A stretch of DNA of 64,000 bases from Nesterenkonia populi (GTDB taxonomy: Bacteria; Actinomycetota; Actinomycetes; Actinomycetales; Micrococcaceae): NCBI RefSeq assembly GCF_007994735.1, contig NZ_VOIL01000001.1, positions 1,116,001-1,180,000 on the forward strand, given 5' to 3'. The notes beneath the pieces were generated by a model. That model worked only from the letters and a program-made list of their open reading frames with translations. It had not been told where the DNA came from and did not search any database. Numbering within the stretch: the first letter of the stretch is position 1; each line of letters starts with the position of its first letter. Positions 1-64,000 of this stretch are shown piece by piece. The position numbers and the translations under genes were made by a program.

Positions 1-2
1 TC

Positions 3-116
3 GCCGCGGTCGGTGTGGCCGCCGCGGTGTTCCTCTTCCGGCTGGTGGCGCTGAGGCGCGGCTGGACTGTGCCGCTGGCCGCCCACGGCACGCTGCCGGG
101 CGGGCGGTCCGACTGA
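3..116 (+). CDS. C-terminal end of a membrane protein, possibly TRIC/UPF0126 family (partial)
   Basis: The frame is open from the window edge to a TGA stop and encodes the last 37 residues of a protein that starts outside the window. The visible part is a hydrophobic Ala/Val/Leu helix followed by an Arg-rich turn (LVALRRGW) and a short polar tail. That ending resembles the last helix of trimeric intracellular cation channel (UPF0126) proteins, but 37 residues are too few for a firm family call. Confidence 0.4.
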   Translation, partial: AAVGVAAAVFLFRLVALRRGWTVPLAAHGTLPGGRSD

Positions 117-150
117 CCCGCGGCTGATTCTGGCGGCCGCCCTGCGCGGC

Positions 151-627
151 TCAGAGGGAGACTTCGCCCTGGTCGCCCATCTCGGGGCTGCGGCTGCGCA
201 CGGCTGCGGCAGCGAGCTTCACCAGGGCCACGGCCTTGCCCGGCCCCTCCCAGTAGTGGGCGGTCTCGGGGGTGACGCACAGCAGGGCGGCCTGGGGGTC
301 CTCAGCGGCGTCGCTGAAGTAGGCCTCTGCGCCGATGTCCTTCAGCTGCTCCCGCTTCTCCTCGTCCCGGACGACTTCCGCGGTCCCGGTCACGGAGACC
401 CAGGTCTTGTCCTGGCTGAAGGCGAGGTTGACCTGGCCTTCTCCGAGCACGTCGTCGACCTTCTCGGAGTCCACTGGGGTGAAGAACCAGATGCGGTGGT
501 CCTCATCGATGGTGGAGACGGCCATGGGGCGGGAGACCAGGCGCTGGGCGGCGTCCACGGTGGTGAGCATGCAGGTTCCGATGTCATTCATGCGGTCGAT
601 GAGGTCGGATGCGGTGAGGTGGCTCAT
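151..627 (-). CDS. pyridoxamine 5'-phosphate oxidase-family protein (general stress protein 26-like)
   Basis: A 158-residue protein of the split-barrel FMN-binding family. The N-terminal half has the typical pattern of a helix, then GTCMLTTVD and a beta strand with RPMAV, followed by IWFFTPVDSEKVDDV and VNLAFSQDKTWVSVTGTAEV, as in general stress protein 26 and related flavin- or F420-binding proteins. The start is preceded by AGGAG at good spacing. It lies 22 bp downstream of the FAD/Rieske gene on the same strand, so the two are probably cotranscribed; a role in redox or stress protection is inferred. The substrate is unknown, and it should not be read as a true vitamin B6 oxidase. Confidence 0.8.
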   Translation of the reverse strand: MSHLTASDLIDRMNDIGTCMLTTVDAAQRLVSRPMAVSTIDEDHRIWFFTPVDSEKVDDVLGEGQVNLAFSQDKTWVSVTGTAEVVRDEEKREQLKDIGAEAYFSDAAEDPQAALLCVTPETAHYWEGPGKAVALVKLAAAAVRSRSPEMGDQGEVSL

Positions 628-649
628 GGTTCTCCTAGGTGGTGGGTGC

Positions 650-2143
650 TCAGCTGTTCGGGGTCCTGAGGCCTTGGAGGGCGGGGCCCTCGAGGATGTT
701 TCCCTCGGTGTCGAAGCGTGAGGCGTGCAGCGGGCAGTCCCAGGTGCATTCGGCGTCGTTCCAGCTCAGGATTCCGCCCATATGCGGGCAGACGGCAGAG
801 ACTTTCCGGGTGGTGCCGTCCACGGTGGAGACGCCTACCGGCTTGCCGTTCTCACGGCCGACCGTGCCCTGGCCTTCCGCGGGCGCCTGCTGGGGCAGGG
901 AGCTGAGCTCGGAGGCGACCCAGTCTTTGCCCATTCGGGCGCCGATCTCGAGGTTGTCCTTCATTCCGGTCGCCAGGCCTTGGGCGGTGACGGACCGGTC
1001 GGCGAGCACATAGGCCCAGGGTGTCTGTCCTTCGAGGATCTCTGAGGAGATGGCCAGTGCGGCGGCGACTCCGTTGGTCATGCCCCATTTGTTGTAGCCG
1101 GTGGCCAGGTAGATGCTGTCTCCGCCGAGGGGGAGCCTGCCGAAGAACGGGACGTAGTCGGCGGGCCGGTAGTCCTGGGCGGACCATGCGTGGGTGCGCT
1201 CGGCGCCGGGGAAATGGTGCTTGGTCCAGGCGTCGATCTCCTCGACCGCCTCCTGGTGGGATTCCGCCCGGCCTACGATGTGTCCGTTGCCGCCGACCAG
1301 CAGCAGCTCTTGGCCGTCGATGGTGGAGGTGCGGGTGCTGCGGCTGGGGGAGTCCACGGACAGGTGCATGCCCTGGGGGGTGTGTGCGCCCTCAGGGAGG
1401 CGGTATGCCAGCGAGTAGGAGCGATGGCCCTTCATCTTGGCGAAGTAGCCGCCGCGGTCCAGCACGGGCGCTCCGGTGGCCAGCACCAGGTGGTCGGCGC
1501 TGAGGCTGCCGTCGGTGGTCTCGATCTGCACGGGGGTCTCGGAGCTGGCGTCGGTGACCCGGACCCCTTCGACGATGGTGCCGCCGCGTCTGCGCAGCTC
1601 TGCGGCCAGGGCGTCGAGCACTTCGGTGGGGTGGATCTGTGCCTGGTCGTCCAGGGCGACGGCGCCGGAGACCGGGTGGGGGAGCTCTGTGTCCGCGGTC
1701 CAGTAGGCATCGAGGCCGACGGTGCGGGCAGCGTCGAACTCCCGCTCCAGGGAGGGAACCCCCTCGTCAGTGTTGGCGTAGATGAGGGAGGTGCGGCGCT
1801 GGTATTCGACGCCGTGGTCCTCCAGGTAGCGCAGCAGCCAGGCTTGGCCTTCATGGTTGGCGTCCGTGTAGGCCTGCAGGACCTCGTCGGAATGGTGGCT
1901 GCGGATGCTGGCGAGGTTGGTGCCCTGCAGCAGGGAGACTTTGGCGGTGGTGTTGCCGGTGGCGGCGGCGCCTACGCTCCGGGCTTCGAGGACTGCGACC
2001 TGGTGTCCGGCGCGGGCCAGCAGCACGGCGGTGGTCAGCCCGGTGATCCCGGCTCCGGCGACGACGCTGTCGTAGTGCGCGCCGTCGGGGAGCGTCTGGG
2101 CGGGGGTGCTGACGGGGTGGGTGTCGAGCCACAGCGAGCGCAT
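650..2143 (-). CDS. FAD-dependent oxidoreductase with C-terminal Rieske [2Fe-2S] domain
   Basis: A 497-residue fusion. Residues about 25-380 are a DAO-type FAD oxidoreductase: the dinucleotide-binding GAGITG motif is near residue 30 and a second FAD contact (YLATGYNKWGMTNG) lies near residue 350. The last 75 residues are a Rieske domain whose two Cys-His pairs are visible as CPHMGG (about 452) and CPLHAS (about 470). This matches the YhfW-like family of cytosolic glycine-oxidase-like Rieske proteins. The substrate is not known. The start follows GAAGGA. The downstream stress-type flavoprotein is close enough to share a transcript. Confidence 0.88.
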   Translation of the reverse strand: MRSLWLDTHPVSTPAQTLPDGAHYDSVVAGAGITGLTTAVLLARAGHQVAVLEARSVGAAATGNTTAKVSLLQGTNLASIRSHHSDEVLQAYTDANHEGQAWLLRYLEDHGVEYQRRTSLIYANTDEGVPSLEREFDAARTVGLDAYWTADTELPHPVSGAVALDDQAQIHPTEVLDALAAELRRRGGTIVEGVRVTDASSETPVQIETTDGSLSADHLVLATGAPVLDRGGYFAKMKGHRSYSLAYRLPEGAHTPQGMHLSVDSPSRSTRTSTIDGQELLLVGGNGHIVGRAESHQEAVEEIDAWTKHHFPGAERTHAWSAQDYRPADYVPFFGRLPLGGDSIYLATGYNKWGMTNGVAAALAISSEILEGQTPWAYVLADRSVTAQGLATGMKDNLEIGARMGKDWVASELSSLPQQAPAEGQGTVGRENGKPVGVSTVDGTTRKVSAVCPHMGGILSWNDAECTWDCPLHASRFDTEGNILEGPALQGLRTPNS

Positions 2144-2246
2144 CAGGAGATCCTTCGGTCGAGGTCGGTCTCAGCCACCTTTCTCATCCTGGTGTCCGGT
2201 CCTGATCGTCAGCTGAATGCTCGCGGGTCAGCTGCTTGGGCTTCGC

Positions 2247-3038
2247 TCAGGACTGGGTGAGGAACACGTCGGCGTAGTACCAGCCTTCGGCTTCCAGGCC
2301 GGTGGGGTCCAGGCCGCGCCGCTCGGTCTCCTCCATTGCTTGGGCCTGCTCGTCCTCGTTCACGAATGTGCGTTGGCGCAGGTGGGCTCCGGGCTGGCGC
2401 TCCAGCCTCACGCCGAACCGGGCGAACGCCTCTTGGATGGGGCCCATGTCGAACTGCCGCAGGGCGAACAGCGCCGCGCGCACCTCCCCGGGGTTCTCGA
2501 GGCATTCGAGCACCCGGGTGATGGTCTTGTCGGTGATGTAGCTGATGCCGCCGGTGCAGGTGATCAGCTGGGTGCCCCGTATCCCCTCAGCGAGGCTCTC
2601 GGAGGGCGCGCTCTCCTCGAGGTTCTCTGCCCAGCCGGCCTCCAGCAGGCCGGCGCCGGCGGCGTAGTCGATGGCTGACTGGGAGATGTCCAGCCCGCGG
2701 ATCTCTGCCTGCGGGGCTCGCACGGAGCGGTAGAACTCCCGGTCCTGGTTGATGAGCGTCTCCGGGGTGATCTCGTCGAGCGCGGGGTCCTGGTACCGGG
2801 CGCGCAGCTGCCAGAGGGACACGGAGTGGTTCAGGAGCATGGCGTTGAACCCGTAGGAGCAGCACAGGTCCAGCACGTTGGTGTCCGACGGCGGGCCGGC
2901 TGGGATCTGCGGCAGGATCCAGGGGAGCGCGTTCTGCGGGACCTGGTAGTCGTACTGAGAGAGTTCGCGCAGGTAGCTTCGCGGGTCGGGCGCGGAGTAG
3001 ATGTCGGTGAAGGAGGCCTTGTAGCCGAGGCTGCTCAT
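2247..3038 (-). CDS. class I SAM-dependent methyltransferase-like protein
   Basis: A 263-residue protein. VLDLCCSYGFNA (about residues 54-65) is a diverged motif I of a Rossmann methyltransferase (usual form DxGxGxG), and IRGLDISQSAIDYA (about 113-126) is motif II with the acidic residue expected to bind the ribose of SAM. GTQLITCTGGISYI fits motif IV. The acceptor is unknown. It starts 29 bp after the metK stop on the same strand, so it is probably expressed with the SAM synthetase, with ahcY diverging on the other side. Double Cys in motif I is unusual. Confidence 0.75.
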   Translation of the reverse strand: MSSLGYKASFTDIYSAPDPRSYLRELSQYDYQVPQNALPWILPQIPAGPPSDTNVLDLCCSYGFNAMLLNHSVSLWQLRARYQDPALDEITPETLINQDREFYRSVRAPQAEIRGLDISQSAIDYAAGAGLLEAGWAENLEESAPSESLAEGIRGTQLITCTGGISYITDKTITRVLECLENPGEVRAALFALRQFDMGPIQEAFARFGVRLERQPGAHLRQRTFVNEDEQAQAMEETERRGLDPTGLEAEGWYYADVFLTQS

Positions 3039-3067
3039 CCGGGGCTCCGGGTTCTCGGTAGGGGGAA

Positions 3068-4258
3068 TCAGGCGTTGAAGATGCTGCGGAGGGCCTCGAC
3101 CCGGTTGGTCTGCTCCCAGGGGAAGGCCTCTTGGCCGAAGTGCCCGTTCCTTGCGGTCTCTGCGTAGATGGGGCGCTTGAGGTCGAGGTCTTCGATGATG
3201 CCCAGGGGTCGCAGGTCGAATACCTCACGGATGGCTGAGGCGATCTGGACCGGGTCGACCTTCTCGGTGCCGAAGGTCTCCACGTACACGCCGACGGGGT
3301 GGGCGCGGCCGATGGCGTAGGCGATCTGCACCTCGACCCGGTCGGCCAGGCCGGCGGCGACCACGTTCTTGGCCACCCAGCGCATGGCGTACGCGGCGGA
3401 GCGGTCCACTTTGGAGGGGTCTTTGCCCGAGAAGGCGCCGCCGCCGTGGCGGGCGAATCCGCCGTAGGTGTCTACGATGATTTTGCGGCCGGTGAGCCCG
3501 GCGTCGCCGACGGGCCCGCCGATGACGAAGGGCCCGGAGGGGTTGATGATCTGGTCCACCCCGGAGAGGTCCAGCTGGGCGCCCTCGATGACGGGGGCGA
3601 TGACGTGTTCGCTGATTTCGGCCTGCAGCGTCTCCTGGGCGGTTTCTGCGGTGTGCTGGGTGGAGACCAGCACCGTGTCGAGGGAGACGGGCTTGTCGCC
3701 GTCGTAGCCGATGGTGACCTGGGTCTTGCCGTCGGGGCGCAGGTGGGGCAGCTGCCCGGACTGGCGGACCTCGGTGAGCCGGGCGGAGAGGCGGTGGGCC
3801 AGGGCGATGGGGGCGGGCATGTAGGTGTCGGTCTCGTTGGTGGCGTAGCCGAACATGATGCCTTGGTCGCCTGCGCCCTGGGCGTCGCGGGGGTCGTCTG
3901 CGCCGCCGCGCGCCTCCAGGGAGTTGAAGACTCCGCCTGCGATGTCGGGTGACTGCTGGCCGATGCTGATGGAGACGCCGACGCGTTCGCCGTCGAACCC
4001 GTTGGCGGAGGAGTCGTACCCGATGCCGGTGAGGGTTTCGCGGACGATCTTGGGGATCTCGACGTACCCGGAGGTGGTGACTTCGCCGGCGACGTGGACC
4101 AGCCCGGTGGTGGTCAGCGCCTCCACGGCGACCCGGGAGTCGGGGTCGACGGCGAGGAGGGCGTCGAGGAGGGCGTCGGAGACCTGGTCGCAGATTTTGT
4201 CCGGGTGGCCGATGGTGACCGATTCGGAGCTGAACAGGCGGAGGGCGTTTGGAGTCAC
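3068..4258 (-). CDS. metK: S-adenosylmethionine synthetase (methionine adenosyltransferase)
   Basis: Makes S-adenosylmethionine from ATP and methionine in the cytosol. The 396-residue length is typical. Family signatures are seen: [13 protein letters not shown] near the N-terminus (ATP/metal site), the hexapeptide-like [12 protein letters not shown], and the glycine-rich [19 protein letters not shown] phosphate-binding loop. The start is GTG and lies 41 bp from the divergent ahcY start. The C-terminal [10 protein letters not shown] segment is also typical. No SAM riboswitch fits in the short intergenic space. Confidence 0.97.
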
Positions 4259-4299
4259 CAGATCAGGGTACTCGTGTGCGGGGCGGATAGGCTGGCTCC

Positions 4300-5799
4300 A
4301 TGACGACTTTTGACTACAGGATCGCTGACATCTCGCTGCATGAGGCTGGCCGCCACCAGATCCGGCTGGCTGAGCATGAGATGCCGGGTCTGATGGCGCT
4401 GCGTGAGGAGTACGGGGAGTCTCAGCCGCTGGCCGGTGCCCGGATTGCCGGGTCCCTGCACATGACGGTGCAGACGGCGGTGCTCATTGAGACGCTGGCG
4501 GCGCTCGGCGCGGAGGTCCGGTGGGCGTCCTGCAATATTTTCTCCACCCAGGATGAGGCGGCGGCCGCCGTCGTGGTGGGCCCGAATGGCACACCGGAGA
4601 GCCCGCAGGGTGTGCCGGTGTTCGCGTGGAAGAACGAGACCCTGGAGGAGTACTGGTGGACGGCCAGCCAGATCTTCAGCTGGCCGGGTGCTGAGGCTGA
4701 TCCGTCCAAGGGTGCGAACATGATTCTTGACGACGGCGGGGACGCGACTCTGCTGGTGCACAAGGGTGCTGAGTTTGAGGCGGCCGGCGGTGTGCCCTCG
4801 GCGCAGGAGGATGACCCGGATGAGTACCGGATCATTCTGGAGACTCTGCGGAGGTCCCTGGCGGAGAACCCTCAGCGGTGGACGAACGTGTCGCAGCAGC
4901 TGTTGGGTGTCACGGAGGAGACCACCACGGGTGTGAACCGGCTGTATCAGCTGGCACGGGAGAGCAAGCTGCTTTTCCCGGCGATCAACGTCAATGATGC
5001 GGTGACCAAGTCGAAGTTCGACAATAAGTATGGGATCCGCCACAGCCTGCCGGACGGGATCATGCGGGCCACCGATGTGCTGCTGGCGGGCAAGACCGCG
5101 GTGGTGTGCGGCTACGGCGATGTGGGCAAGGGGGCCGCGGAGGCGCTGCGCGGGCAGGGTTCCCGTGTGGTGATCACGGAGGTTGACCCGATCAATGCGC
5201 TGCAGGCGGCGATGGACGGCTTCCAGGTGGCGACGCTCGATGATGTCGTCTCTGGTGGTGACGTGTTCGTCACCACCACGGGGGGCAAGGACATCATCAC
5301 GCTGGATCACATGCGCCGGATGAAGGACAAGGCGATTGTGGGCAACGTGGGCCACTTCGACAATGAGATCGACATGGCGGGCCTGGAGCGTCTTGAGGGT
5401 GTGCGCAGGGTGGAGATCAAGCCGCAGGTGCATGAGTTCGTGTGGCCTGAGGCGGACCAGAATGAGGCGGGCACCCGCAGCATCATTGTGCTGTCTGAGG
5501 GTCGGCTGCTGAACCTGGGGAACGCGACCGGGCACCCGAGCTTCGTGATGAGCGCAAGCTTCACCAACCAGGTGATGGCGCAGATCGAGCTGTTCGCGAA
5601 GTCCCACAAGGCTGACTACGACGGCGAGGACGCCTACGCGAACCAGGTGTATGTGCTGCCGAAGCTGCTGGATGAGAAGGTTGCCCGCCTGCACCTGGAC
5701 GCGCTGGGCGTGAAGCTCACGGAGCTGTCCAAGAACCAGGCCGAGTACCTCGGCGTCGACGTCGCCGGCCCCTACAAGCCGGACCACTACCGGTACTGA
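4300..5799 (+). CDS. ahcY: adenosylhomocysteinase
   Basis: Hydrolyses S-adenosylhomocysteine to adenosine and homocysteine, clearing the product inhibitor of methyltransferases. The 499-residue length fits the long bacterial form. The NAD-binding loop [17 protein letters not shown] and the invariant C-terminus KPDHYRY are present. The ATG is 6 nt after a TAGGCT hexamer (4288-4293) and has no clear Shine-Dalgarno, which suggests a leaderless transcript. Divergent from metK; together the genes form both halves of the SAM cycle. Confidence 0.97.
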
Positions 5800-5835
5800 T
5801 GGTCGGACGGAGTGGCATGAACCCTGGCTGGGGGT

Positions 5836-7068
5836 TTAGCTCCACATAGCACTGATGGGCATGGCCCAGATGCGGTCGGACACTTCATGAATTGTGCGAC
5901 CGGTGTGGAAGAGGACGCCTGCTTTGAATGGCTCACCAATTTCGTCGCGGAGCCATTCCATGTGACGACCCATGCGACGGTCGATGTTTGCTGAGGCTTT
6001 GACTTCCGCTACGACGACGTCGCCTCGCCGGTCCTCGATGATGAAGTCGACTTCACGTCGTCCGTTGGTGTCGCGGAGGTGTGTCATTCGTCCTCGTCGC
6101 GGTCCGGCGCTGAGCATTGGTCGGAGTTGCATGCCCACGTAGGACTCGATGATCCGGCCAAGAAGGTTCGAGTCGTCGAGGACAGCGTCAGCACTCACTC
6201 CCGCTAGCCATAGGGCAAGTCCGGTATCTGTGACGTGGAGTTTAGGAGATTTGATCATCCGCTTGAGGCGGTTGTGTCCCCATGCCGGAATCCGCTCCAG
6301 CAAGCCTAGTTCCTCGAGGAGGTCCAGGTAACGGTCGGTCGTTTCGCGGCTGGTTGAGGCGGCTCGTACGAGGGTTTCGTGAGTGGGGATCCCGGCAGTG
6401 TTGAGAGCGGCTGCTCGGAGGAGCCTCTCCATCGCAAGCGGTTCGCGGACTTCGCCAAGCGGTTCTACGTCCCGTCCTACAGCTTGGGATATGTAGCCTT
6501 CGAACCATTGGTCCCGGAACCGCGGGCTTCCTTTTTGCGCTTGTGGAAAGCCTCCCGCAGCGGCGAGCTCTACGTAGTCCCTGAGAGCCGGAGCTTCTGA
6601 GGGGATGGTGTCTGAGATGTCCTGCTGGAAGAGGCGATCGATGAAATCGAGGTTCTTCCCCTTATTGGCGAGTTCATCTTGAGTCAGGGGGTGCATTTGG
6701 ATGGGCGTTATGCGTCCTGTGCCGGGCCAGGTGCCGGTGAGGGTACGCGCTCGTACGCTTCCGGTGATGAGGAAGCGTCCGGGCTGGGAGTCCTCGTCCA
6801 CGGCGCGTTTGACGGCGCTGAGGGATTCTGGGACATCCTGCCACTCGTCGATCAGAATAGGGGGTACAAGGCCGCGGAGCTGCTGGTCGGGCTCTTCGCG
6901 CATGAGGAGTGCGTCGCGCGGTGTGTCCAGTTGCAGCGTGGACGTTGCTCGGCGTCGAGCAGTAGTGGTTTTTCCGCAGGCGCGGGGTCCAGTGAGCATG
7001 AAAGCGGGAAGCTCTCCGATGAGCTCGTCGAGGTAGGTATCTACATACCGTGTGACATACGGTTCCAT
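5836..7068 (-). CDS. AAA-type ATPase with DUF4143 C-terminal domain
   Basis: A 410-residue protein of the widespread ATP-binding/DUF4143 family. Walker A is GPRACGKTT (27-35) and Walker B is ILIDEWQ (72-78). The C-terminal half has the DUF4143 pattern LHVTDTGLALWLAG followed by ESYVGMQL and a PD-(D/E)XK-like core (REVDFIIEDRRGDVVVAEVKAS). The cellular role of this family is not established; nuclease-linked or defence-related roles have been proposed. Base composition is lower in GC than the flanking housekeeping genes, which suggests acquisition. It stands alone, with three direct repeats upstream. Confidence 0.85.
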   Translation of the reverse strand: MEPYVTRYVDTYLDELIGELPAFMLTGPRACGKTTTARRRATSTLQLDTPRDALLMREEPDQQLRGLVPPILIDEWQDVPESLSAVKRAVDEDSQPGRFLITGSVRARTLTGTWPGTGRITPIQMHPLTQDELANKGKNLDFIDRLFQQDISDTIPSEAPALRDYVELAAAGGFPQAQKGSPRFRDQWFEGYISQAVGRDVEPLGEVREPLAMERLLRAAALNTAGIPTHETLVRAASTSRETTDRYLDLLEELGLLERIPAWGHNRLKRMIKSPKLHVTDTGLALWLAGVSADAVLDDSNLLGRIIESYVGMQLRPMLSAGPRRGRMTHLRDTNGRREVDFIIEDRRGDVVVAEVKASANIDRRMGRHMEWLRDEIGEPFKAGVLFHTGRTIHEVSDRIWAMPISAMWS

Positions 7069-7092
7069 CGCCTATCCCGCCTATAGTCTGAA

Positions 7093-7161
7093 TCTAGCAC
7101 AGCCTTTAGACTGAATTTAGCACACTCTCTGCTCTTGGTTTAGCACGTTTTCTGTTCTGAA
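7093..7161. repeat. three tandem 23-bp direct repeats upstream of the DUF4143 ATPase gene
   Basis: Units at 7093-7115, 7116-7138 and 7139-7161 have exactly 23-bp spacing. Each begins T(T/C)TAGCAC; units 1 and 3 end CTGAA and unit 2 ends CTTGG. A further CTGAA-type end (GTCTGAA) precedes unit 1. They lie 25-93 bp upstream of the ATPase start. The period of about two helix turns and the location suggest a regulator-binding array or iterons, which is inference. Confidence 0.75.
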
Positions 7162-7312
7162 ATGGGCGCACTGGGAAGTCGCAGATTGGCAGACACCCTT
7201 GGCGCTCCGCATGTAGTGGCCTTGGGAAGCGAGCTGGGGCAGGTTCTGGGATTAACGGCAGGTTTCGTCCCGCCGCATTCTGGTGCTTGCCCACGGGCTA
7301 GACTCGGGGGCG

Positions 7313-8938
7313 ATGAGCGAGCGAATCAGTACTGGTCAGACCTTGCCGGGGGTTCCGTCGTCTGAGGCGGCTCCGGGCGGCTTGCAGCATTTGGTGGCTG
7401 AGGCGGCGGAGCGGTCTTCCAGTGACACCATCATCATTTTGGGGAAGGGGCCGTCGGCGGATCAGGCGACGGGGCGGGCCTTCCGGCACAACACGGTGAT
7501 TGGTGTGAACGATGCTGAGCGCATCCAGCCCACGGATGTCACGATTTTCCATGAATCGTGGGTGGCGGAGTCGATCTTGGATGAGGGGCTGCGCTCGCGT
7601 GCGTATGTGACGGCCACGGATTTTGATGTGCCGGGCAAGACGGTGGTGCGGCTGCCGTTCAAGCCTTTGGCAAATGATGAGGAAGACATCATGCTGTCCC
7701 GGTTCCAGAGCCGGGAGGAGGTCGCCATTGAGGAGGCGATGTTCCTGACCGCTCTGGAGATCTCCCGAGCGATCGCGGACCATAAGGGCCGGCCTCAGAC
7801 GGTATACATGGTGGGCTTCGACTTCACGCCGGGTGCGGGGATGGCCCGGGCGGCCACCACCCAGTACGCGCCGCATCTGACGTCTGGCCGCGGCGCGGGC
7901 ATTCACCTGCAGCAGTACATTCTGCGCAACGCGCTGTACGCCCTGGAGGATTCGAACCTGTCGGTGCACCATGTGGGCACTCATGAGTTCTCGAGTCTGA
8001 CCATTGAGGATCTGAACGAGAAGTTCCGGATGCTCATCTCTGAGCCCACGGGCCAGATCCCGGTGGTGCGGGAGGAGCCGGAGCCTGAGATCCCGCAGGT
8101 GGAGGTCACCGCGGAGATCACCACGAACCACTTCGGTGACTTGGACCGGCTGGAGCGGCTGGTGCGGGCGGCGCATTCGGCGGGCGCTGACTGGGTGAAG
8201 GTCCAGAAGCGTGAGGTGGAGTCCTTCTACGCTCCGGAGCAGCTGGCCCGGGCGTATAAGTCGCCGTTCGGCACCACGTTTGGTGATTACCGACGCCAGC
8301 TGGAGCTGGATAAGACCGGGTTCCGGTTCCTCGATGGGCTGTGCAGGGACTTGGGCATCGGATGGTTCGCGAGTGTGCTTGATCAGCCGAGCTTCGAGTT
8401 CATGATGGAGCTCGAGGTCCCGCTGATCAAGCTGCCGTCGACGATCTCGGAGAAGCGAGACTATCTGAGCTTCGTCGCGGAGAACTACACGGGGTCCCTG
8501 GTGATTTCGACGGGAATGACGGATCAGTCGTACGAGGACTGGCTGCTCTCCACATTCACTCAGCAGGACACCTTGTATCTGCTCCACTGCAATTCGGCGT
8601 ACCCGACTCCGGATGAGCACACCAATATTGGCGTGGTTCGTCACTACGCGGAGTTGGCGGAGCGCCAGGCAGACAAGCCGGGCCCACGGATTGTGCCGGG
8701 CTATTCCAGCCACGACTTCGGGTGGATGGCCTCAGCGCTCGCCGTGGCCGCGGGTGCGGGCATGGTGGAGAAGCATGTGAAGCTGGGGAACACGGAGTGG
8801 GCACATTTCGACGCCGTGGCGGTGGACCTGATGACGGATGATTTCCGCGAGTACGTGGACCAGGTGCGCAAGGCGCAGCTCCATGTGGGCTCCACGGAGA
8901 AGCGCATCACCGCCTCAGAGCACCACAAGTACTACTGA
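7313..8938 (+). CDS. sialyltransferase-like domain fused to N-acetylneuraminate (NeuB)-type synthase
   Basis: A 541-residue two-domain protein. Residues about 38-235 resemble a GT42-type sialyltransferase fold: ILGKGPSAD (42-50, compare the family's GNGPS loop) and VGFDF (167-171). Residues about 263-520 are a NeuB TIM barrel, with AEITTNHFGD, VKVQ, STGMT, LLHCNSAYPTP, GYSSHDFG and VEKHVKL. NeuB enzymes condense a hexose or hexosamine with phosphoenolpyruvate to a nonulosonic acid. The usual C-terminal SAF/antifreeze-like domain is missing. The start (residue M-S-E-R) is 8 nt after a TAGACT hexamer (7299-7304), so the transcript is probably leaderless. It is the first gene of the glycopolymer locus. 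Confidence 0.82.
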   Translation: MSERISTGQTLPGVPSSEAAPGGLQHLVAEAAERSSSDTIIILGKGPSADQATGRAFRHNTVIGVNDAERIQPTDVTIFHESWVAESILDEGLRSRAYVTATDFDVPGKTVVRLPFKPLANDEEDIMLSRFQSREEVAIEEAMFLTALEISRAIADHKGRPQTVYMVGFDFTPGAGMARAATTQYAPHLTSGRGAGIHLQQYILRNALYALEDSNLSVHHVGTHEFSSLTIEDLNEKFRMLISEPTGQIPVVREEPEPEIPQVEVTAEITTNHFGDLDRLERLVRAAHSAGADWVKVQKREVESFYAPEQLARAYKSPFGTTFGDYRRQLELDKTGFRFLDGLCRDLGIGWFASVLDQPSFEFMMELEVPLIKLPSTISEKRDYLSFVAENYTGSLVISTGMTDQSYEDWLLSTFTQQDTLYLLHCNSAYPTPDEHTNIGVVRHYAELAERQADKPGPRIVPGYSSHDFGWMASALAVAAGAGMVEKHVKLGNTEWAHFDAVAVDLMTDDFREYVDQVRKAQLHVGSTEKRITASEHHKYY

Positions 8939-9023
8939 AGTCGGATGCTTGTTAAGTAGCGAAGGATGCCCATGCCCAGTAACAGGACGACTAATATTAG
9001 GATTAGGTCCGGTGCTTGTCTTG

Positions 9024-9043
9024 AGGGCAACGGAAGTTGCCCT
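9024..9043 (+). terminator. possible transcription terminator or stem-loop
   Basis: A perfect 8-bp inverted repeat (AGGGCAAC and GTTGCCCT) encloses a GGAA tetraloop of the GNRA type. It sits 86 bp after the NeuB-fusion stop and before the next gene. There is no proper U tract after the stem, so an RNA processing or stability element is also possible. Confidence 0.45.
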
Positions 9044-9123
9044 AGCCTTATTGAGGAGGCAATAGGACGGATGCCTCGTTGCTACCCAGCAGGGTCGATT
9101 TTAGGAGACGTGCAAAGATAGAA

Positions 9124-11391
9124 ATGCCAAAAATATCAGTGATTGTTCCCATTTATAATACCGAGCAATACCTGGAAAGGTGCCTGCGTTCATTGATGAC
9201 GCAGACATTTAGAAACTTTGAGATTCTTTGTGTAGATGACGTCTCTCCGGACAATAGTGTCGATATCATCGAGCGGCTGGCGGCGGAGGACGCCAGGATC
9301 CGCCTAATACGTCATGAGAAGAACCTTGGTCTGGGTGGCGCCCGAAATACTGGGCTGGAACAGGCAAAATCTGAGTGGATTGCGAGTGTAGATAGCGACG
9401 ACTATGTCGCATCAGACTTCCTTGAGATTCTTTGGAACGGTACTGAGGGAGGGCACTTTGACGTTGTCGTGTGTGGTTATGAAGAGATAAATGAGGACGG
9501 CGTGCCGCGTAGTCGTCACATGGCTTCGAAGAAGAAACTTGACCCCTTGCCCGAGGGAAGCAATCCATTCAAAATCACTAACCCTTCCTTCTGGAATAAG
9601 TTGTGGCGCCGCTCCCTGTACGCAGATAATGATATCTGGTTCCCTCACCACCTATACTATCAAGATAGGGCCACTACACCCCGCATTTACTCCACTATGA
9701 AAAATATCAACTTTGTCGGAGGTGTGCCTTATAAGTACCTAATTCGGGAGGGAAGCGTCACTCAATCCGTGAGTGACAAGCACCTCTTCGATCAAATTAG
9801 GGTGCAGGACGTACTGAAGGACTTCTTCGTTCAGCAGGGGACTTATGAAGGGTTTTCTTCAGAGTTCAGGGAGCGAGTTTTTCGAGGCTTTTCTTATCAT
9901 ACGGAGAATATTGTCCGCAGCCACCGTGCCGGAACGAAAGAGTCAAACGAGTATCTACGTCATTTGCTGTTGCTGCGCGAGGCGTATTTGGCGCTAGACG
10001 ACCGTTTTCGAGCGATGACTTTCGATGAGAAGAAGTCCGCATTGCTCAAACACGAAACGTTGCTCAGGTACGAACCGGAACAAAGCGTGACGCCAGCCAT
10101 CGAGAGCGCCACTCCATTTAGAGAGCCGTTGCCAGAAAACCCGAGAGTGCTGGTTCTCACGTTGCATTCCGGAGAGAACGAGTTCTCGCGTAGCAAAGCA
10201 TCGCTGGGTGCCCAGGTCCACACAAACTGGGAGCACCTGGTGATCGAAGGGCTGGAGAGCGCGGAGGCGCATTCAAAGCTATACGAGACCATCATGGAAC
10301 GAGCGAGGGAGTTTGACCTCTTTGTCAAACTTGATGCCGACACTTTGTTTGGGAACACGTTTGCGCTAGAGGATGTACTTTCGAAGTTCAGGTCCGACCG
10401 TGCCCTAGACCACCTCGTAGTTCCGTGCCGCGATTTTATGACAGGAGAGGACATCATCGGCGTTCACGCCTTCTCTCCTCGAGTTAGTTGGCCTCTAGGC
10501 GACGAGGACCTTTTCGTCGATCCGAACCCTGATTTTCCCGGTCGGAGTAAGGTGATGGACGCGCCTAAGCGAGCTTGGTTCTATCATTCGCCGGATCCAA
10601 GCCTTCTCCAGGCCTTCCATTTCGGTGCCCATCGGTGCCTTAAAATTACCCAGCCAAATCGAGCCGTAAGTGAAAAGCGGACTTATGGAATTCGAGAGCA
10701 GTGGCGGGTTCTCTTGAGGGTACGTCGGCAATACGACAAGAGAAAGGATCGCCGGCATGCTCTGGCCTTGATTGGGGCTGATCTAGTTCAGAGGGGTCTC
10801 ATTGACCTGGAGGCTGCCAACTATCACAGCCACTCCCTAAAATCGGCGTTCGAGACATGGGCTGCTCGGACAAGTACCGAACTAGATACGCGAATTCAAG
10901 AAATGTGGACTGACGAGCAAGCAGCTTTGGCTTGGTATCGAGAGGCAGCCGGGACAGAGGGACTTGTTGCGATGGGTGAATATGGAGCCCGGAACCAGAT
11001 CGAGGCCAATTCGACTAGCAAGATCGCGAAGGCTGGGCTCCAACAAGCAGAGCTCCCCCCTGGACCCGTCTTCCGTGAAGTTTACGAGGAGGCGGTTGGG
11101 AAACTCCGCGAGGCGCATTACCAGGCTGCTTCTGAGCTTTTCCAAGTAGCCGCTCAAATACGTTCTTGGTCAAAACTGGCTAAAGTTGGTATGGCTGAGG
11201 CTTACGTTGGGCTGGGGGAAAAAGCAAGTGCGCTGGAGATCTATAAGGCGCTTGTCAGAGTCTGGCCCGAAGACCCCAAGTTAGATCGCCGGTATCAGGA
11301 GCTTTCGTCCAGTACCACCCTGCCTACTGTAAAGCTTCCACCTAGATCTATCCAGTCTAAGCCACGAGCTACTAGAGAAGCAGCAAAATAG
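9124..11391 (+). CDS. multidomain glycosyltransferase (two GT-A-like domains, TPR-like C-terminus)
   Basis: A 755-residue protein. Residues 1-230 are a GT2 domain: ISVIVPIYNTEQYLERCLRS, then VDDVSPD and the metal-binding VDSDDY. A second GT-A-like segment follows (about 330-480), with VLVLTLHSGENEFSRSKASL and a KLDADTLFG DxD-type motif. The last about 80 residues look like TPR helices (AASELFQVAAQIRSW, AEAYVGLGEKASALEIYKALV). The ATG at 9124 is chosen because GT2 homology starts there; AGGAG at 9103 is rather far, and an in-frame TTG at 9079 is possible. GC is much lower than in flanking genes. The sugar donor is unknown. Confidence 0.82.
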   Translation: MPKISVIVPIYNTEQYLERCLRSLMTQTFRNFEILCVDDVSPDNSVDIIERLAAEDARIRLIRHEKNLGLGGARNTGLEQAKSEWIASVDSDDYVASDFLEILWNGTEGGHFDVVVCGYEEINEDGVPRSRHMASKKKLDPLPEGSNPFKITNPSFWNKLWRRSLYADNDIWFPHHLYYQDRATTPRIYSTMKNINFVGGVPYKYLIREGSVTQSVSDKHLFDQIRVQDVLKDFFVQQGTYEGFSSEFRERVFRGFSYHTENIVRSHRAGTKESNEYLRHLLLLREAYLALDDRFRAMTFDEKKSALLKHETLLRYEPEQSVTPAIESATPFREPLPENPRVLVLTLHSGENEFSRSKASLGAQVHTNWEHLVIEGLESAEAHSKLYETIMERAREFDLFVKLDADTLFGNTFALEDVLSKFRSDRALDHLVVPCRDFMTGEDIIGVHAFSPRVSWPLGDEDLFVDPNPDFPGRSKVMDAPKRAWFYHSPDPSLLQAFHFGAHRCLKITQPNRAVSEKRTYGIREQWRVLLRVRRQYDKRKDRRHALALIGADLVQRGLIDLEAANYHSHSLKSAFETWAARTSTELDTRIQEMWTDEQAALAWYREAAGTEGLVAMGEYGARNQIEANSTSKIAKAGLQQAELPPGPVFREVYEEAVGKLREAHYQAASELFQVAAQIRSWSKLAKVGMAEAYVGLGEKASALEIYKALVRVWPEDPKLDRRYQELSSSTTLPTVKLPPRSIQSKPRATREAAK

Positions 11392-11433
11392 GAAACACAG
11401 GATAATAAGTGTATTATAATTAAGGAATAGATT

Positions 11434-12441
11434 TTGTCTGTATTGGTTACTGGGTCCGCTGGATTTATTGGTGCCGCTGTGGCGGATTCTCTCTTGAGGG
11501 ACGGTTTTTCTGTTGTGGGGCTAGACAACCATAGTCACTACTATGATCCCTCGCTCAAGGAAGCCCGTGTGCGTCGCCTGGCGACATATCCTCGATATAG
11601 CCACTATCGAGTCGATCTATGTGATCATTCGGCATTGGACGAGATTGTTCGTTCGTCTCAGCCAGGCATTGTTGTCCATTTGGCCGCTCAGGCGGGGGTG
11701 CGTTACTCACTGAAAGAGCCCAGAGCCTACGCAAACAGCAATATTGTTGGTTTCGTTAATATTCTCGAAGCAAGCAGATCGGTTCAGGTTGAGCATTTTG
11801 TGTATGCGAGCAGTTCAAGTGTGTATGGAGCGAACAAGTCCCTCCCTTTCTCCACTAAAGATAATGTCGATCACCCACTTAATCTTTATGCGGCTACAAA
11901 AAAATCAAATGAGCTCCTAGCGCATTCTTATAGTCACTTATTCAATATGCCCACGACTGGACTCCGTTTTTTCACTGTATATGGCCCCTGGGGTCGGCCT
12001 GATATGGCGCCATATAAGTTCGTTAAATCAGCGCTCGAGGGACGCGCTATAGACGTCTACAACTTTGGTGATCATCAGCGCGACTTCACTTACATTGATG
12101 ATGTAGTTGAAGGCGTTCGTCTCGTAATGGAAAAGTCGGCACAGGGTCAAGCTGAGTGGGATGGGCATGCCCCTGATCCAGCAAGCAGCGCAGCACCTTG
12201 GCGCGTTCTGAATATTGGTAATTCAAACCCTGTTGACCTCATGGAATTTATCTCGGCGGTTGAGGAGGCGTCCGGTGTCACCATGGAGAAGAACCTTCTG
12301 CCAATGCAGCCTGGTGATATGCGCGCGACATATGCAGATGTAAGTGTCTTGCAATCTGAATTCGGATACAGGCCAAATACTTCTGTGCGGACAGGAGTTC
12401 GGGCGCTAGTTAATTGGTACGAGGAATACTATGGTCTTTAG
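11434..12441 (+). CDS. UDP-glucuronate 4-epimerase-like NAD-dependent epimerase
   Basis: A 335-residue extended short-chain dehydrogenase. It has the N-terminal NAD motif GSAGFIGAAV, catalytic YAATK with an upstream SSSSVYG, and the family block HLAAQAGVRYSL with GLRFFTVYGPWGRPDMA typical of CapI/WbnF-type UDP-glucuronate 4-epimerases. It would supply UDP-galacturonate for surface polysaccharide. The start codon is TTG with AAGGA 8-10 nt upstream. It belongs to the low-GC segment and is full length although an IS30 gene follows within 10 bp. Other UDP-hexose 4-epimerase activities cannot be excluded. Confidence 0.87.
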   Translation: MSVLVTGSAGFIGAAVADSLLRDGFSVVGLDNHSHYYDPSLKEARVRRLATYPRYSHYRVDLCDHSALDEIVRSSQPGIVVHLAAQAGVRYSLKEPRAYANSNIVGFVNILEASRSVQVEHFVYASSSSVYGANKSLPFSTKDNVDHPLNLYAATKKSNELLAHSYSHLFNMPTTGLRFFTVYGPWGRPDMAPYKFVKSALEGRAIDVYNFGDHQRDFTYIDDVVEGVRLVMEKSAQGQAEWDGHAPDPASSAAPWRVLNIGNSNPVDLMEFISAVEEASGVTMEKNLLPMQPGDMRATYADVSVLQSEFGYRPNTSVRTGVRALVNWYEEYYGL

Positions 12442-12447
12442 TGTGAG

Positions 12448-13512
12448 CTAAAGGAGGCCCTGGCGGGATGGCGAATTCAAGAGGTGAGCGCAAGGAGCTC
12501 TGTGAACTTCTCCGAGCGGGGTCCTATAGCCCAGAGTTTTCCTCGGGCGGGTGTTCAGGCTCAACTGAATTTCGTCCAGTTCTGAGCGGGTATGACGGCT
12601 GAGGTCAGTGCCTTTAGGCAAGTACTGACGCAGCAGTCCATTGGTGTTCTCGTTGCTGCCTCGTTGCCACGGCGCGTGTGGATCGCAGAAGTAGATCGGG
12701 ATGCCTGTAGCAGTGGTGAACTGGGCGTGCTGAGCCATCTCTGCTCCCTGATCCCACGTGATGCTCTGTGCCAGCTCCTGAGGAAGCGTGGCGATGGCCC
12801 CACGCATCGCTTCTTCTACCTGCGGGGCGCTCTTACCCGTTGGAAGATGCAGCAGCAGGGTGAATCTGGTGTGACGCTCCACCAGCGTGCCTACGGCGCT
12901 GCGGCTACCCTCTCCGAGGATCAGGTCGCCCTCCCGTTGGCCAGGAACTGCGCGATCTTCCGCCTCGGCAGCACGCTCGCTGAACATCACCATCCCTGGT
13001 AGCCGGCCTCGTCGTTCAGCCACACCGCTGCGGCACTTGCGGGTGGTCTTGCCTGAACGTAGACAGCGCGCCAGCTCTCGGCGCAGAGCGCCTCGGCCCT
13101 GGACAAACAAGCTCTGATAGATCGTCTCGTAGCTCACATGCATCTCAGGATCGGTGGGGTACTCCAACCGTAACCGGGATGCGATCTGCTGAGGAGACCA
13201 CAGCTTCAACAGTCGCTCAGTCACCTCAAATGCCAGCCGCTCTGAGTCCAGTTTCAGCGGCTTAGGCCGCCGGGACTGCACCCGGGCATCTTCATGACAA
13301 GACCAGGCTGAATAATTCTCTCGCCCGCCGCCTCGAACGACCTCGCGGCCGATCGTCGAAACTGCGCGCCCGAGCTTCCCAGCGATAGCAGTCAGAGAAC
13401 GGCCCAACCGGAGACTGACCACAATCTGCTCGCGTTCATAGATCCTCAGATGCCCATTCCTAGGTTGCCAGCCATAAGGCTTAGCCTCCAGATGACGCCT
13501 GTGAAGTCTCAA
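12448..13512 (-). CDS. IS30-family transposase
   Basis: A 354-residue transposase. The N-terminal helix-turn-helix block (YEREQIVVSLRLGRSLTAIAGKLGRAVSTIGREV) and the DDE core are visible: GDLILGEG, ITWDQGAEM and NENTNGLLRQYLPKG, then the closing LNTRPRKTLGYRTP. The reading frame is intact, so the enzyme may be active. Its 5' end abuts the IS481-type element: the apparent ATG at 13512 lies inside that element's terminal repeat, so the native start may have been lost or lies a few codons further in. Its 3' end is just behind the epimerase gene. Confidence 0.9.
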   Translation of the reverse strand: MRLHRRHLEAKPYGWQPRNGHLRIYEREQIVVSLRLGRSLTAIAGKLGRAVSTIGREVVRGGGRENYSAWSCHEDARVQSRRPKPLKLDSERLAFEVTERLLKLWSPQQIASRLRLEYPTDPEMHVSYETIYQSLFVQGRGALRRELARCLRSGKTTRKCRSGVAERRGRLPGMVMFSERAAEAEDRAVPGQREGDLILGEGSRSAVGTLVERHTRFTLLLHLPTGKSAPQVEEAMRGAIATLPQELAQSITWDQGAEMAQHAQFTTATGIPIYFCDPHAPWQRGSNENTNGLLRQYLPKGTDLSRHTRSELDEIQLSLNTRPRKTLGYRTPLGEVHRAPCAHLLNSPSRQGLL

Positions 13513-13552
13513 GACATCAGTGACAGTTCTGTATCAGGAGATCGGTGACACT
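13502..13552 (+). repeat. left terminal inverted repeat of the IS481-like element
   Basis: 51 bp made of two related units (TGAAGTCTCAAGACATC... and TGTATCAGGAGATCGG...). It pairs with 14901-14951 in inverse orientation with 11 mismatches. Confidence 0.75.
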
Positions 13553-13595
13553 GTGCGGGGTCTTGGTGGTGACACTTCTCAGGCTCTGATAGGGG

Positions 13596-14867
13596 GTGTC
13601 GAAGTTCAATGATCCTGTTGATCCTCGTATCCGCTTAGCGATCTCACAGTGGCCTGATGATGTACCGCGGGGATCGGTCTCCAGTTCTGTGCCGAGCATG
13701 GGATCTCGCGGAAGTCGTTTACAAGATCCTGAACCAGGCCCGGGATCGCGGGGCAGCTGCGGCGCTGGAACCGCGTTCCCGGCGTCCGAAGTCCAGTCCC
13801 TCCAGGCTGGATGAGCAGCTCAAGAGCCAAGCGCTGCAGGTCCGGGAAGCCCTGGCCTCCTCAGGGCTGGATCATGGGCCGATCAGCGTGTTCGAGAAGA
13901 TGCGCTCCATGGGTATCACCCCACCGGCGGTGGCCTCATTGGCCAGGATCTTCCGGCAAGCAGGGGTGGCCAAAGAGGAGCCGCGGAAGCGGCCCCGGGC
14001 TGCTTACCGACGGTTTGTCTATCCGGCGCCGAACTGCTGCTGGCAGCTCGATGCCGCGGAGTATGTGCTCACCGGTGGGCGTAAGGCGGTGATCTTCCAC
14101 CTCCAGGATGATCACTCCCGGCTGGCGATTGCCTCGGTGGTCGCCACAGGTGAGACCTCCGATGCTGCGATCAGGGTGGTGAAGAAGGGCATCGCTGCCT
14201 ATGGGGTGCCGCAGAAGCTGCTCACCGATAACGGTGCTGCGCTGAACCCTTCACGCCGTGGGGTGACCGGGCAGCTGTTCACCTATGTGAGCAGCTTCGG
14301 GATCACCCCGATCACTGGCAAGCCGGGTAAGCCCACCACCCAGGGCAAGAATGAGCGGTTCCATCAAACCTTGTTCCGCTACTTGCATGCACAGCCGCTG
14401 GCAGAGACGATCACGCAGCTGCAGGCCCGGTCGATGCCTTCGATCTGATCTATAACACCCAGCGGCCCCACCAAGGCCTACCGGGCAGGATCACCCCCGC
14501 GGCGGCCTGGGCCGGCACCGCTGTGGCTCACCCGCCGCGGCCAGCACCGGCACCGGTGGAGCCCCAGACACCGGATACTGCCGCTGAGGTGGCTGATAGG
14601 CCGGAGTCTCTGCCCCTGGAGCCGGACAGCGGATGGGCAGGTGATGAGATCAGGAAGGTCAACCAGGTCGGACAGGTTCATGTAAAAGGGGTCCGCTACC
14701 AGATCAGCATGGCTCTGGCCCGCCAGCACGTCCATGTGCTCTGGGACCAGGAGACCATCATCTTCGTCGACACCAACGGCGAGATCCTCATCGAACACCC
14801 CTGGCCACCGAAGACCACCGGCCACATCAGTAACCGAGGCCAACGCAAACCGGGCCCCGCCCCCTGA
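13596..14867 (+). pseudogene. IS481-family transposase, disrupted by three frameshifts
   Basis: The protein can be followed through all three frames. A GTG at 13596 starts VSKFNDPVDPRIRLAIS in one frame; FCAEHGISRKSF continues in the second from about 13685; YKILNQARDRG follows in the third from 13720 to about 14435; and VDAFDLIYNTQRPHQGLPGRITPAAAW resumes in the first frame to a stop at 14867. The rve-type core is intact between the breaks (WQLDAAEY, TDNGAAL, GKNERFHQTLFRYL). Each break is repaired by restoring one base, and at each the sequence looks like a homopolymer run shortened by one. The product would be non-functional unless these are sequencing errors. Confidence 0.85.
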
Positions 14868-14900
14868 GACCGTGAGTGTCACCGATGTCCTGAGACATCA

Positions 14901-14951
14901 ACTGCCACCGATGTCCTGAGACAGAAGTGTTACCGCTCTCCTGAGACATCA
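14901..14951 (-). repeat. right terminal inverted repeat of the IS481-like element
   Basis: Inverted partner of 13502-13552. Read on the minus strand it starts TGATGTCTCAGGAGAGCGG and contains a second unit TGTCTCAGGACATCGG. A further unit lies just inside at 14875-14900. Confidence 0.75.
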
Positions 14952-15084
14952 CACCAAACTGTAGGGCACGTCAGCAGACCCGATGCTAGTGCGGTTTGCT
15001 TGCGCAACTTGGTTGAGGTCGCGCTTCACATCAGGTGGCATACTAGGACGGTCAACGTGCTGTCGTCATTTGAGAGTGGAAGGG

Positions 15085-17589
15085 ATGGATAGCGTTCTGG
15101 AGGGGCATAATCAGATAACTTTTCGGTCTCGCCTGTTCCAGGTGTATTTGAAGATGGACGGAGCAAGCGGTATCGCCCTGGAGCGGACCGCCCTCCGCGC
15201 TGAGTCCCTTCACATGCGGGATCTCCTGGCACATGCCGCTACCCACGGCACTCTGAACTTCACGGAGCTGAAAGGTCGAGTTCTCGCGGAGACAGTGTCG
15301 GGCTACTCGCTCGAGCCGCGAGCACTAGGCCGTCTGGCCTATGTCAGCGCCCTGCATGAGGCAGAGGACAAAGATCTTGAGTTCGCGGTTGCCGCTCTTG
15401 AGCTGGCCCTCCCGCGGATGGGGAGGCAGAAGGGAACGCAACGGTTCAGCAAGCTCCTCGCGGACATCTACGCGGAGAATCGCGAACTGGGGAAGTTCGA
15501 CGCCTTAGTCGAGGCGCACCCCAGCATCAAAAGTCACTACTACTCGTACCTCACGGTCGATTCACGCAGTCCTTTCCTGTTGAACAGTTCCGAAGCCCAC
15601 GCCTACGAGAACTGGCTGGACGGGTTCAACCGTCAATTCATTCGTAATGACCTCATCCCTGTCTATCTCACCGAAGGGGAAGCAGCACCCTTCAACCGGT
15701 TGACAACACTTCGTATCGAAGGTCCTCAGCCTGAAGGCCCACTGGTCACAGTCATCATGACCAGCTTCAAACCGGAGCGGGCCGATCTCCTTCAATCAGC
15801 CCGCTCCATCATGGAGCAGAGTTGGAAGAACCTCGAGCTCCTGGTGATCGATGACGCGTCGCCAGCTGATTATCAGCCCGTTCTGGACGAGCTTGAAGAG
15901 ATGGACCCACGCATCCGCGTGTTCCGCCTGGAGACGAACGGCGGCACCTACGCGGCACGGAACGTGGGAGTTGCGCACGCACGAGGCGAATTCATCACGG
16001 GTCAAGACGCGGACGACTGGTCCCACCCCCAACGGATCCAGACCCAAGTCAACCACCTGCTCCGCAACTCCCACCGGCCAGGCAACCAGGTTTACACCGT
16101 CAATATGACTGAAGACCTCGTACGCATCCGACGCGGTTACTCGCCTTTCATCCCCTCGGCCCCGACCCTTATGGTGAGGACCTCAATCATGCTGGAGCTG
16201 GGCGGCTACATCCCTGCCCGCAAAGCCACAGACAACGAAATGCGGCACAGATTAGGCGCATACGCCGGAGCAAGCGTCTATCAGATCAGCGAACCGCTCA
16301 TCTTCATGCGGATCCTCCCCAATTCGCTCTCCCGCAGCGACTTCCGCCCGGGGTGGCAGCACCCGGCCCGGCGAGCACTATGGAGCAGCTACAGGAGATG
16401 GCATGAGCGAGCCAGCCGCCAGGAGCTGCAACTCTCTCCCACACAGGAATACCCCATCTACATCCCTCCGCGCTTCACCAGTCCTCCGGAGGAGGAGCTC
16501 GAGCTCGATGTGCTCTTCGTCGCAGATTGGTGCGAATACGGGAAAACCCAAGCAGCCGCCTTGGAAGAGATCAGAGTGCTCAGGCGTGCCGGGTACAGCA
16601 TCGGCATCATGCACCTCGAGAACGCCGTGCATCTATCAGAATACGCGCGTACATATAGCCACCCTGTGCAAGAACTGATCTCCAACGGGGAAGTTACCCA
16701 CGTCATCCAGGACGAAACCTTCTACAAGGTCAAACTGACGTTGGTCCGAAGTCCCGAGCTTCTCCAGTTCATGCCGCACGGAACTGTTGGTTTCAACGCA
16801 GGAAAAACTGCAGTCGTGGCAGAAAAACTGCCGTGGGAGGCTGCAAGCTTCCACGTCAACTACCTGCCAAGCGACTGCGCGCACAATGCTGCGAACTTCT
16901 TCGGGGCCCGCCCCCTGTGGTTGGCGCAGACCGATGCAGTCAAGGCCCAGCTGCACGACATGGTTCCCGGGGATGAGCTCAACGACGCTCCATATGTGGT
17001 CGCTTTCGACGCTGAAAGATGGAGGACAAGACGCATTCGCCCACGTGGCCGTCAGCCAATTCTTGGCAGGTGGGCAGGTGAGAGCACCGCACTCTGGCCA
17101 AACAGCCCAGAAGAGATCGAAGCCATCTGGCCTACCCACGGGGAGGTTGATGTCAGGTTCTACGGAGCCCCCACCGCGGTCCTGCAGGCGCTCGGCCAGA
17201 AACGTCTTCCTCCTGCATGGATCAGCTTCGGCGAGCAGGAGATCACACGAAAAACCTATTACCGTTCACTCGATTTTTTTGTGCACTATCCTCAGCGCCA
17301 CACGATTGAGAAACCGGAACTGCCAGTACTGGAAGCGCTCGGCGCCGGGTGTATCCCCGTCCTTCCTCCCTGGATGAAAGACGTTTACGGTGACGCGGCC
17401 ATCTACGCTGACCCGCCGCAGGTGCAAGAGGCCATCAATCAGTACTGGAATGAGACGGAACGGTACCTCGCCCAGTCTCAGCGCGGTGTCGAATTCGCCA
17501 CTCAATACCAGAAGAGCGGTTATCGAGAACTGATGGATGACTTGCTCACAGCCAAAGAGCCCACACCCGAGGAGGCAATGGCCCGGTGA
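15085..17589 (+). CDS. bifunctional-looking glycosyltransferase (GT2 plus GT4-like domain)
   Basis: About 834 residues. The first 200 are helical and unassigned. A GT2 domain follows (about 225-420): VTVIMTSFKPERADLLQSA, LVIDDASPADY, TNGGTYAARNVG and the DxD-type GQDADDW. The C-terminal 320 residues (from DVLFVADWCEYGKT) look like a GT-B fold, ending in an acidic E-(x)-P-V-LEALGAG patch typical of GT4 donor sites. The ATG at 15085 is preferred; an in-frame GTG at 15076 is an alternative. The gene overlaps the next one by 4 bp (translational coupling). The linkage formed is unknown. Confidence 0.82.
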   Translation: MDSVLEGHNQITFRSRLFQVYLKMDGASGIALERTALRAESLHMRDLLAHAATHGTLNFTELKGRVLAETVSGYSLEPRALGRLAYVSALHEAEDKDLEFAVAALELALPRMGRQKGTQRFSKLLADIYAENRELGKFDALVEAHPSIKSHYYSYLTVDSRSPFLLNSSEAHAYENWLDGFNRQFIRNDLIPVYLTEGEAAPFNRLTTLRIEGPQPEGPLVTVIMTSFKPERADLLQSARSIMEQSWKNLELLVIDDASPADYQPVLDELEEMDPRIRVFRLETNGGTYAARNVGVAHARGEFITGQDADDWSHPQRIQTQVNHLLRNSHRPGNQVYTVNMTEDLVRIRRGYSPFIPSAPTLMVRTSIMLELGGYIPARKATDNEMRHRLGAYAGASVYQISEPLIFMRILPNSLSRSDFRPGWQHPARRALWSSYRRWHERASRQELQLSPTQEYPIYIPPRFTSPPEEELELDVLFVADWCEYGKTQAAALEEIRVLRRAGYSIGIMHLENAVHLSEYARTYSHPVQELISNGEVTHVIQDETFYKVKLTLVRSPELLQFMPHGTVGFNAGKTAVVAEKLPWEAASFHVNYLPSDCAHNAANFFGARPLWLAQTDAVKAQLHDMVPGDELNDAPYVVAFDAERWRTRRIRPRGRQPILGRWAGESTALWPNSPEEIEAIWPTHGEVDVRFYGAPTAVLQALGQKRLPPAWISFGEQEITRKTYYRSLDFFVHYPQRHTIEKPELPVLEALGAGCIPVLPPWMKDVYGDAAIYADPPQVQEAINQYWNETERYLAQSQRGVEFATQYQKSGYRELMDDLLTAKEPTPEEAMAR

Positions 17590-17993
17590 AATATCTCTCT
17601 AGACCACAACGGACGCTGATGGGAGGACTCGGCTTCGCGCTCTTGGCGACTCTGATCACTATCGTCCTTGAAGCATGGCAGTTCGCAGCTTTGGGTGCAG
17701 TCGTCAGCTTCGGGATCTTTGCCGCGCTTGTCGTGTTCACGTTGGCTGCGCTGACCCGGTCTATGCAGCTCATCCGCACCCGTGTTCGAAACATCGACCC
17801 TCGTGTCCGAGAGATCGCAGCTGGCGTGCGGCGGCTTGATAACCGGACCGCTGAGCGCTTCAAAACTCTCGAAGCTACACAGGCGCGCCTCGAAGCCTCG
17901 GAGCGCCGCGTCCTCGCCAGCGTGGAAGCCCATCGTTTCGACCTCGAGGACGAGATCAGCCAACTTCATACCCATCTCCAAGACAACCGCTAA
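17586..17993 (+). CDS. small membrane protein with coiled-coil tail
   Basis: 135 residues, GTG start overlapping the stop of the upstream glycosyltransferase by 4 bp. Residues about 12-55 form two adjacent hydrophobic helices (LMGGLGFALLATLITIVL and a second rich in Ala/Val/Phe). The rest is a charged helix with heptad-like spacing (VREIAAGVRRLDNRTAERFKTLEATQ), probably cytoplasmic. I do not recognise a family. Coupling to the glycosyltransferase suggests it anchors or scaffolds that enzyme at the membrane. Confidence 0.7.
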   Translation: MKYLSRPQRTLMGGLGFALLATLITIVLEAWQFAALGAVVSFGIFAALVVFTLAALTRSMQLIRTRVRNIDPRVREIAAGVRRLDNRTAERFKTLEATQARLEASERRVLASVEAHRFDLEDEISQLHTHLQDNR

Positions 17994-18031
17994 GCCCGGC
18001 ACCGACCCCTACTGAAGAGGTTCAGGAAGAT

Positions 18032-18985
18032 ATGACGCTGCGCAACTACGCTGACCACTACGGGGTCGAAGTGGATCCTAAGATCCGCTCCGAAGACGTG
18101 ACGATCGCATTCGCCTTCGATGCGGGATACCTTCCCCTGTTCCAAGTCGCCGCCTACAGCCTCGCACAGTCCAAGAACTTCCTGGACTCCGAGGTTGTCA
18201 TCTACACAGATGACCCAGTGGTCGCAGACGACCCGATGGTGAAGATCACTGCGGACCGGATCAGCATGCTCGAGGGTGAACGACGGGAGCGTCTCTACGG
18301 ATTGGCTGAGAATAGCATTCATCGAGAGGACCGTGCGCAGTGGAACAAGGGGACCTTCCTCAAATGGATGATGTTCGAAGAGCAGAACAACCCGACAGCG
18401 GTTTTCCTCGACGTTGACATGATCTTCCTCCGCAGCTTCGACGAAAAGCTGCTTCAAGCTGCCACCGCAGACTTCAACGCCGCGCCTCAATTCATGTACC
18501 GGCTCCTGAAGGATGAGGCAGGCGAACACCTGCCGCTCTCCCGGAAATGGGAAGTGATGAACGCCGCCCTCGCAGCGGACTACAGCGGTCGTCTAGCAAC
18601 CAACGTGAACAGCGGACTCATGGTGATCCGCGAGCCGATGCTTTCCCGCGCCTTCTTCGACGAAATCACGGCATTCGCCTCGCAAAGCCGCCGCACCAAT
18701 GAGCAGAGCCACTTCACGGCGTACTTCAAGAAGCACCCGGAGCGTCTCAAGATGATCTCCTACGCCTTCAACCATCAGGATGAGTACATCGGGGCCCTGC
18801 GTGATTGGGAGGCCATGAAGGAACTCATGGAGAAGATCTCCGTCATCCACTACGCCGGCAAGCCCAAACCATGGCACCGGCGGCTGAGCGACGTTCCGCG
18901 CCCAACAAGCAGCCTCTGGCATTGGCACGCCACTGCCTCCGGAGCAGATGTTCGCCCCCTCATGGGCGTTCCGGCAGTCTCCTGA
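18032..18985 (+). CDS. glycosyltransferase family 8-like protein
   Basis: 317 residues with the GT8 layout. VTIAFAFDAGYLPLFQVAAYSL opens the nucleotide-sugar fold, FLDVDMIFLRSF carries the DxD metal site, TNVNSGLMVI is the acceptor-side motif, and VIHYAGKPKPWHRR is the closing H-x-x-G-x-x-KPW signature. The start is preceded by AGGAAG. The donor is probably UDP-glucose or UDP-galactose by family, but this cannot be read from sequence. It runs in the same direction as the glycosyltransferase and the membrane protein upstream and the rhamnosyltransferase-like gene downstream. Confidence 0.83.
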   Translation: MTLRNYADHYGVEVDPKIRSEDVTIAFAFDAGYLPLFQVAAYSLAQSKNFLDSEVVIYTDDPVVADDPMVKITADRISMLEGERRERLYGLAENSIHREDRAQWNKGTFLKWMMFEEQNNPTAVFLDVDMIFLRSFDEKLLQAATADFNAAPQFMYRLLKDEAGEHLPLSRKWEVMNAALAADYSGRLATNVNSGLMVIREPMLSRAFFDEITAFASQSRRTNEQSHFTAYFKKHPERLKMISYAFNHQDEYIGALRDWEAMKELMEKISVIHYAGKPKPWHRRLSDVPRPTSSLWHWHATASGADVRPLMGVPAVS

Positions 18986-19067
18986 ACGTCGTTTCAGGGC
19001 ACATTTGGTTCAATGCCCGGGCACAAGTCACGTGCACCATAGGCACGAAACCTGACGAGGAGAATGG

Positions 19068-20321
19068 ATGCTATTTGTAGGACACACCCGCTTCAGCGTG
19101 TACTCGTTCGAGTCCGCCGGATTCGCCGCTACACGTCAAGAAGCAGACGAAGATGCTTATCGGAACTGGCTCTACGCTGACGACCGGCTCCGCCCGAGGG
19201 CCAAGATCTTCATCGAAGAGTCGTTGCCCCAAATCGCGCAGGCGGCAGGCGGACATCACAACGTGGTGCACGTCGTCTGCTACTCGCCAGGCCTGCCGGA
19301 GATCTACAAAGATGAGCTCCGCAAGGCTGCCGAGACCTATCCTTTTCTTCGACTCCATGAGACATCGGAGCAGGTCGGAGGCTTTGCCCCGCCGCTTGGG
19401 GCACTACGAGAAGCAACAGGGTGGAAAGCTGACAGCCGGCAGAGAATCGGGATCTACCGTCTTGACGATGATGACCTCGTCGCAACGGACTACTTTGACC
19501 GGATGGCCTCTTACGCGCGCCGGGCAGAACCAGGATGGAAGATCTCACTCGGCCTCGGCTACACTGCGTTGCGCTCCGAGGGAGAATACTATTTCCCCCG
19601 TCTCGACCACCAAGCAATGGCCAGTGTGGGGCTGATGTCAATCGTGGATCTCGACGAACAAGGCGAACTGCAAGGTCTGGTCAGCAGGCCGCACCACCTC
19701 AGCGACACAGGAAACCCGGTTATCCTCGACTCCACCATCCCCGGCTTCTTCCGCACCCGGCACGTGGGGCAGGACAACATCATCGACAAATGGCAGGGCA
19801 AAGACTTCCTCGCAACTGCTGTCGCACAGATTCGTGACTGGCCGGAGGCCTCGGCCGAAGAAGTGCTCAGCCGGTTCCCCGCAATGGCAGGAAGGCTGAA
19901 CGAATCACTGAGCAAGGCCGAACAGGGCATCGAACTTCTTCGGGAGCCCATCAAAGTCGGGTCTGCCACGGTAGGCTTCCACACCCCCTACCGGGAAGGC
20001 AGCGTCATCGCTCTTGATCTGGACGGTGAAGTCACTCGTGAGCAGTTCTCTGTACGGTATAAGCTCCACAACCAGGATGGCTCCCGCGTCGACAAGGACG
20101 AGATCAAAGATTTCTTCGCCTCGCAGCGGATCAAGCACAACAACTACGGTTTCCACCAAGCTGTCTCCCACAACGAAGATGGCCCCGTGAAACACCTCAT
20201 CGTTCGTTGCCCCGAAGGTGTAGAGCTGGCGGGCTTCGACCTCTTCACCAAGACGGACGAAGAAGCAGTGAAGGTCAACCAAGTCACGGTTTACCCAGCA
20301 CTGAGTCCCGCCGCCGATTAG
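19068..20321 (+). CDS. putative rhamnosyltransferase-family glycosyltransferase
   Basis: 417 residues. The N-terminal part starts HTRFSVYSFES and contains RIGIYRLDDDDLVATDYFDRM, the DxDD-type metal motif and context seen in the putative rhamnosyltransferase family (DUF3118). It lacks a signal peptide. The C-terminal about 130 residues form a separate beta-rich-looking region with no clear family. The start has GAGGAG 5 nt upstream. The 3' end overlaps the convergent gene by 4 bp. Confidence 0.72.
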   Translation: MLFVGHTRFSVYSFESAGFAATRQEADEDAYRNWLYADDRLRPRAKIFIEESLPQIAQAAGGHHNVVHVVCYSPGLPEIYKDELRKAAETYPFLRLHETSEQVGGFAPPLGALREATGWKADSRQRIGIYRLDDDDLVATDYFDRMASYARRAEPGWKISLGLGYTALRSEGEYYFPRLDHQAMASVGLMSIVDLDEQGELQGLVSRPHHLSDTGNPVILDSTIPGFFRTRHVGQDNIIDKWQGKDFLATAVAQIRDWPEASAEEVLSRFPAMAGRLNESLSKAEQGIELLREPIKVGSATVGFHTPYREGSVIALDLDGEVTREQFSVRYKLHNQDGSRVDKDEIKDFFASQRIKHNNYGFHQAVSHNEDGPVKHLIVRCPEGVELAGFDLFTKTDEEAVKVNQVTVYPALSPAAD

Positions 20322-22201
20322 GTCATTTCGGCGCTGGAATTTCTATTAGGGGAGGTCACAAAACTAAGAATCGTCTCAAACACTTCACGAGTCTCCCCGG
20401 CACGATGACCGCCACCATGCGTGAATTCGTAAGTCGTCAGCTTGTCCTCGGCAGACTGTCCAGAGACGAAGTCGATGAACGGCAGATAGTGCTTCTGATA
20501 ATGGTGCTCGTCCGCAAGGTTCTGCAGAACCATCAGACGACCAGCATTCTTCAGCACCTCAGGACGATGCACGCTGAACCTTCCAGACTCCGACGGAGAG
20601 AGCTCCGAGAACGAGTCCTGTCCATACAGAGTTTTGGCGACCCTGTTGATCTTCCACCCCTGATGGTTGGGAAGGTGGGTCTGCGGATTGATTGCGATAT
20701 GTGTGGCACCAGTAAAGAACTGTGCACTGCGCAATGACGCGAACCCGCCGGCGCTGGAACCGTACGTGACAATATGCTGTGGTTCAATGTCCAGACGCTC
20801 GGCAAACTGCGAAGCGAACTCACTGATGACCTCAAGATAGTCACGCTCACTATCGCCCGCGTAGTAGCCGATAGGAAGCGTCGCGTCTTTGTGAAGACCC
20901 GGGTCTGAGAAGAACAGGCAATGACCCGGGAAGCGGTCAGCCCAGCTCCAGCGCTGGAACAGCGGGGGAGTTACATGGTTACGATCTGCATACCCAGAGA
21001 ACAGTACGAACAGGCGGGAAGCTCCCTCCTTGGGAACGAAGAGGAAATCGTGCTGGGCGCCTGCTATGCGGACCGAGTACTTAGCCGGGGAGGCCGGCTC
21101 AAATTCGTCCTTACCAGGCCATACCAGATGAGGGACATCCAGCTTCGGCTTCTTCCGCGCTGCCTCCTCGTCCTCTTCAGCCTTGAGCTGTCGGGCACCC
21201 TCCAACTGGTTAGCAAGCTTCAGCCGTTCGAGCGGCCCCTGCGGACGTTCCTCCGTGAAGTCGGCAAAGCCTGGCAACGACTGGGCGAACTCCAGCCAGA
21301 TATCTCTTAGGAAGGGTGCCAGAGGTTGGTTCGAACTGATCGCTTTACGAAGATGTGAGAACTTGACCGGCTCCCATGGTTTCGGGCTGCTTCCGAGCTG
21401 AAGGATCTCGACATCCTGCTTCGGCTGAAAATGCCGCTGATGCTTCTCAGCGCGGAACCCCATGGAGCGGGGAAGCGTGCGATGAGCTTCTCCGAAGGAG
21501 TTCGACACCGCAGCAAGAGATATCCGGTCTCTCCCTCGCGCTTTGGGGGCTGCCTCTCTCACCACGCTCAGTGTGGCTACTAATTCCTTCGGGAAGTCAG
21601 TGGCACGAAGCTGCTCGTTATCGAAGAAGGCGACGGAAAGGTCGATCTTGTCTTGCAGTGGGAGGGCATGGCCCGCAAGCTGGCTCAGCATCTTGGCTTC
21701 TGCAGAAGTGACCTTGTAGCCGTTTTTTGTGCGGCCGAACGCAATAGCAGTGTTCTGATCAACTGCCTCGTCGAAGGAATGAAGGGCGGAGAGAACAAGG
21801 ACATCGTGGCTGAGCTTCAATGAATAGCGGTGTCCCTGCTCAGCAAAAAGTGGGGGGAGCAGCCACGGTGCGAGGTCGCGAGTTTCAGGGTCCTGATATT
21901 CCTGCAGCTGAGTCAGGTCATAAAGTTCGATGGAATCGCTGCTTCTGATGAGCTCAAGCTCTTGATGGGAGATGGCTGAAGGGTCAGCGGCAATGACTGC
22001 GCGGAAGCATCCTGGATGGTGATGCTGGAGGCTTCTGAGCGCCACAGTAGCCGGAAAGATCTCTCCAGAAGAAGCAGGAATGTAGGCGACATGAGTCTGC
22101 GCGGCCCTGTTTGAAGAAGTGCGTGAGCGTTGGAGTGCGAGTCGCGCGTTCCGAATACGGTTCAGCACAGTGTCCTTAAATCCGGTACAGAGGAACATCA
22201 T
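20318..22201 (-). CDS. fusion of GT8-like domain and alpha/beta-hydrolase-like domain
   Basis: 627 residues. Residues about 35-300 look like a nucleotide-sugar transferase: HVAYIPASSGEIFPATVALRSL, YSLKLSHDVLVLSAL, DLSVAFFDNEQL and a late SSPKPW that resembles the GT8 closing motif. Residues about 375-620 have an alpha/beta-hydrolase pattern with the nucleophile elbow YGSSAGG and a late THGGGH histidine. The hydrolase could act on polymer acyl groups. Orientation is opposite to its neighbours; it is divergent from the ATP-grasp gene. Confidence 0.68.
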   Translation of the reverse strand: MMFLCTGFKDTVLNRIRNARLALQRSRTSSNRAAQTHVAYIPASSGEIFPATVALRSLQHHHPGCFRAVIAADPSAISHQELELIRSSDSIELYDLTQLQEYQDPETRDLAPWLLPPLFAEQGHRYSLKLSHDVLVLSALHSFDEAVDQNTAIAFGRTKNGYKVTSAEAKMLSQLAGHALPLQDKIDLSVAFFDNEQLRATDFPKELVATLSVVREAAPKARGRDRISLAAVSNSFGEAHRTLPRSMGFRAEKHQRHFQPKQDVEILQLGSSPKPWEPVKFSHLRKAISSNQPLAPFLRDIWLEFAQSLPGFADFTEERPQGPLERLKLANQLEGARQLKAEEDEEAARKKPKLDVPHLVWPGKDEFEPASPAKYSVRIAGAQHDFLFVPKEGASRLFVLFSGYADRNHVTPPLFQRWSWADRFPGHCLFFSDPGLHKDATLPIGYYAGDSERDYLEVISEFASQFAERLDIEPQHIVTYGSSAGGFASLRSAQFFTGATHIAINPQTHLPNHQGWKINRVAKTLYGQDSFSELSPSESGRFSVHRPEVLKNAGRLMVLQNLADEHHYQKHYLPFIDFVSGQSAEDKLTTYEFTHGGGHRAGETREVFETILSFVTSPNRNSSAEMT

Positions 22202-22265
22202 TCTGTTCGAGTGAAGCGCCCGCCAGTTTACCCAGATAACAGCGTGCGGCGCTTAAGCTGGCGCC

Positions 22266-23177
22266 ATGCACAATGAGGGTCGAAACCCATCCCCGGACAC
22301 CGGACTTCATACCGATGCGCGTTCGAATGCCGTCCATCGTTATGTTGAGCAGGTTCTCCTGCCGGGCAATGTCGAACCCAACATCTGGGATCCGGAAGAT
22401 GTGGTCGACCATAGACGTGCACTCGTCACGGACGCGAGGAAACGACGTCGCATCACGCCCACAAAGGTCGTCACCAGCTACGTTTTTCATAGCGGCGGCA
22501 AACAGATAGGAGGGATAGACGGCTTCTACACAACCCTCGGGAGCGCCCAGGCACGACAGGCAGTCGCCAGTCCTGAAGTCCACCGAGGATACCTGCAAGC
22601 TGCAGGCATTAAGGAGCTTGCTGACGATGATTCAGCAGCTCGGGCTGGCGACAAGCTGTTGGTGCGTTTCTATGTCGTTGCAGAGCAGGTCGTCGCAGCC
22701 GTCGTTAAGCTTCCGTTCTTCGTCGTTGGGGACGGGAAGCAGGCGCTTGTGCAGCTAGCAGAGGCCGAAGCCGAACGCCGCAGCAAGTGCGGATACCTTC
22801 GCTCAGTGACGCCGGAAGTGGACGAGACCAGGGTGACTGCTGATGCTCTCACTGAAAGTACCGTGCTGCCCCACGGGCAAGCCCAGTTGTTGTCAGGGGA
22901 AATTTCGATCAAAGGCGGAGCCGTCGCAGCAGACGTCCTGGGGCTACTGGACGTAGACGTGAGGAACCTGGCAGTGGACGCGATGTGGGCCTTCCCAGGC
23001 TTGGCCGCTGCCGGTGTTGATATCCTGCTGCCAGATATTCGGAGTAGAGAGAACGCGCAGGTGCTTGGAGTGGTGCCGGACGCCGATACTACCGAATTTC
23101 GTTATCCCGCCTATGGCCAGTACCGCCGGTGCAGTCTTGCAATCCTTGACCACATGCTTGACCTGGCTAAAAGGTGA
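22266..23177 (+). CDS. ATP-grasp-domain protein
   Basis: 303 residues. The middle contains the ATP-grasp pattern LLVRFYVVAEQVVAAVVKLPFFVVGDGKQALVQLAE (the family's VVGDGxxSLxEL turn), and the end has the catalytic-core features WAFPGLAAAGVDILLPDI. Proteins like this join an amino acid or peptide to a carboxylate, and occur near capsule or peptidoglycan genes. A TAAGCT hexamer (22254-22259) lies 6 nt before the ATG, so the transcript is probably leaderless. The first about 100 residues are less conserved. The substrate is unknown. Confidence 0.68.
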   Translation: MHNEGRNPSPDTGLHTDARSNAVHRYVEQVLLPGNVEPNIWDPEDVVDHRRALVTDARKRRRITPTKVVTSYVFHSGGKQIGGIDGFYTTLGSAQARQAVASPEVHRGYLQAAGIKELADDDSAARAGDKLLVRFYVVAEQVVAAVVKLPFFVVGDGKQALVQLAEAEAERRSKCGYLRSVTPEVDETRVTADALTESTVLPHGQAQLLSGEISIKGGAVAADVLGLLDVDVRNLAVDAMWAFPGLAAAGVDILLPDIRSRENAQVLGVVPDADTTEFRYPAYGQYRRCSLAILDHMLDLAKR

Positions 23178-23182
23178 GCCTG

Positions 23183-23599
23183 CTACTTCTCAACCGTGAT
23201 GGTGAGAGATTCTGAGTGGTCGCCGCCGAACATGCGGGTGGAACCGGATTCTTCGGAGTCTCCGTCCACCACTTCGAAGTCATCCTCCGTGGGATAAGCC
23301 CTCACGGTGTAGCTGTCGCCGGTTTCTTCGACGGTAACCATCACAGTCTCCTCAGCTCTCCAACTTGTAGCAACGACCACCTGGCACGAATAGTCGAAAT
23401 CGTCGTCGTCAGTCTCTTCGCAATCAGCTGAGTCGGGTAAACGGTACTGCACCACGTCGCCCCACTGCTCACGCATCTGGTCACGAATATCGCCGCGCTC
23501 TCCAGTGAGAGCATCCTCCGCCGTACCGGCGTTCGAGACACTGCATCCGGTAAGGGCGACAAAGCTGGCCAGAGCAACGGCGGGAAGCGACTTCTTCAT
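23183..23599 (-). CDS. lipoprotein, unknown function
   Basis: 138 residues. It has a type II signal peptide: basic MKKS, a hydrophobic stretch and lipobox LTGC with Cys19 as the lipidated residue. The mature part is acidic (DDDDFDYSC) with two further cysteines that may pair. No enzyme motif is seen. It is convergent with the ATP-grasp gene (gap of 5 bp). Function unknown. Confidence 0.75.
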   Translation of the reverse strand: MKKSLPAVALASFVALTGCSVSNAGTAEDALTGERGDIRDQMREQWGDVVQYRLPDSADCEETDDDDFDYSCQVVVATSWRAEETVMVTVEETGDSYTVRAYPTEDDFEVVDGDSEESGSTRMFGGDHSESLTITVEK

Positions 23600-23647
23600 G
23601 TGGATCCTTCCGGAGGAGCATCTCGGTGGTTCTTACGATAAACGGAA

Positions 23648-24030
23648 CTACAGGGATGGTTCCCGTGAACACGCGTGCGCAGTGGTTTGATCGGGTGAGC
23701 CGCTGAGGCGCCCTGGGTTTCGTTCCGTGGTTAGGCGGGCGCGGGCGTGGTCATCTTGGGGGGAAGTATAGGCCGCTTTTACTTCGGCTGGGGTGCGGCA
23801 GTCGAGAGCTTCATGGAGCCGTTTTGTGTTCCACCAGTTGACCCAGTCCAAGGTGGCGATCTCGACCACGGTGGCCGAGGGCCAGGTGCGGCGTCGGTGA
23901 ATGAGCTCGGCTTTGTAGAGACCGTTGGCCGTCTCGGCCAGGGAGTTGTCGTAGCTGTCCCCGACTGATCCGACCGAGGCTTGGACTCCGGCGATGATCA
24001 GCGCGTCGGAGTAGGTCATCGAGATGTAGT
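23648..24030 (-). pseudogene. IS3-family transposase, C-terminal fragment
   Basis: Only the end of an OrfB-type DDE transposase remains. It keeps SMTYSDALIIAG, GSVGDSYDNSLAE (last catalytic acidic residue) and the closing WVNWWNTKRLHEALDCRTPAEV. About two thirds of the protein is missing on the 24030 side, where the sequence changes to an IS30-like piece. A TGAGCC terminal sequence near 23696 may mark the IS3 end, so translation would read on past the element. Confidence 0.85.
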
Positions 24031-24078
24031 TATCGGATCCAACTGGTCATCGCAACATCTACTCAGAGAGGTGTTGTT

Positions 24079-24222
24079 ATGGGACGGCCGAAGGGATACA
24101 GGACCTTCTACACCGGGCGCCCGGTCCCCGGAACATCCGGGAGTGTGGCGGCAGCAGCGGTTCTGGGAAGCGGTCGCCAGAGGCTGCAGTAACTACGCTG
24201 CGGCCGATGATGCGGGTGACCT
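24079..24222 (+). pseudogene. IS30-type transposase, N-terminal fragment with frameshift
   Basis: An ATG at 24079 starts MGRPKGYRTFYTGRP in one frame, and the continuation (PEHPGVWRQQRFWEAVARG, CSNYAAADDAG) is in another, so a shift lies near 24122. This matches the start of a group of actinobacterial IS30 transposases. The preceding 24050-24078 bases contain an inverted repeat (CAACATCT / AGGTGTTG) that may be the element's end. The catalytic part is missing. Confidence 0.7.
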
Positions 24223-24700
24223 GCCGTACTCTCTGTCACCCTATCCCTGCACCAGCCGCGAGCCTTCAAAGCTCGTCATCGAACTCATCTTTGATTCTAA
24301 AGGGTTAACCCCGCCTACAAAATACCTCCGTGGGATTCCAGTCAGTGAGCGCCAGGCTCGTGCTCCTCGCCCCTCCCATTCGCTGATGCGATGCTCTTCA
24401 GCATTTTCCCTACCGGGTCCACAGGCTTGGATATCGGGTTCCGTCCGGTGGTCGGCGCAGCGGCACTGATGATCGCCTTCCTCCACCGCGAATCGCCGCC
24501 AAGACCGGGCCGTCCGGTAACGCGGGTCAGTCAGGCGTTGGGGACGGCCGGCGTCGCCTCTAAGAACTGCTGATCTTGGGATCACCCTGCGTGCGGAGCA
24601 GCTGGATGCGGACAAGGCCGCAGTCAGCTGCTCTCGTAGGAGCTCTGGCATACTGGCGCCTGAATTACTGGAGCGCACTCAGACTGAGGGACAACTCACC
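24223..24700. other. unassigned spacer between IS remnants and the CMP-sugar synthetase gene
   Basis: About 480 bp with no gene I can support. Open frames exist on both strands but none has recognisable motifs or a convincing start signal. It probably holds decayed insertion DNA plus the leader of the following gene (GAGGGAC is 9-15 bp before its ATG). Confidence 0.5.
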
Positions 24701-25435
24701 ATGCTCGACGAACTCGTCATCATCCCTGCCCGCTATCGGTCATCTCGCCTGCCCGGCAAGCCCCTGGTGGACCTCGTGGGCAAGCCGATGATCATCCGGA
24801 CCGCCGAGCGGTGCTTCGAAGTCACGGACCGGGAACACGTCGTCGTCGCCACCGATGACGAACGGATCGCTGAAGCTTGCCACGAGCACGGCGTAGGGTA
24901 CGAAATGACCAGCCTCGACCACCTCACCGGCGGCGATCGGGTCGCAGAAGTCGCCGCGCGGATCCCAGCGAAGACCTACATCAACGTTCAAGGTGATGAG
25001 CCCGTCTTCAACCCCGAAGACCTCCGCATCATCGTCGACGCCGCACGAGCCGACCGAACCAAGACTTACATCGGCTACTGCGACATGGACGAGGAGCAGT
25101 GGAAAGACTCCAAATACATCAAGCTGCTCTTCGGCCAGAACAAGCAGCTGCTCTACATCGGCCGCGCCCCCGTGCCCCACGGTCACACCGGCGAATTCCA
25201 GGTCGGCTACCGGCAAGTCTGCGTCTACGCCTACCCGCTCGAAGTCCTCCAAGCGTTCGCGGCCCCCGGCAAGAAGACCCCCCTGGAGGAGATCGAAGAC
25301 AACGAAGTGATGCGGTTCCTCGAACTCGGTCTGCCCGTCGAAGTCCTCGAAATGTCAGACGACTCCATGCCCGTAGACCGCCCAGGCGATGTCCCCCTGG
25401 TTATTGCCCGGCTTCACGAACTCGGACTCGCCTAA
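24701..25435 (+). CDS. kdsB: KdsB-type CMP-ulosonate cytidylyltransferase (CMP-Kdo synthetase-like)
   Basis: 244 residues, normal length for KdsB. It has the nucleotide-binding IIPARYRSSRLPGKPL, VVVATDD, DHLTGGDRVAEV and NVQGDEPVF blocks, plus PLEEIEDNEVMRFLELG, as in the 3-deoxy-manno-octulosonate cytidylyltransferases. It transfers CMP from CTP to a keto-acid sugar. True Kdo is a Gram-negative sugar, so in an actinobacterium the substrate may instead be another ulosonic acid such as Kdn. No kdsA, kdsD or neuA is seen nearby; the NeuB fusion is the only synthase. Confidence 0.87.
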   Translation: MLDELVIIPARYRSSRLPGKPLVDLVGKPMIIRTAERCFEVTDREHVVVATDDERIAEACHEHGVGYEMTSLDHLTGGDRVAEVAARIPAKTYINVQGDEPVFNPEDLRIIVDAARADRTKTYIGYCDMDEEQWKDSKYIKLLFGQNKQLLYIGRAPVPHGHTGEFQVGYRQVCVYAYPLEVLQAFAAPGKKTPLEEIEDNEVMRFLELGLPVEVLEMSDDSMPVDRPGDVPLVIARLHELGLA

Positions 25436-25446
25436 CGCCGCGTGCA

Positions 25447-26598
25447 TCACCCTGCGGTGCCGACCGCCTTCGCGCGGGCCAGCTCACGCACCTCCAGGGC
25501 GGTGGCCTGAATCTGCTGGGCGTCATCGCTATGCAACGCGTCCAGCATGAGGTGGGCCTCCTCCGTCAGTCCCGACGCCGAGGCCTCCACCCCGTAGAGG
25601 ACGCTCATGTACTGGGCATGCTGCGCAAGCTCCACCACCTTCGCCGGGTCCTGCTTGCGCAGCATCAGTGCCGGCAACTGGTTCTTCAGGAAACGGTTCC
25701 AATAATGCACACGCATCCGGCCCGCCAGCTTGCCCACCTCACCGGCCCGGCCACGCGCCAGGGCCAGGTTCCCGAACACGTCATGCAGGAACCGCAGCTG
25801 CTGAACCGCCGTGATCTCCGCCCGAGAAATATGCCCGCGGCGCGCACTGCCCTCCACCTCCGAAGGCTCATCCGGCTCCAACGTGATGAAGTAGCAGTCC
25901 ACATCATTCACCCGGGCCGTCCGCCGCGCATACAAGAACGCCGCCACCATGAACGGGTGGTCATTGCAGTAGATCAGCTCCTCATTGAACCGGTACGGCA
26001 ACGCTCGCAGAAACTCACTCCGGAACAGCTTCTGCACATGCAGACTGTTCAACCACCCCGAGTGATACTTGCCGGCTCGGGAACCCTCAGCGTCCCGAAT
26101 ATTCGGTGCCGGACGATTCACCCCCACATACCGGCCCGTCACCACATCCGCCCGGTGCCGCTCCGCCTCCCGTGTCAGCGCCGCCAGCGCCTCCGGACCC
26201 AGGTAATCATCACCGTCCATCAAGAACACGAACTCCCCGCGCGCCCGTTCAATCACCAGATTCCGGCCACGCGACGGGCTGCCCGTATTCCCCTGAGCAT
26301 GGACCTCAAAACCAGCCCACGCCGCCCTCTGCGCATAAGACGAGGCGATCTCCACCGTCGAGTCCGTCGAACCATCGTCGACCACGATCACCTCAACCCG
26401 CTCAGCCCCCAACGACTGCTCCACCACACTCTCCAGACAACGGGCGATCCTGTCGCCTTCGTTATGGCTGGTGACACCCACGGTCACCAAGGGTCGCTTC
26501 CGCGGGTAGGCCAAGAAGGACCTTCGCACCTTCGAGGAACGGCTGTGCGCGCGGCGACGCAAACGACGCAGAGATCGTTGGTTCAGGATCACACTCAT
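25447..26598 (-). CDS. family 2 glycosyltransferase
   Basis: 383 residues. A basic start is followed by a GT2 domain: VTVGVTSHNEGDRIARCLESVV, VIVVDDGSTDST, NTGSPSRGRNLVIERARGEF and the metal motif FLMDGDDYLG. The C-terminal half is helical and resembles the tail of actinobacterial wall-polymer glycosyltransferases. Convergent with kdsB (11-bp gap) and divergent from the first TPR protein. Confidence 0.87.
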   Translation of the reverse strand: MSVILNQRSLRRLRRRAHSRSSKVRRSFLAYPRKRPLVTVGVTSHNEGDRIARCLESVVEQSLGAERVEVIVVDDGSTDSTVEIASSYAQRAAWAGFEVHAQGNTGSPSRGRNLVIERARGEFVFLMDGDDYLGPEALAALTREAERHRADVVTGRYVGVNRPAPNIRDAEGSRAGKYHSGWLNSLHVQKLFRSEFLRALPYRFNEELIYCNDHPFMVAAFLYARRTARVNDVDCYFITLEPDEPSEVEGSARRGHISRAEITAVQQLRFLHDVFGNLALARGRAGEVGKLAGRMRVHYWNRFLKNQLPALMLRKQDPAKVVELAQHAQYMSVLYGVEASASGLTEEAHLMLDALHSDDAQQIQATALEVRELARAKAVGTAG

Positions 26599-26676
26599 CG
26601 AGCACTATCCTGCCAGGCCAAGCACACGCTGCGGCTTCTGAACCCGACCCGTACTCGCCCACTAGACTCAGCGACG

Positions 26677-28662
26677 ATGCTGAAACCACAGGTGCTGGGC
26701 GCAGAAGCGGGACGACGAGCGATACGGATCCTCGGGCGAATCCCAGGGGCGGAGCCGGTACTCGCACGCGCCATCATCGCCTCCGCCCGCACGGTCCCCA
26801 CCCCCGTTCAAGCAGAATTCAACGGTCACGACCCCAAACTGCGCAGGCTCCACGCCCAGGCGGCCACAGTCCTCTTCGAAGCAAACCCCCGCGGCGCCCA
26901 ACAAGTCCTCGAAGACCTGGACCTCGAGACCGCCCAGAACGCCGACCAGCTCGAACGCATGGCCGTGCGCTACATGAAGCTCGGCGAATTCGAAGCCGCC
27001 CTCGCCATGCGCCGCCGGGCCGTCGCCCTCGAGCCCGAAGACCCCCAGCGCCACCTCGCCCTAGCCCGCGCTCTGCAGCGGGCCACCAGGAGCGGGCCCA
27101 CCCCTGACCCCGTTCTCGGGCTCCGCGACGGCGGGCATCCCCAGGTGAATGCCGCCCGGGAATCGCTCCGCAAAGCAGAACAGCTGGCCCCCAGCCATCC
27201 CGCAGTCCTGCACGAGCAGGGGCACCTTGAATTCACTCACGGAGACCCCGACCAAGGCCTCGCCCTCCTGGAGCAAGCCGTGACCGTTCGCCCCAGCGCT
27301 GCCTGGTACAAAGATATCGGTCAGCGCTACCGCAAACCCCACATCGGTCGGCTCGACGACGCGCTCGCGGCGTACGAAAAAGCCTTGAAGCTCAATCCGA
27401 CCGATGGTCAGGTTTTCCGCTCCGTGATCGTTCTGGGCTGCCGGGCGGGCCACAATTGGCCCCGCCATTGGGACAGTGCCGAACGGTACGAAACCTCTCG
27501 GGGCTGGAAGCTGCCCGGCGGAGGACACCGGCGTCGGAGCCTCCTTGTGCAGGAATTTGCGGACCTCTTCACGGGGGAGCCGATCAGCGAAGCTCGCGCT
27601 CAGGCCGCCGTCGTCCGCCTGGAAGAAACAGGCAGCAGCCGCGGACGGCTCTCCTGGCAGACCACAGCCCTCATCGCCTACCGGCTCCAGTTCGCCGGAC
27701 ACGTCGGCGCCGGCTACCGGCTGCGCAGACAGCTCGCCGCACGCACCCGCGCATGGCTCGGCACCGTCTCCGGCGGGCACGTCGGCCACCGACGAAAGCT
27801 GCTCGCCGCCCTCGTCTACCTCGACAGGCTCGACGAGGCGCTCAAGCTCATCGACCCCATGCCCTGGCAGCCGCAGAACCGGCTCGCCGAGCAGCAGCTG
27901 CAGAAGCTCGCCGCAGACACCCACCTGCTCCGCGGCAGCACCGAGCCCTACCTCGAATACTCCCGGACCGCCCGAGCGGAAGACCCCATGCCCGCCGAGA
28001 CGCTCACCGAACAGGTCGTCGCCGGCAAGCGGGTCGTCATCGTCGGCCCCGTAGACACCGGTGACCGGCTCGGAGCGCTCATCGACAGCTACGACGTCAT
28101 CGTCCGGCCGCGGTTCGCCCCCGAGTTCGTGGAGCAGGACCAGGCCGCACAGGGCAGCCGCACCGACATCGTCTACCTCAACGACCACGACATCCACGCC
28201 GCCGTGCCTCTCATGCGTGAGGCCGTCAGCGCGGGGGAGCTGCAGCTCGCCGTCGCCCGCCCTCCCAGCCTCAGCCGTCACCGTGACATTGGCGAACCTT
28301 GGCTGAGGTTCTCCCGGCAGGAATTCGCGCTCTCTCACCACGGTGCCCTGCTGGGCATCCCTCGTATGGTCTACGACCTCGCCCAGTTCGAGCCCGCTGA
28401 GATCGCCGTGCTCAACACCGACCTCTACACCGGCACTGACGCTTTCGCCGCCGGCTACCGGGACACCAAAGACACCGTCTTCGGGCCGGGCTCGGCGATG
28501 AACGACCTCATCGTCAACCACGACCTCCGCTTCGACTTCACCTTCCTGCAGCGCATGCAGGACGCCGGGCTGCTCACCGCCCACGGCCGCACCGCAGAAG
28601 TCCTCGCGCTCACCCCTGACGAATACGTCCACGCCCTCGAAACCGGAAGCGCCCTGCGATAG
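26677..28662 (+). CDS. TPR protein with sialyltransferase-like C-terminal domain
   Basis: 661 residues. Residues about 45-250 contain TPR-like helical repeats (AVRYMKLGEFEAALAMRRRAVALEPEDPQRHLALA, ALAAYEKALKLNPTDGQVF). From about residue 450 a Rossmann-like domain begins with VVIVGPVDTGDRLGALIDSYDVIVR, the layout of the GT29/GT42 sialyl motif (strand, turn, I-D, D-V-V/I-x-R), followed by GSRTDIVYLND. It would transfer an activated ulosonic acid. The ATG is 8 nt after a TAGACT hexamer (26663-26668), so it is probably leaderless. A longer reading frame upstream is antisense to a real gene and was rejected. Confidence 0.75.
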   Translation: MLKPQVLGAEAGRRAIRILGRIPGAEPVLARAIIASARTVPTPVQAEFNGHDPKLRRLHAQAATVLFEANPRGAQQVLEDLDLETAQNADQLERMAVRYMKLGEFEAALAMRRRAVALEPEDPQRHLALARALQRATRSGPTPDPVLGLRDGGHPQVNAARESLRKAEQLAPSHPAVLHEQGHLEFTHGDPDQGLALLEQAVTVRPSAAWYKDIGQRYRKPHIGRLDDALAAYEKALKLNPTDGQVFRSVIVLGCRAGHNWPRHWDSAERYETSRGWKLPGGGHRRRSLLVQEFADLFTGEPISEARAQAAVVRLEETGSSRGRLSWQTTALIAYRLQFAGHVGAGYRLRRQLAARTRAWLGTVSGGHVGHRRKLLAALVYLDRLDEALKLIDPMPWQPQNRLAEQQLQKLAADTHLLRGSTEPYLEYSRTARAEDPMPAETLTEQVVAGKRVVIVGPVDTGDRLGALIDSYDVIVRPRFAPEFVEQDQAAQGSRTDIVYLNDHDIHAAVPLMREAVSAGELQLAVARPPSLSRHRDIGEPWLRFSRQEFALSHHGALLGIPRMVYDLAQFEPAEIAVLNTDLYTGTDAFAAGYRDTKDTVFGPGSAMNDLIVNHDLRFDFTFLQRMQDAGLLTAHGRTAEVLALTPDEYVHALETGSALR

Positions 28663-28670
28663 GAAAAACT

Positions 28671-30380
28671 ATGGCCGTCTCACTGCACGGGCTGCGCGGC
28701 AAGATCGCCGCGGCCGCCGTCGTCAAAACCGTCGTCCGCCGCGCCGGAAAAGCCTCGCCCGTCGCCAAGGCGATCGGGACAGTCGCCGACGTCGTCGAAC
28801 CCCAAGACGTCGCCGCCGGAGAAGCAGAGCCCACCGGCACCTACCGGGGACTCATCGCCGGAATGCTCCGCGAGGCGCTGCCCGCCGACCCCGCAGAAGG
28901 CCAGGGAGCGGTGTTCGACGCCGTCGCAGGACTCATCCCCGGGACACCCGCAGAGCTTCCCACCTACGAGGACCTGGCAGCCCGCGCCGAAGCCGACCCG
29001 AGCCCCGGCAACCTGCTCGCCGCCGCAGCCGAAGCCCGCCGGCCCTACGTCAACCAGCTCGACGCGGCCCGCGAGCACTACGAGGCCGCCTTCGCGAAGA
29101 ACCCCCACGACCTGCGCGCCGTCGAAGGCATCCTCAGCACCACCGGCCGCACCGACTGGGACTGGGAACGAGTATGGGACGCAGCCTCCACCCTCAAGCC
29201 CCGCCGCGGCCTCCTCGGCGAAGACTCCCTCTTCTGGGACCCCATCGACCAGCTCTTCCAGCCCCAGCCCCCCGCCGAAGCCATCCGCCGGGCAAAGCCC
29301 CTCCTCGAGCAGTACCGGCCCCAAGTCACCCGGCTGCACCAGCTGCTCCTCGACGCCATCGCCGCACGCCTCCAGTTCCTCGGCCAATTCCGCCTGGGCC
29401 AGGACCTCCGCGCCGCCATGGCCGAGAACCGGGTCCGCGAACTCCGCGGCATCCCGCTGGAATCCCCCCTCTGGCTCAAACACCTCCTCGGGGCCTACGC
29501 CCACCTCGACGACGACAAGCGCCTTGCCCGCACCGCCCGCCGACCCCTGCTCGACACTGCCCCCGCCGAAGCCGGAATCGCCGCCGAGAAGCTCGCCGCC
29601 GACGCTGCCCTCTACACCGGCGACGCCGAACCCCTGGCCGCCCACGCCGAGCGCCGACGCAAAGAGCTGCCGCTGCCCGGCGAGGGGCGGATGCTGGAAC
29701 TGGTCCGCGGCGCACGGGTCGCCGTCGTCGGCCCCTCCGCCACCCAGGACCAGCTCGGCGAGCTCATCGACGCCCACGACGTCGTCGTCCGCACCCAGTA
29801 CAAGCCCGAGGCGCTCGCCGGCCGGGAGGCCCAGGCGGGGGAGCGGACCGACATCGCCTACTTCCAGACCAAAGACCTCACCGCCGAGTGGGACCACCTT
29901 CTCCAGACCATCCCGGGCAGTCCGCTGAAGCTCGCCGTGGCGCGGCCGCTGATGCACACGCTCTTCACCCGCGACGGTGAAGAGGCCCCCGAATGGCTTC
30001 GGTTCGCCCGCTTCGAATACGGCCTCCACTTCCGCGGGGCACCCCTGGGCATCCAACGGGTCGTCTACGACCTGCTGCAGTTCGCCCCCGCCGAGATCGG
30101 GCTCTTCCACACCGACTTCTATGCCGGCCTCGGAACATTCACCGCCGGATACCGGCACAACGAAGAGACCTTCGGGCCGCGCTCGGCGCTCAACGACCTG
30201 GTCCTCATGCATGACCTCGGCTACGAATTCCGGCTCACCCGGCGACTTGCCCGAGCAGGCCTCATCACCCCGCACGGCACCACCGCTGAGGTCCTCGCCC
30301 TGACCGAGCCCGACTACCTCGAACGGCTCGAGCACGGCCCGCTGGCGGCCCTCTCACCCGGACGCACCGAAGCCAGCTGA
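28671..30380 (+). CDS. second TPR-like/sialyltransferase-like protein (paralogue of upstream gene)
   Basis: 569 residues. It shares the C-terminal plan of its neighbour: VAVVGPSATQDQLGELIDAHDVVVR at about residue 350, then GERTDIAYFQTKDL, GAPLGIQRVVYDLLQFAPAEIGLFHTDFYAG, and FGPRSALNDLVLMHDL. The N-terminal 340 residues are Ala-rich helices and less clearly TPR. AGGAAAAACT precedes the ATG and the gap from the upstream stop is 8 bp, so the two are cotranscribed. Duplication followed by divergence is inferred. Confidence 0.75.
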   Translation: MAVSLHGLRGKIAAAAVVKTVVRRAGKASPVAKAIGTVADVVEPQDVAAGEAEPTGTYRGLIAGMLREALPADPAEGQGAVFDAVAGLIPGTPAELPTYEDLAARAEADPSPGNLLAAAAEARRPYVNQLDAAREHYEAAFAKNPHDLRAVEGILSTTGRTDWDWERVWDAASTLKPRRGLLGEDSLFWDPIDQLFQPQPPAEAIRRAKPLLEQYRPQVTRLHQLLLDAIAARLQFLGQFRLGQDLRAAMAENRVRELRGIPLESPLWLKHLLGAYAHLDDDKRLARTARRPLLDTAPAEAGIAAEKLAADAALYTGDAEPLAAHAERRRKELPLPGEGRMLELVRGARVAVVGPSATQDQLGELIDAHDVVVRTQYKPEALAGREAQAGERTDIAYFQTKDLTAEWDHLLQTIPGSPLKLAVARPLMHTLFTRDGEEAPEWLRFARFEYGLHFRGAPLGIQRVVYDLLQFAPAEIGLFHTDFYAGLGTFTAGYRHNEETFGPRSALNDLVLMHDLGYEFRLTRRLARAGLITPHGTTAEVLALTEPDYLERLEHGPLAALSPGRTEAS

Positions 30381-30462
30381 CACTCAGTCTGCGCCGACCG
30401 TCAACACAGGCGGCCTCGTTATAATTCTGTGATTGTCCTAGGCCTGCCGTACTCTGGATTCT

Positions 30463-31539
30463 GTGACGGATCAGCTTCTCGACAGCACCCCCTCCCCTGA
30501 AGAGCAGCCGCGGAAGAAGGCGTCGTTGGGCAAGCGCATCGCCCTCATCACCTTCTCGATCGCCGGGCTCATCGTGGTCGGCGGCGTGGCCGTGGCCGCC
30601 CTCTACCTGAGCTCGCTCAGCTCCAGCTACGAGGAATCCGTCAACGTCATCCCCGAGGACGAGACCTTCCCCGAGGACGAGGACCGCCCCGACGCACCCA
30701 CCGCGGAGGACGAGGACGGCGAAGAGACCGACTCCGAGCAGATCAACATCCTGCTCATCGGCTCCGACGCCGGCGGAGGCTCCGGCGAGGACGAGAACGT
30801 CCCGTGGCTGCCCAACGCCGCCCGCGCCGACAGCATCATCTGGGTCCACATCCCCCACGAGCGCGACTCCGTGCAGATGATGTCCATCATGCGGGACACT
30901 TGGGTGCCCATCGCCGGCCAGGGCGAAGCCAAGATCAACTCCTCGCTCAGCTACGACGGCCCCGCCACCGCCGTCGCCACCGTCGAGGACCTCGTCGGAG
31001 TGCCCATCGACCACGTCGCCGCAGTCGACATGGAAGGCTTCCAGAGCCTGGTCGGCGCCATGGACGGCGTCAACGTCAACTCCCCGCAGAGCTTCACCTC
31101 CCGCGACGGCTACCACTTCAGCTCCGGCCCCCAGCACATGAGCCCCTCCGAATCGCTCAGCTTCGTCCGGGAGCGCCAGGCCTTCGCCGACGGCGACTAC
31201 ACCCGGGTGGCCAACCAGCAGGCCTTCATGCAGGGCGTCCTCAGCGACGTCCTCAACCCCCAGACCCTCTCCAACCCCGCCCGGGTCCACGAGATGGTCA
31301 GCGGATTCACCCCCCACATGACCGTGGACTCCCAGCTCGCCGACTCCGGATACATCGCCGACCTCGGATGGAACATGCGCAGCATCCGCTCCGGCGACGT
31401 CACCAGCTTCACCCTCCCCAACGGCGGCATCGGCACCGCCGGCTCCGAATCCATCGTGATCGCCGACTACAACGCCTTCACCGAAGCCGGAGAAGCCATG
31501 CGCGAGGGCACATTCGACGAATACGCCGCCCAGCACTGA
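30463..31539 (+). CDS. LytR-CpsA-Psr (LCP) family protein
   Basis: 358 residues. A basic cytoplasmic start and one transmembrane helix (IALITFSIAGLIVVGGVAVAAL, about 26-48) are followed by an acidic linker and the LCP domain (from about 90: INILLIGSDAG, ADSIIWVHI, MSIMRDTWV, AKINSSLSY). LCP enzymes move polymer from lipid carrier to peptidoglycan, outside the membrane. The start is GTG, 7 nt after a TACTCT hexamer (30450-30455). It sits next to the ulosonic-acid genes, which makes it the candidate attachment enzyme for that polymer. Confidence 0.92.
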   Translation: MTDQLLDSTPSPEEQPRKKASLGKRIALITFSIAGLIVVGGVAVAALYLSSLSSSYEESVNVIPEDETFPEDEDRPDAPTAEDEDGEETDSEQINILLIGSDAGGGSGEDENVPWLPNAARADSIIWVHIPHERDSVQMMSIMRDTWVPIAGQGEAKINSSLSYDGPATAVATVEDLVGVPIDHVAAVDMEGFQSLVGAMDGVNVNSPQSFTSRDGYHFSSGPQHMSPSESLSFVRERQAFADGDYTRVANQQAFMQGVLSDVLNPQTLSNPARVHEMVSGFTPHMTVDSQLADSGYIADLGWNMRSIRSGDVTSFTLPNGGIGTAGSESIVIADYNAFTEAGEAMREGTFDEYAAQH

Positions 31540-31598
31540 CCTTCTGACAGGCGACATGATTGGTTCAGCCAGGCCGCCGCGCCGTAAGCTGGACCATC

Positions 31599-33095
31599 AT
31601 GACCACCCCTCAGGACGACGCCGCAGAGCTTGAGGCGCTCGCGAACCACCCGGACACTGACTGGGAGGTTCTGCACTGGATCGCCGAGAACTACCCCGAA
31701 CTGCGGCCAGCCGTCGCCGCGAACCCCGGCACCTATCAGGAGCTCATCGACGCCCTGGCCTCCCTCGGCGACCCTGAGATCGACTCCGCCATCGCCATGC
31801 GAGGCCGCCGCGGGGTGAACTCCCAGCGAGCATCCACCGACCCGCTCGCCGGGATGTTCGAAACCACCACGAGCCTCCCCGCCTACACCGACGACCACTA
31901 CGCCGCCTACTCCCAGTACACCCCCTACCCGGGTGCCGCCGAGGAGCAGGACACCGGGGACCTCCCCGCCGGCCCCTTCACCGAGGAGCCGGAGGACCCC
32001 GCGGCCGAAGAGGCTCCGACCCAGGAGCCCCAGCCCGCCGAGGAGCCGGCGCCCGTCTCCTGGGCATCCGAGATGCAGCCCCGCAACGGCTCCGCAGAGA
32101 CTGCCGAGCCCGCCGGCCCCGCCCCCGTGGAGGAGGACGAGGCCGCAGCCGACTATGCCCTCGCCCCCGCCGCGTCTCAGGGCGCTCGGACCATTCCGCC
32201 CGCACCGCACCAGATGAACGGCGGCTATACCGGCTCCGAGCAGAAGGAGCGCCGCAGCCTCGTCCTGCCCATCGCCGCCGCTGTCGGCGGTGTCCTGGCG
32301 CTGGGCATGGTCGTCGCGGTGATGGTCCTCCTCTTCGTCGGGGACGAGGAGGACCCTGTCGCCGAGCCCGGGGCCGAAGAGCCCGCCGAACCCGAGGAGG
32401 AGGATACTCCGGAGGAGGAGGGCGAGCAGCCGCCCGCTGAGGACGAGGCCCAGGACGAGCCGGAGGCCGATGAGCTGGGCGAAGCCCAGGCCGCGCTCGC
32501 ATCCCTGCCTGAGGAGACCAGCTGCGAGCCCGGCGACGACTCTGGCGTCCTCGCCGCACTGCTCAGCGCAGGCGCTGACGAGGACGGCTTCCCCGAGGAC
32601 GAGCACACCAGCACCCTGCAGGAGGCCCTCTCCGGGCTGCAGGACTCCTGCGACGCCGAGCACGCCGGCCAGACCGTCGGCGAAGCCCGAGACGCCGCAG
32701 ACGCCGGCGCGCTCAACGAGATCAGCTATGACTGGGTGGACCGCGGCGTCGGCGACCGCGGCGCCCAGACCGTCAGCGGGTTCGCCACCCCCGACGGCAA
32801 CATCGAATGCGACTTCTCCGACGGGGTCACCTGCACCGTCTACGAGCACAACTACAACGACGGCTGCCCCGGCGGCGAAGGCACCACCTACTCCATGACC
32901 GTGACCGGCGCCGAGATGGACTGCGACAACCTCGTGGAGCCCGACGAGGGCCGCGAGTCCATGCCGTACGACGAGATCGGCACCGACGGGTTCATCGAGT
33001 GCGCCTCCCTGGAGGACCGGGTCAGCTGCTACAGCGCCCTGAACCCCTCCATCGGATTCGAGATCTCAGAGACCGGCCACTACACCTACGGGTGA
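31599..33095 (+). CDS. leucine-rich-variant domain membrane protein
   Basis: 498 residues. Residues 5-70 form a variant leucine-rich repeat (NHPDTDWEVLHWIAENYPELRPAVAANPGTY). A long Pro/Glu-rich cytoplasmic linker follows to about 215, then one transmembrane helix (LVLPIAAAVGGVLALGMVVAVMVLL), an acidic extracellular linker and a C-terminal Cys-rich domain. The start is the ATG 8 nt after TAAGCT (31585-31590). Proteins of this build are common in Micrococcaceae; the function is unknown. Confidence 0.8.
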   Translation: MTTPQDDAAELEALANHPDTDWEVLHWIAENYPELRPAVAANPGTYQELIDALASLGDPEIDSAIAMRGRRGVNSQRASTDPLAGMFETTTSLPAYTDDHYAAYSQYTPYPGAAEEQDTGDLPAGPFTEEPEDPAAEEAPTQEPQPAEEPAPVSWASEMQPRNGSAETAEPAGPAPVEEDEAAADYALAPAASQGARTIPPAPHQMNGGYTGSEQKERRSLVLPIAAAVGGVLALGMVVAVMVLLFVGDEEDPVAEPGAEEPAEPEEEDTPEEEGEQPPAEDEAQDEPEADELGEAQAALASLPEETSCEPGDDSGVLAALLSAGADEDGFPEDEHTSTLQEALSGLQDSCDAEHAGQTVGEARDAADAGALNEISYDWVDRGVGDRGAQTVSGFATPDGNIECDFSDGVTCTVYEHNYNDGCPGGEGTTYSMTVTGAEMDCDNLVEPDEGRESMPYDEIGTDGFIECASLEDRVSCYSALNPSIGFEISETGHYTYG

Positions 33096-33104
33096 CAGGG
33101 CGGC

Positions 33105-34271
33105 TCAGCTGAGCTTCAGGGCCTCGACGATCCGGTCCGAGCACCGTCCCGGCTCCGTCGGGAGCTCGCCGGAGGGCCCGGTCACATAGTCGAGATGCCG
33201 GGCCCGCCACGCGGTGTAGTCCAGCGAGCCCAGGCTGAGCGCCGTCGCGACCGCTTCCTCCGCGGTGGAGACGATCGGCCCCGGGGACTCCGCCTCGTAG
33301 TCCAGGGGGAAGCCGCGGGTCTGCCCGAACTCCTCAAGGTCATAGGCCCAGAAGATCGTTGGAATATCGCGCAGCGCGGCCTCGTAGACCACCGCCGAAT
33401 AGTCCGAGATGATCACGTCCGCCACGGACAGCCAGTCCATGATTCCGAACTCGGAGCCGATGAGGGTCTCGCCGTCGTCAGGCAGAGGGGTCTTGTCCAC
33501 CGGGTGGGGGATGATCACCAGGTTCGCGTCCGTGTGCCGGAACTGATCCGCGAGCTGCTGGTAGGGCAGGCTTCTGTTCAGCCGCGACGTCGGCGTGTAG
33601 AGCACCGTGCGGCCCTCGGCCAGCTGCGGGTAGCGCTTCAGGATCCGCTCCCGGCGCTTCGCATTCCCCGTCTCGTCCAGCAGGTAGTCCACCCGTGCCA
33701 TCCCCAGCGGACGGATGGAGTCCGGCTCAATCTGGAACGCCTTGGCGAACACCTCGGCGGGCACGGTGCCGGCCGCGCACATGAAGGTGTAGTTGGCGTG
33801 CATCCGCATCACCTTCGCCACCGCCGGGTCCGGGCCCTCCGGGGTGCCCGCCACCAGGTAGGCGAAGTTCTTGAACCCTCCCAGCGCGTGCCAGATCTGC
33901 CCCACGGGCAGGCCCTTGCGGTGGTTCAGCACGCTGACGGGAATGATGTAGCCGTCCACGAGGATCGCCCGGCAGGTCGCCAGGTGGTACATCTCCCGGA
34001 GTGCGGCGAGGAGGTACCCGGCGGAGAGCTTCCTGTGCCGGATCACCTTGATCTCGTAGTCCGGGTGGTTCCGGCGGATCGAGTCCTTCAGCAGTGCGAA
34101 GTCCACCCGGATCTGCCGCAGGTCCCTGGTCATCAGCACCACTTTGCGCCGGGTCGGGAGAAGCTTCAGCAGCGCGTAGACGGCACGCGCCCCCAGCACC
34201 ATGATTCCCAGGGCATGCGGAAGGATTCGGCGAATAGCTCTATCCTCCCTCGGCGGACTGCGGACATGCAC
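33105..34271 (-). CDS. CDP-glycerol glycerophosphotransferase-family protein
   Basis: 388 residues of the TagB/TagF-type family that builds glycerol- or ribitol-phosphate polymers. The signature VIISDYSAVVYEAALRDIPTIFWAYDLEEF and the RGFPLDYE block are present, as is TVLYTPTSRLNRS at the donor-binding fold start. A Shine-Dalgarno-like GGGAGGATAG lies about 20 nt inside the listed start but is followed by ATT, so the exact start is uncertain. It lies convergent with the leucine-rich-variant gene and marks the right edge of the surface-polymer locus. Confidence 0.85.
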   Translation of the reverse strand: MHVRSPPREDRAIRRILPHALGIMVLGARAVYALLKLLPTRRKVVLMTRDLRQIRVDFALLKDSIRRNHPDYEIKVIRHRKLSAGYLLAALREMYHLATCRAILVDGYIIPVSVLNHRKGLPVGQIWHALGGFKNFAYLVAGTPEGPDPAVAKVMRMHANYTFMCAAGTVPAEVFAKAFQIEPDSIRPLGMARVDYLLDETGNAKRRERILKRYPQLAEGRTVLYTPTSRLNRSLPYQQLADQFRHTDANLVIIPHPVDKTPLPDDGETLIGSEFGIMDWLSVADVIISDYSAVVYEAALRDIPTIFWAYDLEEFGQTRGFPLDYEAESPGPIVSTAEEAVATALSLGSLDYTAWRARHLDYVTGPSGELPTEPGRCSDRIVEALKLS

Positions 34272-34332
34272 GGATGATTATCACGGATACCCTAACGCAC
34301 CCCACATGACATCCGGGTAGCGTGGAGGGCCT

Positions 34333-35643
34333 ATGCGCACCACCATTCACCCCACCACTGAAGGCGTGCTCAACGACGACGCCGGGTCCACCGTCCGCCG
34401 CAGTGTGCTGCCCTCCGGGGTCAGGGTCCTCACCGAGGCTATGCCGGGGGTCCGCAGCGTGACCATCGGCTACTGGATCGCCGTCGGCTCCCGGGACGAG
34501 GCCGAGCACCAGTACGGCTCCACGCACTTCCTGGAGCACCTGCTGTTCAAAGGCACCCGCACCCGCTCCGCCATGGACATCGCCGCCGAGTTCGACGCCG
34601 CCGGAGGTGAGTCCAACGCCATGACCGGCAAGGAGTCCACCTGCTACTACGCCCGGGTCCTCGACACTGACCTGCCCATCGCCGCCGAGGTCCTCACCGA
34701 CCTGGTGACCTCCGCGGTGATCGACGCGCAGGAGATGGAGACCGAGCGCGGGGTGATCCTCGAGGAGCTCGCCATGGCCGAGGACGACCCCACCGACGTC
34801 GTGCATGAGCGCTTCAGCGAGCAGGTCCTCTCCGACCACCCTCTGGGCCGGCCCATCGGGGGAACGACGGCAGCGATCCGGGCGGCGGCGCGTGAGGATG
34901 TGGTGGACCACTACCGGCGCTGGTATCGGCCCGAGGAGCTGGTGATCACCGCGGCCGGGGGAGTGGACCATGATCAGCTCGTCGGGCTCGTCGCCGAGGC
35001 CCTGGAGGGCAGCGACTGGGACGTCAGCGGTCGCGGCGAGCCCGCACCCAGGAGGGTGGGCGATGTGCAGACCATCCCGGTCCGCGAGGGCGTCGCGCAT
35101 CACCGCAAGGGCATCGAGCAGTCCCAGGTGATCATCGGCGGACGTGGGCTCGCCGCGGGGGACCAGGACCGGTTCGCGCTCTCCCTGATGCACGCGATCC
35201 TGGGCGGGGGAATGTCCTCCCGCCTGTTCCAGGAGGTCCGGGAGCGCCGCGGCCTGGCCTACGCCACCTACAGCTTCTCCGCGGGGTTCACCGACGCCGG
35301 GTACTTCGGCCTGTACGCGGGCTGCCTGCCCGAGAAGGTGGACATCGTGACGGAGGTGATGGTCGCGGAGCTGGAGCGGATCGCCTCGGAGCCGGTGACG
35401 GCGGAGGAGCTGGCCCGGGCAAAGGGGCAGCTGCGCGGCGGCACGGTCCTCGGCATGGAGGACACCGCCTCCCGCATGAACCGGCTGGGCAGGGCGGAGC
35501 TGGTCCGCGGCGAATTCGTCGACATCTCCGACTCCCTGGCTGAGATCGAGGCGGTCACCGCCGAAGACATCGCCCGGGTGGCCCGCCGTCTCGCCGAATC
35601 TCCCCGCGCGACGACCCTCGTGGGCCCGTCAGCGCAGGCATAG
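34333..35643 (+). CDS. M16-family zinc metallopeptidase
   Basis: 436 residues. The inverted zinc-binding motif HFLEHLLFKGT (about 64-74) with the downstream acidic ligand region (ESNAMTGKESTCYYA, TERGVILEELAM) defines an active M16 peptidase. The second, inactive-lobe half contains GGGMSSRLFQEVRERRGLAYA. In many Actinobacteria this gene follows pnp and precedes dapB; here dapB is about 14 kb away. The start is 9 nt after TAGCGT (34318-34323), with GGAGGG between. Confidence 0.92.
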   Translation: MRTTIHPTTEGVLNDDAGSTVRRSVLPSGVRVLTEAMPGVRSVTIGYWIAVGSRDEAEHQYGSTHFLEHLLFKGTRTRSAMDIAAEFDAAGGESNAMTGKESTCYYARVLDTDLPIAAEVLTDLVTSAVIDAQEMETERGVILEELAMAEDDPTDVVHERFSEQVLSDHPLGRPIGGTTAAIRAAAREDVVDHYRRWYRPEELVITAAGGVDHDQLVGLVAEALEGSDWDVSGRGEPAPRRVGDVQTIPVREGVAHHRKGIEQSQVIIGGRGLAAGDQDRFALSLMHAILGGGMSSRLFQEVRERRGLAYATYSFSAGFTDAGYFGLYAGCLPEKVDIVTEVMVAELERIASEPVTAEELARAKGQLRGGTVLGMEDTASRMNRLGRAELVRGEFVDISDSLAEIEAVTAEDIARVARRLAESPRATTLVGPSAQA

Positions 35644-35644
35644 C

Positions 35645-36775
35645 TCAGACCCAGGCGGTCCAGTCGGCCTTGCGGATCATGCAGTGGATCCCCTTGACCC
35701 CGTCCACCACCTGGCTGACCTCAAAGTCCGCTCCGGCTGACAGGTAGGCCAGGGCAACAGATCGAGGCACACCGAAGCGGTCGTGGAGGAACGCGATCGC
35801 ATTTCGGGTTGCGTTCTGCACAGCTATGTTGAGGTCCGGGTCTAGCCCGGTGGGGATCCAATGGGCAGCGGTCTCCACCACGGGCCCGTGTGCGCCACCT
35901 AGGGTCTCACCTTTGTCGCTTCCGGGTAGCACGGTCAGTCGCAGTGTCGCTCGCAATGAGGCCTCCAGGGCAGTGAGCGCTACTTCCCCGTTGCCCTGAG
36001 CGAAGTGCGGATCGCCCGCATAGAATCCCGCGCCCTCAGTGAGAACTGGAAGATAGAGGGTGCTGCCCTCCACTGCGTGCTTGATGTCAATATTTCCTCC
36101 GTATTCGGCAGGTGGCGAAGACGGCACCGGTGTGCTCGTAGCCGGGGCCGTTCCCATTAGTCCTAGGAATGGTTCGATGGGGAACCTCGCTCGGCGTCCT
36201 TGTCCCGCGTCGATCAATCCCACCTCGAACCCCTTGTGCTCCTCCACCCAGGAGAAATGGGAAACGGTGCCGTCACGAACCATCGAATCGATGTGCCGGC
36301 TCGGAGTGGAGTTCATGTCTTCGGGGTATTCCCCGGCCAGAGCTCCGAACCCGTGCCGGTTGGAGATGATTCCGTAGGGCACACGGCGGGCCAGTTGCAG
36401 AATATCTATCTTCAGGACGTCGCCTGGCTTGGCGCCAGAGACATGAATCGGGCCGGTCACCACATGTGGTCCGTCCTCCGGACTGTTGGTCTTATCGCTG
36501 GCAGCCATGTCCACCGCGTCCTGGAGTACGTCCGCTACGTCGAACTGACGGAAGTATCCCTCTGGATTGCGGCCCTGATCCTCGAGTAGACCCTCGTGAG
36601 AGAGGGTGTCGATGGTGATGGTTCGGCCGGAGCTCAGCTCAGCTACTGAGGATGATGCGGCATTCGGCAACCATCCCCATAGGGCACTTCCAGGGGTCGT
36701 AGCTAGGTAGACGTCACCAGGAATGTGCCCGGTGCCGGGCTGGAGGATCAGGGAGTCGGTAAGTGATGGTGTCAT
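35645..36775 (-). CDS. acetamidase/formamidase family protein
   Basis: 376 residues. Family features are visible: HVVTGPIHVSGAKPGDVLKIDIL, EYGGNIDIKHAVEGSTLYLPV, GAGFYAGDPHFAQGNGEVALTALE. These enzymes release ammonia from short amides. GAGGAG precedes the ATG. It is downstream of and on the same strand as the ABC transporter, separated by about 370 bp, so the pair may serve uptake and use of an amide or amino-acid-like nitrogen source. The gene is convergent with the M16 peptidase (1-bp gap). Confidence 0.88.
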   Translation of the reverse strand: MTPSLTDSLILQPGTGHIPGDVYLATTPGSALWGWLPNAASSSVAELSSGRTITIDTLSHEGLLEDQGRNPEGYFRQFDVADVLQDAVDMAASDKTNSPEDGPHVVTGPIHVSGAKPGDVLKIDILQLARRVPYGIISNRHGFGALAGEYPEDMNSTPSRHIDSMVRDGTVSHFSWVEEHKGFEVGLIDAGQGRRARFPIEPFLGLMGTAPATSTPVPSSPPAEYGGNIDIKHAVEGSTLYLPVLTEGAGFYAGDPHFAQGNGEVALTALEASLRATLRLTVLPGSDKGETLGGAHGPVVETAAHWIPTGLDPDLNIAVQNATRNAIAFLHDRFGVPRSVALAYLSAGADFEVSQVVDGVKGIHCMIRKADWTAWV

Positions 36776-36828
36776 GGCTCCTCTTTAGGGGCTGGTTGTT
36801 AGGGGGCTGGCGATGGGGAGATGGACGG

Positions 36829-37140
36829 TCAGGCCGATTTCGACAAATGACCCAAGGGCGAACCCAGTGGCACCGATGCAGATTCAGGCGATGAGAGGCT
36901 CGGCGAACCATCGCTGGTACTCGCATTGAACGGCCGGTAATCGTCGGAGTCAGCCACATAAGTCCAACCATGAGCACGACTAGTCACGCCAGCTGAGATG
37001 AGTTCACGGATTGGGTGATGGGTGGGCGTCGGACCAGCGACGTGCAACTGGTCTTCCCGCTGAACATCTTGTGGAAGGGGGCAGTCTGTGGCCGCGCCCG
37101 TTCTTGATGTGAAATTCTTATAATCCAGGCGGGTAGGCAA
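36829..37140 (-). CDS. hypothetical protein (small, uncertain)
   Basis: 103 residues with a TTG start and GGAGG 6-9 nt upstream, placed 2 bp behind the stop of the ABC transporter gene. It has no motif I know. Codon use looks plausible for coding, but it may also be the end of a decayed gene. The remaining 36776-36828 shows nothing recognisable. Confidence 0.35.
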   Translation of the reverse strand: MPTRLDYKNFTSRTGAATDCPLPQDVQREDQLHVAGPTPTHHPIRELISAGVTSRAHGWTYVADSDDYRPFNASTSDGSPSLSSPESASVPLGSPLGHLSKSA

Positions 37141-37142
37141 CC

Positions 37143-38708
37143 TCAGACCTCCGCGGCGTCCATGGCACGCACGAACCGTTGCGTGCGAGGATCCCTGGGA
37201 TTGTCTAGGACCTGTTGGGGGCTTCCCTCTTCAATGATCACACCGTCGGCCATTAGGACGATCTTGTCGGCTACGTTGCGGGCGAACCGCAGCTGATGGG
37301 TGGCGATAATCATGGTCAGTCCTGTGTTACGGGCAAGATCTGTAATCACCTTGAGAACTTCGGCCACACGTTCCGGGTCCAGGGCGCTCGTCGGTTCATC
37401 TAGCAGCAGGGCTTTCGGGCGGGGGGCAAGCGCCCTGGCTATGCCTACGCGTTGTTTTTGCCCGCCGGAGAGCTGATCCGGGTAGTGGTCAATTCGATCG
37501 GACATACCCACCTGGCCGAGAAGTCCCTCGGCGCGCTGGGAGGCTTCCTCGTTGCTGTACCCGTAAACCCAGCGCAGTGGGCCAGCGATGTTCTCCCGGA
37601 CGCTGAGATGCTCGAACAGCTCGAAGTTCTGAAACACCATGCCGACGCCGGCCTCGACGCGCTGTTCGGCTGCACGTCCTGCCGAAATTCGCTGTCCCTG
37701 GTGGTAGCCCACAGTGACCTCGTTGACGCGGATCTGTCCGTCGTCAATCGTCTCAAGGTGGTTAATGGTGCGAAGCAATGTCGACTTCCCGGATCCGCTG
37801 GGCCCCAGCAGTGCGACTACCTCGCCCTGCTGGACGGCCAGGTCGATGCCCTTGAGCACCTGCAAGTCCTTTGAGTAGGACTTGGTGACATTCTCGATGC
37901 TGATCATCGTGGATGGCCCATCCTGGCTGCGAAGCGCGAGGTCGGAGACCTCCGGCAAATCCTCCGGGACCATGATGTCGCTCTCATCTGTGGTTTCCTT
38001 GTCCTTCGTCTGTGGAGGCACGCTCATTGTTGAGCGGCTCCACGGCAGGCGCAATGGAGGACGACGTCGGGTCACGGCGGCCTCCACCCCCAGCTGGAGC
38101 ACTGTGATGGCTGCAGTGAGGAGCAGGTACATCACCGCTGCGGCGAAGTAGATGGAGAAATAATCAAAGGTGGAGGAAGCTAGTTGTTGGGTGCGGAGAG
38201 TCAGTTCGGGGACCGCGATGACTGAGGCTAGGGCGGAGTTTTTCATGGTCGCGACGACTTCATTGCCAAGGGCGGGGATCGCCTGACGGAACCCCTGCGG
38301 GGCAATAATGCGCCGCATCAAAGTGGGCGGCTTCATGCCCAGTGCCCGTCCGGCGTCTTTTTGTCCCTTGCCTACTCCGAGCACTCCGGAGCGGAAAATG
38401 TCGGCGAAAAAGGAAGCCTCGTTCAAAGCGAGGGCAATCACGCCCGCTTGCAGGGGGCTGAAAGTGATGCCTGCTTGGGGCAGCGCCGTAAAGACGAATA
38501 CCAGTTGCAAGATCAGCGGGGTGCCGCGATAGAGAGTGGTGTAGGCCCGGGCGATCATCGCCACTGCCCGCCACGGCGAGAGCAGCATTGCCGCGAGGAC
38601 GAAGCCGATCGCGGCACCGCCGATTGATGCGCCCACTGTTAGCTGCAGGGTGAACCAGAGCCCGCCCCAGAGGTACTCAAAAGTGAGGTAGTGGAGGAAG
38701 TCAGTCAT
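37143..38708 (-). CDS. amino-acid-type ABC transporter, fused permease and ATPase
   Basis: 521 residues. Residues 1-215 are a HisM/GltK-type permease with five hydrophobic segments and the conserved EAA-like loop (GRALGMKPPTLMRRIIAPQGFRQAIPALGN). After a charged linker, residues about 265-515 form an ATPase: Walker A GPSGSGKST, LSGGQKQRVGIARAL signature and LLLDEPTSAL Walker B. The fusion replaces the usual two genes. It overlaps or abuts the binding-protein gene (2-bp gap). The substrate is probably a polar amino acid or related compound, by family only. Confidence 0.92.
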   Translation of the reverse strand: MTDFLHYLTFEYLWGGLWFTLQLTVGASIGGAAIGFVLAAMLLSPWRAVAMIARAYTTLYRGTPLILQLVFVFTALPQAGITFSPLQAGVIALALNEASFFADIFRSGVLGVGKGQKDAGRALGMKPPTLMRRIIAPQGFRQAIPALGNEVVATMKNSALASVIAVPELTLRTQQLASSTFDYFSIYFAAAVMYLLLTAAITVLQLGVEAAVTRRRPPLRLPWSRSTMSVPPQTKDKETTDESDIMVPEDLPEVSDLALRSQDGPSTMISIENVTKSYSKDLQVLKGIDLAVQQGEVVALLGPSGSGKSTLLRTINHLETIDDGQIRVNEVTVGYHQGQRISAGRAAEQRVEAGVGMVFQNFELFEHLSVRENIAGPLRWVYGYSNEEASQRAEGLLGQVGMSDRIDHYPDQLSGGQKQRVGIARALAPRPKALLLDEPTSALDPERVAEVLKVITDLARNTGLTMIIATHQLRFARNVADKIVLMADGVIIEEGSPQQVLDNPRDPRTQRFVRAMDAAEV

Positions 38709-38710
38709 GG

Positions 38711-39625
38711 TCAGCCCACGGAGAGGATATTCGGCTCAGCGACATGATTAGCGTCAAGCTCCCAGCGTTCAGCTAGTTCCTCCTGAAGGCCGTTCTCCTG
38801 AATAACCATCAAGGCTTCCTGGACAGCGTCGCGGAAGTCGTGCTCGCCCTGCGGGACACCAATGGCAATTTCGTAGTCGAGCATGACGGTCTCGGCGGAG
38901 TCGAGCTCGTCAGGATGTTCGGCAATGAAACGGTTCACCGTGTTGACGTCGTTCATGTACGAATCGGCCTGTCCCGAACGCACGGCTTGAACACAGTCTG
39001 CCGCCGCGTCGAAAAGGAGGAGTTCAGGCGCCGGTTCGCCGATTTCCTCACAGTCTGGGCCCACGGCCTCCACCAGGGGGACTTCTACATATCCTCGGTT
39101 CAGAGCGACTGTCGTCCCACAGAGGGATGTGTCGATACCGGTGATGTCCTCAGGGTTTCCGTCTCCTACCAGGATGCCGTCATAGACGTGGGAGTAGCTG
39201 ATGAAATCAACGCCGCCCTCAGCTCGCTCCTCAGTGGCGTAGAGGTTGGAGAGGATCCAATCCGCCTGGCCACTGTCCACCGTCGGGATAAGTTCGGAGA
39301 AGCCGACTGAGAGGTAATCCACCTCAAACCCCAAACAAGCGCCGACAGCTTCCCCGAGGTCGATGTCGAAGCCTTCGTATTCGTTGGGGTTGTCATCGGA
39401 AACAGTCGCGTACCCGGGGACGTGGGGGTTTAGGGCGTTGGTCCTTGTTTCCCCCACCAGGTCGGGGTTGTCTTCGCGCAACTGTTCACACTCGTCGCTG
39501 CTCACCAGATCTTCGTATGGGCCTTCATAGTCGGCGGCAGATTCAGCGTCCCCTCCACAGGCGGCAAGGGTCAGGACAGTTGCAGCGAAGGTTGCACTGG
39601 CAGAAACCAGAGTCTTGTAGCGCAT
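38711..39625 (-). CDS. extracellular solute-binding lipoprotein (family 3-like)
   Basis: 304 residues. A type II signal peptide ends in lipobox LAAC (Cys22). The mature part has the periplasmic-binding-protein type 2 pattern: YEGFDIDLGEAVGACLGFEVDYL, QADWILSNLYATEERAEGGVDFI and AVRSGQADSYMNDVNTVNRF. AGGAG is upstream of the ATG. It feeds the fused permease/ATPase encoded directly behind it. Its promoter region contains the GntR/FadR-type operator. Confidence 0.9.
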   Translation of the reverse strand: MRYKTLVSASATFAATVLTLAACGGDAESAADYEGPYEDLVSSDECEQLREDNPDLVGETRTNALNPHVPGYATVSDDNPNEYEGFDIDLGEAVGACLGFEVDYLSVGFSELIPTVDSGQADWILSNLYATEERAEGGVDFISYSHVYDGILVGDGNPEDITGIDTSLCGTTVALNRGYVEVPLVEAVGPDCEEIGEPAPELLLFDAAADCVQAVRSGQADSYMNDVNTVNRFIAEHPDELDSAETVMLDYEIAIGVPQGEHDFRDAVQEALMVIQENGLQEELAERWELDANHVAEPNILSVG

Positions 39626-39661
39626 CGTGTTCTCCTAGGCGTAGGTGCGAGCTTTTAGTTC

Positions 39662-39678
39662 ACTTGGTCAGACCAAGT
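39662..39678. promoter_or_regulatory. GntR/FadR-type operator palindrome
   Basis: A perfect inverted repeat, ACTTGGTC-A-GACCAAGT. Its core TGGTCAGACCA fits the FadR-subfamily consensus TNGTNNNACNA. It lies 37 bp upstream of the solute-binding protein start (minus strand) and 164 bp upstream of the regulator start. A weaker copy (TTGGTCAGCCCAA) is near 39770-39782. Autoregulation by the adjacent GntR protein and control of the transporter are inferred. Confidence 0.8.
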
Positions 39679-39841
39679 TGTGAAGAAGCTAGCACTGCAA
39701 AATGGTGATATAGGTGACTTTTCGATCCTGAAACTAAGATTTAACGAGCTCGAAACGAATATTGGTCCATTGGTCAGCCCAAGCGAACCTTTGGTACTTT
39801 TGCGGTGTAAGTGGAATCACATCAGAGTGAGGAGTCCCCGC

Positions 39842-40558
39842 GTGGCTGAGGCACATATCCCGCCATTGGCGTTTCGAAGCCAGAACGTGGCAGTCATGCT
39901 GGCGGCCCACCTTGAGAAGCTGATCGCCACTGGAATCCTGGCCCCAGGTGCAAAATTGCCAGCGGAACGCGAGCTGGCTAAGACTCTTTCCGTATCGAGA
40001 GCTTCTCTCAGAGAGGCGCTTTACGACCTCGAAGCCAAGAATCTGGTGGAGCGTCGTCCCGGACGGGGTACTCATGTGGTTGAGCAGGGAAGCCATGTTC
40101 AGGCATTGCAGGATCTCTCCTCCAGCCGATACGGGCAAGACAGCGCCGCGGAGCTTCGGAGGTTGGTCGAACCATCTGTGGCCGCTCTCGCCGCCCAGCG
40201 GGCAACCGAGTCGAACTTGGTGCAGTTGCGGGATGTGATTGATCGAAGCCGGCATGTACGTACCGCCGCGCATTCCCTAGAGTGCGATCGCGAATTTCAT
40301 CTGCTCCTGGCGCACGCAACCTTCAACCCCTTGATTACTACGTTGCACAGCATGACCACGGAATGGACCATCGAGCTGCGGACACATTCGCACACAACCC
40401 AAGAGGGACGTTCGTCCTCGCTGAGAGGACATGAGGAGATCCTGGCTGCAGTGGAAGCGCATGATGCGGGTGTAGCAGCGGAAGCTATGCGGCGTCACTT
40501 GGACGAGGTGAGATCGCTCATCGCCGAAGAAGTCCCTCCAACAGGGGGCGCCGCCTGA
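39842..40558 (+). CDS. GntR family transcriptional regulator, FadR subfamily
   Basis: About 238 residues from the GTG at 39842 (GAGGAG 8-13 nt upstream; an earlier in-frame start has no such support). The N-terminal winged helix has LEKLIATGILAPGAKLPAERELAKTLSVSRASLREALYDLEAKNLVERRPGRGTHV. The C-terminal FCD domain is all-helical and keeps the metal-binding acidic and His residues in DREFHLLLAHAT and HEEILAAVEAHD. It is divergent from the transporter and is probably its repressor, with the effector unknown. Confidence 0.9.
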   Translation: MAEAHIPPLAFRSQNVAVMLAAHLEKLIATGILAPGAKLPAERELAKTLSVSRASLREALYDLEAKNLVERRPGRGTHVVEQGSHVQALQDLSSSRYGQDSAAELRRLVEPSVAALAAQRATESNLVQLRDVIDRSRHVRTAAHSLECDREFHLLLAHATFNPLITTLHSMTTEWTIELRTHSHTTQEGRSSSLRGHEEILAAVEAHDAGVAAEAMRRHLDEVRSLIAEEVPPTGGAA

Positions 40559-40575
40559 GGCGCTCGCAGTGCTAG

Positions 40576-40827
40576 CTGATCAAGGAGCTGTGGACCTATG
40601 GGGAGAGCCGGCTGGCCGTCCGATTCGTGTATGAGTGGCACGACGCCGCAGGGAGCTGGTTCCGCTCGCATGGCAACGAGAACTGGGAGTTGGCGGGCAA
40701 CGGGCTGATGCAGCGTCGGGTCGCTTCGATCAATGATCAGGCCATCCGTGAGAAGGACCGGCTCTTCCGCTGGCCCTCCGGTCCGAGGCCGGCTGATCAT
40801 CCCGGACTGACAGAGCTTGGCCTCTGA
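40576..40827 (+). pseudogene. C-terminal remnant of a DUF1348 (NTF2-like) protein
   Basis: The reading frame begins immediately after an in-frame TAG and encodes [21 protein letters not shown], then [36 protein letters not shown] and [10 protein letters not shown], which match the second half of DUF1348 proteins (about 155 residues in full). The first half is absent. It is a broken gene behind the regulator; 40828-40942 shows only a TAGTCT hexamer near 40880. Confidence 0.8.
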
Positions 40828-40963
40828 CTGTTCTCCACAGTTTCCCCGTGCGGAGTAGCGCGAGGCGTGCGGGTCGGGCTAGTCTCATGCGAACGCCGGG
40901 GAACGGAGGGGTTTCTGCTCCCGGGCGGCACGAACGGAACTTTTGGACGGAACGGACTTTCCT

Positions 40964-41650
40964 GTGCTTCCACGCACCCTCAGCACAGCTGTGCTCACTG
41001 CCAGCACCTCAGCCCTGACATTCCTGCTCCTCACCGCCTGCGGCGGTGAGGCAGAAACGAGCGAGGCGGCCTCCTCAGCAGAGCCCGACGCCGATACCTC
41101 AGAAGCACCGCAAAGGGACAGCGGAGCGGAGGAAGAGGACGAGGACAGCGCGCCCATCCCAGCCTCCTCAGACGGCCCCGCCCAAAACTGGCCCGAGCCA
41201 GAGATCCCTGAGGAAATCTACGAGGAGACCGAAGGGGGAGCGGAGGCCCTCCTTTATTACTGGTGGGAAGTGCTGAACTACGCCCGGAACACGGGAGACA
41301 CAGACCTGCTTGAACAGTTCTCAAGCGGTGAGTGCATCTACTGCCAACACGAGGTCGACCTCACCCGAGAGCTTTACGACGAGGAGAACGGGTGGTGGGT
41401 AAATGAGGCTCCGGCCATCAACAACACATACTCCCGCCTGGAAGACGATGGGGAGTCGTTTTACATCTTCACCCTCGACTCCAAGCCTTTTGAGCTCTAT
41501 ATCGACGGAGAGCACGATTATACGGCGGACGATCCACACACAGATGTCGGTTGGACGGGCTGGGGTGAGTTCAACGGTGAGCACTGGGTGACGAGCGAGC
41601 TCCAAATCGTCGACCCAGAGCAGGTTGGGGAGCAGGAGGAAAGCGGATGA
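40964..41650 (+). CDS. DUF6318-like secreted lipoprotein
   Basis: About 228 residues from a GTG at 40964 (GGAACGGA upstream); a TTG 21 bp earlier is an alternative. A type II signal peptide ends in LLTAC. The mature part has an acidic Ser/Glu/Asp-rich linker, then a compact domain (GAEALLYYWWEVLNYARNTGDTDLLEQFSSGECIYCQHEV) typical of actinobacterial DUF6318 proteins. It overlaps the next gene by 4 bp. Function unknown. Confidence 0.78.
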   Translation: MLPRTLSTAVLTASTSALTFLLLTACGGEAETSEAASSAEPDADTSEAPQRDSGAEEEDEDSAPIPASSDGPAQNWPEPEIPEEIYEETEGGAEALLYYWWEVLNYARNTGDTDLLEQFSSGECIYCQHEVDLTRELYDEENGWWVNEAPAINNTYSRLEDDGESFYIFTLDSKPFELYIDGEHDYTADDPHTDVGWTGWGEFNGEHWVTSELQIVDPEQVGEQEESG

Positions 41651-42789
41651 GACGGAGGCGCCGGAATCAAAAGCTCCGAGTCCTAGATGCTGGAGTACTT
41701 GTGCTCTTTGTTGCATCAGGGGTGTTCTTCATTGCCGAGCCACCTGCACTGGCATCGGGGGAAGTATCGAACTCCTCGGAGACTGACTTCCGCGGTTTCG
41801 AAGGAAACCGCAACTTCAGTGTTCGCGGCCAGCAGCGGAACACGGAGCAAACGGAAAGGCCTGGGAGCATCGACAATTCGGAGAGCAGCGTGAGCGTTCC
41901 CGCCCTACCGCGTGTGGGAGGTGGCGGGGACTCCCCGGCCCCGATGCATCCCGACGAGTTGGAGTTGTTGTCGTCGAACCCTTGCCTCATTGACGCCACC
42001 ACTATTGATCATGACTGCATGCAGGCATCCAATGCTGCCTGTGGGCCGTCTTCTGAGAATGATGGGGAAGCGGGCGAAGAAGACACCTTCAACCAGCTTG
42101 GATTAGAGCGTCCTATGGTCTCGGGGTGCGCAGCACCCGATGCGCCCTCCGCTGGAGATCCAGAGCTTCCTGATGCCGATGAGCCCGTCGACCCGGCGGT
42201 CCTCATTCACTCCGAAGTGGCCGAAGAGTTCGCGCAGCTGACCCTCGACGTCGGTGGGGTGCAGTATGACGCCGACGGACTGGGCTTCGGATACCGGAAC
42301 CAGCCGTTGAACGTCTTCGTCGACGGAGACGTGGAGACCTTCACGGAGGAGATGTTCGGCTTCGATGTCACCATCCGGGCGATCCCCTCCCAGTTCCGGT
42401 TCAACTACGGCGACGGCTCCGGCGACCGGCTCCTGAACACCCCGGGTATGGACCGGGTCGACTACGCAGAGCTCACCGGCCAGCCCACTGACGAGTACAT
42501 CGAAACCCCCACCAGCCACGTCTACGACGAGACCGGGACCTTCGAAGTCAACGTAACCACCACATACACCGGCGAATACCAAGTGGAGGGAGGACCCTGG
42601 ATCCCCATCCCCGGCACAGTCACCGCAGAAGCGGACCCGGGCGAATCAGACATCTGGCGGATCAGAAGCGCCCCCGTCTCAGGGGACTGCGAACACTCAT
42701 CCCAATGGGGATGCGGAGAAGCCTTCGACGGCGAAACGCCGCAGATCTTCGTCGAAAACGGCTGGTGCGAAGAGACCGGCCGCTGCTGA
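41647..42789 (+). CDS. secreted protein with PKD-like domain
   Basis: 380 residues. A basic start (MRRRRRNQKL) and a hydrophobic segment ending at ALAS form a signal peptide. The C-terminal half has a PKD-like beta sandwich (FNYGDGSGDR, SHVYDETGTFEVNVTTTYTG) and several Cys (CEHSSQWGCGEAF, CEETGRC) that may form disulfides. The start codon overlaps the stop of the lipoprotein gene (ATGA), so translation is coupled. This pair recurs in Micrococcaceae as far as I remember; the function is unknown. Confidence 0.75.
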   Translation: MRRRRRNQKLRVLDAGVLVLFVASGVFFIAEPPALASGEVSNSSETDFRGFEGNRNFSVRGQQRNTEQTERPGSIDNSESSVSVPALPRVGGGGDSPAPMHPDELELLSSNPCLIDATTIDHDCMQASNAACGPSSENDGEAGEEDTFNQLGLERPMVSGCAAPDAPSAGDPELPDADEPVDPAVLIHSEVAEEFAQLTLDVGGVQYDADGLGFGYRNQPLNVFVDGDVETFTEEMFGFDVTIRAIPSQFRFNYGDGSGDRLLNTPGMDRVDYAELTGQPTDEYIETPTSHVYDETGTFEVNVTTTYTGEYQVEGGPWIPIPGTVTAEADPGESDIWRIRSAPVSGDCEHSSQWGCGEAFDGETPQIFVENGWCEETGRC

Positions 42790-42796
42790 GCGAACC

Positions 42797-43117
42797 TCAG
42801 CCGCCCGCGAAGGGCGGAAGGATGTCCAACCGGTCGCCGTCGTTGATCACACCAGACTCCCGCTTCGCGCGAGTCCCATTGACCAGGAAACTCGACCGCG
42901 CACACACCCGCTCCATCGACGGCGCCGAACCATCCCCGGCAGGGAGCATCCCCGGCAGCTGGTCCACAAAATCACCCAACGGCATCGCAGTGCGCGGCAG
43001 CGGCAGAGTCAGCTCCTCAGCCCCCGCAGCCTCAGCCGCACCCGCATAAAAACGGACCACCACCGACGTGCCGCGAGCCAGCACCGTATCCGTATGCGCA
43101 AACGACTCAGTCATCAT
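42797..43117 (-). CDS. moaD: molybdopterin synthase sulfur carrier subunit / MoaD-ThiS family protein
   Basis: About 106 residues. The fold is ubiquitin-like and the chain ends in the essential Gly-Gly (PPFAGG), the site of thiocarboxylation. VVRFYAGAAEAAGAEELTLPL and VNDGDRLDILPP are the typical edge strands (here INDGDRLDILPP). The ATG at 43117 has GAGGAG 6 nt upstream. It follows moaA by about 15 bp on the same strand, so it probably shares its transcript and supplies sulfur to molybdopterin synthase together with moaE. Confidence 0.88.
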   Translation of the reverse strand: MMTESFAHTDTVLARGTSVVVRFYAGAAEAAGAEELTLPLPRTAMPLGDFVDQLPGMLPAGDGSAPSMERVCARSSFLVNGTRAKRESGVINDGDRLDILPPFAGG

Positions 43118-43131
43118 CACGGTCTCCTCAC

Positions 43132-44229
43132 TCAGCCGCCGATCGCGCTCATCGAACGCTCCGGACGAGAAAAGCCCTCCCGCTCAAAACCAGGACGAGA
43201 CGAACCATGCGCCGCAGGCTTCGCCCACATCGCACCCGCCCACCGCTGCGCAACATCATCATCAGACTTGGTGTCATCACGCAGCAGATGCATGAGGTCA
43301 TACTCCTCCGCGGAGAACAAGCAGCTCATCACCCGGCCTTCCGCAGTCACCCGGGTCCGAGTGCACGCGGAGCAGAACGGCTCCGTCACGCTCGCAATCA
43401 CACCCACACGCCCCAGCAGCTCACCAGAGCCCTGATCCTGCACATCGAAGCGCTCAGCCGGAGCGCCGTCCCGGTTCTCCTGAGTGGGGGAGAGGTCATA
43501 CCGCTGAGACAGCAGCGCCCGCGTCTCCGCCGCAGAAACAGTCCCCTCACGCTTCCAATTCTGATCCGCGTCCAAAGGCATGTGCTCAATGAACCGCAGC
43601 TCAAAGCCGTTCTCCAAGCACCATGCCAGCAGATCCGCAGCCTCGGCATCATTGATCCCGCGCATCAGCACCGCGTTCACCTTCAACGGAGTCAGCCCCG
43701 CCTCAGCCGCAGCGTGCACACCCACCAGCACCTTCTCCAGCTGATCACGGCGAGTCAGCTGCGCAAACGTCTCCTTATGGATGGAGTCCAGAGAAATATT
43801 CACCCGATCCAAGCCGGCATCCGCCAAAGCCTGCGCCTTCTTCTCCAGACCGATCGCATTCGTCGTCATCGCGATCGGCAGGTCCGGGTGCTCCGCGCGG
43901 ATCCCCGCGATCACATCCACCAAATCGTGCCGAACCAGCGGCTCACCACCAGTCAGCCGCAGCTCCCGCACCCCGAAGGTGTCCACGCCGATGCGCACCA
44001 GCCGAACCACCTCATCCAAGGTCATCAGCTGATCCTTCTTCAGCCACGGCAGCCCATTCTCCGGCATGCAGTACGTGCACCGCAGATTGCACTTATCGAT
44101 CAGAGAGATCCGCAGATCTGTGGCCCGGCGGCCGAACTGATCCACCAGCCCCGCCTCAAGCGGATTCGGAGACGCAGGCGGCGGCTCAGCCCCCGGCACC
44201 TTCGGCATGATGGATACGCTGGTCTTCAT
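43132..44229 (-). CDS. moaA: GTP 3',8-cyclase MoaA
   Basis: About 365 residues. The radical-SAM cluster motif CNLRCTYCM is near residue 55, the second cluster is given by FCSACTRTRVTAEGRVMSCLFS, and the C-terminal Gly-Gly (SAIGG) needed for activity is present. It starts molybdopterin synthesis by converting GTP to 3',8-cyclo-dihydro-GTP. The start codon shares the CATG at 44227-44230 with divergent moeA. A TAGAAT hexamer (44238-44243, minus strand) lies 8 nt before the start. Confidence 0.95.
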   Translation of the reverse strand: MKTSVSIMPKVPGAEPPPASPNPLEAGLVDQFGRRATDLRISLIDKCNLRCTYCMPENGLPWLKKDQLMTLDEVVRLVRIGVDTFGVRELRLTGGEPLVRHDLVDVIAGIRAEHPDLPIAMTTNAIGLEKKAQALADAGLDRVNISLDSIHKETFAQLTRRDQLEKVLVGVHAAAEAGLTPLKVNAVLMRGINDAEAADLLAWCLENGFELRFIEHMPLDADQNWKREGTVSAAETRALLSQRYDLSPTQENRDGAPAERFDVQDQGSGELLGRVGVIASVTEPFCSACTRTRVTAEGRVMSCLFSAEEYDLMHLLRDDTKSDDDVAQRWAGAMWAKPAAHGSSRPGFEREGFSRPERSMSAIGG

Positions 44230-44243
44230 GACAGGCAATTCTA
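44215..44243. promoter_or_regulatory. back-to-back moaA/moeA start region with overlapping promoters
   Basis: The plus-strand hexamer TACGCT (44215-44220) is 7 nt before the moeA ATG (44228), and the minus-strand hexamer TAGAAT (44243-44238) is 8 nt before the moaA ATG (44229). The start codons overlap in one CATG, and each proposed -10 box lies in the coding sequence of the other gene. Leaderless transcription from both is inferred. Confidence 0.6.
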
Positions 44244-45604
44244 CGGGTCCCAGCTCTGCTGAACAGGGGGCAGAGCCGCTCATCGCGCCGGGTGAACACG
44301 GGAATGCCGCAGGTCATCACAACAACGCACCACACCGCGCCAGTGTCGAAGAGCACATCCGCCGCCTCGCCGAAGTGCTCAGCACCGCCCTCCGAGCACG
44401 GCGAACCGAGACCCTCCCCATCGGCGCCAACAGGCTCGCCGGACGTGTCAGCGCCCAGCGCATCACCGCACCCATGGGCCTGCCCGGGTTCGACAATTCC
44501 CAGATGGACGGGTTCGCCCTCCGTTCCGCCGACCTCGCCCTCCCCGAGGCCGAGCTGCCGGCAGCAGGCATCGCCCCCGCCGGCTCCGCGCCCCAGCAGC
44601 TCCCCGAACGAACCGCGATCGCGGTGATGACAGGCGCCCCCATCCCCGACGGCGCGGACCTCGTCATCCCCGTCGAGAAGACCCAGGACGGGTTCAAGGA
44701 CGCGCAGAGAGGCGGAACCGTCCGATTCCACGGGCTGGCCGCCGAGGACCTCGTGGCCGGCACCTTCATCCGTCGCGCCGGCTCAGACATCGCCGCCGGG
44801 GACGTGCTCGCGGAGGCCGGGCAGCGGCTGACCCCAGCGGTGCTCGGCGCGCTCGCCGGCTGCGGCGTCGCCCAAGTCCCCGTCCTCGAGCAGATCCGCA
44901 CCCTGCTGGTCTCCACCGGAGAAGAGATACGCGCCCCCGGTGAGACCCTCAGCCCAGGGGAGCTGTACGACGCCAACGGCGCCCTGCTCACCGGGGTGCT
45001 GGAAGAGCTCGGGCACCAGGTCCGCTCCGCGCAGCTGGCCACCGACCAGCCCGAAAGCTTCGGCGAGCAGCTCGACGCGCTCCTCGCCGAGCACCGGCCG
45101 CACCTGCTCGTCACCGTTGGAGGCGTCAGCGCCGGCGCCTACGAAGTCGTCCGCCAGACGTTCGGCCAGCGCGGAGTGAGCTTCGGCTCCGTCGCCCAGC
45201 AGCCCGGGGGACCCCAAGGCTGGGGCACCCTTCACACCGGCCAGCACCAGACAGGGGTGATCTGCCTGCCCGGCAACCCCGTCTCAGCGGCCGTGTCGCT
45301 GGAAACCCTCGTCAGGCCCGCCCTCACCGACGCGGCCCCAGAGACCCCGCCGCAGCGCCGCATCGAGGTCCGCCTCGCCGAACCGCTGACCTCCAAGCTC
45401 GGCGTCGCCCAATACCGCAGGGTCACGCTCCGCCCGGGCAACGGCGGCGAGCCCTCCGCCACGCCCGTGGGCGGGCCCAGCTCGCACCTGCTCGGCCACC
45501 TCGCCCGCGCCGACGCCCTCCTCGAACTGACCCCCCAGGACACCGACGTTCCCGCCGGCGCCCCCCGCACAGCCCTGCTGCTTCCCGGACGCAGCGCACC
45601 ATGA
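44228..45604 (+). CDS. moeA: molybdopterin molybdenumtransferase MoeA
   Basis: 458 residues from the ATG at 44228 (an ATG 21 bp earlier lacks a promoter or Shine-Dalgarno). Family motifs seen: GLPGFDNSQMDGFALRSADL, AVMTGAPIPDGAD, LLVSTGEEI, GELYDANGALL, VTVGGVSAGAY and CLPGNPVSAAV. Inserts molybdenum into adenylylated molybdopterin. It starts a plus-strand run with moaC, mog and moaE. Confidence 0.95.
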   Translation: MTGNSTGPSSAEQGAEPLIAPGEHGNAAGHHNNAPHRASVEEHIRRLAEVLSTALRARRTETLPIGANRLAGRVSAQRITAPMGLPGFDNSQMDGFALRSADLALPEAELPAAGIAPAGSAPQQLPERTAIAVMTGAPIPDGADLVIPVEKTQDGFKDAQRGGTVRFHGLAAEDLVAGTFIRRAGSDIAAGDVLAEAGQRLTPAVLGALAGCGVAQVPVLEQIRTLLVSTGEEIRAPGETLSPGELYDANGALLTGVLEELGHQVRSAQLATDQPESFGEQLDALLAEHRPHLLVTVGGVSAGAYEVVRQTFGQRGVSFGSVAQQPGGPQGWGTLHTGQHQTGVICLPGNPVSAAVSLETLVRPALTDAAPETPPQRRIEVRLAEPLTSKLGVAQYRRVTLRPGNGGEPSATPVGGPSSHLLGHLARADALLELTPQDTDVPAGAPRTALLLPGRSAP

Positions 45605-45642
45605 CCTGGGCGGACGGGCGTCGACGGGGCTAGGCTGGCAGA

Positions 45643-46128
45643 GTGACTGAACCGCAGCTCTCCCACGTCCGCGAGGACGGCAGCGCCCACATGGTCGACG
45701 TCTCCGAGAAAGCCGCCACCTCCCGCACTGCCCAAGCCCAAGCCGTGGTCGAGACCACCGACGAGGTCACCGCCCTCCTCAGCAGCGGCGGGCTGCCCAA
45801 GGGCGACGCGCTCGCCACCGCCCGCATCGGCGGAATCATGGCCGCCAAGAAGACCCCCGAGCTCATCCCGCTCTGCCACCCTCTGCCGGTGACCAACGTG
45901 ACCGTAGACTTGGAAGTCGGTGCGCCAGCCTCCAACGCCGTCACCATCACCTCCCGGGTGAAGACCACAGGCCAGACCGGCGTGGAGATGGAGGCGCTCA
46001 CTGCCGCCGCGGTGGCCGCCCTGACCCTGTACGACATGATCAAAGCCGTGGACAAGGCCGCCGTCATCACCGACCAGAAGGTCCTGGCCAAGTCCGGCGG
46101 CAAATCCGGCGACTGGGAGAGGTCCTGA
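45643..46128 (+). CDS. moaC: cyclic pyranopterin monophosphate synthase MoaC
   Basis: 161 residues. It has [40 protein letters not shown] and [25 protein letters not shown], all standard MoaC. It rearranges the MoaA product to cyclic pyranopterin monophosphate. The start is GTG, 6 nt after TAGGCT (45631-45636), so it probably also has its own leaderless promoter besides readthrough from moeA. Confidence 0.95.
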
Positions 46129-46129
46129 C

Positions 46130-46696
46130 ATGTTCTATGAAGATCACGACGCCGGCGCCCGGGTGATCGCCCCGGTGATCGTCTCCACCCGCGCCGCCAC
46201 CGGCCAACGCAAGGACGAGTCCGCACCGGTCATCGCCGAGCTCGCCTCAGAGATCGGGTTCGTCTGCCGACCCCCGGTGATCATCCCCGACGGCGAAGGG
46301 GTCCTGGCCGCGCTCTCCGAGCTGCTGGTGCAGACCGAGCCGCAGGTCATCGTCACCTCCGGCGGCACCGGCCTCACCCCTGATGACCTCACGCCTGAGT
46401 ACACGGTCCCGCTGCTGGACAAGGAGATCCCCGGCATCATGGAGGCTGTGCGCGCCCACGGCCGGGCCCAGAACCCGCTGGCCTCCCTCTCCCGGGGGGT
46501 CGCAGGGGTGGCCGGCCGCACCGTGGTCGTCAACCTGCCCGGCTCGCCCAAAGCGGTCCGAGAAGGCATGGAGGTGCTCGTCCCGCTGCTGCCGCACCTG
46601 TGCGACCAGGTGGCCGACATCCGCGCCCACGACGACTGGGGCAGCAGAACCCCCACCTCCGAGGTGCCCGAAGGAGAAGCGCCCAGCCATGAGTGA
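46130..46696 (+). CDS. mog: molybdopterin adenylyltransferase (Mog/MoaB)
   Basis: 188 residues. The MoCF domain carries VTSGGTGLTPDDLTPE, GIMEAVRAHGR and VVNLPGSPKAVREGMEVLVP. It adenylates molybdopterin before MoeA action. GGAGAGG precedes the ATG and the gap from moaC is 1 bp. It overlaps the start of moaE by 8 bp. Confidence 0.92.
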   Translation: MFYEDHDAGARVIAPVIVSTRAATGQRKDESAPVIAELASEIGFVCRPPVIIPDGEGVLAALSELLVQTEPQVIVTSGGTGLTPDDLTPEYTVPLLDKEIPGIMEAVRAHGRAQNPLASLSRGVAGVAGRTVVVNLPGSPKAVREGMEVLVPLLPHLCDQVADIRAHDDWGSRTPTSEVPEGEAPSHE

Positions 46697-47186
46697 GCAG
46701 CACGACGCCGCATCCGCTGAGCTGAGCCGAGAAGGTCTTCGCCCCGGGCAGGGGGAGGAGCCCGCCGAGAAGCGGGTGGTGCACACCTCCATCACCGAGG
46801 AGACCCTCAGCCCCGCCGAGGCCGAGGCCGCCGCCCTGGATGAGCGGGCCGGTGCTGTGGTCGTCTTCTCCGGCGTGGTCCGCAACCACGACGGGGGGCA
46901 GTCCGTCCAGCGGCTCGACTACTCCTCCCACCCCAGTGCTGAGCAGGTGCTCGCCGAGGCGGCCGCCGATATAGCCGCGAAGTTCCCCGCAGTGCGCATC
47001 TGGGCCTCCCACCGGGTCGGCCCGCTCACCGTGGGCGACCACGCCCTCGTGGCCGCTGTCGCCTCCGCCCACCGCCAGGAAGCCTTCGCCGCCTGCTCCG
47101 AACTGGTGGAGACCATCAAAGCTGAGGTGCCGATCTGGAAGAAGCAGCAGTTTGAGTCGGGAGCTTCAGAATGGGTCGGCCTATAG
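46689..47186 (+). CDS. moaE: molybdopterin synthase catalytic subunit MoaE
   Basis: 165 residues. AGAVVVFSGVVRNHDGG, LDYSSHPSAEQVLAEA, ASHRVGPLTVGDHALVAAVASAHRQEAFAACSELVE and VPIWKKQQF (Lys residues at the active site) are typical MoaE. It forms the synthase with MoaD, which is encoded on the other strand 3.6 kb away. It overlaps mog by 8 bp. The ATG at 46689 is the first start in this frame beyond the mog reading frame and gives a usual length. Confidence 0.93.
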   Translation: MSEQHDAASAELSREGLRPGQGEEPAEKRVVHTSITEETLSPAEAEAAALDERAGAVVVFSGVVRNHDGGQSVQRLDYSSHPSAEQVLAEAAADIAAKFPAVRIWASHRVGPLTVGDHALVAAVASAHRQEAFAACSELVETIKAEVPIWKKQQFESGASEWVGL

Positions 47187-47267
47187 CGGGGATTCTGCGA
47201 CCGGGCCCCGGGAAGCCGCGGCAGCGGTTTTCTGGGTGCGCCGCGGGGCGGACGGGGGCTGTAAGCC

Positions 47268-48224
47268 TCAGCGAAGAGCCCTCCGTGCGTCTTCGACCAT
47301 CTCTTTGATGGAGCGCCGGGGGTGCCATCCGAGCCGCTGCGCCGCCTTCTCCCCAGAGGCGACCAGCACCGCCGGGTCCCCCGCCCGGCGAGGGTGCTCC
47401 ACCGCCGGCACCGGGTGTCCGGTCACGACCCGCACCGCCTCAATGACCTCACGCACACTGGTGCCGGTCCCCGTGCCCAGGTTGAACACCTCGTGGCTCC
47501 CCGGCTGCGCCGCTTCCAGCGCCCTCACATGCGCGTCCGCGAGGTCCAAGACGTGGATGTAATCCCGGATGCAGGTCCCGTCCGGGGTCGGATAGTCGGT
47601 GCCGAAGATCGCCGCGGCCTCGCGCTCGCCGCCGGCGACTTTCAGCAGGTTCGGAATGAGGTGGGTCTCGGGGTCGTGCCGCTCCGCCAGGACTTGACCG
47701 TTATCGGGGAACGCCGCGCCCGCCACGTTGAAGTAGCGCAGGCTGACCGCGGCCAGGCTGTGCGCGGCCGCCTCGGCAGCAAGCATGTGATCGATGGCCA
47801 GCTTGGAGGCCCCGTACGGGTTGGTGGGCTGGGCAGGCTCCTCCTCGGTGATGTTCTGCACCTTCGCCTCCCCGTAGGTCGCTGCGGTGGAGGAGAACAC
47901 TATCCGGTCCACACCGGCCTGACGCATCGCATCCAGCAGGTGCAGGGTCTCCACGATATTTCCGTGCCAGTACCGCTCCGGGTGCGCCACGGACTCCCCG
48001 ACCAGGGACTTCGCAGCAAAGTGCAGAACCCCGTCGAAGCTGTGGTCAAGCACCTGCCCGGCCTCGCTGATCGCCAGCCGGTGCAGCCGTGCCCCAGCTG
48101 GAACGCCGTCGTCGTGCCCGGTGCTCAGGTTGTCCAGCACCTCCACAGTGTGCCCGGCCGCCAGCAGCTGGTAGGCCACCACCGATCCGATGTATCCGGC
48201 CCCGCCGGTAACTAAGAGCTTCAT
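47268..48224 (-). CDS. galE: UDP-glucose 4-epimerase
   Basis: 318 residues. The NAD motif GGAGYIGSVVA, the catalytic YGASK near residue 143 and the family blocks FFAAKSLV-like (here HFAAKSLVGES), NVAGAAFPDNGQV and GTCIRDYIHVLDLADAHVRAL are seen. It interconverts UDP-glucose and UDP-galactose. The ATG at 48224 is used (an ATG three codons earlier is possible). It is convergent with moaE and divergent from dapB. It may supply UDP-galactose to the GT8-type enzymes of the upstream polymer locus. Confidence 0.93.
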   Translation of the reverse strand: MKLLVTGGAGYIGSVVAYQLLAAGHTVEVLDNLSTGHDDGVPAGARLHRLAISEAGQVLDHSFDGVLHFAAKSLVGESVAHPERYWHGNIVETLHLLDAMRQAGVDRIVFSSTAATYGEAKVQNITEEEPAQPTNPYGASKLAIDHMLAAEAAAHSLAAVSLRYFNVAGAAFPDNGQVLAERHDPETHLIPNLLKVAGGEREAAAIFGTDYPTPDGTCIRDYIHVLDLADAHVRALEAAQPGSHEVFNLGTGTGTSVREVIEAVRVVTGHPVPAVEHPRRAGDPAVLVASGEKAAQRLGWHPRRSIKEMVEDARRALR

Positions 48225-48273
48225 TCCTGCCATTAAACCCGACGCCGCGGCAGTGAGCGATAAGGTGGCTCGC

Positions 48274-49032
48274 ATGACTACGCAGATCAAGGTCGCTGTG
48301 CTCGGGGCCTCCGGAAGGATGGGCTCCGAGGCGGTGAAGGCCGTGGGCGCCGCCGAGGACATGGAGCTGGTCGCCGCCCTCGGCCGGGGGGACTCGCTGC
48401 AGGAGGTCCTCGACGCCGGCGCCACCCACATCGTCGACCTCACCGTCCCCGACTCCACTGAGGCGAACGTCCACTTTGCCGTGGAGAACGGGCTGCACGC
48501 CGTCGTCGGCACCACCGGCTGGACCGACGAGCGGGTCGCGGCCCTCCAATCCAAGCTCGCTGAGCACCCGGACGTGGGGGTTCTCATCGCCCCGAACTTC
48601 GCGCTCGGCTCGGTGCTTGCCACTGCGTTCGCCGCCAAGGCTGCCCAGTACTTCGAATCCGCGGAGATCGTCGAGCTGCATCACCCCTATAAGGTGGACG
48701 CCCCCTCCGGCACCGCTGCCCGCACCGCCTCCCTGATGGGGCAGGCCAGGCGCGACGCCGGAGTGGGTCCCTCCCCGGACGCCACCGAGTCCGACCCGGG
48801 CGGGGCTCGCGGGGCCGTCGTCGAGGATGTCCACGTCCACGCGGTCCGTCTGCGCGGACTGGTGGCCCACCAGGAGGTGCTGCTCGGCTCTGCCGGCGAG
48901 CAGCTGAGCATACGGCACGACAGCTTCGACCGTGCCAGCTTCATGCCCGGGGTGCTCCTCGGGCTGCGCAAAGCCGCGGAGCACCCCGGCCTGACCCACG
49001 GGCTCGACGGCTACCTCAACCTCGGCCTGTGA
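48274..49032 (+). CDS. dapB: 4-hydroxy-tetrahydrodipicolinate reductase
   Basis: 252 residues. The NAD(P) motif VAVLGASGRMGSEAV, APNFALGSVL and the signature ELHHPYKVDAPSGTA are present, with the catalytic His-His and Lys. It acts in the diaminopimelate/lysine pathway. TAAGGT (48261-48266) lies 7 nt before the ATG, so it may be leaderless. The 13-bp gap to the next gene suggests cotranscription. Confidence 0.96.
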   Translation: MTTQIKVAVLGASGRMGSEAVKAVGAAEDMELVAALGRGDSLQEVLDAGATHIVDLTVPDSTEANVHFAVENGLHAVVGTTGWTDERVAALQSKLAEHPDVGVLIAPNFALGSVLATAFAAKAAQYFESAEIVELHHPYKVDAPSGTAARTASLMGQARRDAGVGPSPDATESDPGGARGAVVEDVHVHAVRLRGLVAHQEVLLGSAGEQLSIRHDSFDRASFMPGVLLGLRKAAEHPGLTHGLDGYLNLGL

Positions 49033-49045
49033 AGGAAGGCGCACG

Positions 49046-49501
49046 ATGAAATCGAAGTTCTGGACCTTCCTGATGGTGGGGCTGCTGGGGATATTCCTGG
49101 TGGCCTCCTGGCTCATCGGCATCCGGTTCCTGCGGACCGGTGACGTGACCGCGCAGCTCATCGGTGCCGGCACCATCGCCCTGACCCTCATCGGCTCCTG
49201 GGTGCTGTTCCGAGAGATCAGCTTCGGCCGCGGCATCGAACGCCTCGGCAGCCAGCTCTACCAGGAGGGCGGCCTTCCGGAGGACACCGTGGAGCGATCC
49301 CCCGGCGGGCGGGCAGATCGCGCCCAGGCCGACAAGCAGTTCGAGAAGTACAAGGCCCAGGCGGAGGCCAAGCCGGACGACTGGCGCTCCTGGTTCCGCC
49401 TCTCCATGGCCTACGACACCGCCGGGGACCGCTCCCGTGCTCGCCAATCGATGCGCAGAGCCATCGACATGGAGCGTGCCGAGCGCACACGTCAGCGCTG
49501 A
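49046..49501 (+). CDS. small membrane protein with TPR-like C-terminus
   Basis: 151 residues: two transmembrane helices (VGLLGIFLVASWLIGI and LIGAGTIALTLIGSWVLF, about 10-55) and a C-terminal helix pair of TPR type (WFRLSMAYDTAGDRSRARQSMRRAI). This gene is a familiar neighbour of dapB in Actinobacteria, but its function is not known to me. AAGGA precedes the ATG closely. Confidence 0.8.
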   Translation: MKSKFWTFLMVGLLGIFLVASWLIGIRFLRTGDVTAQLIGAGTIALTLIGSWVLFREISFGRGIERLGSQLYQEGGLPEDTVERSPGGRADRAQADKQFEKYKAQAEAKPDDWRSWFRLSMAYDTAGDRSRARQSMRRAIDMERAERTRQR

Positions 49502-49536
49502 GCTGATCCGGGACTCAGCCGCCTTTCTCCGGCCGT

Positions 49537-50748
49537 CTAGGGCTTCGGCCCCGCCACGGCCGCAGCGACGCCGGCTGTGGCGGCCTCGAGGGGACCGCGC
49601 CGGTCCAGGAGGATCTTCGCCAGGCCGAGGACGAGGAACGTGATGATGAACCCGGCCCAGAGGATCGGTGGTGTGATGGTCTGCTGGAGGCCCTCGTCGG
49701 GGGACCAGACATGCAGCACCAGCAGGTGGCCCACGTAGAGGGTCAGCGGCATGGCCCCGGCTCCGGCCAGCGGCGCCATCAGCCAGGGCAGCGCCTTAGC
49801 GAGGAGCAGGCAGACGCCGAGCACCAGCATCGAGGTGCTCAGGGTGTGCACCAGATCAGTCGGTGAGCCCTGGTGCGGGGTGACGAGCCCGAACCAGGCA
49901 GGGTGGGTGATGAACGGCAGCAGGTGGTCGTTGGTGTCCAGGGCGCCCTGCACTTCGACCGGGTCATACCCGGAGGCCTGCTGCAGGTGGGCGAAGATTC
50001 CCGAATTCTGCACCGTCGCCCATCCGACCAGCCAGGTCGCCGCGGCACCGGCGAGCCCAGCCCCGGCGAGAGCGAGGGCGGTGGAGAGCCTGCGCAGATT
50101 CAGCCGTCCGATCGCCATGCCCGCGAAGAAGTAGGCCGGCCACACCAGCAGCGGGTAGTACCCGGTGACCACCAGGTCCAGGACGAGGGTGCCGGGGTCC
50201 GCAAAGGTCTCGGGACTGTCGGAGAGGTCCAGGAACGTCGGCGAGTGCCACAGCCGCTCCGGGTGGCTGACGGGGGTCTCGCGCAGCGCGTTCTGCCAGA
50301 AGTAGAGGGCCGCCGGCCCCAGCAGCGCGAACCCGGCGGCGATCCCGGCCAGCGCCTTGGCCCCCAGTCGCAGGAACGGCAGCGCGAGCAGGAACATCAG
50401 CCCATAGTTGACGAGGATCACCGCCACCCCGTGGCTCATCAGCGCCAGCACGCAGCCGATGAGGATGATCAGCACGGCTCGCACGACGACGCTCCGCCGG
50501 GTCCAGGACAGCCTCAGCCGGTCAGTGGTGCTTGAGCTCAGCAGAGCCAGTCCGACCCCGGCGAGAACGGCGAAGAGGGCGGCCGAGCGCCCGGAGAAGA
50601 CCAGCCCGGCGGTGGACGCGGAGCCGTCCGGGTTCTGGGTGCTGATCACGTGGACGCTCATCATCCCGATCAGCGCGACCCCGCGGGCGGCATCGACGCC
50701 CCAGAGGCGTCCGGAGGCTTTCCGGGGGTTGGTGCCGGTGCGAGACAT
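49537..50748 (-). CDS. multispanning membrane protein, DUF418/acyltransferase-like
   Basis: 403 residues from the ATG at 50748. It starts with GVDAARGVALIGMMSVHV, the opening of the heparan-alpha-glucosaminide-acetyltransferase-like and DUF418 membrane families, followed by about ten hydrophobic segments and LTLYVGHLLVLHVW near the end. A role in acylating a surface sugar is possible by family but unproven. It is divergent from dapA, with only 22 bp between the two starts. Confidence 0.75.
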   Translation of the reverse strand: MSRTGTNPRKASGRLWGVDAARGVALIGMMSVHVISTQNPDGSASTAGLVFSGRSAALFAVLAGVGLALLSSSTTDRLRLSWTRRSVVVRAVLIILIGCVLALMSHGVAVILVNYGLMFLLALPFLRLGAKALAGIAAGFALLGPAALYFWQNALRETPVSHPERLWHSPTFLDLSDSPETFADPGTLVLDLVVTGYYPLLVWPAYFFAGMAIGRLNLRRLSTALALAGAGLAGAAATWLVGWATVQNSGIFAHLQQASGYDPVEVQGALDTNDHLLPFITHPAWFGLVTPHQGSPTDLVHTLSTSMLVLGVCLLLAKALPWLMAPLAGAGAMPLTLYVGHLLVLHVWSPDEGLQQTITPPILWAGFIITFLVLGLAKILLDRRGPLEAATAGVAAAVAGPKP

Positions 50749-50770
50749 CACACGGGTTACAGTACTTTGT

Positions 50771-51733
50771 ATGACCGCTGACCAGGAGACCACCCGCGAG
50801 TTCGACCCGTATCTGGCCGAGGGGCAGGTCAAGCACCCCGACCAGACGGATCCGCACTTCGGGCACCTGCTCACAGCGATGGTCACCCCGTTCACCGCGG
50901 ATGACCGCATCGACTTCGAGGCCTTTGAGGCGCTCGCGCACAAGCTCGTCGAAGAGGGCAACGACTCCCTCGTCGTCTCCGGGACCACCGGGGAGACCTC
51001 CACCCTGGAGGACTACGAGAAGGCGGACCTGGTCCGCGCGGCGAAGTCCGCGGTGGGGGACAGGGCCAAGATCATCGCCGGCACCTCCACCAACCACACC
51101 AGCCATGACCTCGAGATGGCGGCGAAGGCCGAGCGTGCCGGAGCGGACGGCCAGCTGGTGGTCACCCCCTACTACAACAAGCCCTCCCAGGACGGTGTGC
51201 TGGCCCACTACAGGGCCGTCGCCGATGCCGCAGACCTGCCGCTGATGATCTATGACATCCCCGGCCGCACCGGCATCCCGATCGCCACCGAGACCATCCT
51301 GAAGCTCGCCGAGCACCCGCGGATCATGTCCCTGAAGGACGCCAAGAACGACATCACCGCCACCACCGAGGTGCTCACCAAGACCGAGCTGGAGATCTAC
51401 TCCGGAGACGACCAGAACGTCCTGGCCTGGATGGCCATGGGTGCTGCCGGCGTCGTCTCGGTGACCAGCCACGTGGCGTCTCCGACTTTCCGCCGGATGA
51501 TCGACGCGCTGCTGAACTACCAGCTGAAGGACGCCCGCATCGCCCACGGCGAGCTGGGCCCGGTCATCCGTGCGCTGATGACCCGCGTGCAGGGCGCGGT
51601 CTCCTCCAAGCTGACCCTGAACTGGATGGGCTTCCCCATCCGCACTGACGTTCGCCTGCCCCTGGTGCAGGCCAATGAGGCTGAGCAGAAGCTCATCCTC
51701 CACGATCTGCGTGAGGCCGGCTGGCAGCTCTGA
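50771..51733 (+). CDS. dapA: 4-hydroxy-tetrahydrodipicolinate synthase
   Basis: 320 residues, about 25 longer at the N-terminus than the enteric enzyme. LVVSGTTGETSTL, VTPYYNKPSQDGV, MIYDIPGRTGI (catalytic Tyr) and SLKDAKND (Schiff-base Lys) are all seen. It condenses pyruvate and aspartate semialdehyde. TACAGT (50758-50763) is 7 nt before the ATG. Confidence 0.96.
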   Translation: MTADQETTREFDPYLAEGQVKHPDQTDPHFGHLLTAMVTPFTADDRIDFEAFEALAHKLVEEGNDSLVVSGTTGETSTLEDYEKADLVRAAKSAVGDRAKIIAGTSTNHTSHDLEMAAKAERAGADGQLVVTPYYNKPSQDGVLAHYRAVADAADLPLMIYDIPGRTGIPIATETILKLAEHPRIMSLKDAKNDITATTEVLTKTELEIYSGDDQNVLAWMAMGAAGVVSVTSHVASPTFRRMIDALLNYQLKDARIAHGELGPVIRALMTRVQGAVSSKLTLNWMGFPIRTDVRLPLVQANEAEQKLILHDLREAGWQL

Positions 51734-51777
51734 GCTGCCCTCAGGCCCTCGTTCCTACAGACCCCAAGGAGTCGCCC

Positions 51778-53460
51778 GTGACGCCCGAAACACTTCTCAC
51801 CCCGCCCAAGCTGAAGAACGGCACCATGCGCATCGTCCCGCTCGGCGGGCTCGGCGAGGTCGGCCGGAACATGACGGTCTTCGAGCTCCACGGCAAGATC
51901 CTGCTGGTGGACTGCGGAGTGCTCTTCCCGGAGGAGGAGCAGCCCGGGGTTGACCTGATCCTGCCGGACTTCAGCTACATCGAGGACCGTCTCGACGACG
52001 TCGTCGGCCTGGTGCTCACCCACGGCCACGAGGACCACATCGGCGCGGTGCCCTACCTGCTGCGCAAGAACGACCAGATCCCGATCATCGGTTCCAAGCT
52101 GACCCTGGCGCTGATCGAGGCGAAGCTCGCCGAGCACCGGATCAAGCCCTACACGCTCACCGTGGAGGAGGGCGACGTCGAGAGCTTCGGCCCGTTCGAG
52201 TGCGAGTTCGTCGCCGTCAACCACTCCATCCCGGACTCCCTCGCCGTGTTCATCCGCTCCGAGGCCGGCAGCGTGCTCCACACCGGAGACTTCAAGATGG
52301 ACCAGCTGCCGCTGGACGGCCGCATCACCGACCTGCGTCACTTCGCACGGCTGGGGGAGGAGGGCGTGGACCTCTTCCTCTCCGACTCCACCAACGCCCA
52401 CGTGCCCGGCTTCACCGCCCCGGAGAAGGACATCGGGCCGGTCATCGAATCCTACTTCCGGGATTCCGAGCGCCGGATCATCGTCGCCTCCTTCGCCTCC
52501 CACATCCACCGGGTGCAGCAGGTGCTCGACGCCGCCCACAAGCACGGCCGGAAAGTCGCCTTCGTGGGGCGTTCGATGGTCCGGAACATGGGGATCGCCG
52601 CGAAGCTCGGCTACCTGGATGTGCCGGAGGGCCTGCTGGTCGACATCAAGAAGGTCGACGACCTGCCCGACCATAAGCTCGTGCTCATGTCCACCGGCTC
52701 CCAGGGGGAGCCGATGGCCGCCCTGTCGCGCATGGCCAACGGCGACCACCAGATCCAGGTCGGCGAGGGCGACACCATCATCCTCGCCTCCTCCCTGATC
52801 CCCGGCAACGAGACCAGCGTCTACCGGGTCATCAACGGCCTGATGAGGACCGGTGCCGACGTCGTGCACAAGGACAACGCCAACGTGCACGTCTCCGGGC
52901 ACGCCTCCGCCGGCGAGCTGCTCTACTGCTACAACATCCTCAGGCCCAAGAACGCGATGCCCGTCCACGGCGAGACGCGGCACCTCATCGCCAACGGCAA
53001 GCTCGCCGAGGAGACCGGGGTGCTGCCGGACAGCGTGCTGCTCTGCGAGGACGGCTCCGTCGTCGACCTGCGCGACGGGAAGGCCCGGATCACCGGCCAG
53101 ATCGAATGCGGCTACGTCTACGTGGACGGGTCCAGCATCGGCGAGATCACCGACACCGACCTGAAGGATCGCCGCACCCTCGGCGAGGAAGGCTTCATCT
53201 CGGTCATCACCGTGGTGAACCGCCAGACCGGCAAGATCATCTCCGGCCCGGACATCCACGCCCGGGGCGTGGCCGAGGAGGACACCGTCTTCAAGGGCAT
53301 CAAGCCGAAGATCGAAAAGGCCCTCACCGAAGCGATCCAGTCCAACAAGGAGCACACCACCCACCAGCTGCAGCAGGTGGTGCGCCGCACCATCGGCTCC
53401 TGGGTCAGCCGCAAGCTGCGCCGCAAGCCGATGATCGTGCCCGTGGTGGTGGAGACCTAA
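51778..53460 (+). CDS. rnj: ribonuclease J
   Basis: 560 residues. The metallo-beta-lactamase motif is LTHGHEDHIGAVPYL, followed by NHSIPDSLAVFI, HTGDFKMD, SDSTNA and the beta-CASP VHVSGHASAGEL motif. It processes and degrades RNA from the 5' end and inside. The start is GTG with AAGGAG 8-13 nt upstream. In actinobacteria it usually sits, as here, between dapA and ftsK. Confidence 0.96.
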   Translation: MTPETLLTPPKLKNGTMRIVPLGGLGEVGRNMTVFELHGKILLVDCGVLFPEEEQPGVDLILPDFSYIEDRLDDVVGLVLTHGHEDHIGAVPYLLRKNDQIPIIGSKLTLALIEAKLAEHRIKPYTLTVEEGDVESFGPFECEFVAVNHSIPDSLAVFIRSEAGSVLHTGDFKMDQLPLDGRITDLRHFARLGEEGVDLFLSDSTNAHVPGFTAPEKDIGPVIESYFRDSERRIIVASFASHIHRVQQVLDAAHKHGRKVAFVGRSMVRNMGIAAKLGYLDVPEGLLVDIKKVDDLPDHKLVLMSTGSQGEPMAALSRMANGDHQIQVGEGDTIILASSLIPGNETSVYRVINGLMRTGADVVHKDNANVHVSGHASAGELLYCYNILRPKNAMPVHGETRHLIANGKLAEETGVLPDSVLLCEDGSVVDLRDGKARITGQIECGYVYVDGSSIGEITDTDLKDRRTLGEEGFISVITVVNRQTGKIISGPDIHARGVAEEDTVFKGIKPKIEKALTEAIQSNKEHTTHQLQQVVRRTIGSWVSRKLRRKPMIVPVVVET

Positions 53461-53508
53461 GCCGCGTATATACACGTCAAGTCGCCCGCTCCCGGCTAGG
53501 TTGGGAGT

Positions 53509-56499
53509 ATGGCGACACGTACTTCCCCCTCGCGGTCGTCCGGACAGAAGAGCTCCTCCACGTCCGGAAAGTCCCGCGCGACGACGTCGAAGAACAAGAA
53601 GCAGCAGCCCGCTGAAGAGCAGATGCCGCTTCCTCTGCGCATACTCAGCGCCCTCTGGATGGCAATCGCCACCCCGGTCGGCACGAGCGTGCGCGGAATC
53701 GGGCGGCAGGCGAAGATCCACCCCGACGACCGGCGCGACGCCGCCGGCCTGGTGTTCCTGCTGCTGGCCGCGGCGACCGCCGTCGTCGACTGGTGGGGCG
53801 CACGCCACTGGGACCACTGGGCCCCGGAGCTGGTGCACCGGCTCACGGCCGGATCCCTGGGGTGGGCGAGCGTCATCCTGCCGCTGGCCCTGCTGATCAC
53901 CTCAGTCCGGCTGTTCCGCACCCCGCAGGCCCATGACGCCAACGGCCGGGTCGCGCTCGGCCTGGCGATCATCCTCGCTGCGGGCGCAGGCCTGGCGCAT
54001 CTCGCCGCGGGTCTGCCGAGCATCAACGAGACGTTCGAGCGGGGAGAGTCGGGCGGCTTCGAACAGATGCTGACCTCCGGGGGCGTGATCGGCTACCTCG
54101 TCGCCGTGCCGATGGCATCCCTAGTGACTGCATACCCGGTGTGGGTGATCCTCAGCGTGGTGCTGCTCGCCGGCGTGCTGGTGCTCACCGACACCCCGCT
54201 GCGCCGCATCCCGGAGCGGATCGACGTCGCACGCCACTACCTGATCGGAGAGTCGGCGCCGCGGCCGGCCCCCGAGGAGGAGCACGAGGACCTGCCCTCG
54301 GGCGGAGGCTCCCAGCAGAAGACTGCTGAGTACACCGGGGGCACCCCGACCGCGCCGAAGTCCAAGACGAAGTCGAAGTCGAAGCGACCGGGCTTCTTTG
54401 CGAAGATCAGCGACGAGGACGCCTCCGGCACTGAGGCCGCGCACACCCAGGCCACTGAGATCCTCGGCGAGGAGGCCGCCGCTGAGGGAGCGTACGACTC
54501 ACCGGTGGATGTGGATCCGGCGGCCGAGCCGGCGCCCAAGCCCGGCGCCAAGCGGCCCACCAAGCAGCAGCGGGAGATCCAGGCCGCCAAGGAGGCCGCC
54601 GGGCTGTACGACTACGAGGAGATGGTCGGGCAGAAGAAGCCTGCCGGGACTCAGTCCGAGGCCTCGTCCTCCGCCGCATCGATCCCGATGACCAGCGAGC
54701 CGGAGAAGCCGGCCCCTGTCACGGACTTCCCCGTGCGCTCCGAGCAGCTCGAACTGGCCGGGGACGTCACCTACACGCTGCCGGACCAGAAGCTGCTGCC
54801 GGCCGGTCCCGCGCCCAAGGAGCACACCGCCGCGAACGACGAGATCGTCGAGGCGCTGAACCGCACCTTCGCCCAGTTCAAGGTGGAAGCCCAGGTCACC
54901 GGGTTCTCCCGGGGCCCGACGGTCACCCGCTACGAGGTGGAGCTGACCCCCGGCACCAAGGTGGAGAAGGTCACCAGCCTGGAGAAGAACATCTCCCTGG
55001 CAGTGGCCTCCAACGAGGTCCGCATCCTCAGCCCGATCCCCGGCAAGTCCGCGATCGGCATCGAGATTCCCAACCGGGACAAGGAAGTCGTCGCACTGGG
55101 CGACGTCATGCGCTCCAACGCCGCCCGCAAGACCGACCACCCCATGGTGATGGGCGTGGGCAAGGACGTCGAGGGCGGCTATGTGGTCGCCAACCTTGCG
55201 AAGATGCCGCACATGCTGGTGGCCGGTGCCACCGGTGCCGGCAAGTCCGCGTTCATCAACTCGATGATCACCTCGGTGCTGATGCGCGCCACCCCGGACG
55301 AGGTCCGGATGGTCATGGTGGATCCCAAGCGGGTGGAGCTCACCGGCTACGAGGGCATCCCCCACCTGATCACCCCCATCATCACCGACCCCAAGAAGGC
55401 CGCGGAGGCCCTGGAATGGGTCGTGAAGGAGATGGACAACAGGTACGACGATCTCGCCCACTTCGGATACAAGCACGTGGACGACTTCAACAAGGCCGTC
55501 CGGGCGGGGAAGATCCAGCTGCCCCCGGACTCCAAGCGGGTCCTGCGGCCATACCCGTACCTGCTGGTGATCGTGGACGAGCTCGCTGACCTCATGATGG
55601 TTGCCCCGCGCGACGTCGAGGACAGCATCGTCCGCATCACCCAGCTGGCCCGTGCCGCCGGCATCCACTTGGTGCTGGCCACCCAGCGACCCTCGGTGAA
55701 TGTGGTGACTGGTCTCATCAAGGCCAACGTGCCCTCCAGGATGGCGTTCGCCACATCCTCGGCCACCGACTCCCGCGTGGTGCTGGACTCCGTGGGCGCG
55801 GAGAAGCTGCTCGGCCAGGGCGACGCGCTCTTCCTGCCGATGGGGGCCTCCAAGTCGATGCGTGTCCAGGGCGCATGGGTCAACGAGTCCGAGGTCCACG
55901 CCGTCGTCGAGCACGTGAAGTCCCAGCTGAAGGCTCAGTACGTGGACGACGCCGTGAAGGCGCTGGAGCCCAAGAAGAAGGAGATCGACGAGGACATCGG
56001 CGACGACCTCGAGCTGCTGGTGGCGGCCACCGAGCTGGTGGTCACCACCCAGTTCGGCTCCACCTCGATGCTGCAGCGCAAGCTCCGCGTCGGCTTCGCC
56101 AAGGCCGGCCGGCTCATGGACCTGATGGAGTCCCGCGGCGTCGTCGGCGCCTCCGAGGGGTCCAAGGCTCGTGACGTGCTGGTCCAGCCGGACGATCTCG
56201 CCGAGGTGCTCGCCACCATCAAGGGCCAGGACGCCCCGCAGGACGAGGAGCCCTACAACGGAGACGCCGTCGGCGTGGAGACCGCAGAGTCCGTCCCCCT
56301 GGCCGAGCCGCAGGGCGCGCCCGCCCAGGAGCCCCCGCAGGGCGGAACCACGGGGGCCGTCCAGACCGGCGAGGTCCAGGACCTCATCGCTGCGGACCTC
56401 GCTGAGCGCACCCAGAAGCTCCCCGAGGTCACCGAGTACTACGACGGGCACGACTCCGAGGGCGACGAGGACGCCTGGGACCTCACCGGCAGACGCTAG
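53509..56499 (+). CDS. ftsK: DNA translocase FtsK
   Basis: 996 residues. About four transmembrane helices lie in residues 75-225, then a Pro/Lys/Glu-rich linker, then the RecA-like motor (from about 440): Walker [17 protein letters not shown], Walker [15 protein letters not shown] and [21 protein letters not shown]. The C-terminal gamma domain ([29 protein letters not shown]) recognises polar DNA motifs. It moves the chromosome during division. TAGGTT (53497-53502) lies 6 nt before the ATG. Confidence 0.97.
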
Positions 56500-56512
56500 T
56501 ACCCTCAAGTCC

Positions 56513-57133
56513 ATGACCGCACCGAATTCCGGCACTCAGCCACCAGTCCCGCTGTGGAACATCGCCAATGCGCTCACGATGCTTCGCATTGCGCTGGTGC
56601 CGGTGTTCGTGATCGCCCTGCTGCTCGACGCCGACGGGCTCGAGCCGCACGAGGGCGCCTGGAGGTGGGCTGCAGCGGCCATCTTCGCGGCCGCGATGAT
56701 CACCGACAAGATCGACGGGGACCTCGCCCGGGCTAAGAACCTGGTCACCGACTTCGGCAAGATCGCCGACCCCATCGCCGACAAGCTGCTCGTCGGCGCC
56801 GCCCTGATCATGCTCTCCCTGCTGGGCGAGCTGCCGTGGTGGGTCACCATCGTCATCCTCGTGCGTGAGCTGGGGATCACCCTGCTGCGCATGTGGATGA
56901 TCCGCACCCAGGTGATGCCCGCCTCCCGCGGCGGCAAGCTGAAGACCCTCCTGCAGGCGATCGGCCTTCAGCTGATGCTGCTGCCCCTGTCCGTCATCGC
57001 CGGGTGGCTCGACACTCTCGCCCTGTGGATCATGATCATTGCCGCCGTCGTCACCGTCATCACCGGCATCGACTACGTGGTCCAGGCGCTGCGGATACGC
57101 CGGGCCGCCGCAGGCCCCAAGGAGACTCCATGA
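56513..57133 (+). CDS. pgsA: CDP-diacylglycerol-glycerol-3-phosphate 3-phosphatidyltransferase
   Basis: 206 residues with the CDP-alcohol phosphotransferase motif DG-DLAR-(x8)-G-(x3)-D-(x3)-D seen in KIDGDLARAKNLVTDFGKI and DPIADK. Five to six hydrophobic helices fit the family. It makes phosphatidylglycerolphosphate in the membrane. It follows ftsK by 13 bp and overlaps cinA by 4 bp. Confidence 0.92.
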   Translation: MTAPNSGTQPPVPLWNIANALTMLRIALVPVFVIALLLDADGLEPHEGAWRWAAAAIFAAAMITDKIDGDLARAKNLVTDFGKIADPIADKLLVGAALIMLSLLGELPWWVTIVILVRELGITLLRMWMIRTQVMPASRGGKLKTLLQAIGLQLMLLPLSVIAGWLDTLALWIMIIAAVVTVITGIDYVVQALRIRRAAAGPKETP

Positions 57134-57768
57134 CCGTCCGGGGAGGAGCCGGAGAGGTCGCCGAGGAGGCAAGCCGCCGCCAAGACCCGGTGGAGCTGGT
57201 GCAGCGGTGCGCCCACCGCGGGCTCACCATTGCCACTGCGGAGTCGCTGACAGCAGGCTCGCTGGCCGCCCGGATCGCCGACGTCCCCGGGGCCTCCGCC
57301 GTGCTGCTCGGCGGTGTGGTCTCCTACTCCGTCGGCGTCAAGGAGGAAGTCCTCGAAGTTCCCGGCAGCCTGCTGGAGGAGAGGGGAGCCGTCGACGGCG
57401 AGGTGGCCGCCTGCATGGCACGAGGCGCAGCCCGCCGCTGCCGGACCGACATCGGCATCGCCACTACCGGAGTCGCAGGCCCCGCCTCGCACGACGGCAA
57501 AGACGTCGGCACTGTCTATCTGGGTGCGGCGGTCACCAAAGACGCCGTCGCCCGGCTCGGCATCACCCTGCCCCCGGACTCCGCGCCCCATCAGATCGAC
57601 GCTGACTGGGTCACCGGCTCGATCCTGCTTGACCTTGCCCCCGACGCCGAAGACGTCGACGACATGCGCGCCCACATCCGGTCCGCCTCCGTAGAGGGGG
57701 CTCTGAAGGTCCTCTACGACCTGCTCCTCACCGAGCCGGCCGGCATGACGGGAAGCCAGGAGGGGTAG
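57130..57768 (+). CDS. cinA: CinA-type nicotinamide-nucleotide amidohydrolase
   Basis: 212 residues, the C-terminal CinA domain alone (PncC type). TIATAESLTAGSLAARIADVPGAS, GGVVSYSVGVKEEVLEV, GIATTGVAGPASHDGKDVGTVYL are the family signatures with the catalytic Ser and Lys. It deamidates nicotinamide mononucleotide. ATGA overlap with pgsA shows coupling. Confidence 0.92.
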   Translation: MTVRGGAGEVAEEASRRQDPVELVQRCAHRGLTIATAESLTAGSLAARIADVPGASAVLLGGVVSYSVGVKEEVLEVPGSLLEERGAVDGEVAACMARGAARRCRTDIGIATTGVAGPASHDGKDVGTVYLGAAVTKDAVARLGITLPPDSAPHQIDADWVTGSILLDLAPDAEDVDDMRAHIRSASVEGALKVLYDLLLTEPAGMTGSQEG

Positions 57769-57891
57769 GGCCTCCCGCTGGAGAGGGTTTCGGGCTAGTG
57801 TGGGAACAAGTCAGCCCCCTATCCCGTTGTTCCAGGTCAGTTCGAAAACGATCCGAGTCTCAGCCGCAGCCGCTCAGCAAGGAGTCAGCAC

Positions 57892-58290
57892 ATGGTGCGA
57901 CAGCCAGTCACCGTCAACGGAGTCACCCGGTGGAAGGACACCGAGGAGCAGCTCCCCCACGTCGAAGCGCCGGAGGCCAAGGGCGTGACCATGCGCCAGG
58001 AGATCGGTGACGTGCTCCGCAGCATTCGCCAGGAGGAGGGCCGGACCCTCCGCGACGTCTCCCACGGCGCCCGGGTCTCCCTCGGATATCTCTCGGAGGT
58101 GGAGCGCGGCCAGAAGGAAGCGTCCTCCGAGCTGCTCGCCTCCATCTGCGCAGCTCTGAACGTCCCGCTGGCCGTCATGCTCTTCCAGGTCGCCGAGCGC
58201 ATCGCCGTCGCTGAGGGTGTGACCATCCCCGACACTGTCCCCGCAGAGTTCCAGCAGGAGTTCAGCACCGACGAGCTCATCGGTGCGTGA
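57892..58290 (+). CDS. ClgR-like helix-turn-helix transcriptional regulator
   Basis: 132 residues. An XRE-type domain lies at about 35-95: [46 protein letters not shown] regulator of the ClgR/PopR type just upstream of recA is a conserved actinobacterial arrangement; ClgR controls Clp protease and stress genes. A TAGTGT hexamer (57796-57801) about 90 nt upstream suggests a leader. Confidence 0.88.
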
Positions 58291-58504
58291 GTCCCGGTTC
58301 TGGTCACTCATGGAGGGTGAGTTCGGCGAGGGCTACGCCCACGTGCTCGCCGGAGAGCTGGTCATCAGCGAGTACCAGCTGACCGCCAGGCAGGCGCTGG
58401 AGGCCGGTGTGCAGCCGCGACAGGTATGGGCCTCGCTGTGCCTTCAGCAGGATGTCCCCGAAGAGCGTTGGCTGGGACGGGACATCACGCCCAAGAGGGG
58501 CTGA
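58283..58504 (+). CDS. DUF3046 family protein
   Basis: 73 residues, GTG start, overlapping the regulator by 8 bp. The sequence ([21 protein letters not shown] and a C-terminal [11 protein letters not shown]) matches the small DUF3046 proteins found next to recA in Actinobacteria. Function unknown. Confidence 0.85.
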
Positions 58505-58531
58505 AGGTCCGGGCATGCACGGCGTGTTGGT

Positions 58532-58547
58532 TCGAACATATATTCGA
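58532..58547. promoter_or_regulatory. LexA (SOS) box upstream of recA
   Basis: TCGAACATATATTCGA fits the actinobacterial LexA consensus TCGAAC-N4-GTTCGA with one mismatch in the right half. A TAGAGT hexamer (58556-58561) follows and the box covers the expected -35 position. This gives a leader of about 125 nt for recA. Confidence 0.85.
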
Positions 58548-58691
58548 TGTGGGGCTAGAGTCTTGCACTGAGGGTAGTCGCAGTCGGCGCCACGCCGAAC
58601 GGCCCGCAGTCCAGGCAGTGTCAGAAGGCATGTCAGAGGCCGGTCATAGTGTCGACTGCGTACCGACAGACCACAACCCGTGAGGTGAACC

Positions 58692-59729
58692 ATGGCAGCA
58701 AGTCCTGACCGCGAGAAGGCCCTGGAAGCGGCCCTGGCCCAGATCGACAAGCAGTACGGCAAGGGCTCAGTGATGCGCCTGGGCGATGAGACCCGGGCCC
58801 CCATCGAGGCGATCCCGACCTCCTCCATCGCTATGGACGCCGCACTGGGCATCGGAGGATTCCCCCGGGGCCGTGTGGCGGAGATCTACGGCCCGGAGTC
58901 CAGCGGCAAGACCACAGTGGCGCTGCACGCTGTGGCCAACGCTCAGAAGAACGGGGGCATCGCCGCGTTCATCGATGCGGAGCACGCTCTGGACCCCAGC
59001 TACGCCGCGAAGCTGGGTGTGGACACCGACGCTCTGCTGGTGTCCCAGCCCGACACTGGTGAGCAGGCTCTGGAGATCATGGACATGCTGGTCTCGTCCG
59101 GCTCTCTGGACATCGTCGTCATCGACTCGGTGGCCGCACTGGTGCCCCGCGCGGAGATCGAGGGCGAGATGGGTGACTCCCACGTGGGCCTGCAGGCCCG
59201 CCTGATGTCTCAGGCGCTGCGTAAGATCGCCGGCCGTCTGGCCCAGACCAAGACCACCGCGATCTTCATCAACCAGCTGCGTGAGAAGGTCGGTGTCTTC
59301 TTCGGCTCCCCTGAGACCACCTCCGGCGGCAAGGCCCTGAAGTTCTACGCCTCCGTGCGTGTGGATGTTCGCCGCATCGAGACCCTCAAGGAGGGGACCA
59401 ACGCGGTCGGCAACCGGACCCGCGCCAAGATCGTGAAGAACAAGATGGCCCCGCCGTTCAAGCAGGCCGAGTTCGACATCCTCTACGGGGAAGGCATCTC
59501 CAGGGAGGGCGGCCTGATCGACGTAGGGGTGGAGAACGGCCTGGTGAAGAAGTCCGGTGCCTGGTTCACCTATGAGGGCGACCAGCTCGGCCAGGGCAAG
59601 GAGAAGGCCCGCCAGTTCCTGAAGGACAACCCGGACCTTGCCGATGAGGTTGAACGCCGCATCAAGGAGAAGCTCGGCATCATCAAGCCTGAAGGTGAGG
59701 AAGAGGCGCCTGAGCTCAAGGCCGTCTGA
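58692..59729 (+). CDS. recA: recombinase RecA
   Basis: 345 residues. Walker [10 protein letters not shown], the MAW-like loop and L1/L2 DNA-binding loops ([21 protein letters not shown]) and the C-terminal acidic tail ([12 protein letters not shown]) are present. It carries out strand exchange and activates LexA self-cleavage. The start has AGGTGAACC upstream. No intein interrupts the gene. Confidence 0.98.
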
Positions 59730-59798
59730 CACGCCTGCGGGCACTGAATGGGCACTCCTCGGCCCAGCACATCGCAGGCCAGATCAGACGGGAGGCAG

Positions 59799-60446
59799 AT
59801 GAACGACAAGATTGAAGAGCTCCGACAGACTGTGGAGAAGCTGGAGTCCGGAGAGATTCGCTCCGACCTCTTCCACGGGGAGGCCGCGGAGGCTCCTGCC
59901 GGTTCCGGGAAGGGGAGTCGGCAGGAGCCTGCAGCAGCTGAGGGCTCCGGCTCGGAATACTCCAAAGCTCGGGCTGCGGTCCTGCGAAAGCTGACCGGAT
60001 CGCCGAAGTCCCGGCACCAGCTCGCTGAAGCGCTCCGGGAGAAGGAACACTCCGAGGAGATCGTCGGGCAGGTGCTGGACCGGATGGAGGAGGTGCAGCT
60101 GATCGATGACGCCGCCTTCGCGCATACCTGGGTGCGCACCCGCCACGAGCTCAAAGGCCTCGGGGCCTCCGCGCTCCGCCGGGAGCTGCAGGAGAAGGGG
60201 ATCAGCCCCGAGGACATCGAAGCTGCTCTGGATCAGCTGACCGTCGAGGACCAGGACGCGGCAGCCCGGGAACTGGTCGAGAACAAGCTGCGCGGCGTCG
60301 TCGTGCCCGTCGGCATGGGACCTGAGGACCGCAGCGAGCGGGACAAGCTCACCCGCAGGCTGGTCAACATGCTCGCCCGCAGGGGGCACAGCCCGGGAAC
60401 CGCTTTCAGCATCGTCCGGGATGCCCTGGACACCCGCGCCGCGTAG
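59799..60446 (+). CDS. recX: regulatory protein RecX
   Basis: About 215 residues from an ATG with GGAGGC 5-6 nt upstream; an ATG 51 bp earlier lacks such a signal. The C-terminal three-helix RecX repeats are seen ([59 protein letters not shown]). It inhibits or modulates RecA. The first 60 residues are a Gly/Glu/Ala-rich extension. Confidence 0.9.
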
Positions 60447-60508
60447 AATCCGCAGGACACCCCGCACCCTTCACGCACCCGCGTACCACGCACCGCAGAG
60501 CAGAGCCG

Positions 60509-62044
60509 ATGACAGACACCCTCCTGGACCGCCCCGCACAGCGCACCGGACCCTCCCGCACCTATGAGGTGCGCACCTTCGGATGCCAGATGAACGTCCA
60601 CGACTCCGAACGGATCTCCGGGCTTCTCGAAGGCTCCGGCTACAGCCCAGCGGAGGACGGCCAGACCCCGGACCTCGTCGTCTTCAACACCTGCGCGGTC
60701 CGGGAGAACGCCGACAACCGGCTCTACGGCAACCTCGGCCAGCTCAAGAGCATCAAAGCGGCCCGGGAAGGCATGCAGATCGCCGTCGGCGGCTGCCTCG
60801 CCCAGAAGGACCAGAACACCGTCCTGGAGAAGGCGCCCTGGGTCGACGTCGTCTTCGGGACCCACAACATCGGCTCCCTGCCCACCCTGCTGGAACGCTC
60901 CCGGCACAACGCTGAGGCTGAGCTGGAGATCCTCGAGTCCCTCGAAACCTTCCCCTCCACCCTGCCGACCAAGCGGGAGACCGTGCACTCCGGCTGGGTG
61001 TCGATCTCTGTGGGCTGCAACAACACCTGCACCTTCTGCATCGTCCCCTCCCTGCGCGGCAAGGAGAAGGACCGCCGGCCCGGCGAGATCCTCGCCGAGG
61101 TCCAGGCGCTCGTCGACGACGGCGCCGTCGAGGTCACCCTGCTCGGCCAGAACGTCAACACCTACGGCGTCGAGTTCCGGGACCGAGGCGCCTTCGCCAA
61201 ACTGCTGCGCGCCTGCGGCGAGATCGAAGGGCTCGAACGGGTCCGGTTCACCAGCCCCCACCCGGCGTCCTTCACCGACGACGTCATCGATGCCATGGCC
61301 GAGACCCCCAACGTGATGCCGCAGCTGCACATGCCCCTGCAGTCAGGCTCGGACCGGATCCTGAAATCCATGCGCCGGTCCTACCGCTCATCCCGGTTCC
61401 TCAGCATCCTCGACAAGGTCAGGGAGCGGATGCCGCGCGCGGCAGTCACCACCGACATCATCGTCGGCTTCCCCGGGGAGACCGAGGAGGACTTCGAGGA
61501 GACCATGCGGGTCGTCGAGGAGTCCCGGTTCGCCAGCGCCTTCACCTTCCAGTATTCGCCTCGCCCCGGAACTCCCGCCGCCGAGTTCGAGGACCAGCTG
61601 CCCAAGGAGATCGTCCAGGAACGGTTCGAACGCCTCCTCGCCCTGCAGGACCGCATCTGCGCCGAGGAGAACCAGAAGCTCCTGGGCACAGACCAGGAGC
61701 TTCTGGTCACCGCCGACTCCGGCAGCAAGTTCGAGCAGACCGGCCGACTCTCCGGACGGGCACCCGACCACCGGCTCGTCCACTTCAGCCTCCCCGACGG
61801 CGCCGAGCAGCCCCGGCCGGGAGACTTCGTCACCGTCCCGATCACCCGAGCCGGCAAAACCCACCTCATCGCAGACCCTGAGCCCCACCAGTACAGCCTG
61901 CGCCGCTCCCGGGCCGGGGACGCCTGGGACCGTCGGCAGGCTGACTCCTGCGGCGTCGGCACCACTCAGGTCACCGGGGACACGCCCGCCGCCGTCTCCC
62001 TCGGGATGCCCAGCATGCGCCCGGCCGGCAGCATCCAGGTCTGA
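60509..62044 (+). CDS. miaB: tRNA-2-methylthio-N6-dimethylallyladenosine synthase MiaB
   Basis: 511 residues. The N-terminal UPF0004 domain has three Cys ([22 protein letters not shown]), the radical-SAM domain has [11 protein letters not shown], and a TRAM domain follows (about 390-450). It methylthiolates A37 of tRNAs. A C-terminal tail of about 50 residues is extra. The 8-bp gap to miaA suggests an operon. Confidence 0.96.
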
Positions 62045-62052
62045 AGCAGCCT

Positions 62053-62982
62053 GTGACCGCGCCTCTGATCACCGTCGTGGGCCCCACCGCCTCAGGGAAG
62101 TCCGGTCTCGCCGTAGAGCTCGCCGAACAGCTCACGGCCGAGGGTGCCCCCGGCGAGGTGATCAACGCCGACTCCATGCAGTTCTACCGCGGCATGGACA
62201 TCGGCACCGCAAAAGTCACCGCCGAAGAGACGCGAGGGGTGCCCCACCACCTCTTCGACATCCTCAGCATCACCGAAGAGGCCGCCGCCTCCGAGTACCA
62301 GCCGCAGGCCCGGCAGAAGATCGCAGAGATTCGAGCGCGAGGGAAGACCCCCATCCTCGTGGGCGGGTCCGGGCTCTACGTGCGCGCCGCCATCGACATC
62401 ATCGACTTCCCGCCCGCCGACGCCCAGGTCCGTGCCCAGCTGGAACGCGAGCTCGCAGAGCAGGGGAGCGAAACGCTTCGTCAGGAGCTGCGCACCAAGG
62501 ACCCCGACTCTGAGGCGGTCATCCGGGACGACCGCCGCCTCATCCGGGCCCTTGAGGTCGTGAGGATCACCGGCGGCACCTTCACCGCCTTCATGCCGGA
62601 GCACCGCTGCGAGCCCTCCGTGGAGCCGGTGGTACAGATCGGCACGCATGTCGAAAGGCCTGTGCTGCGGGAACGGATCGAGCAGCGGGTCCATCAGATG
62701 GTCGAGCACGGCCTGCTCGAGGAGGTCCGTGCCCTCGAGGCCCAGGGGCTCCGGGAAGGAAAGACCGCCTCACGCGCCATCGGCTACCAGCAGTTCCTCA
62801 GCGTCCTGGACGGCCGGCACACCCACGAGGAGGCCGTGGAGCAGACCATCAACGCCACCCGGAAGCTCGCTCGCCGCCAGGACACCTGGTTCCGCGCCGA
62901 CCGGCGCATCACCTGGATCCCCGCCCTGGAGCGCGATGCCGCAGATCAGGCAATGGAAGTCATCGCCGCCGCCCATGGTTAG
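62053..62982 (+). CDS. miaA: tRNA dimethylallyltransferase MiaA
   Basis: 309 residues with GTG start. The P-loop VVGPTASGKSGLAVELAEQ, NADSMQFYRGMDIGTAKV and VGGSGLYVRA are seen. It adds the dimethylallyl group that MiaB then modifies. It lies between miaB and dapF with 8-bp gaps. Confidence 0.96.
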   Translation: MTAPLITVVGPTASGKSGLAVELAEQLTAEGAPGEVINADSMQFYRGMDIGTAKVTAEETRGVPHHLFDILSITEEAAASEYQPQARQKIAEIRARGKTPILVGGSGLYVRAAIDIIDFPPADAQVRAQLERELAEQGSETLRQELRTKDPDSEAVIRDDRRLIRALEVVRITGGTFTAFMPEHRCEPSVEPVVQIGTHVERPVLRERIEQRVHQMVEHGLLEEVRALEAQGLREGKTASRAIGYQQFLSVLDGRHTHEEAVEQTINATRKLARRQDTWFRADRRITWIPALERDAADQAMEVIAAAHG

Positions 62983-62990
62983 GTAGACGC

Positions 62991-63902
62991 ATGCAGTTCA
63001 CCAAGGCCCACGCCACCGGCAACGACTTCGTCCTCCTGGCCGACCCCGCCGGGCAGATGGACCTGGACGCCGGCTTCATCGCCGCATCCTGCGACCGGCA
63101 CCTCGGCGTCGGCGCCGACGGTCTGATCCGGGCGGTGCCCTCCCACTGGATGGCCAAGGGCCGCCGGCTGCTGGCCGAGCACGAGCTCGTCAGCACCGAC
63201 GAGGCGCCGGTCTGGTTCATGGACTACTACAACGGGGACGGCTCGGTCGCTGAGATGTGCGGCAACGGGGTCCGCGCCTTCGTCCACTTCCTCGCCGCGG
63301 AGGGCCTCGCGGAGCTCGCTGAGGGGGAGGAGCTGCCGATCATGACACGCGCCGGGCTGCGCGCGGTCCGCCGGGTCCCGGAGGGCTACGCCGTGGGCAT
63401 GGGGGTCTGGTCCTTCATCGACCCGCAGATGGCCGCAGAGCAGGCCAGCGACTCACTGGTGAAAGCCTCCAGCCAGCATGAGCCGCGCCCCGCCCTAAGC
63501 ATCTCCATGGGCAACCCGCACACCGTCGTCGCGCTGCCGGACGAAGCCTCCCTTGAGCAGCTGAACCTGACCGAAGCGCCCACGGTGGAGCCGCTGCCGC
63601 CGCACGGCACCAACGTGGAGTTCGTAGTGCCCGGCAGCCCGCTGGTGCAGCACGGCGTCGGCCAGGTGCGGATGCGTGTGCATGAGCGCGGGTCGGGGGA
63701 GACCCTGTCCTGCGGCACCGGTGCCTGCGCAGCTGCGGCTGCCACGCGGGTGTGGGTCGCTGACGACGCAGTGGACACCTGGAAGGTCGCCGTCCCCGGC
63801 GGAGAGGTCACGGTGAGCTTCGCCGCCCGGGAGGACGGCGCCGAGGAGGTCACTCTCGCCGGCCCGGCCACCATTGTCTTCACCGGAGAGCTGGTCCCCT
63901 AG
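62991..63902 (+). CDS. dapF: diaminopimelate epimerase
   Basis: 303 residues. Both catalytic cysteines are visible in EMCGNGVRAF and LSCGTGACAAA; the substrate loop KAHATGNDFVLL opens the chain. It converts LL- to meso-diaminopimelate for lysine and peptidoglycan. It completes the dap genes in this window together with dapA and dapB. Confidence 0.96.
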   Translation: MQFTKAHATGNDFVLLADPAGQMDLDAGFIAASCDRHLGVGADGLIRAVPSHWMAKGRRLLAEHELVSTDEAPVWFMDYYNGDGSVAEMCGNGVRAFVHFLAAEGLAELAEGEELPIMTRAGLRAVRRVPEGYAVGMGVWSFIDPQMAAEQASDSLVKASSQHEPRPALSISMGNPHTVVALPDEASLEQLNLTEAPTVEPLPPHGTNVEFVVPGSPLVQHGVGQVRMRVHERGSGETLSCGTGACAAAAATRVWVADDAVDTWKVAVPGGEVTVSFAAREDGAEEVTLAGPATIVFTGELVP

Positions 63903-63907
63903 AGCCT

Positions 63908-64000
63908 ATGGAGATCCCCGCCCTGATCCTTGCCGCACTGCTGCTCACCGCAGGCCTGGTGGGCTCTGCGCGGCGCGCGCTCGGCACCAAGACCGGACTG
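63908..64000 (+). CDS. start of a membrane or exported protein (partial)
   Basis: An ATG 5 bp after the dapF stop opens a frame running off the window, starting MEIPALILAALLLTAGLVGS then ARRALGTKTGL. The hydrophobic segment is a signal or transmembrane helix. Too short for identification. Confidence 0.55.
   Translation, partial: MEIPALILAALLLTAGLVGSARRALGTKTGL

Follow-up and report, generated by a model that had tools for sequence, protein, structure and literature searches.

The window analysed here, a stretch of 64,000 nucleotides from a 2.55 Mb Nesterenkonia genome in two contigs, carries an island that is probably a surface-glycan locus, the conserved core of which makes an ulosonic (sialic-acid-like) sugar and adds it to a wall-linked glycan. 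The module itself is real, conserved and joined to wall-polymer genes, and constitutes a teichulosonic-type variant in which the synthase is an unusual fusion and the GT29-like transferases are fused to repeats. The original prediction had read synthesis, activation, transfer and wall attachment of a keto-acid sugar from one locus. Synthesis, activation and transfer are strongly supported because folds, co-occurrence and synteny agree, while attachment to the wall is probable from the neighbouring genes.

The NeuB fusion gene (7313..8938, plus strand) is followed on the same strand by a GT2 glycosyltransferase of the variable part of the island (9079..11391), the C-terminus of which gives a weak, sub-threshold TPR match, and an NAD-dependent sugar epimerase/dehydratase (11434..12441). 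Two transposase genes, one with HTH_38 and integrase core domains (12448..13512, minus) and one with an integrase core (13657..14448, plus), interrupt the island at 12448-14448. Beyond these lie a large GT2 protein (14983..17589, plus), homologues of which are found close to NeuB or to the transferase block in many relatives, a GT8-type glycosyltransferase (18032..18985, plus) and a rhamnosyltransferase-like protein (PF11316; 19068..20321, plus) with homologues similarly placed in some relatives. A predicted protein lacking a Pfam match at E 0.001 (20318..22201, minus) shows a weak XcbB/CpsF capsule-family match below cut-off, and the ATP-grasp-like protein with a cyanophycin-synthetase-like part (22266..23177, plus) is shorter than its relatives located close to NeuB in other Nesterenkonia. 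The KdsB-LCP block then encodes a KdsB-type CMP-ulosonate synthetase (24701..25435, plus), a GT2 glycosyltransferase in a slot kept in relatives (25447..26598, minus), the transferases ST1 (26677..28662, plus) and ST2 (28671..30380, plus), an LCP (LytR-CpsA-Psr) glycopolymer transferase (PF03816; 30463..31539, plus), a conserved LRV_2-domain neighbour (31560..33095, plus) and a CDP-glycerol:poly(glycerophosphate) glycerophosphotransferase-type enzyme (PF04464, 124.4 bits; 33105..34271, minus). The LCP protein is the candidate attachment enzyme, and both it and the CDP-glycerol-type transferase bear out their predicted identities. The 16 kb between synthase and synthetase hold the transposase genes, variable glycosyltransferases and a transposase-like remnant identified by eye (23648-24019), and G+C drops to 0.52-0.61 across 8-24 kb, compared to 0.69 at 1-4 kb of the window; for these reasons the locus is not a single operon, even if its genes mostly belong together. 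A promoter and terminator scan returned no promoter-like sites (shuffle mean 0.8) and seven terminator-like sites (shuffle mean 5.3). The closest named relatives of the window's proteins are from Nesterenkonia, with N. pannonica reaching 92% for its best segment.

The predicted NeuB-family synthase is well founded. The NeuB domain occupies residues 293-540 of the open reading frame at 7283-8938 (PF03102, E 1.1e-39, 136.7 bits against a cut-off of 22.1) and is the sole PF03102 match in the genome. The protein combines an N-terminal domain (~25-245) with a NeuB-type barrel (~260-538) and stops at residue 540, straight after the barrel, with a short EHHKY tail where the SAF domain would be. It scores 125.3 bits against the NCBIfam NeuB_NnaB model (cut-off 399.65), and among solved proteins its barrel is best matched by synthases for Neu5Ac and pseudaminic acid. 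In one alignment, seven of the twelve active-site residues of the meningococcal barrel are kept, four are changed, among them the equivalents of Asn74 and Phe112, and Phe288 is unaligned; the kept residues, which include His215, Glu234, Lys129 and Glu25, are identical in all 76 fusions compared. The N-terminal domain had been counted as a third sialyltransferase-like domain. This has been dropped, as no GT29 or GT42 match was found by Pfam (20 members scanned) or among PDB sequences, and hhalign against the GT29-like domains gave a probability of 2%. A weak MptE-like lead appears in two of 20 members (best E 0.012), and the rows listed in structure searches with the whole fusion model all fall on the barrel part. 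A viral origin of the fusion was also considered and dropped, the two matches in viral contigs being to the barrel only, at 29% identity.

The other predicted gene kinds and coordinates hold, save that the start of ST1 is moved to 26677, most likely the true start because homologues share it. The cytidylyltransferase (PF02348, 122.2 bits), which is the sole member of that family in the genome, exceeds the cut-off of the KdsB subfamily PRK05450.1-5 (206.1 vs 193 bits), in line with the KdsB type originally assigned, and falls below those of TIGR00466 kdsB (128.5 vs 155.2) and PRK13368.1 (235 vs 255). All 13 solved sequences that it matches are named 3-deoxy-manno-octulosonate cytidylyltransferase. 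The two remaining sialyltransferase-like domains are the C-terminal domains of ST1, behind TPR repeats, and of ST2 (~312-540), behind a helical superhelix which the structure model renders as TPR-like and in which Pfam finds no TPR match. Both are modelled with a GT29 fold, and carry an H-x4-E/D motif and, where motif L would lie, the stretch G-x2-I-D-x2-D-x3-R. ST2 scores 18.8 bits against PF00777 (cut-off 23), and five of 16 ST domains match this family at E <=0.01 (best 0.00077); since the ST domains miss the cut-off they are here named GT29-like. The cut-off is passed by homologues in other phyla and by one Demequina protein, and the sequence link from the ST domains to GT29 runs via Bacteroidota intermediates that pass PF00777. 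When the one Demequina Pfam-GT29 row was removed from the GT29 profile as a control, PDB matches became a hundredfold weaker, so that the link rests on the intermediates instead. Direct sequence evidence for GT29 was thereby weakened in later checks and indirect evidence strengthened, and the overall odds were kept unchanged.

Among 30 genus genomes, including the present one, the NeuB fusion is found in 19 (the same 19 being recovered with PF03102), ST transferases in 20, a dedicated cytidylyltransferase in 20 and the CDP-glycerol-type protein in 21. The cytidylyltransferase was counted at PF02348 scores of at least 30 bits, a threshold of our choosing; the remaining matches reach 28.7 bits or less, lie nearly all in open frames of ~460-630 codons and are probably GlmU. 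The presence sets are nested, comprising the same 19 genomes, with G006 added (which lacks NeuB) and G028 added for the CDP-glycerol-type protein only. In a MiaB tree built from 28 genomes, many forks of which are weak, the NeuB label requires five changes, at least four of them forced by well-supported branches, and is clustered (shuffled mean 8.5 changes); for the group lacking both NeuB and ST (G028 included) the number is four, at least three of them forced. The genes were therefore gained or lost jointly several times, fewer than the genome count implies. In the genus, NeuB and an ST gene share a contig in 13 of the 19 genomes, at most 47 kb apart (3.1 kb or less in four), and lie on different contigs in the other six. 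The gene order of N. alba is that of the window (GT2b, ATP-grasp, KdsB, GT2c, ST1, ST2, LCP, LRV, CDP-glycerol-type, M16 protease), except that the ATP-grasp gene is inverted and the window's genes between GT2b and ATP-grasp are absent. LCP occurs in the block of seven of 13 relatives (G002, G003, G006, G010, G011, G015 and G017), with some of the stretches ending early. Across the order (a sample of 396 genomes, for which >=90% completeness was asked), a GT29-like match is present in at least 22 genomes, seven of the matches being short or weak, and all 22 also have a NeuB match, as compared to at least 151 of the 396 overall; these counts are lower bounds because few candidates were scored per genome. 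The fusion form of NeuB was seen in four of the 396. A published genus comparison attributes equal statistics (14.9693, p 0.0089) to COG2089 (SpsE) and COG1887 (TagB/SpsB) (PMC8875376), a weak hint given that the unrelated COG Mrp, in the other group, bears the same figure there.

The transposases, low-G+C middle and 16 kb gap between synthase and synthetase would also be expected of a chance mosaic, in which unrelated glycan genes were brought together by transposition and share no pathway. This is highly improbable in view of the nearly single presence pattern maintained across several changes, the block order conserved in N. alba and others, and the adjoining position of the genes in N. sedimenti, N. 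muleiensis and Demequina. The layout of ST1 and ST2, with TPR repeats plus a transferase, recalls O-GlcNAc transferase and SPINDLY, and the first Foldseek row is SPINDLY (E 3.6e-4), followed by O-GlcNAc transferase rows, suggesting that these enzymes could glycosylate proteins and that the wall genes are neighbours only. We consider this unlikely, as the SPINDLY and O-GlcNAc transferase rows extend over the chain with rmsd values of 10-29, the CDP-glycerol-type gene follows the common presence pattern, and in three of four cases where a GT29 protein lies beside the synthase cassette in other phyla it consists of a lone domain of 253-263 aa.

Under the preferred reading of a wall-linked ulosonic acid glycan, the NeuB fusion would condense PEP with an aldose, or an aldose phosphate, that bears no N-acetyl group, as its family and active-site residues suggest. 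A phosphatase may then remove the phosphate, if present, and the KdsB-type enzyme, judging by its family, would form the CMP-sugar. ST1 and ST2, with their modelled fold, are predicted to move this sugar onto the growing glycan, their repeat halves possibly holding acceptor or partner proteins. From the conserved neighbours, GT2 and CDP-glycerol-type transferases would contribute to assembly of the polymer, which the LCP enzyme would then join to peptidoglycan.

An inositol-monophosphatase-like gene, belonging to PF00459 in all four cases tested, lies directly upstream of the synthase and on the same strand in 64 of 79 loci, and a cytidylyltransferase lies within 8 kb on either strand in 60. 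Outside Nesterenkonia and Garicola (63 loci), the phosphatase is so placed in 60, the cytidylyltransferase in 56 and both in 55. The cytidylyltransferases vary in kind (KdsB-, NeuA- and PseF-like). In the genus, the phosphatase scores over 300 bits in ten of the 19 NeuB-positive genomes, with a partial match in one more. A dedicated copy is missing from the genome under study, where nothing scores above 39.8 bits against the Nesterenkonia form, and a general phosphatase would thus have to serve. The trio is also encoded in capsule-type loci of E. coli and Enterobacter, three of four of which have ABC export genes in the stretch; close copies of two tested versions are found in 4 and 11 of 5426 E. 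coli genomes. No antigen structure could be linked to these loci, and they were set aside as a guide to the sugar. In Actinomycetota, Bacteroidota, Planctomycetota and cyanobacteria, some loci have the fusion synthase beside GT29-like transferases. Two further matches (L042 and L030, E 0.026 and 0.039) were dropped; this search and that of the order used the GT29 profile with the Demequina row included. A tentative wider reading is that these loci represent an undescribed cross-phylum pathway with a phosphorylated intermediate, in which an inositol-monophosphatase-like phosphatase and the fusion synthase are combined with interchangeable CMP-sugar synthetases and, in some loci, GT29-like transferases, serving both walls and capsules. 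Its sugar may be a new ulosonic acid, and the repeat-fused GT29-like enzymes would be a Gram-positive wall branch of the family to which the animal sialyltransferases belong.

PF02350 has no match anywhere in the genome, so that the predicted lack of a UDP-GlcNAc 2-epimerase is borne out beyond the locus; this and the missing SAF domain argue against N-acetylated acids, in line with the original preference for Kdn over Neu5Ac, while Kdo or another non-acetylated acid fits as well as the Kdn first proposed. Neu5Ac, legionaminic or pseudaminic acid would be in keeping with the solved proteins most similar to the barrel, and PF02350 exceeds its cut-off in eight of the 19 NeuB-positive genus genomes. 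An N-acetylated sugar is nonetheless improbable, since the other 11 lack such a match (three of them, G008, G010 and G015, being less than 80% complete), all ten genus genomes without NeuB and ST have PF02350, the equivalents of Asn74 and Phe112 are changed, and the SAF domain, whose Arg314 is described for the meningococcal enzyme as positioning the N-acetyl group (PMC6795526), is absent. Of the individual sugars that can be named, Kdn ranks first, if at less than even odds, and is favoured as the acid described for the teichulosonic acid of Streptomyces. Kdo or another eight-carbon acid is a possibility of lower rank, whereby a SAF-less NeuB acting on a pentose phosphate would replace KdsA, with KdsB activating the product and the GT29-like enzymes transferring it. 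The KdsB type, with a subfamily cut-off passed and only CMP-Kdo synthetases among the matched solved sequences, favours Kdo together with the absence of any KdsA-family match from the genome. Kdo-8-phosphate synthases are likewise described as lacking a SAF-type domain (PMC6795526), and plant GT29-like proteins have been proposed as Kdo transferases for pectin (PMC5811610). The KdsB type was nevertheless rejected as a basis for naming the sugar, since in relatives this slot is filled by different types of cytidylyltransferase. Some other non-acetylated ulosonic acid is rather unlikely.

The set amounts to a single synthase, a single synthetase and two transferases in this genome, and is compact enough for the question to be tested by single deletions. 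GT29-like enzymes are now placed in actinobacterial glycan loci, and the few loci in three further phyla where they lie beside the same fusion-type synthase bear on the origin of the sialyltransferase family. Literature searches found no Nesterenkonia wall chemistry, nor a paper on actinobacterial TPR-GT29 proteins, on the cassette of phosphatase, synthase and synthetase, or on the fusion itself.

The fusion resembles the Neu5Ac and pseudaminic acid synthases NeuB/PseI/SpsE in its TIM barrel with a metal and PEP site, and differs from them in its additional N-terminal domain, its EHHKY tail and the lack of a SAF domain. The NeuB proteins of a Nonomuraea and a Streptomyces plasmid match its barrel part only, and 30.8 kb around their genes contained no GT29-like match. 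In Serratia marcescens, with a KDN capsule (neuA, neuB), neuB is reported to be required for the KDN-containing polymer and NeuB likewise bears an extra domain (PMC9000132). This is described as a sugar phosphate isomerase/epimerase (COG1082), making it a different fusion, and the sugar was not assigned from this capsule. ST1 and ST2 share with the animal GT29 enzymes ST3Gal1, ST8SiaIII, ST6GalNAc2 and ST6Gal1 the C-terminal fold, the stretch at the motif L place and H-x4-E/D, and are set apart by their repeat half and, for ST2, a score below the Pfam cut-off. Kdn wall polymers are known chemically in streptomycetes, with one gene region, SCO4873-SCO4882 of S. coelicolor, described as assigned to a Kdn wall glycopolymer (PMC13011467, PMC7831098). 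Compared by description, this teichulosonic acid locus is like the Nesterenkonia island in serving an actinobacterial wall glycopolymer with an ulosonic acid.

Across the 30-genome Nesterenkonia set, genes for the UDP-GlcNAc 2-epimerase family (PF02350) and for the ulosonate synthase NeuB (PF03102) look to be partly exclusive traits. The epimerase is encoded in all ten genomes that lack both NeuB and the repeat proteins with a GT29-like, sialyltransferase-type domain (ST), while it exceeds the cut-off in only eight of the 19 NeuB-positive genomes. This partial exclusion might mean that one wall polymer has been replaced by another. A single genome of the set (G006) contains the ST, cytidylyltransferase and CDP-glycerol-type genes with no PF03102 match, which may reflect loss, an assembly gap or the supply of the sugar from another source. 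The synthase of the relative G015 (N. pannonica, judging by locus L057) shares 92% identity with that of the window, and the reading frames in this assembly are broken throughout the island.

Two transposase genes (12448-14448) are localised within the surface-glycan island of N. populi, as is a transposase-like remnant read by eye (23648-24019), and the G+C content is lower at 8-24 kb of the window than at 1-4 kb. An ATP-grasp-like protein is encoded at 22266-23177, relatives of which occur near NeuB in many Nesterenkonia spp. When it is aligned with the N. sedimenti protein, a run of approximately 60-65 residues is missing from it between the two matched parts.

In several Nesterenkonia spp. 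the ST genes are adjoined by a gene coding for a protein of 505-547 residues with two cytidylyltransferase matches (locus L002, 5382-6899; also loci L003, L014 and L160), and in Nonomuraea (locus L233, 13585-15810) one 742-codon open frame matches both a NeuA-like cytidylyltransferase and the NeuB barrel. In Demequina oxidasica (locus L015, 15538-21479), an additional NeuB gene lies with a NeuA-like gene beside those for a GT8/pyruvyltransferase protein and a GT29 protein, the latter scoring over the Pfam cut-off. Genes for a cytidylyltransferase, an inositol-monophosphatase-like protein and the fusion synthase (NeuB barrel with an N-terminal domain) occur in capsule-type loci of E. coli and Enterobacter (L228, L229, L231 and L232), one version of which is accompanied by an O-acetyltransferase gene, and a close copy of either of two capsule-type versions is present in 15 of 5426 E. 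coli genomes.
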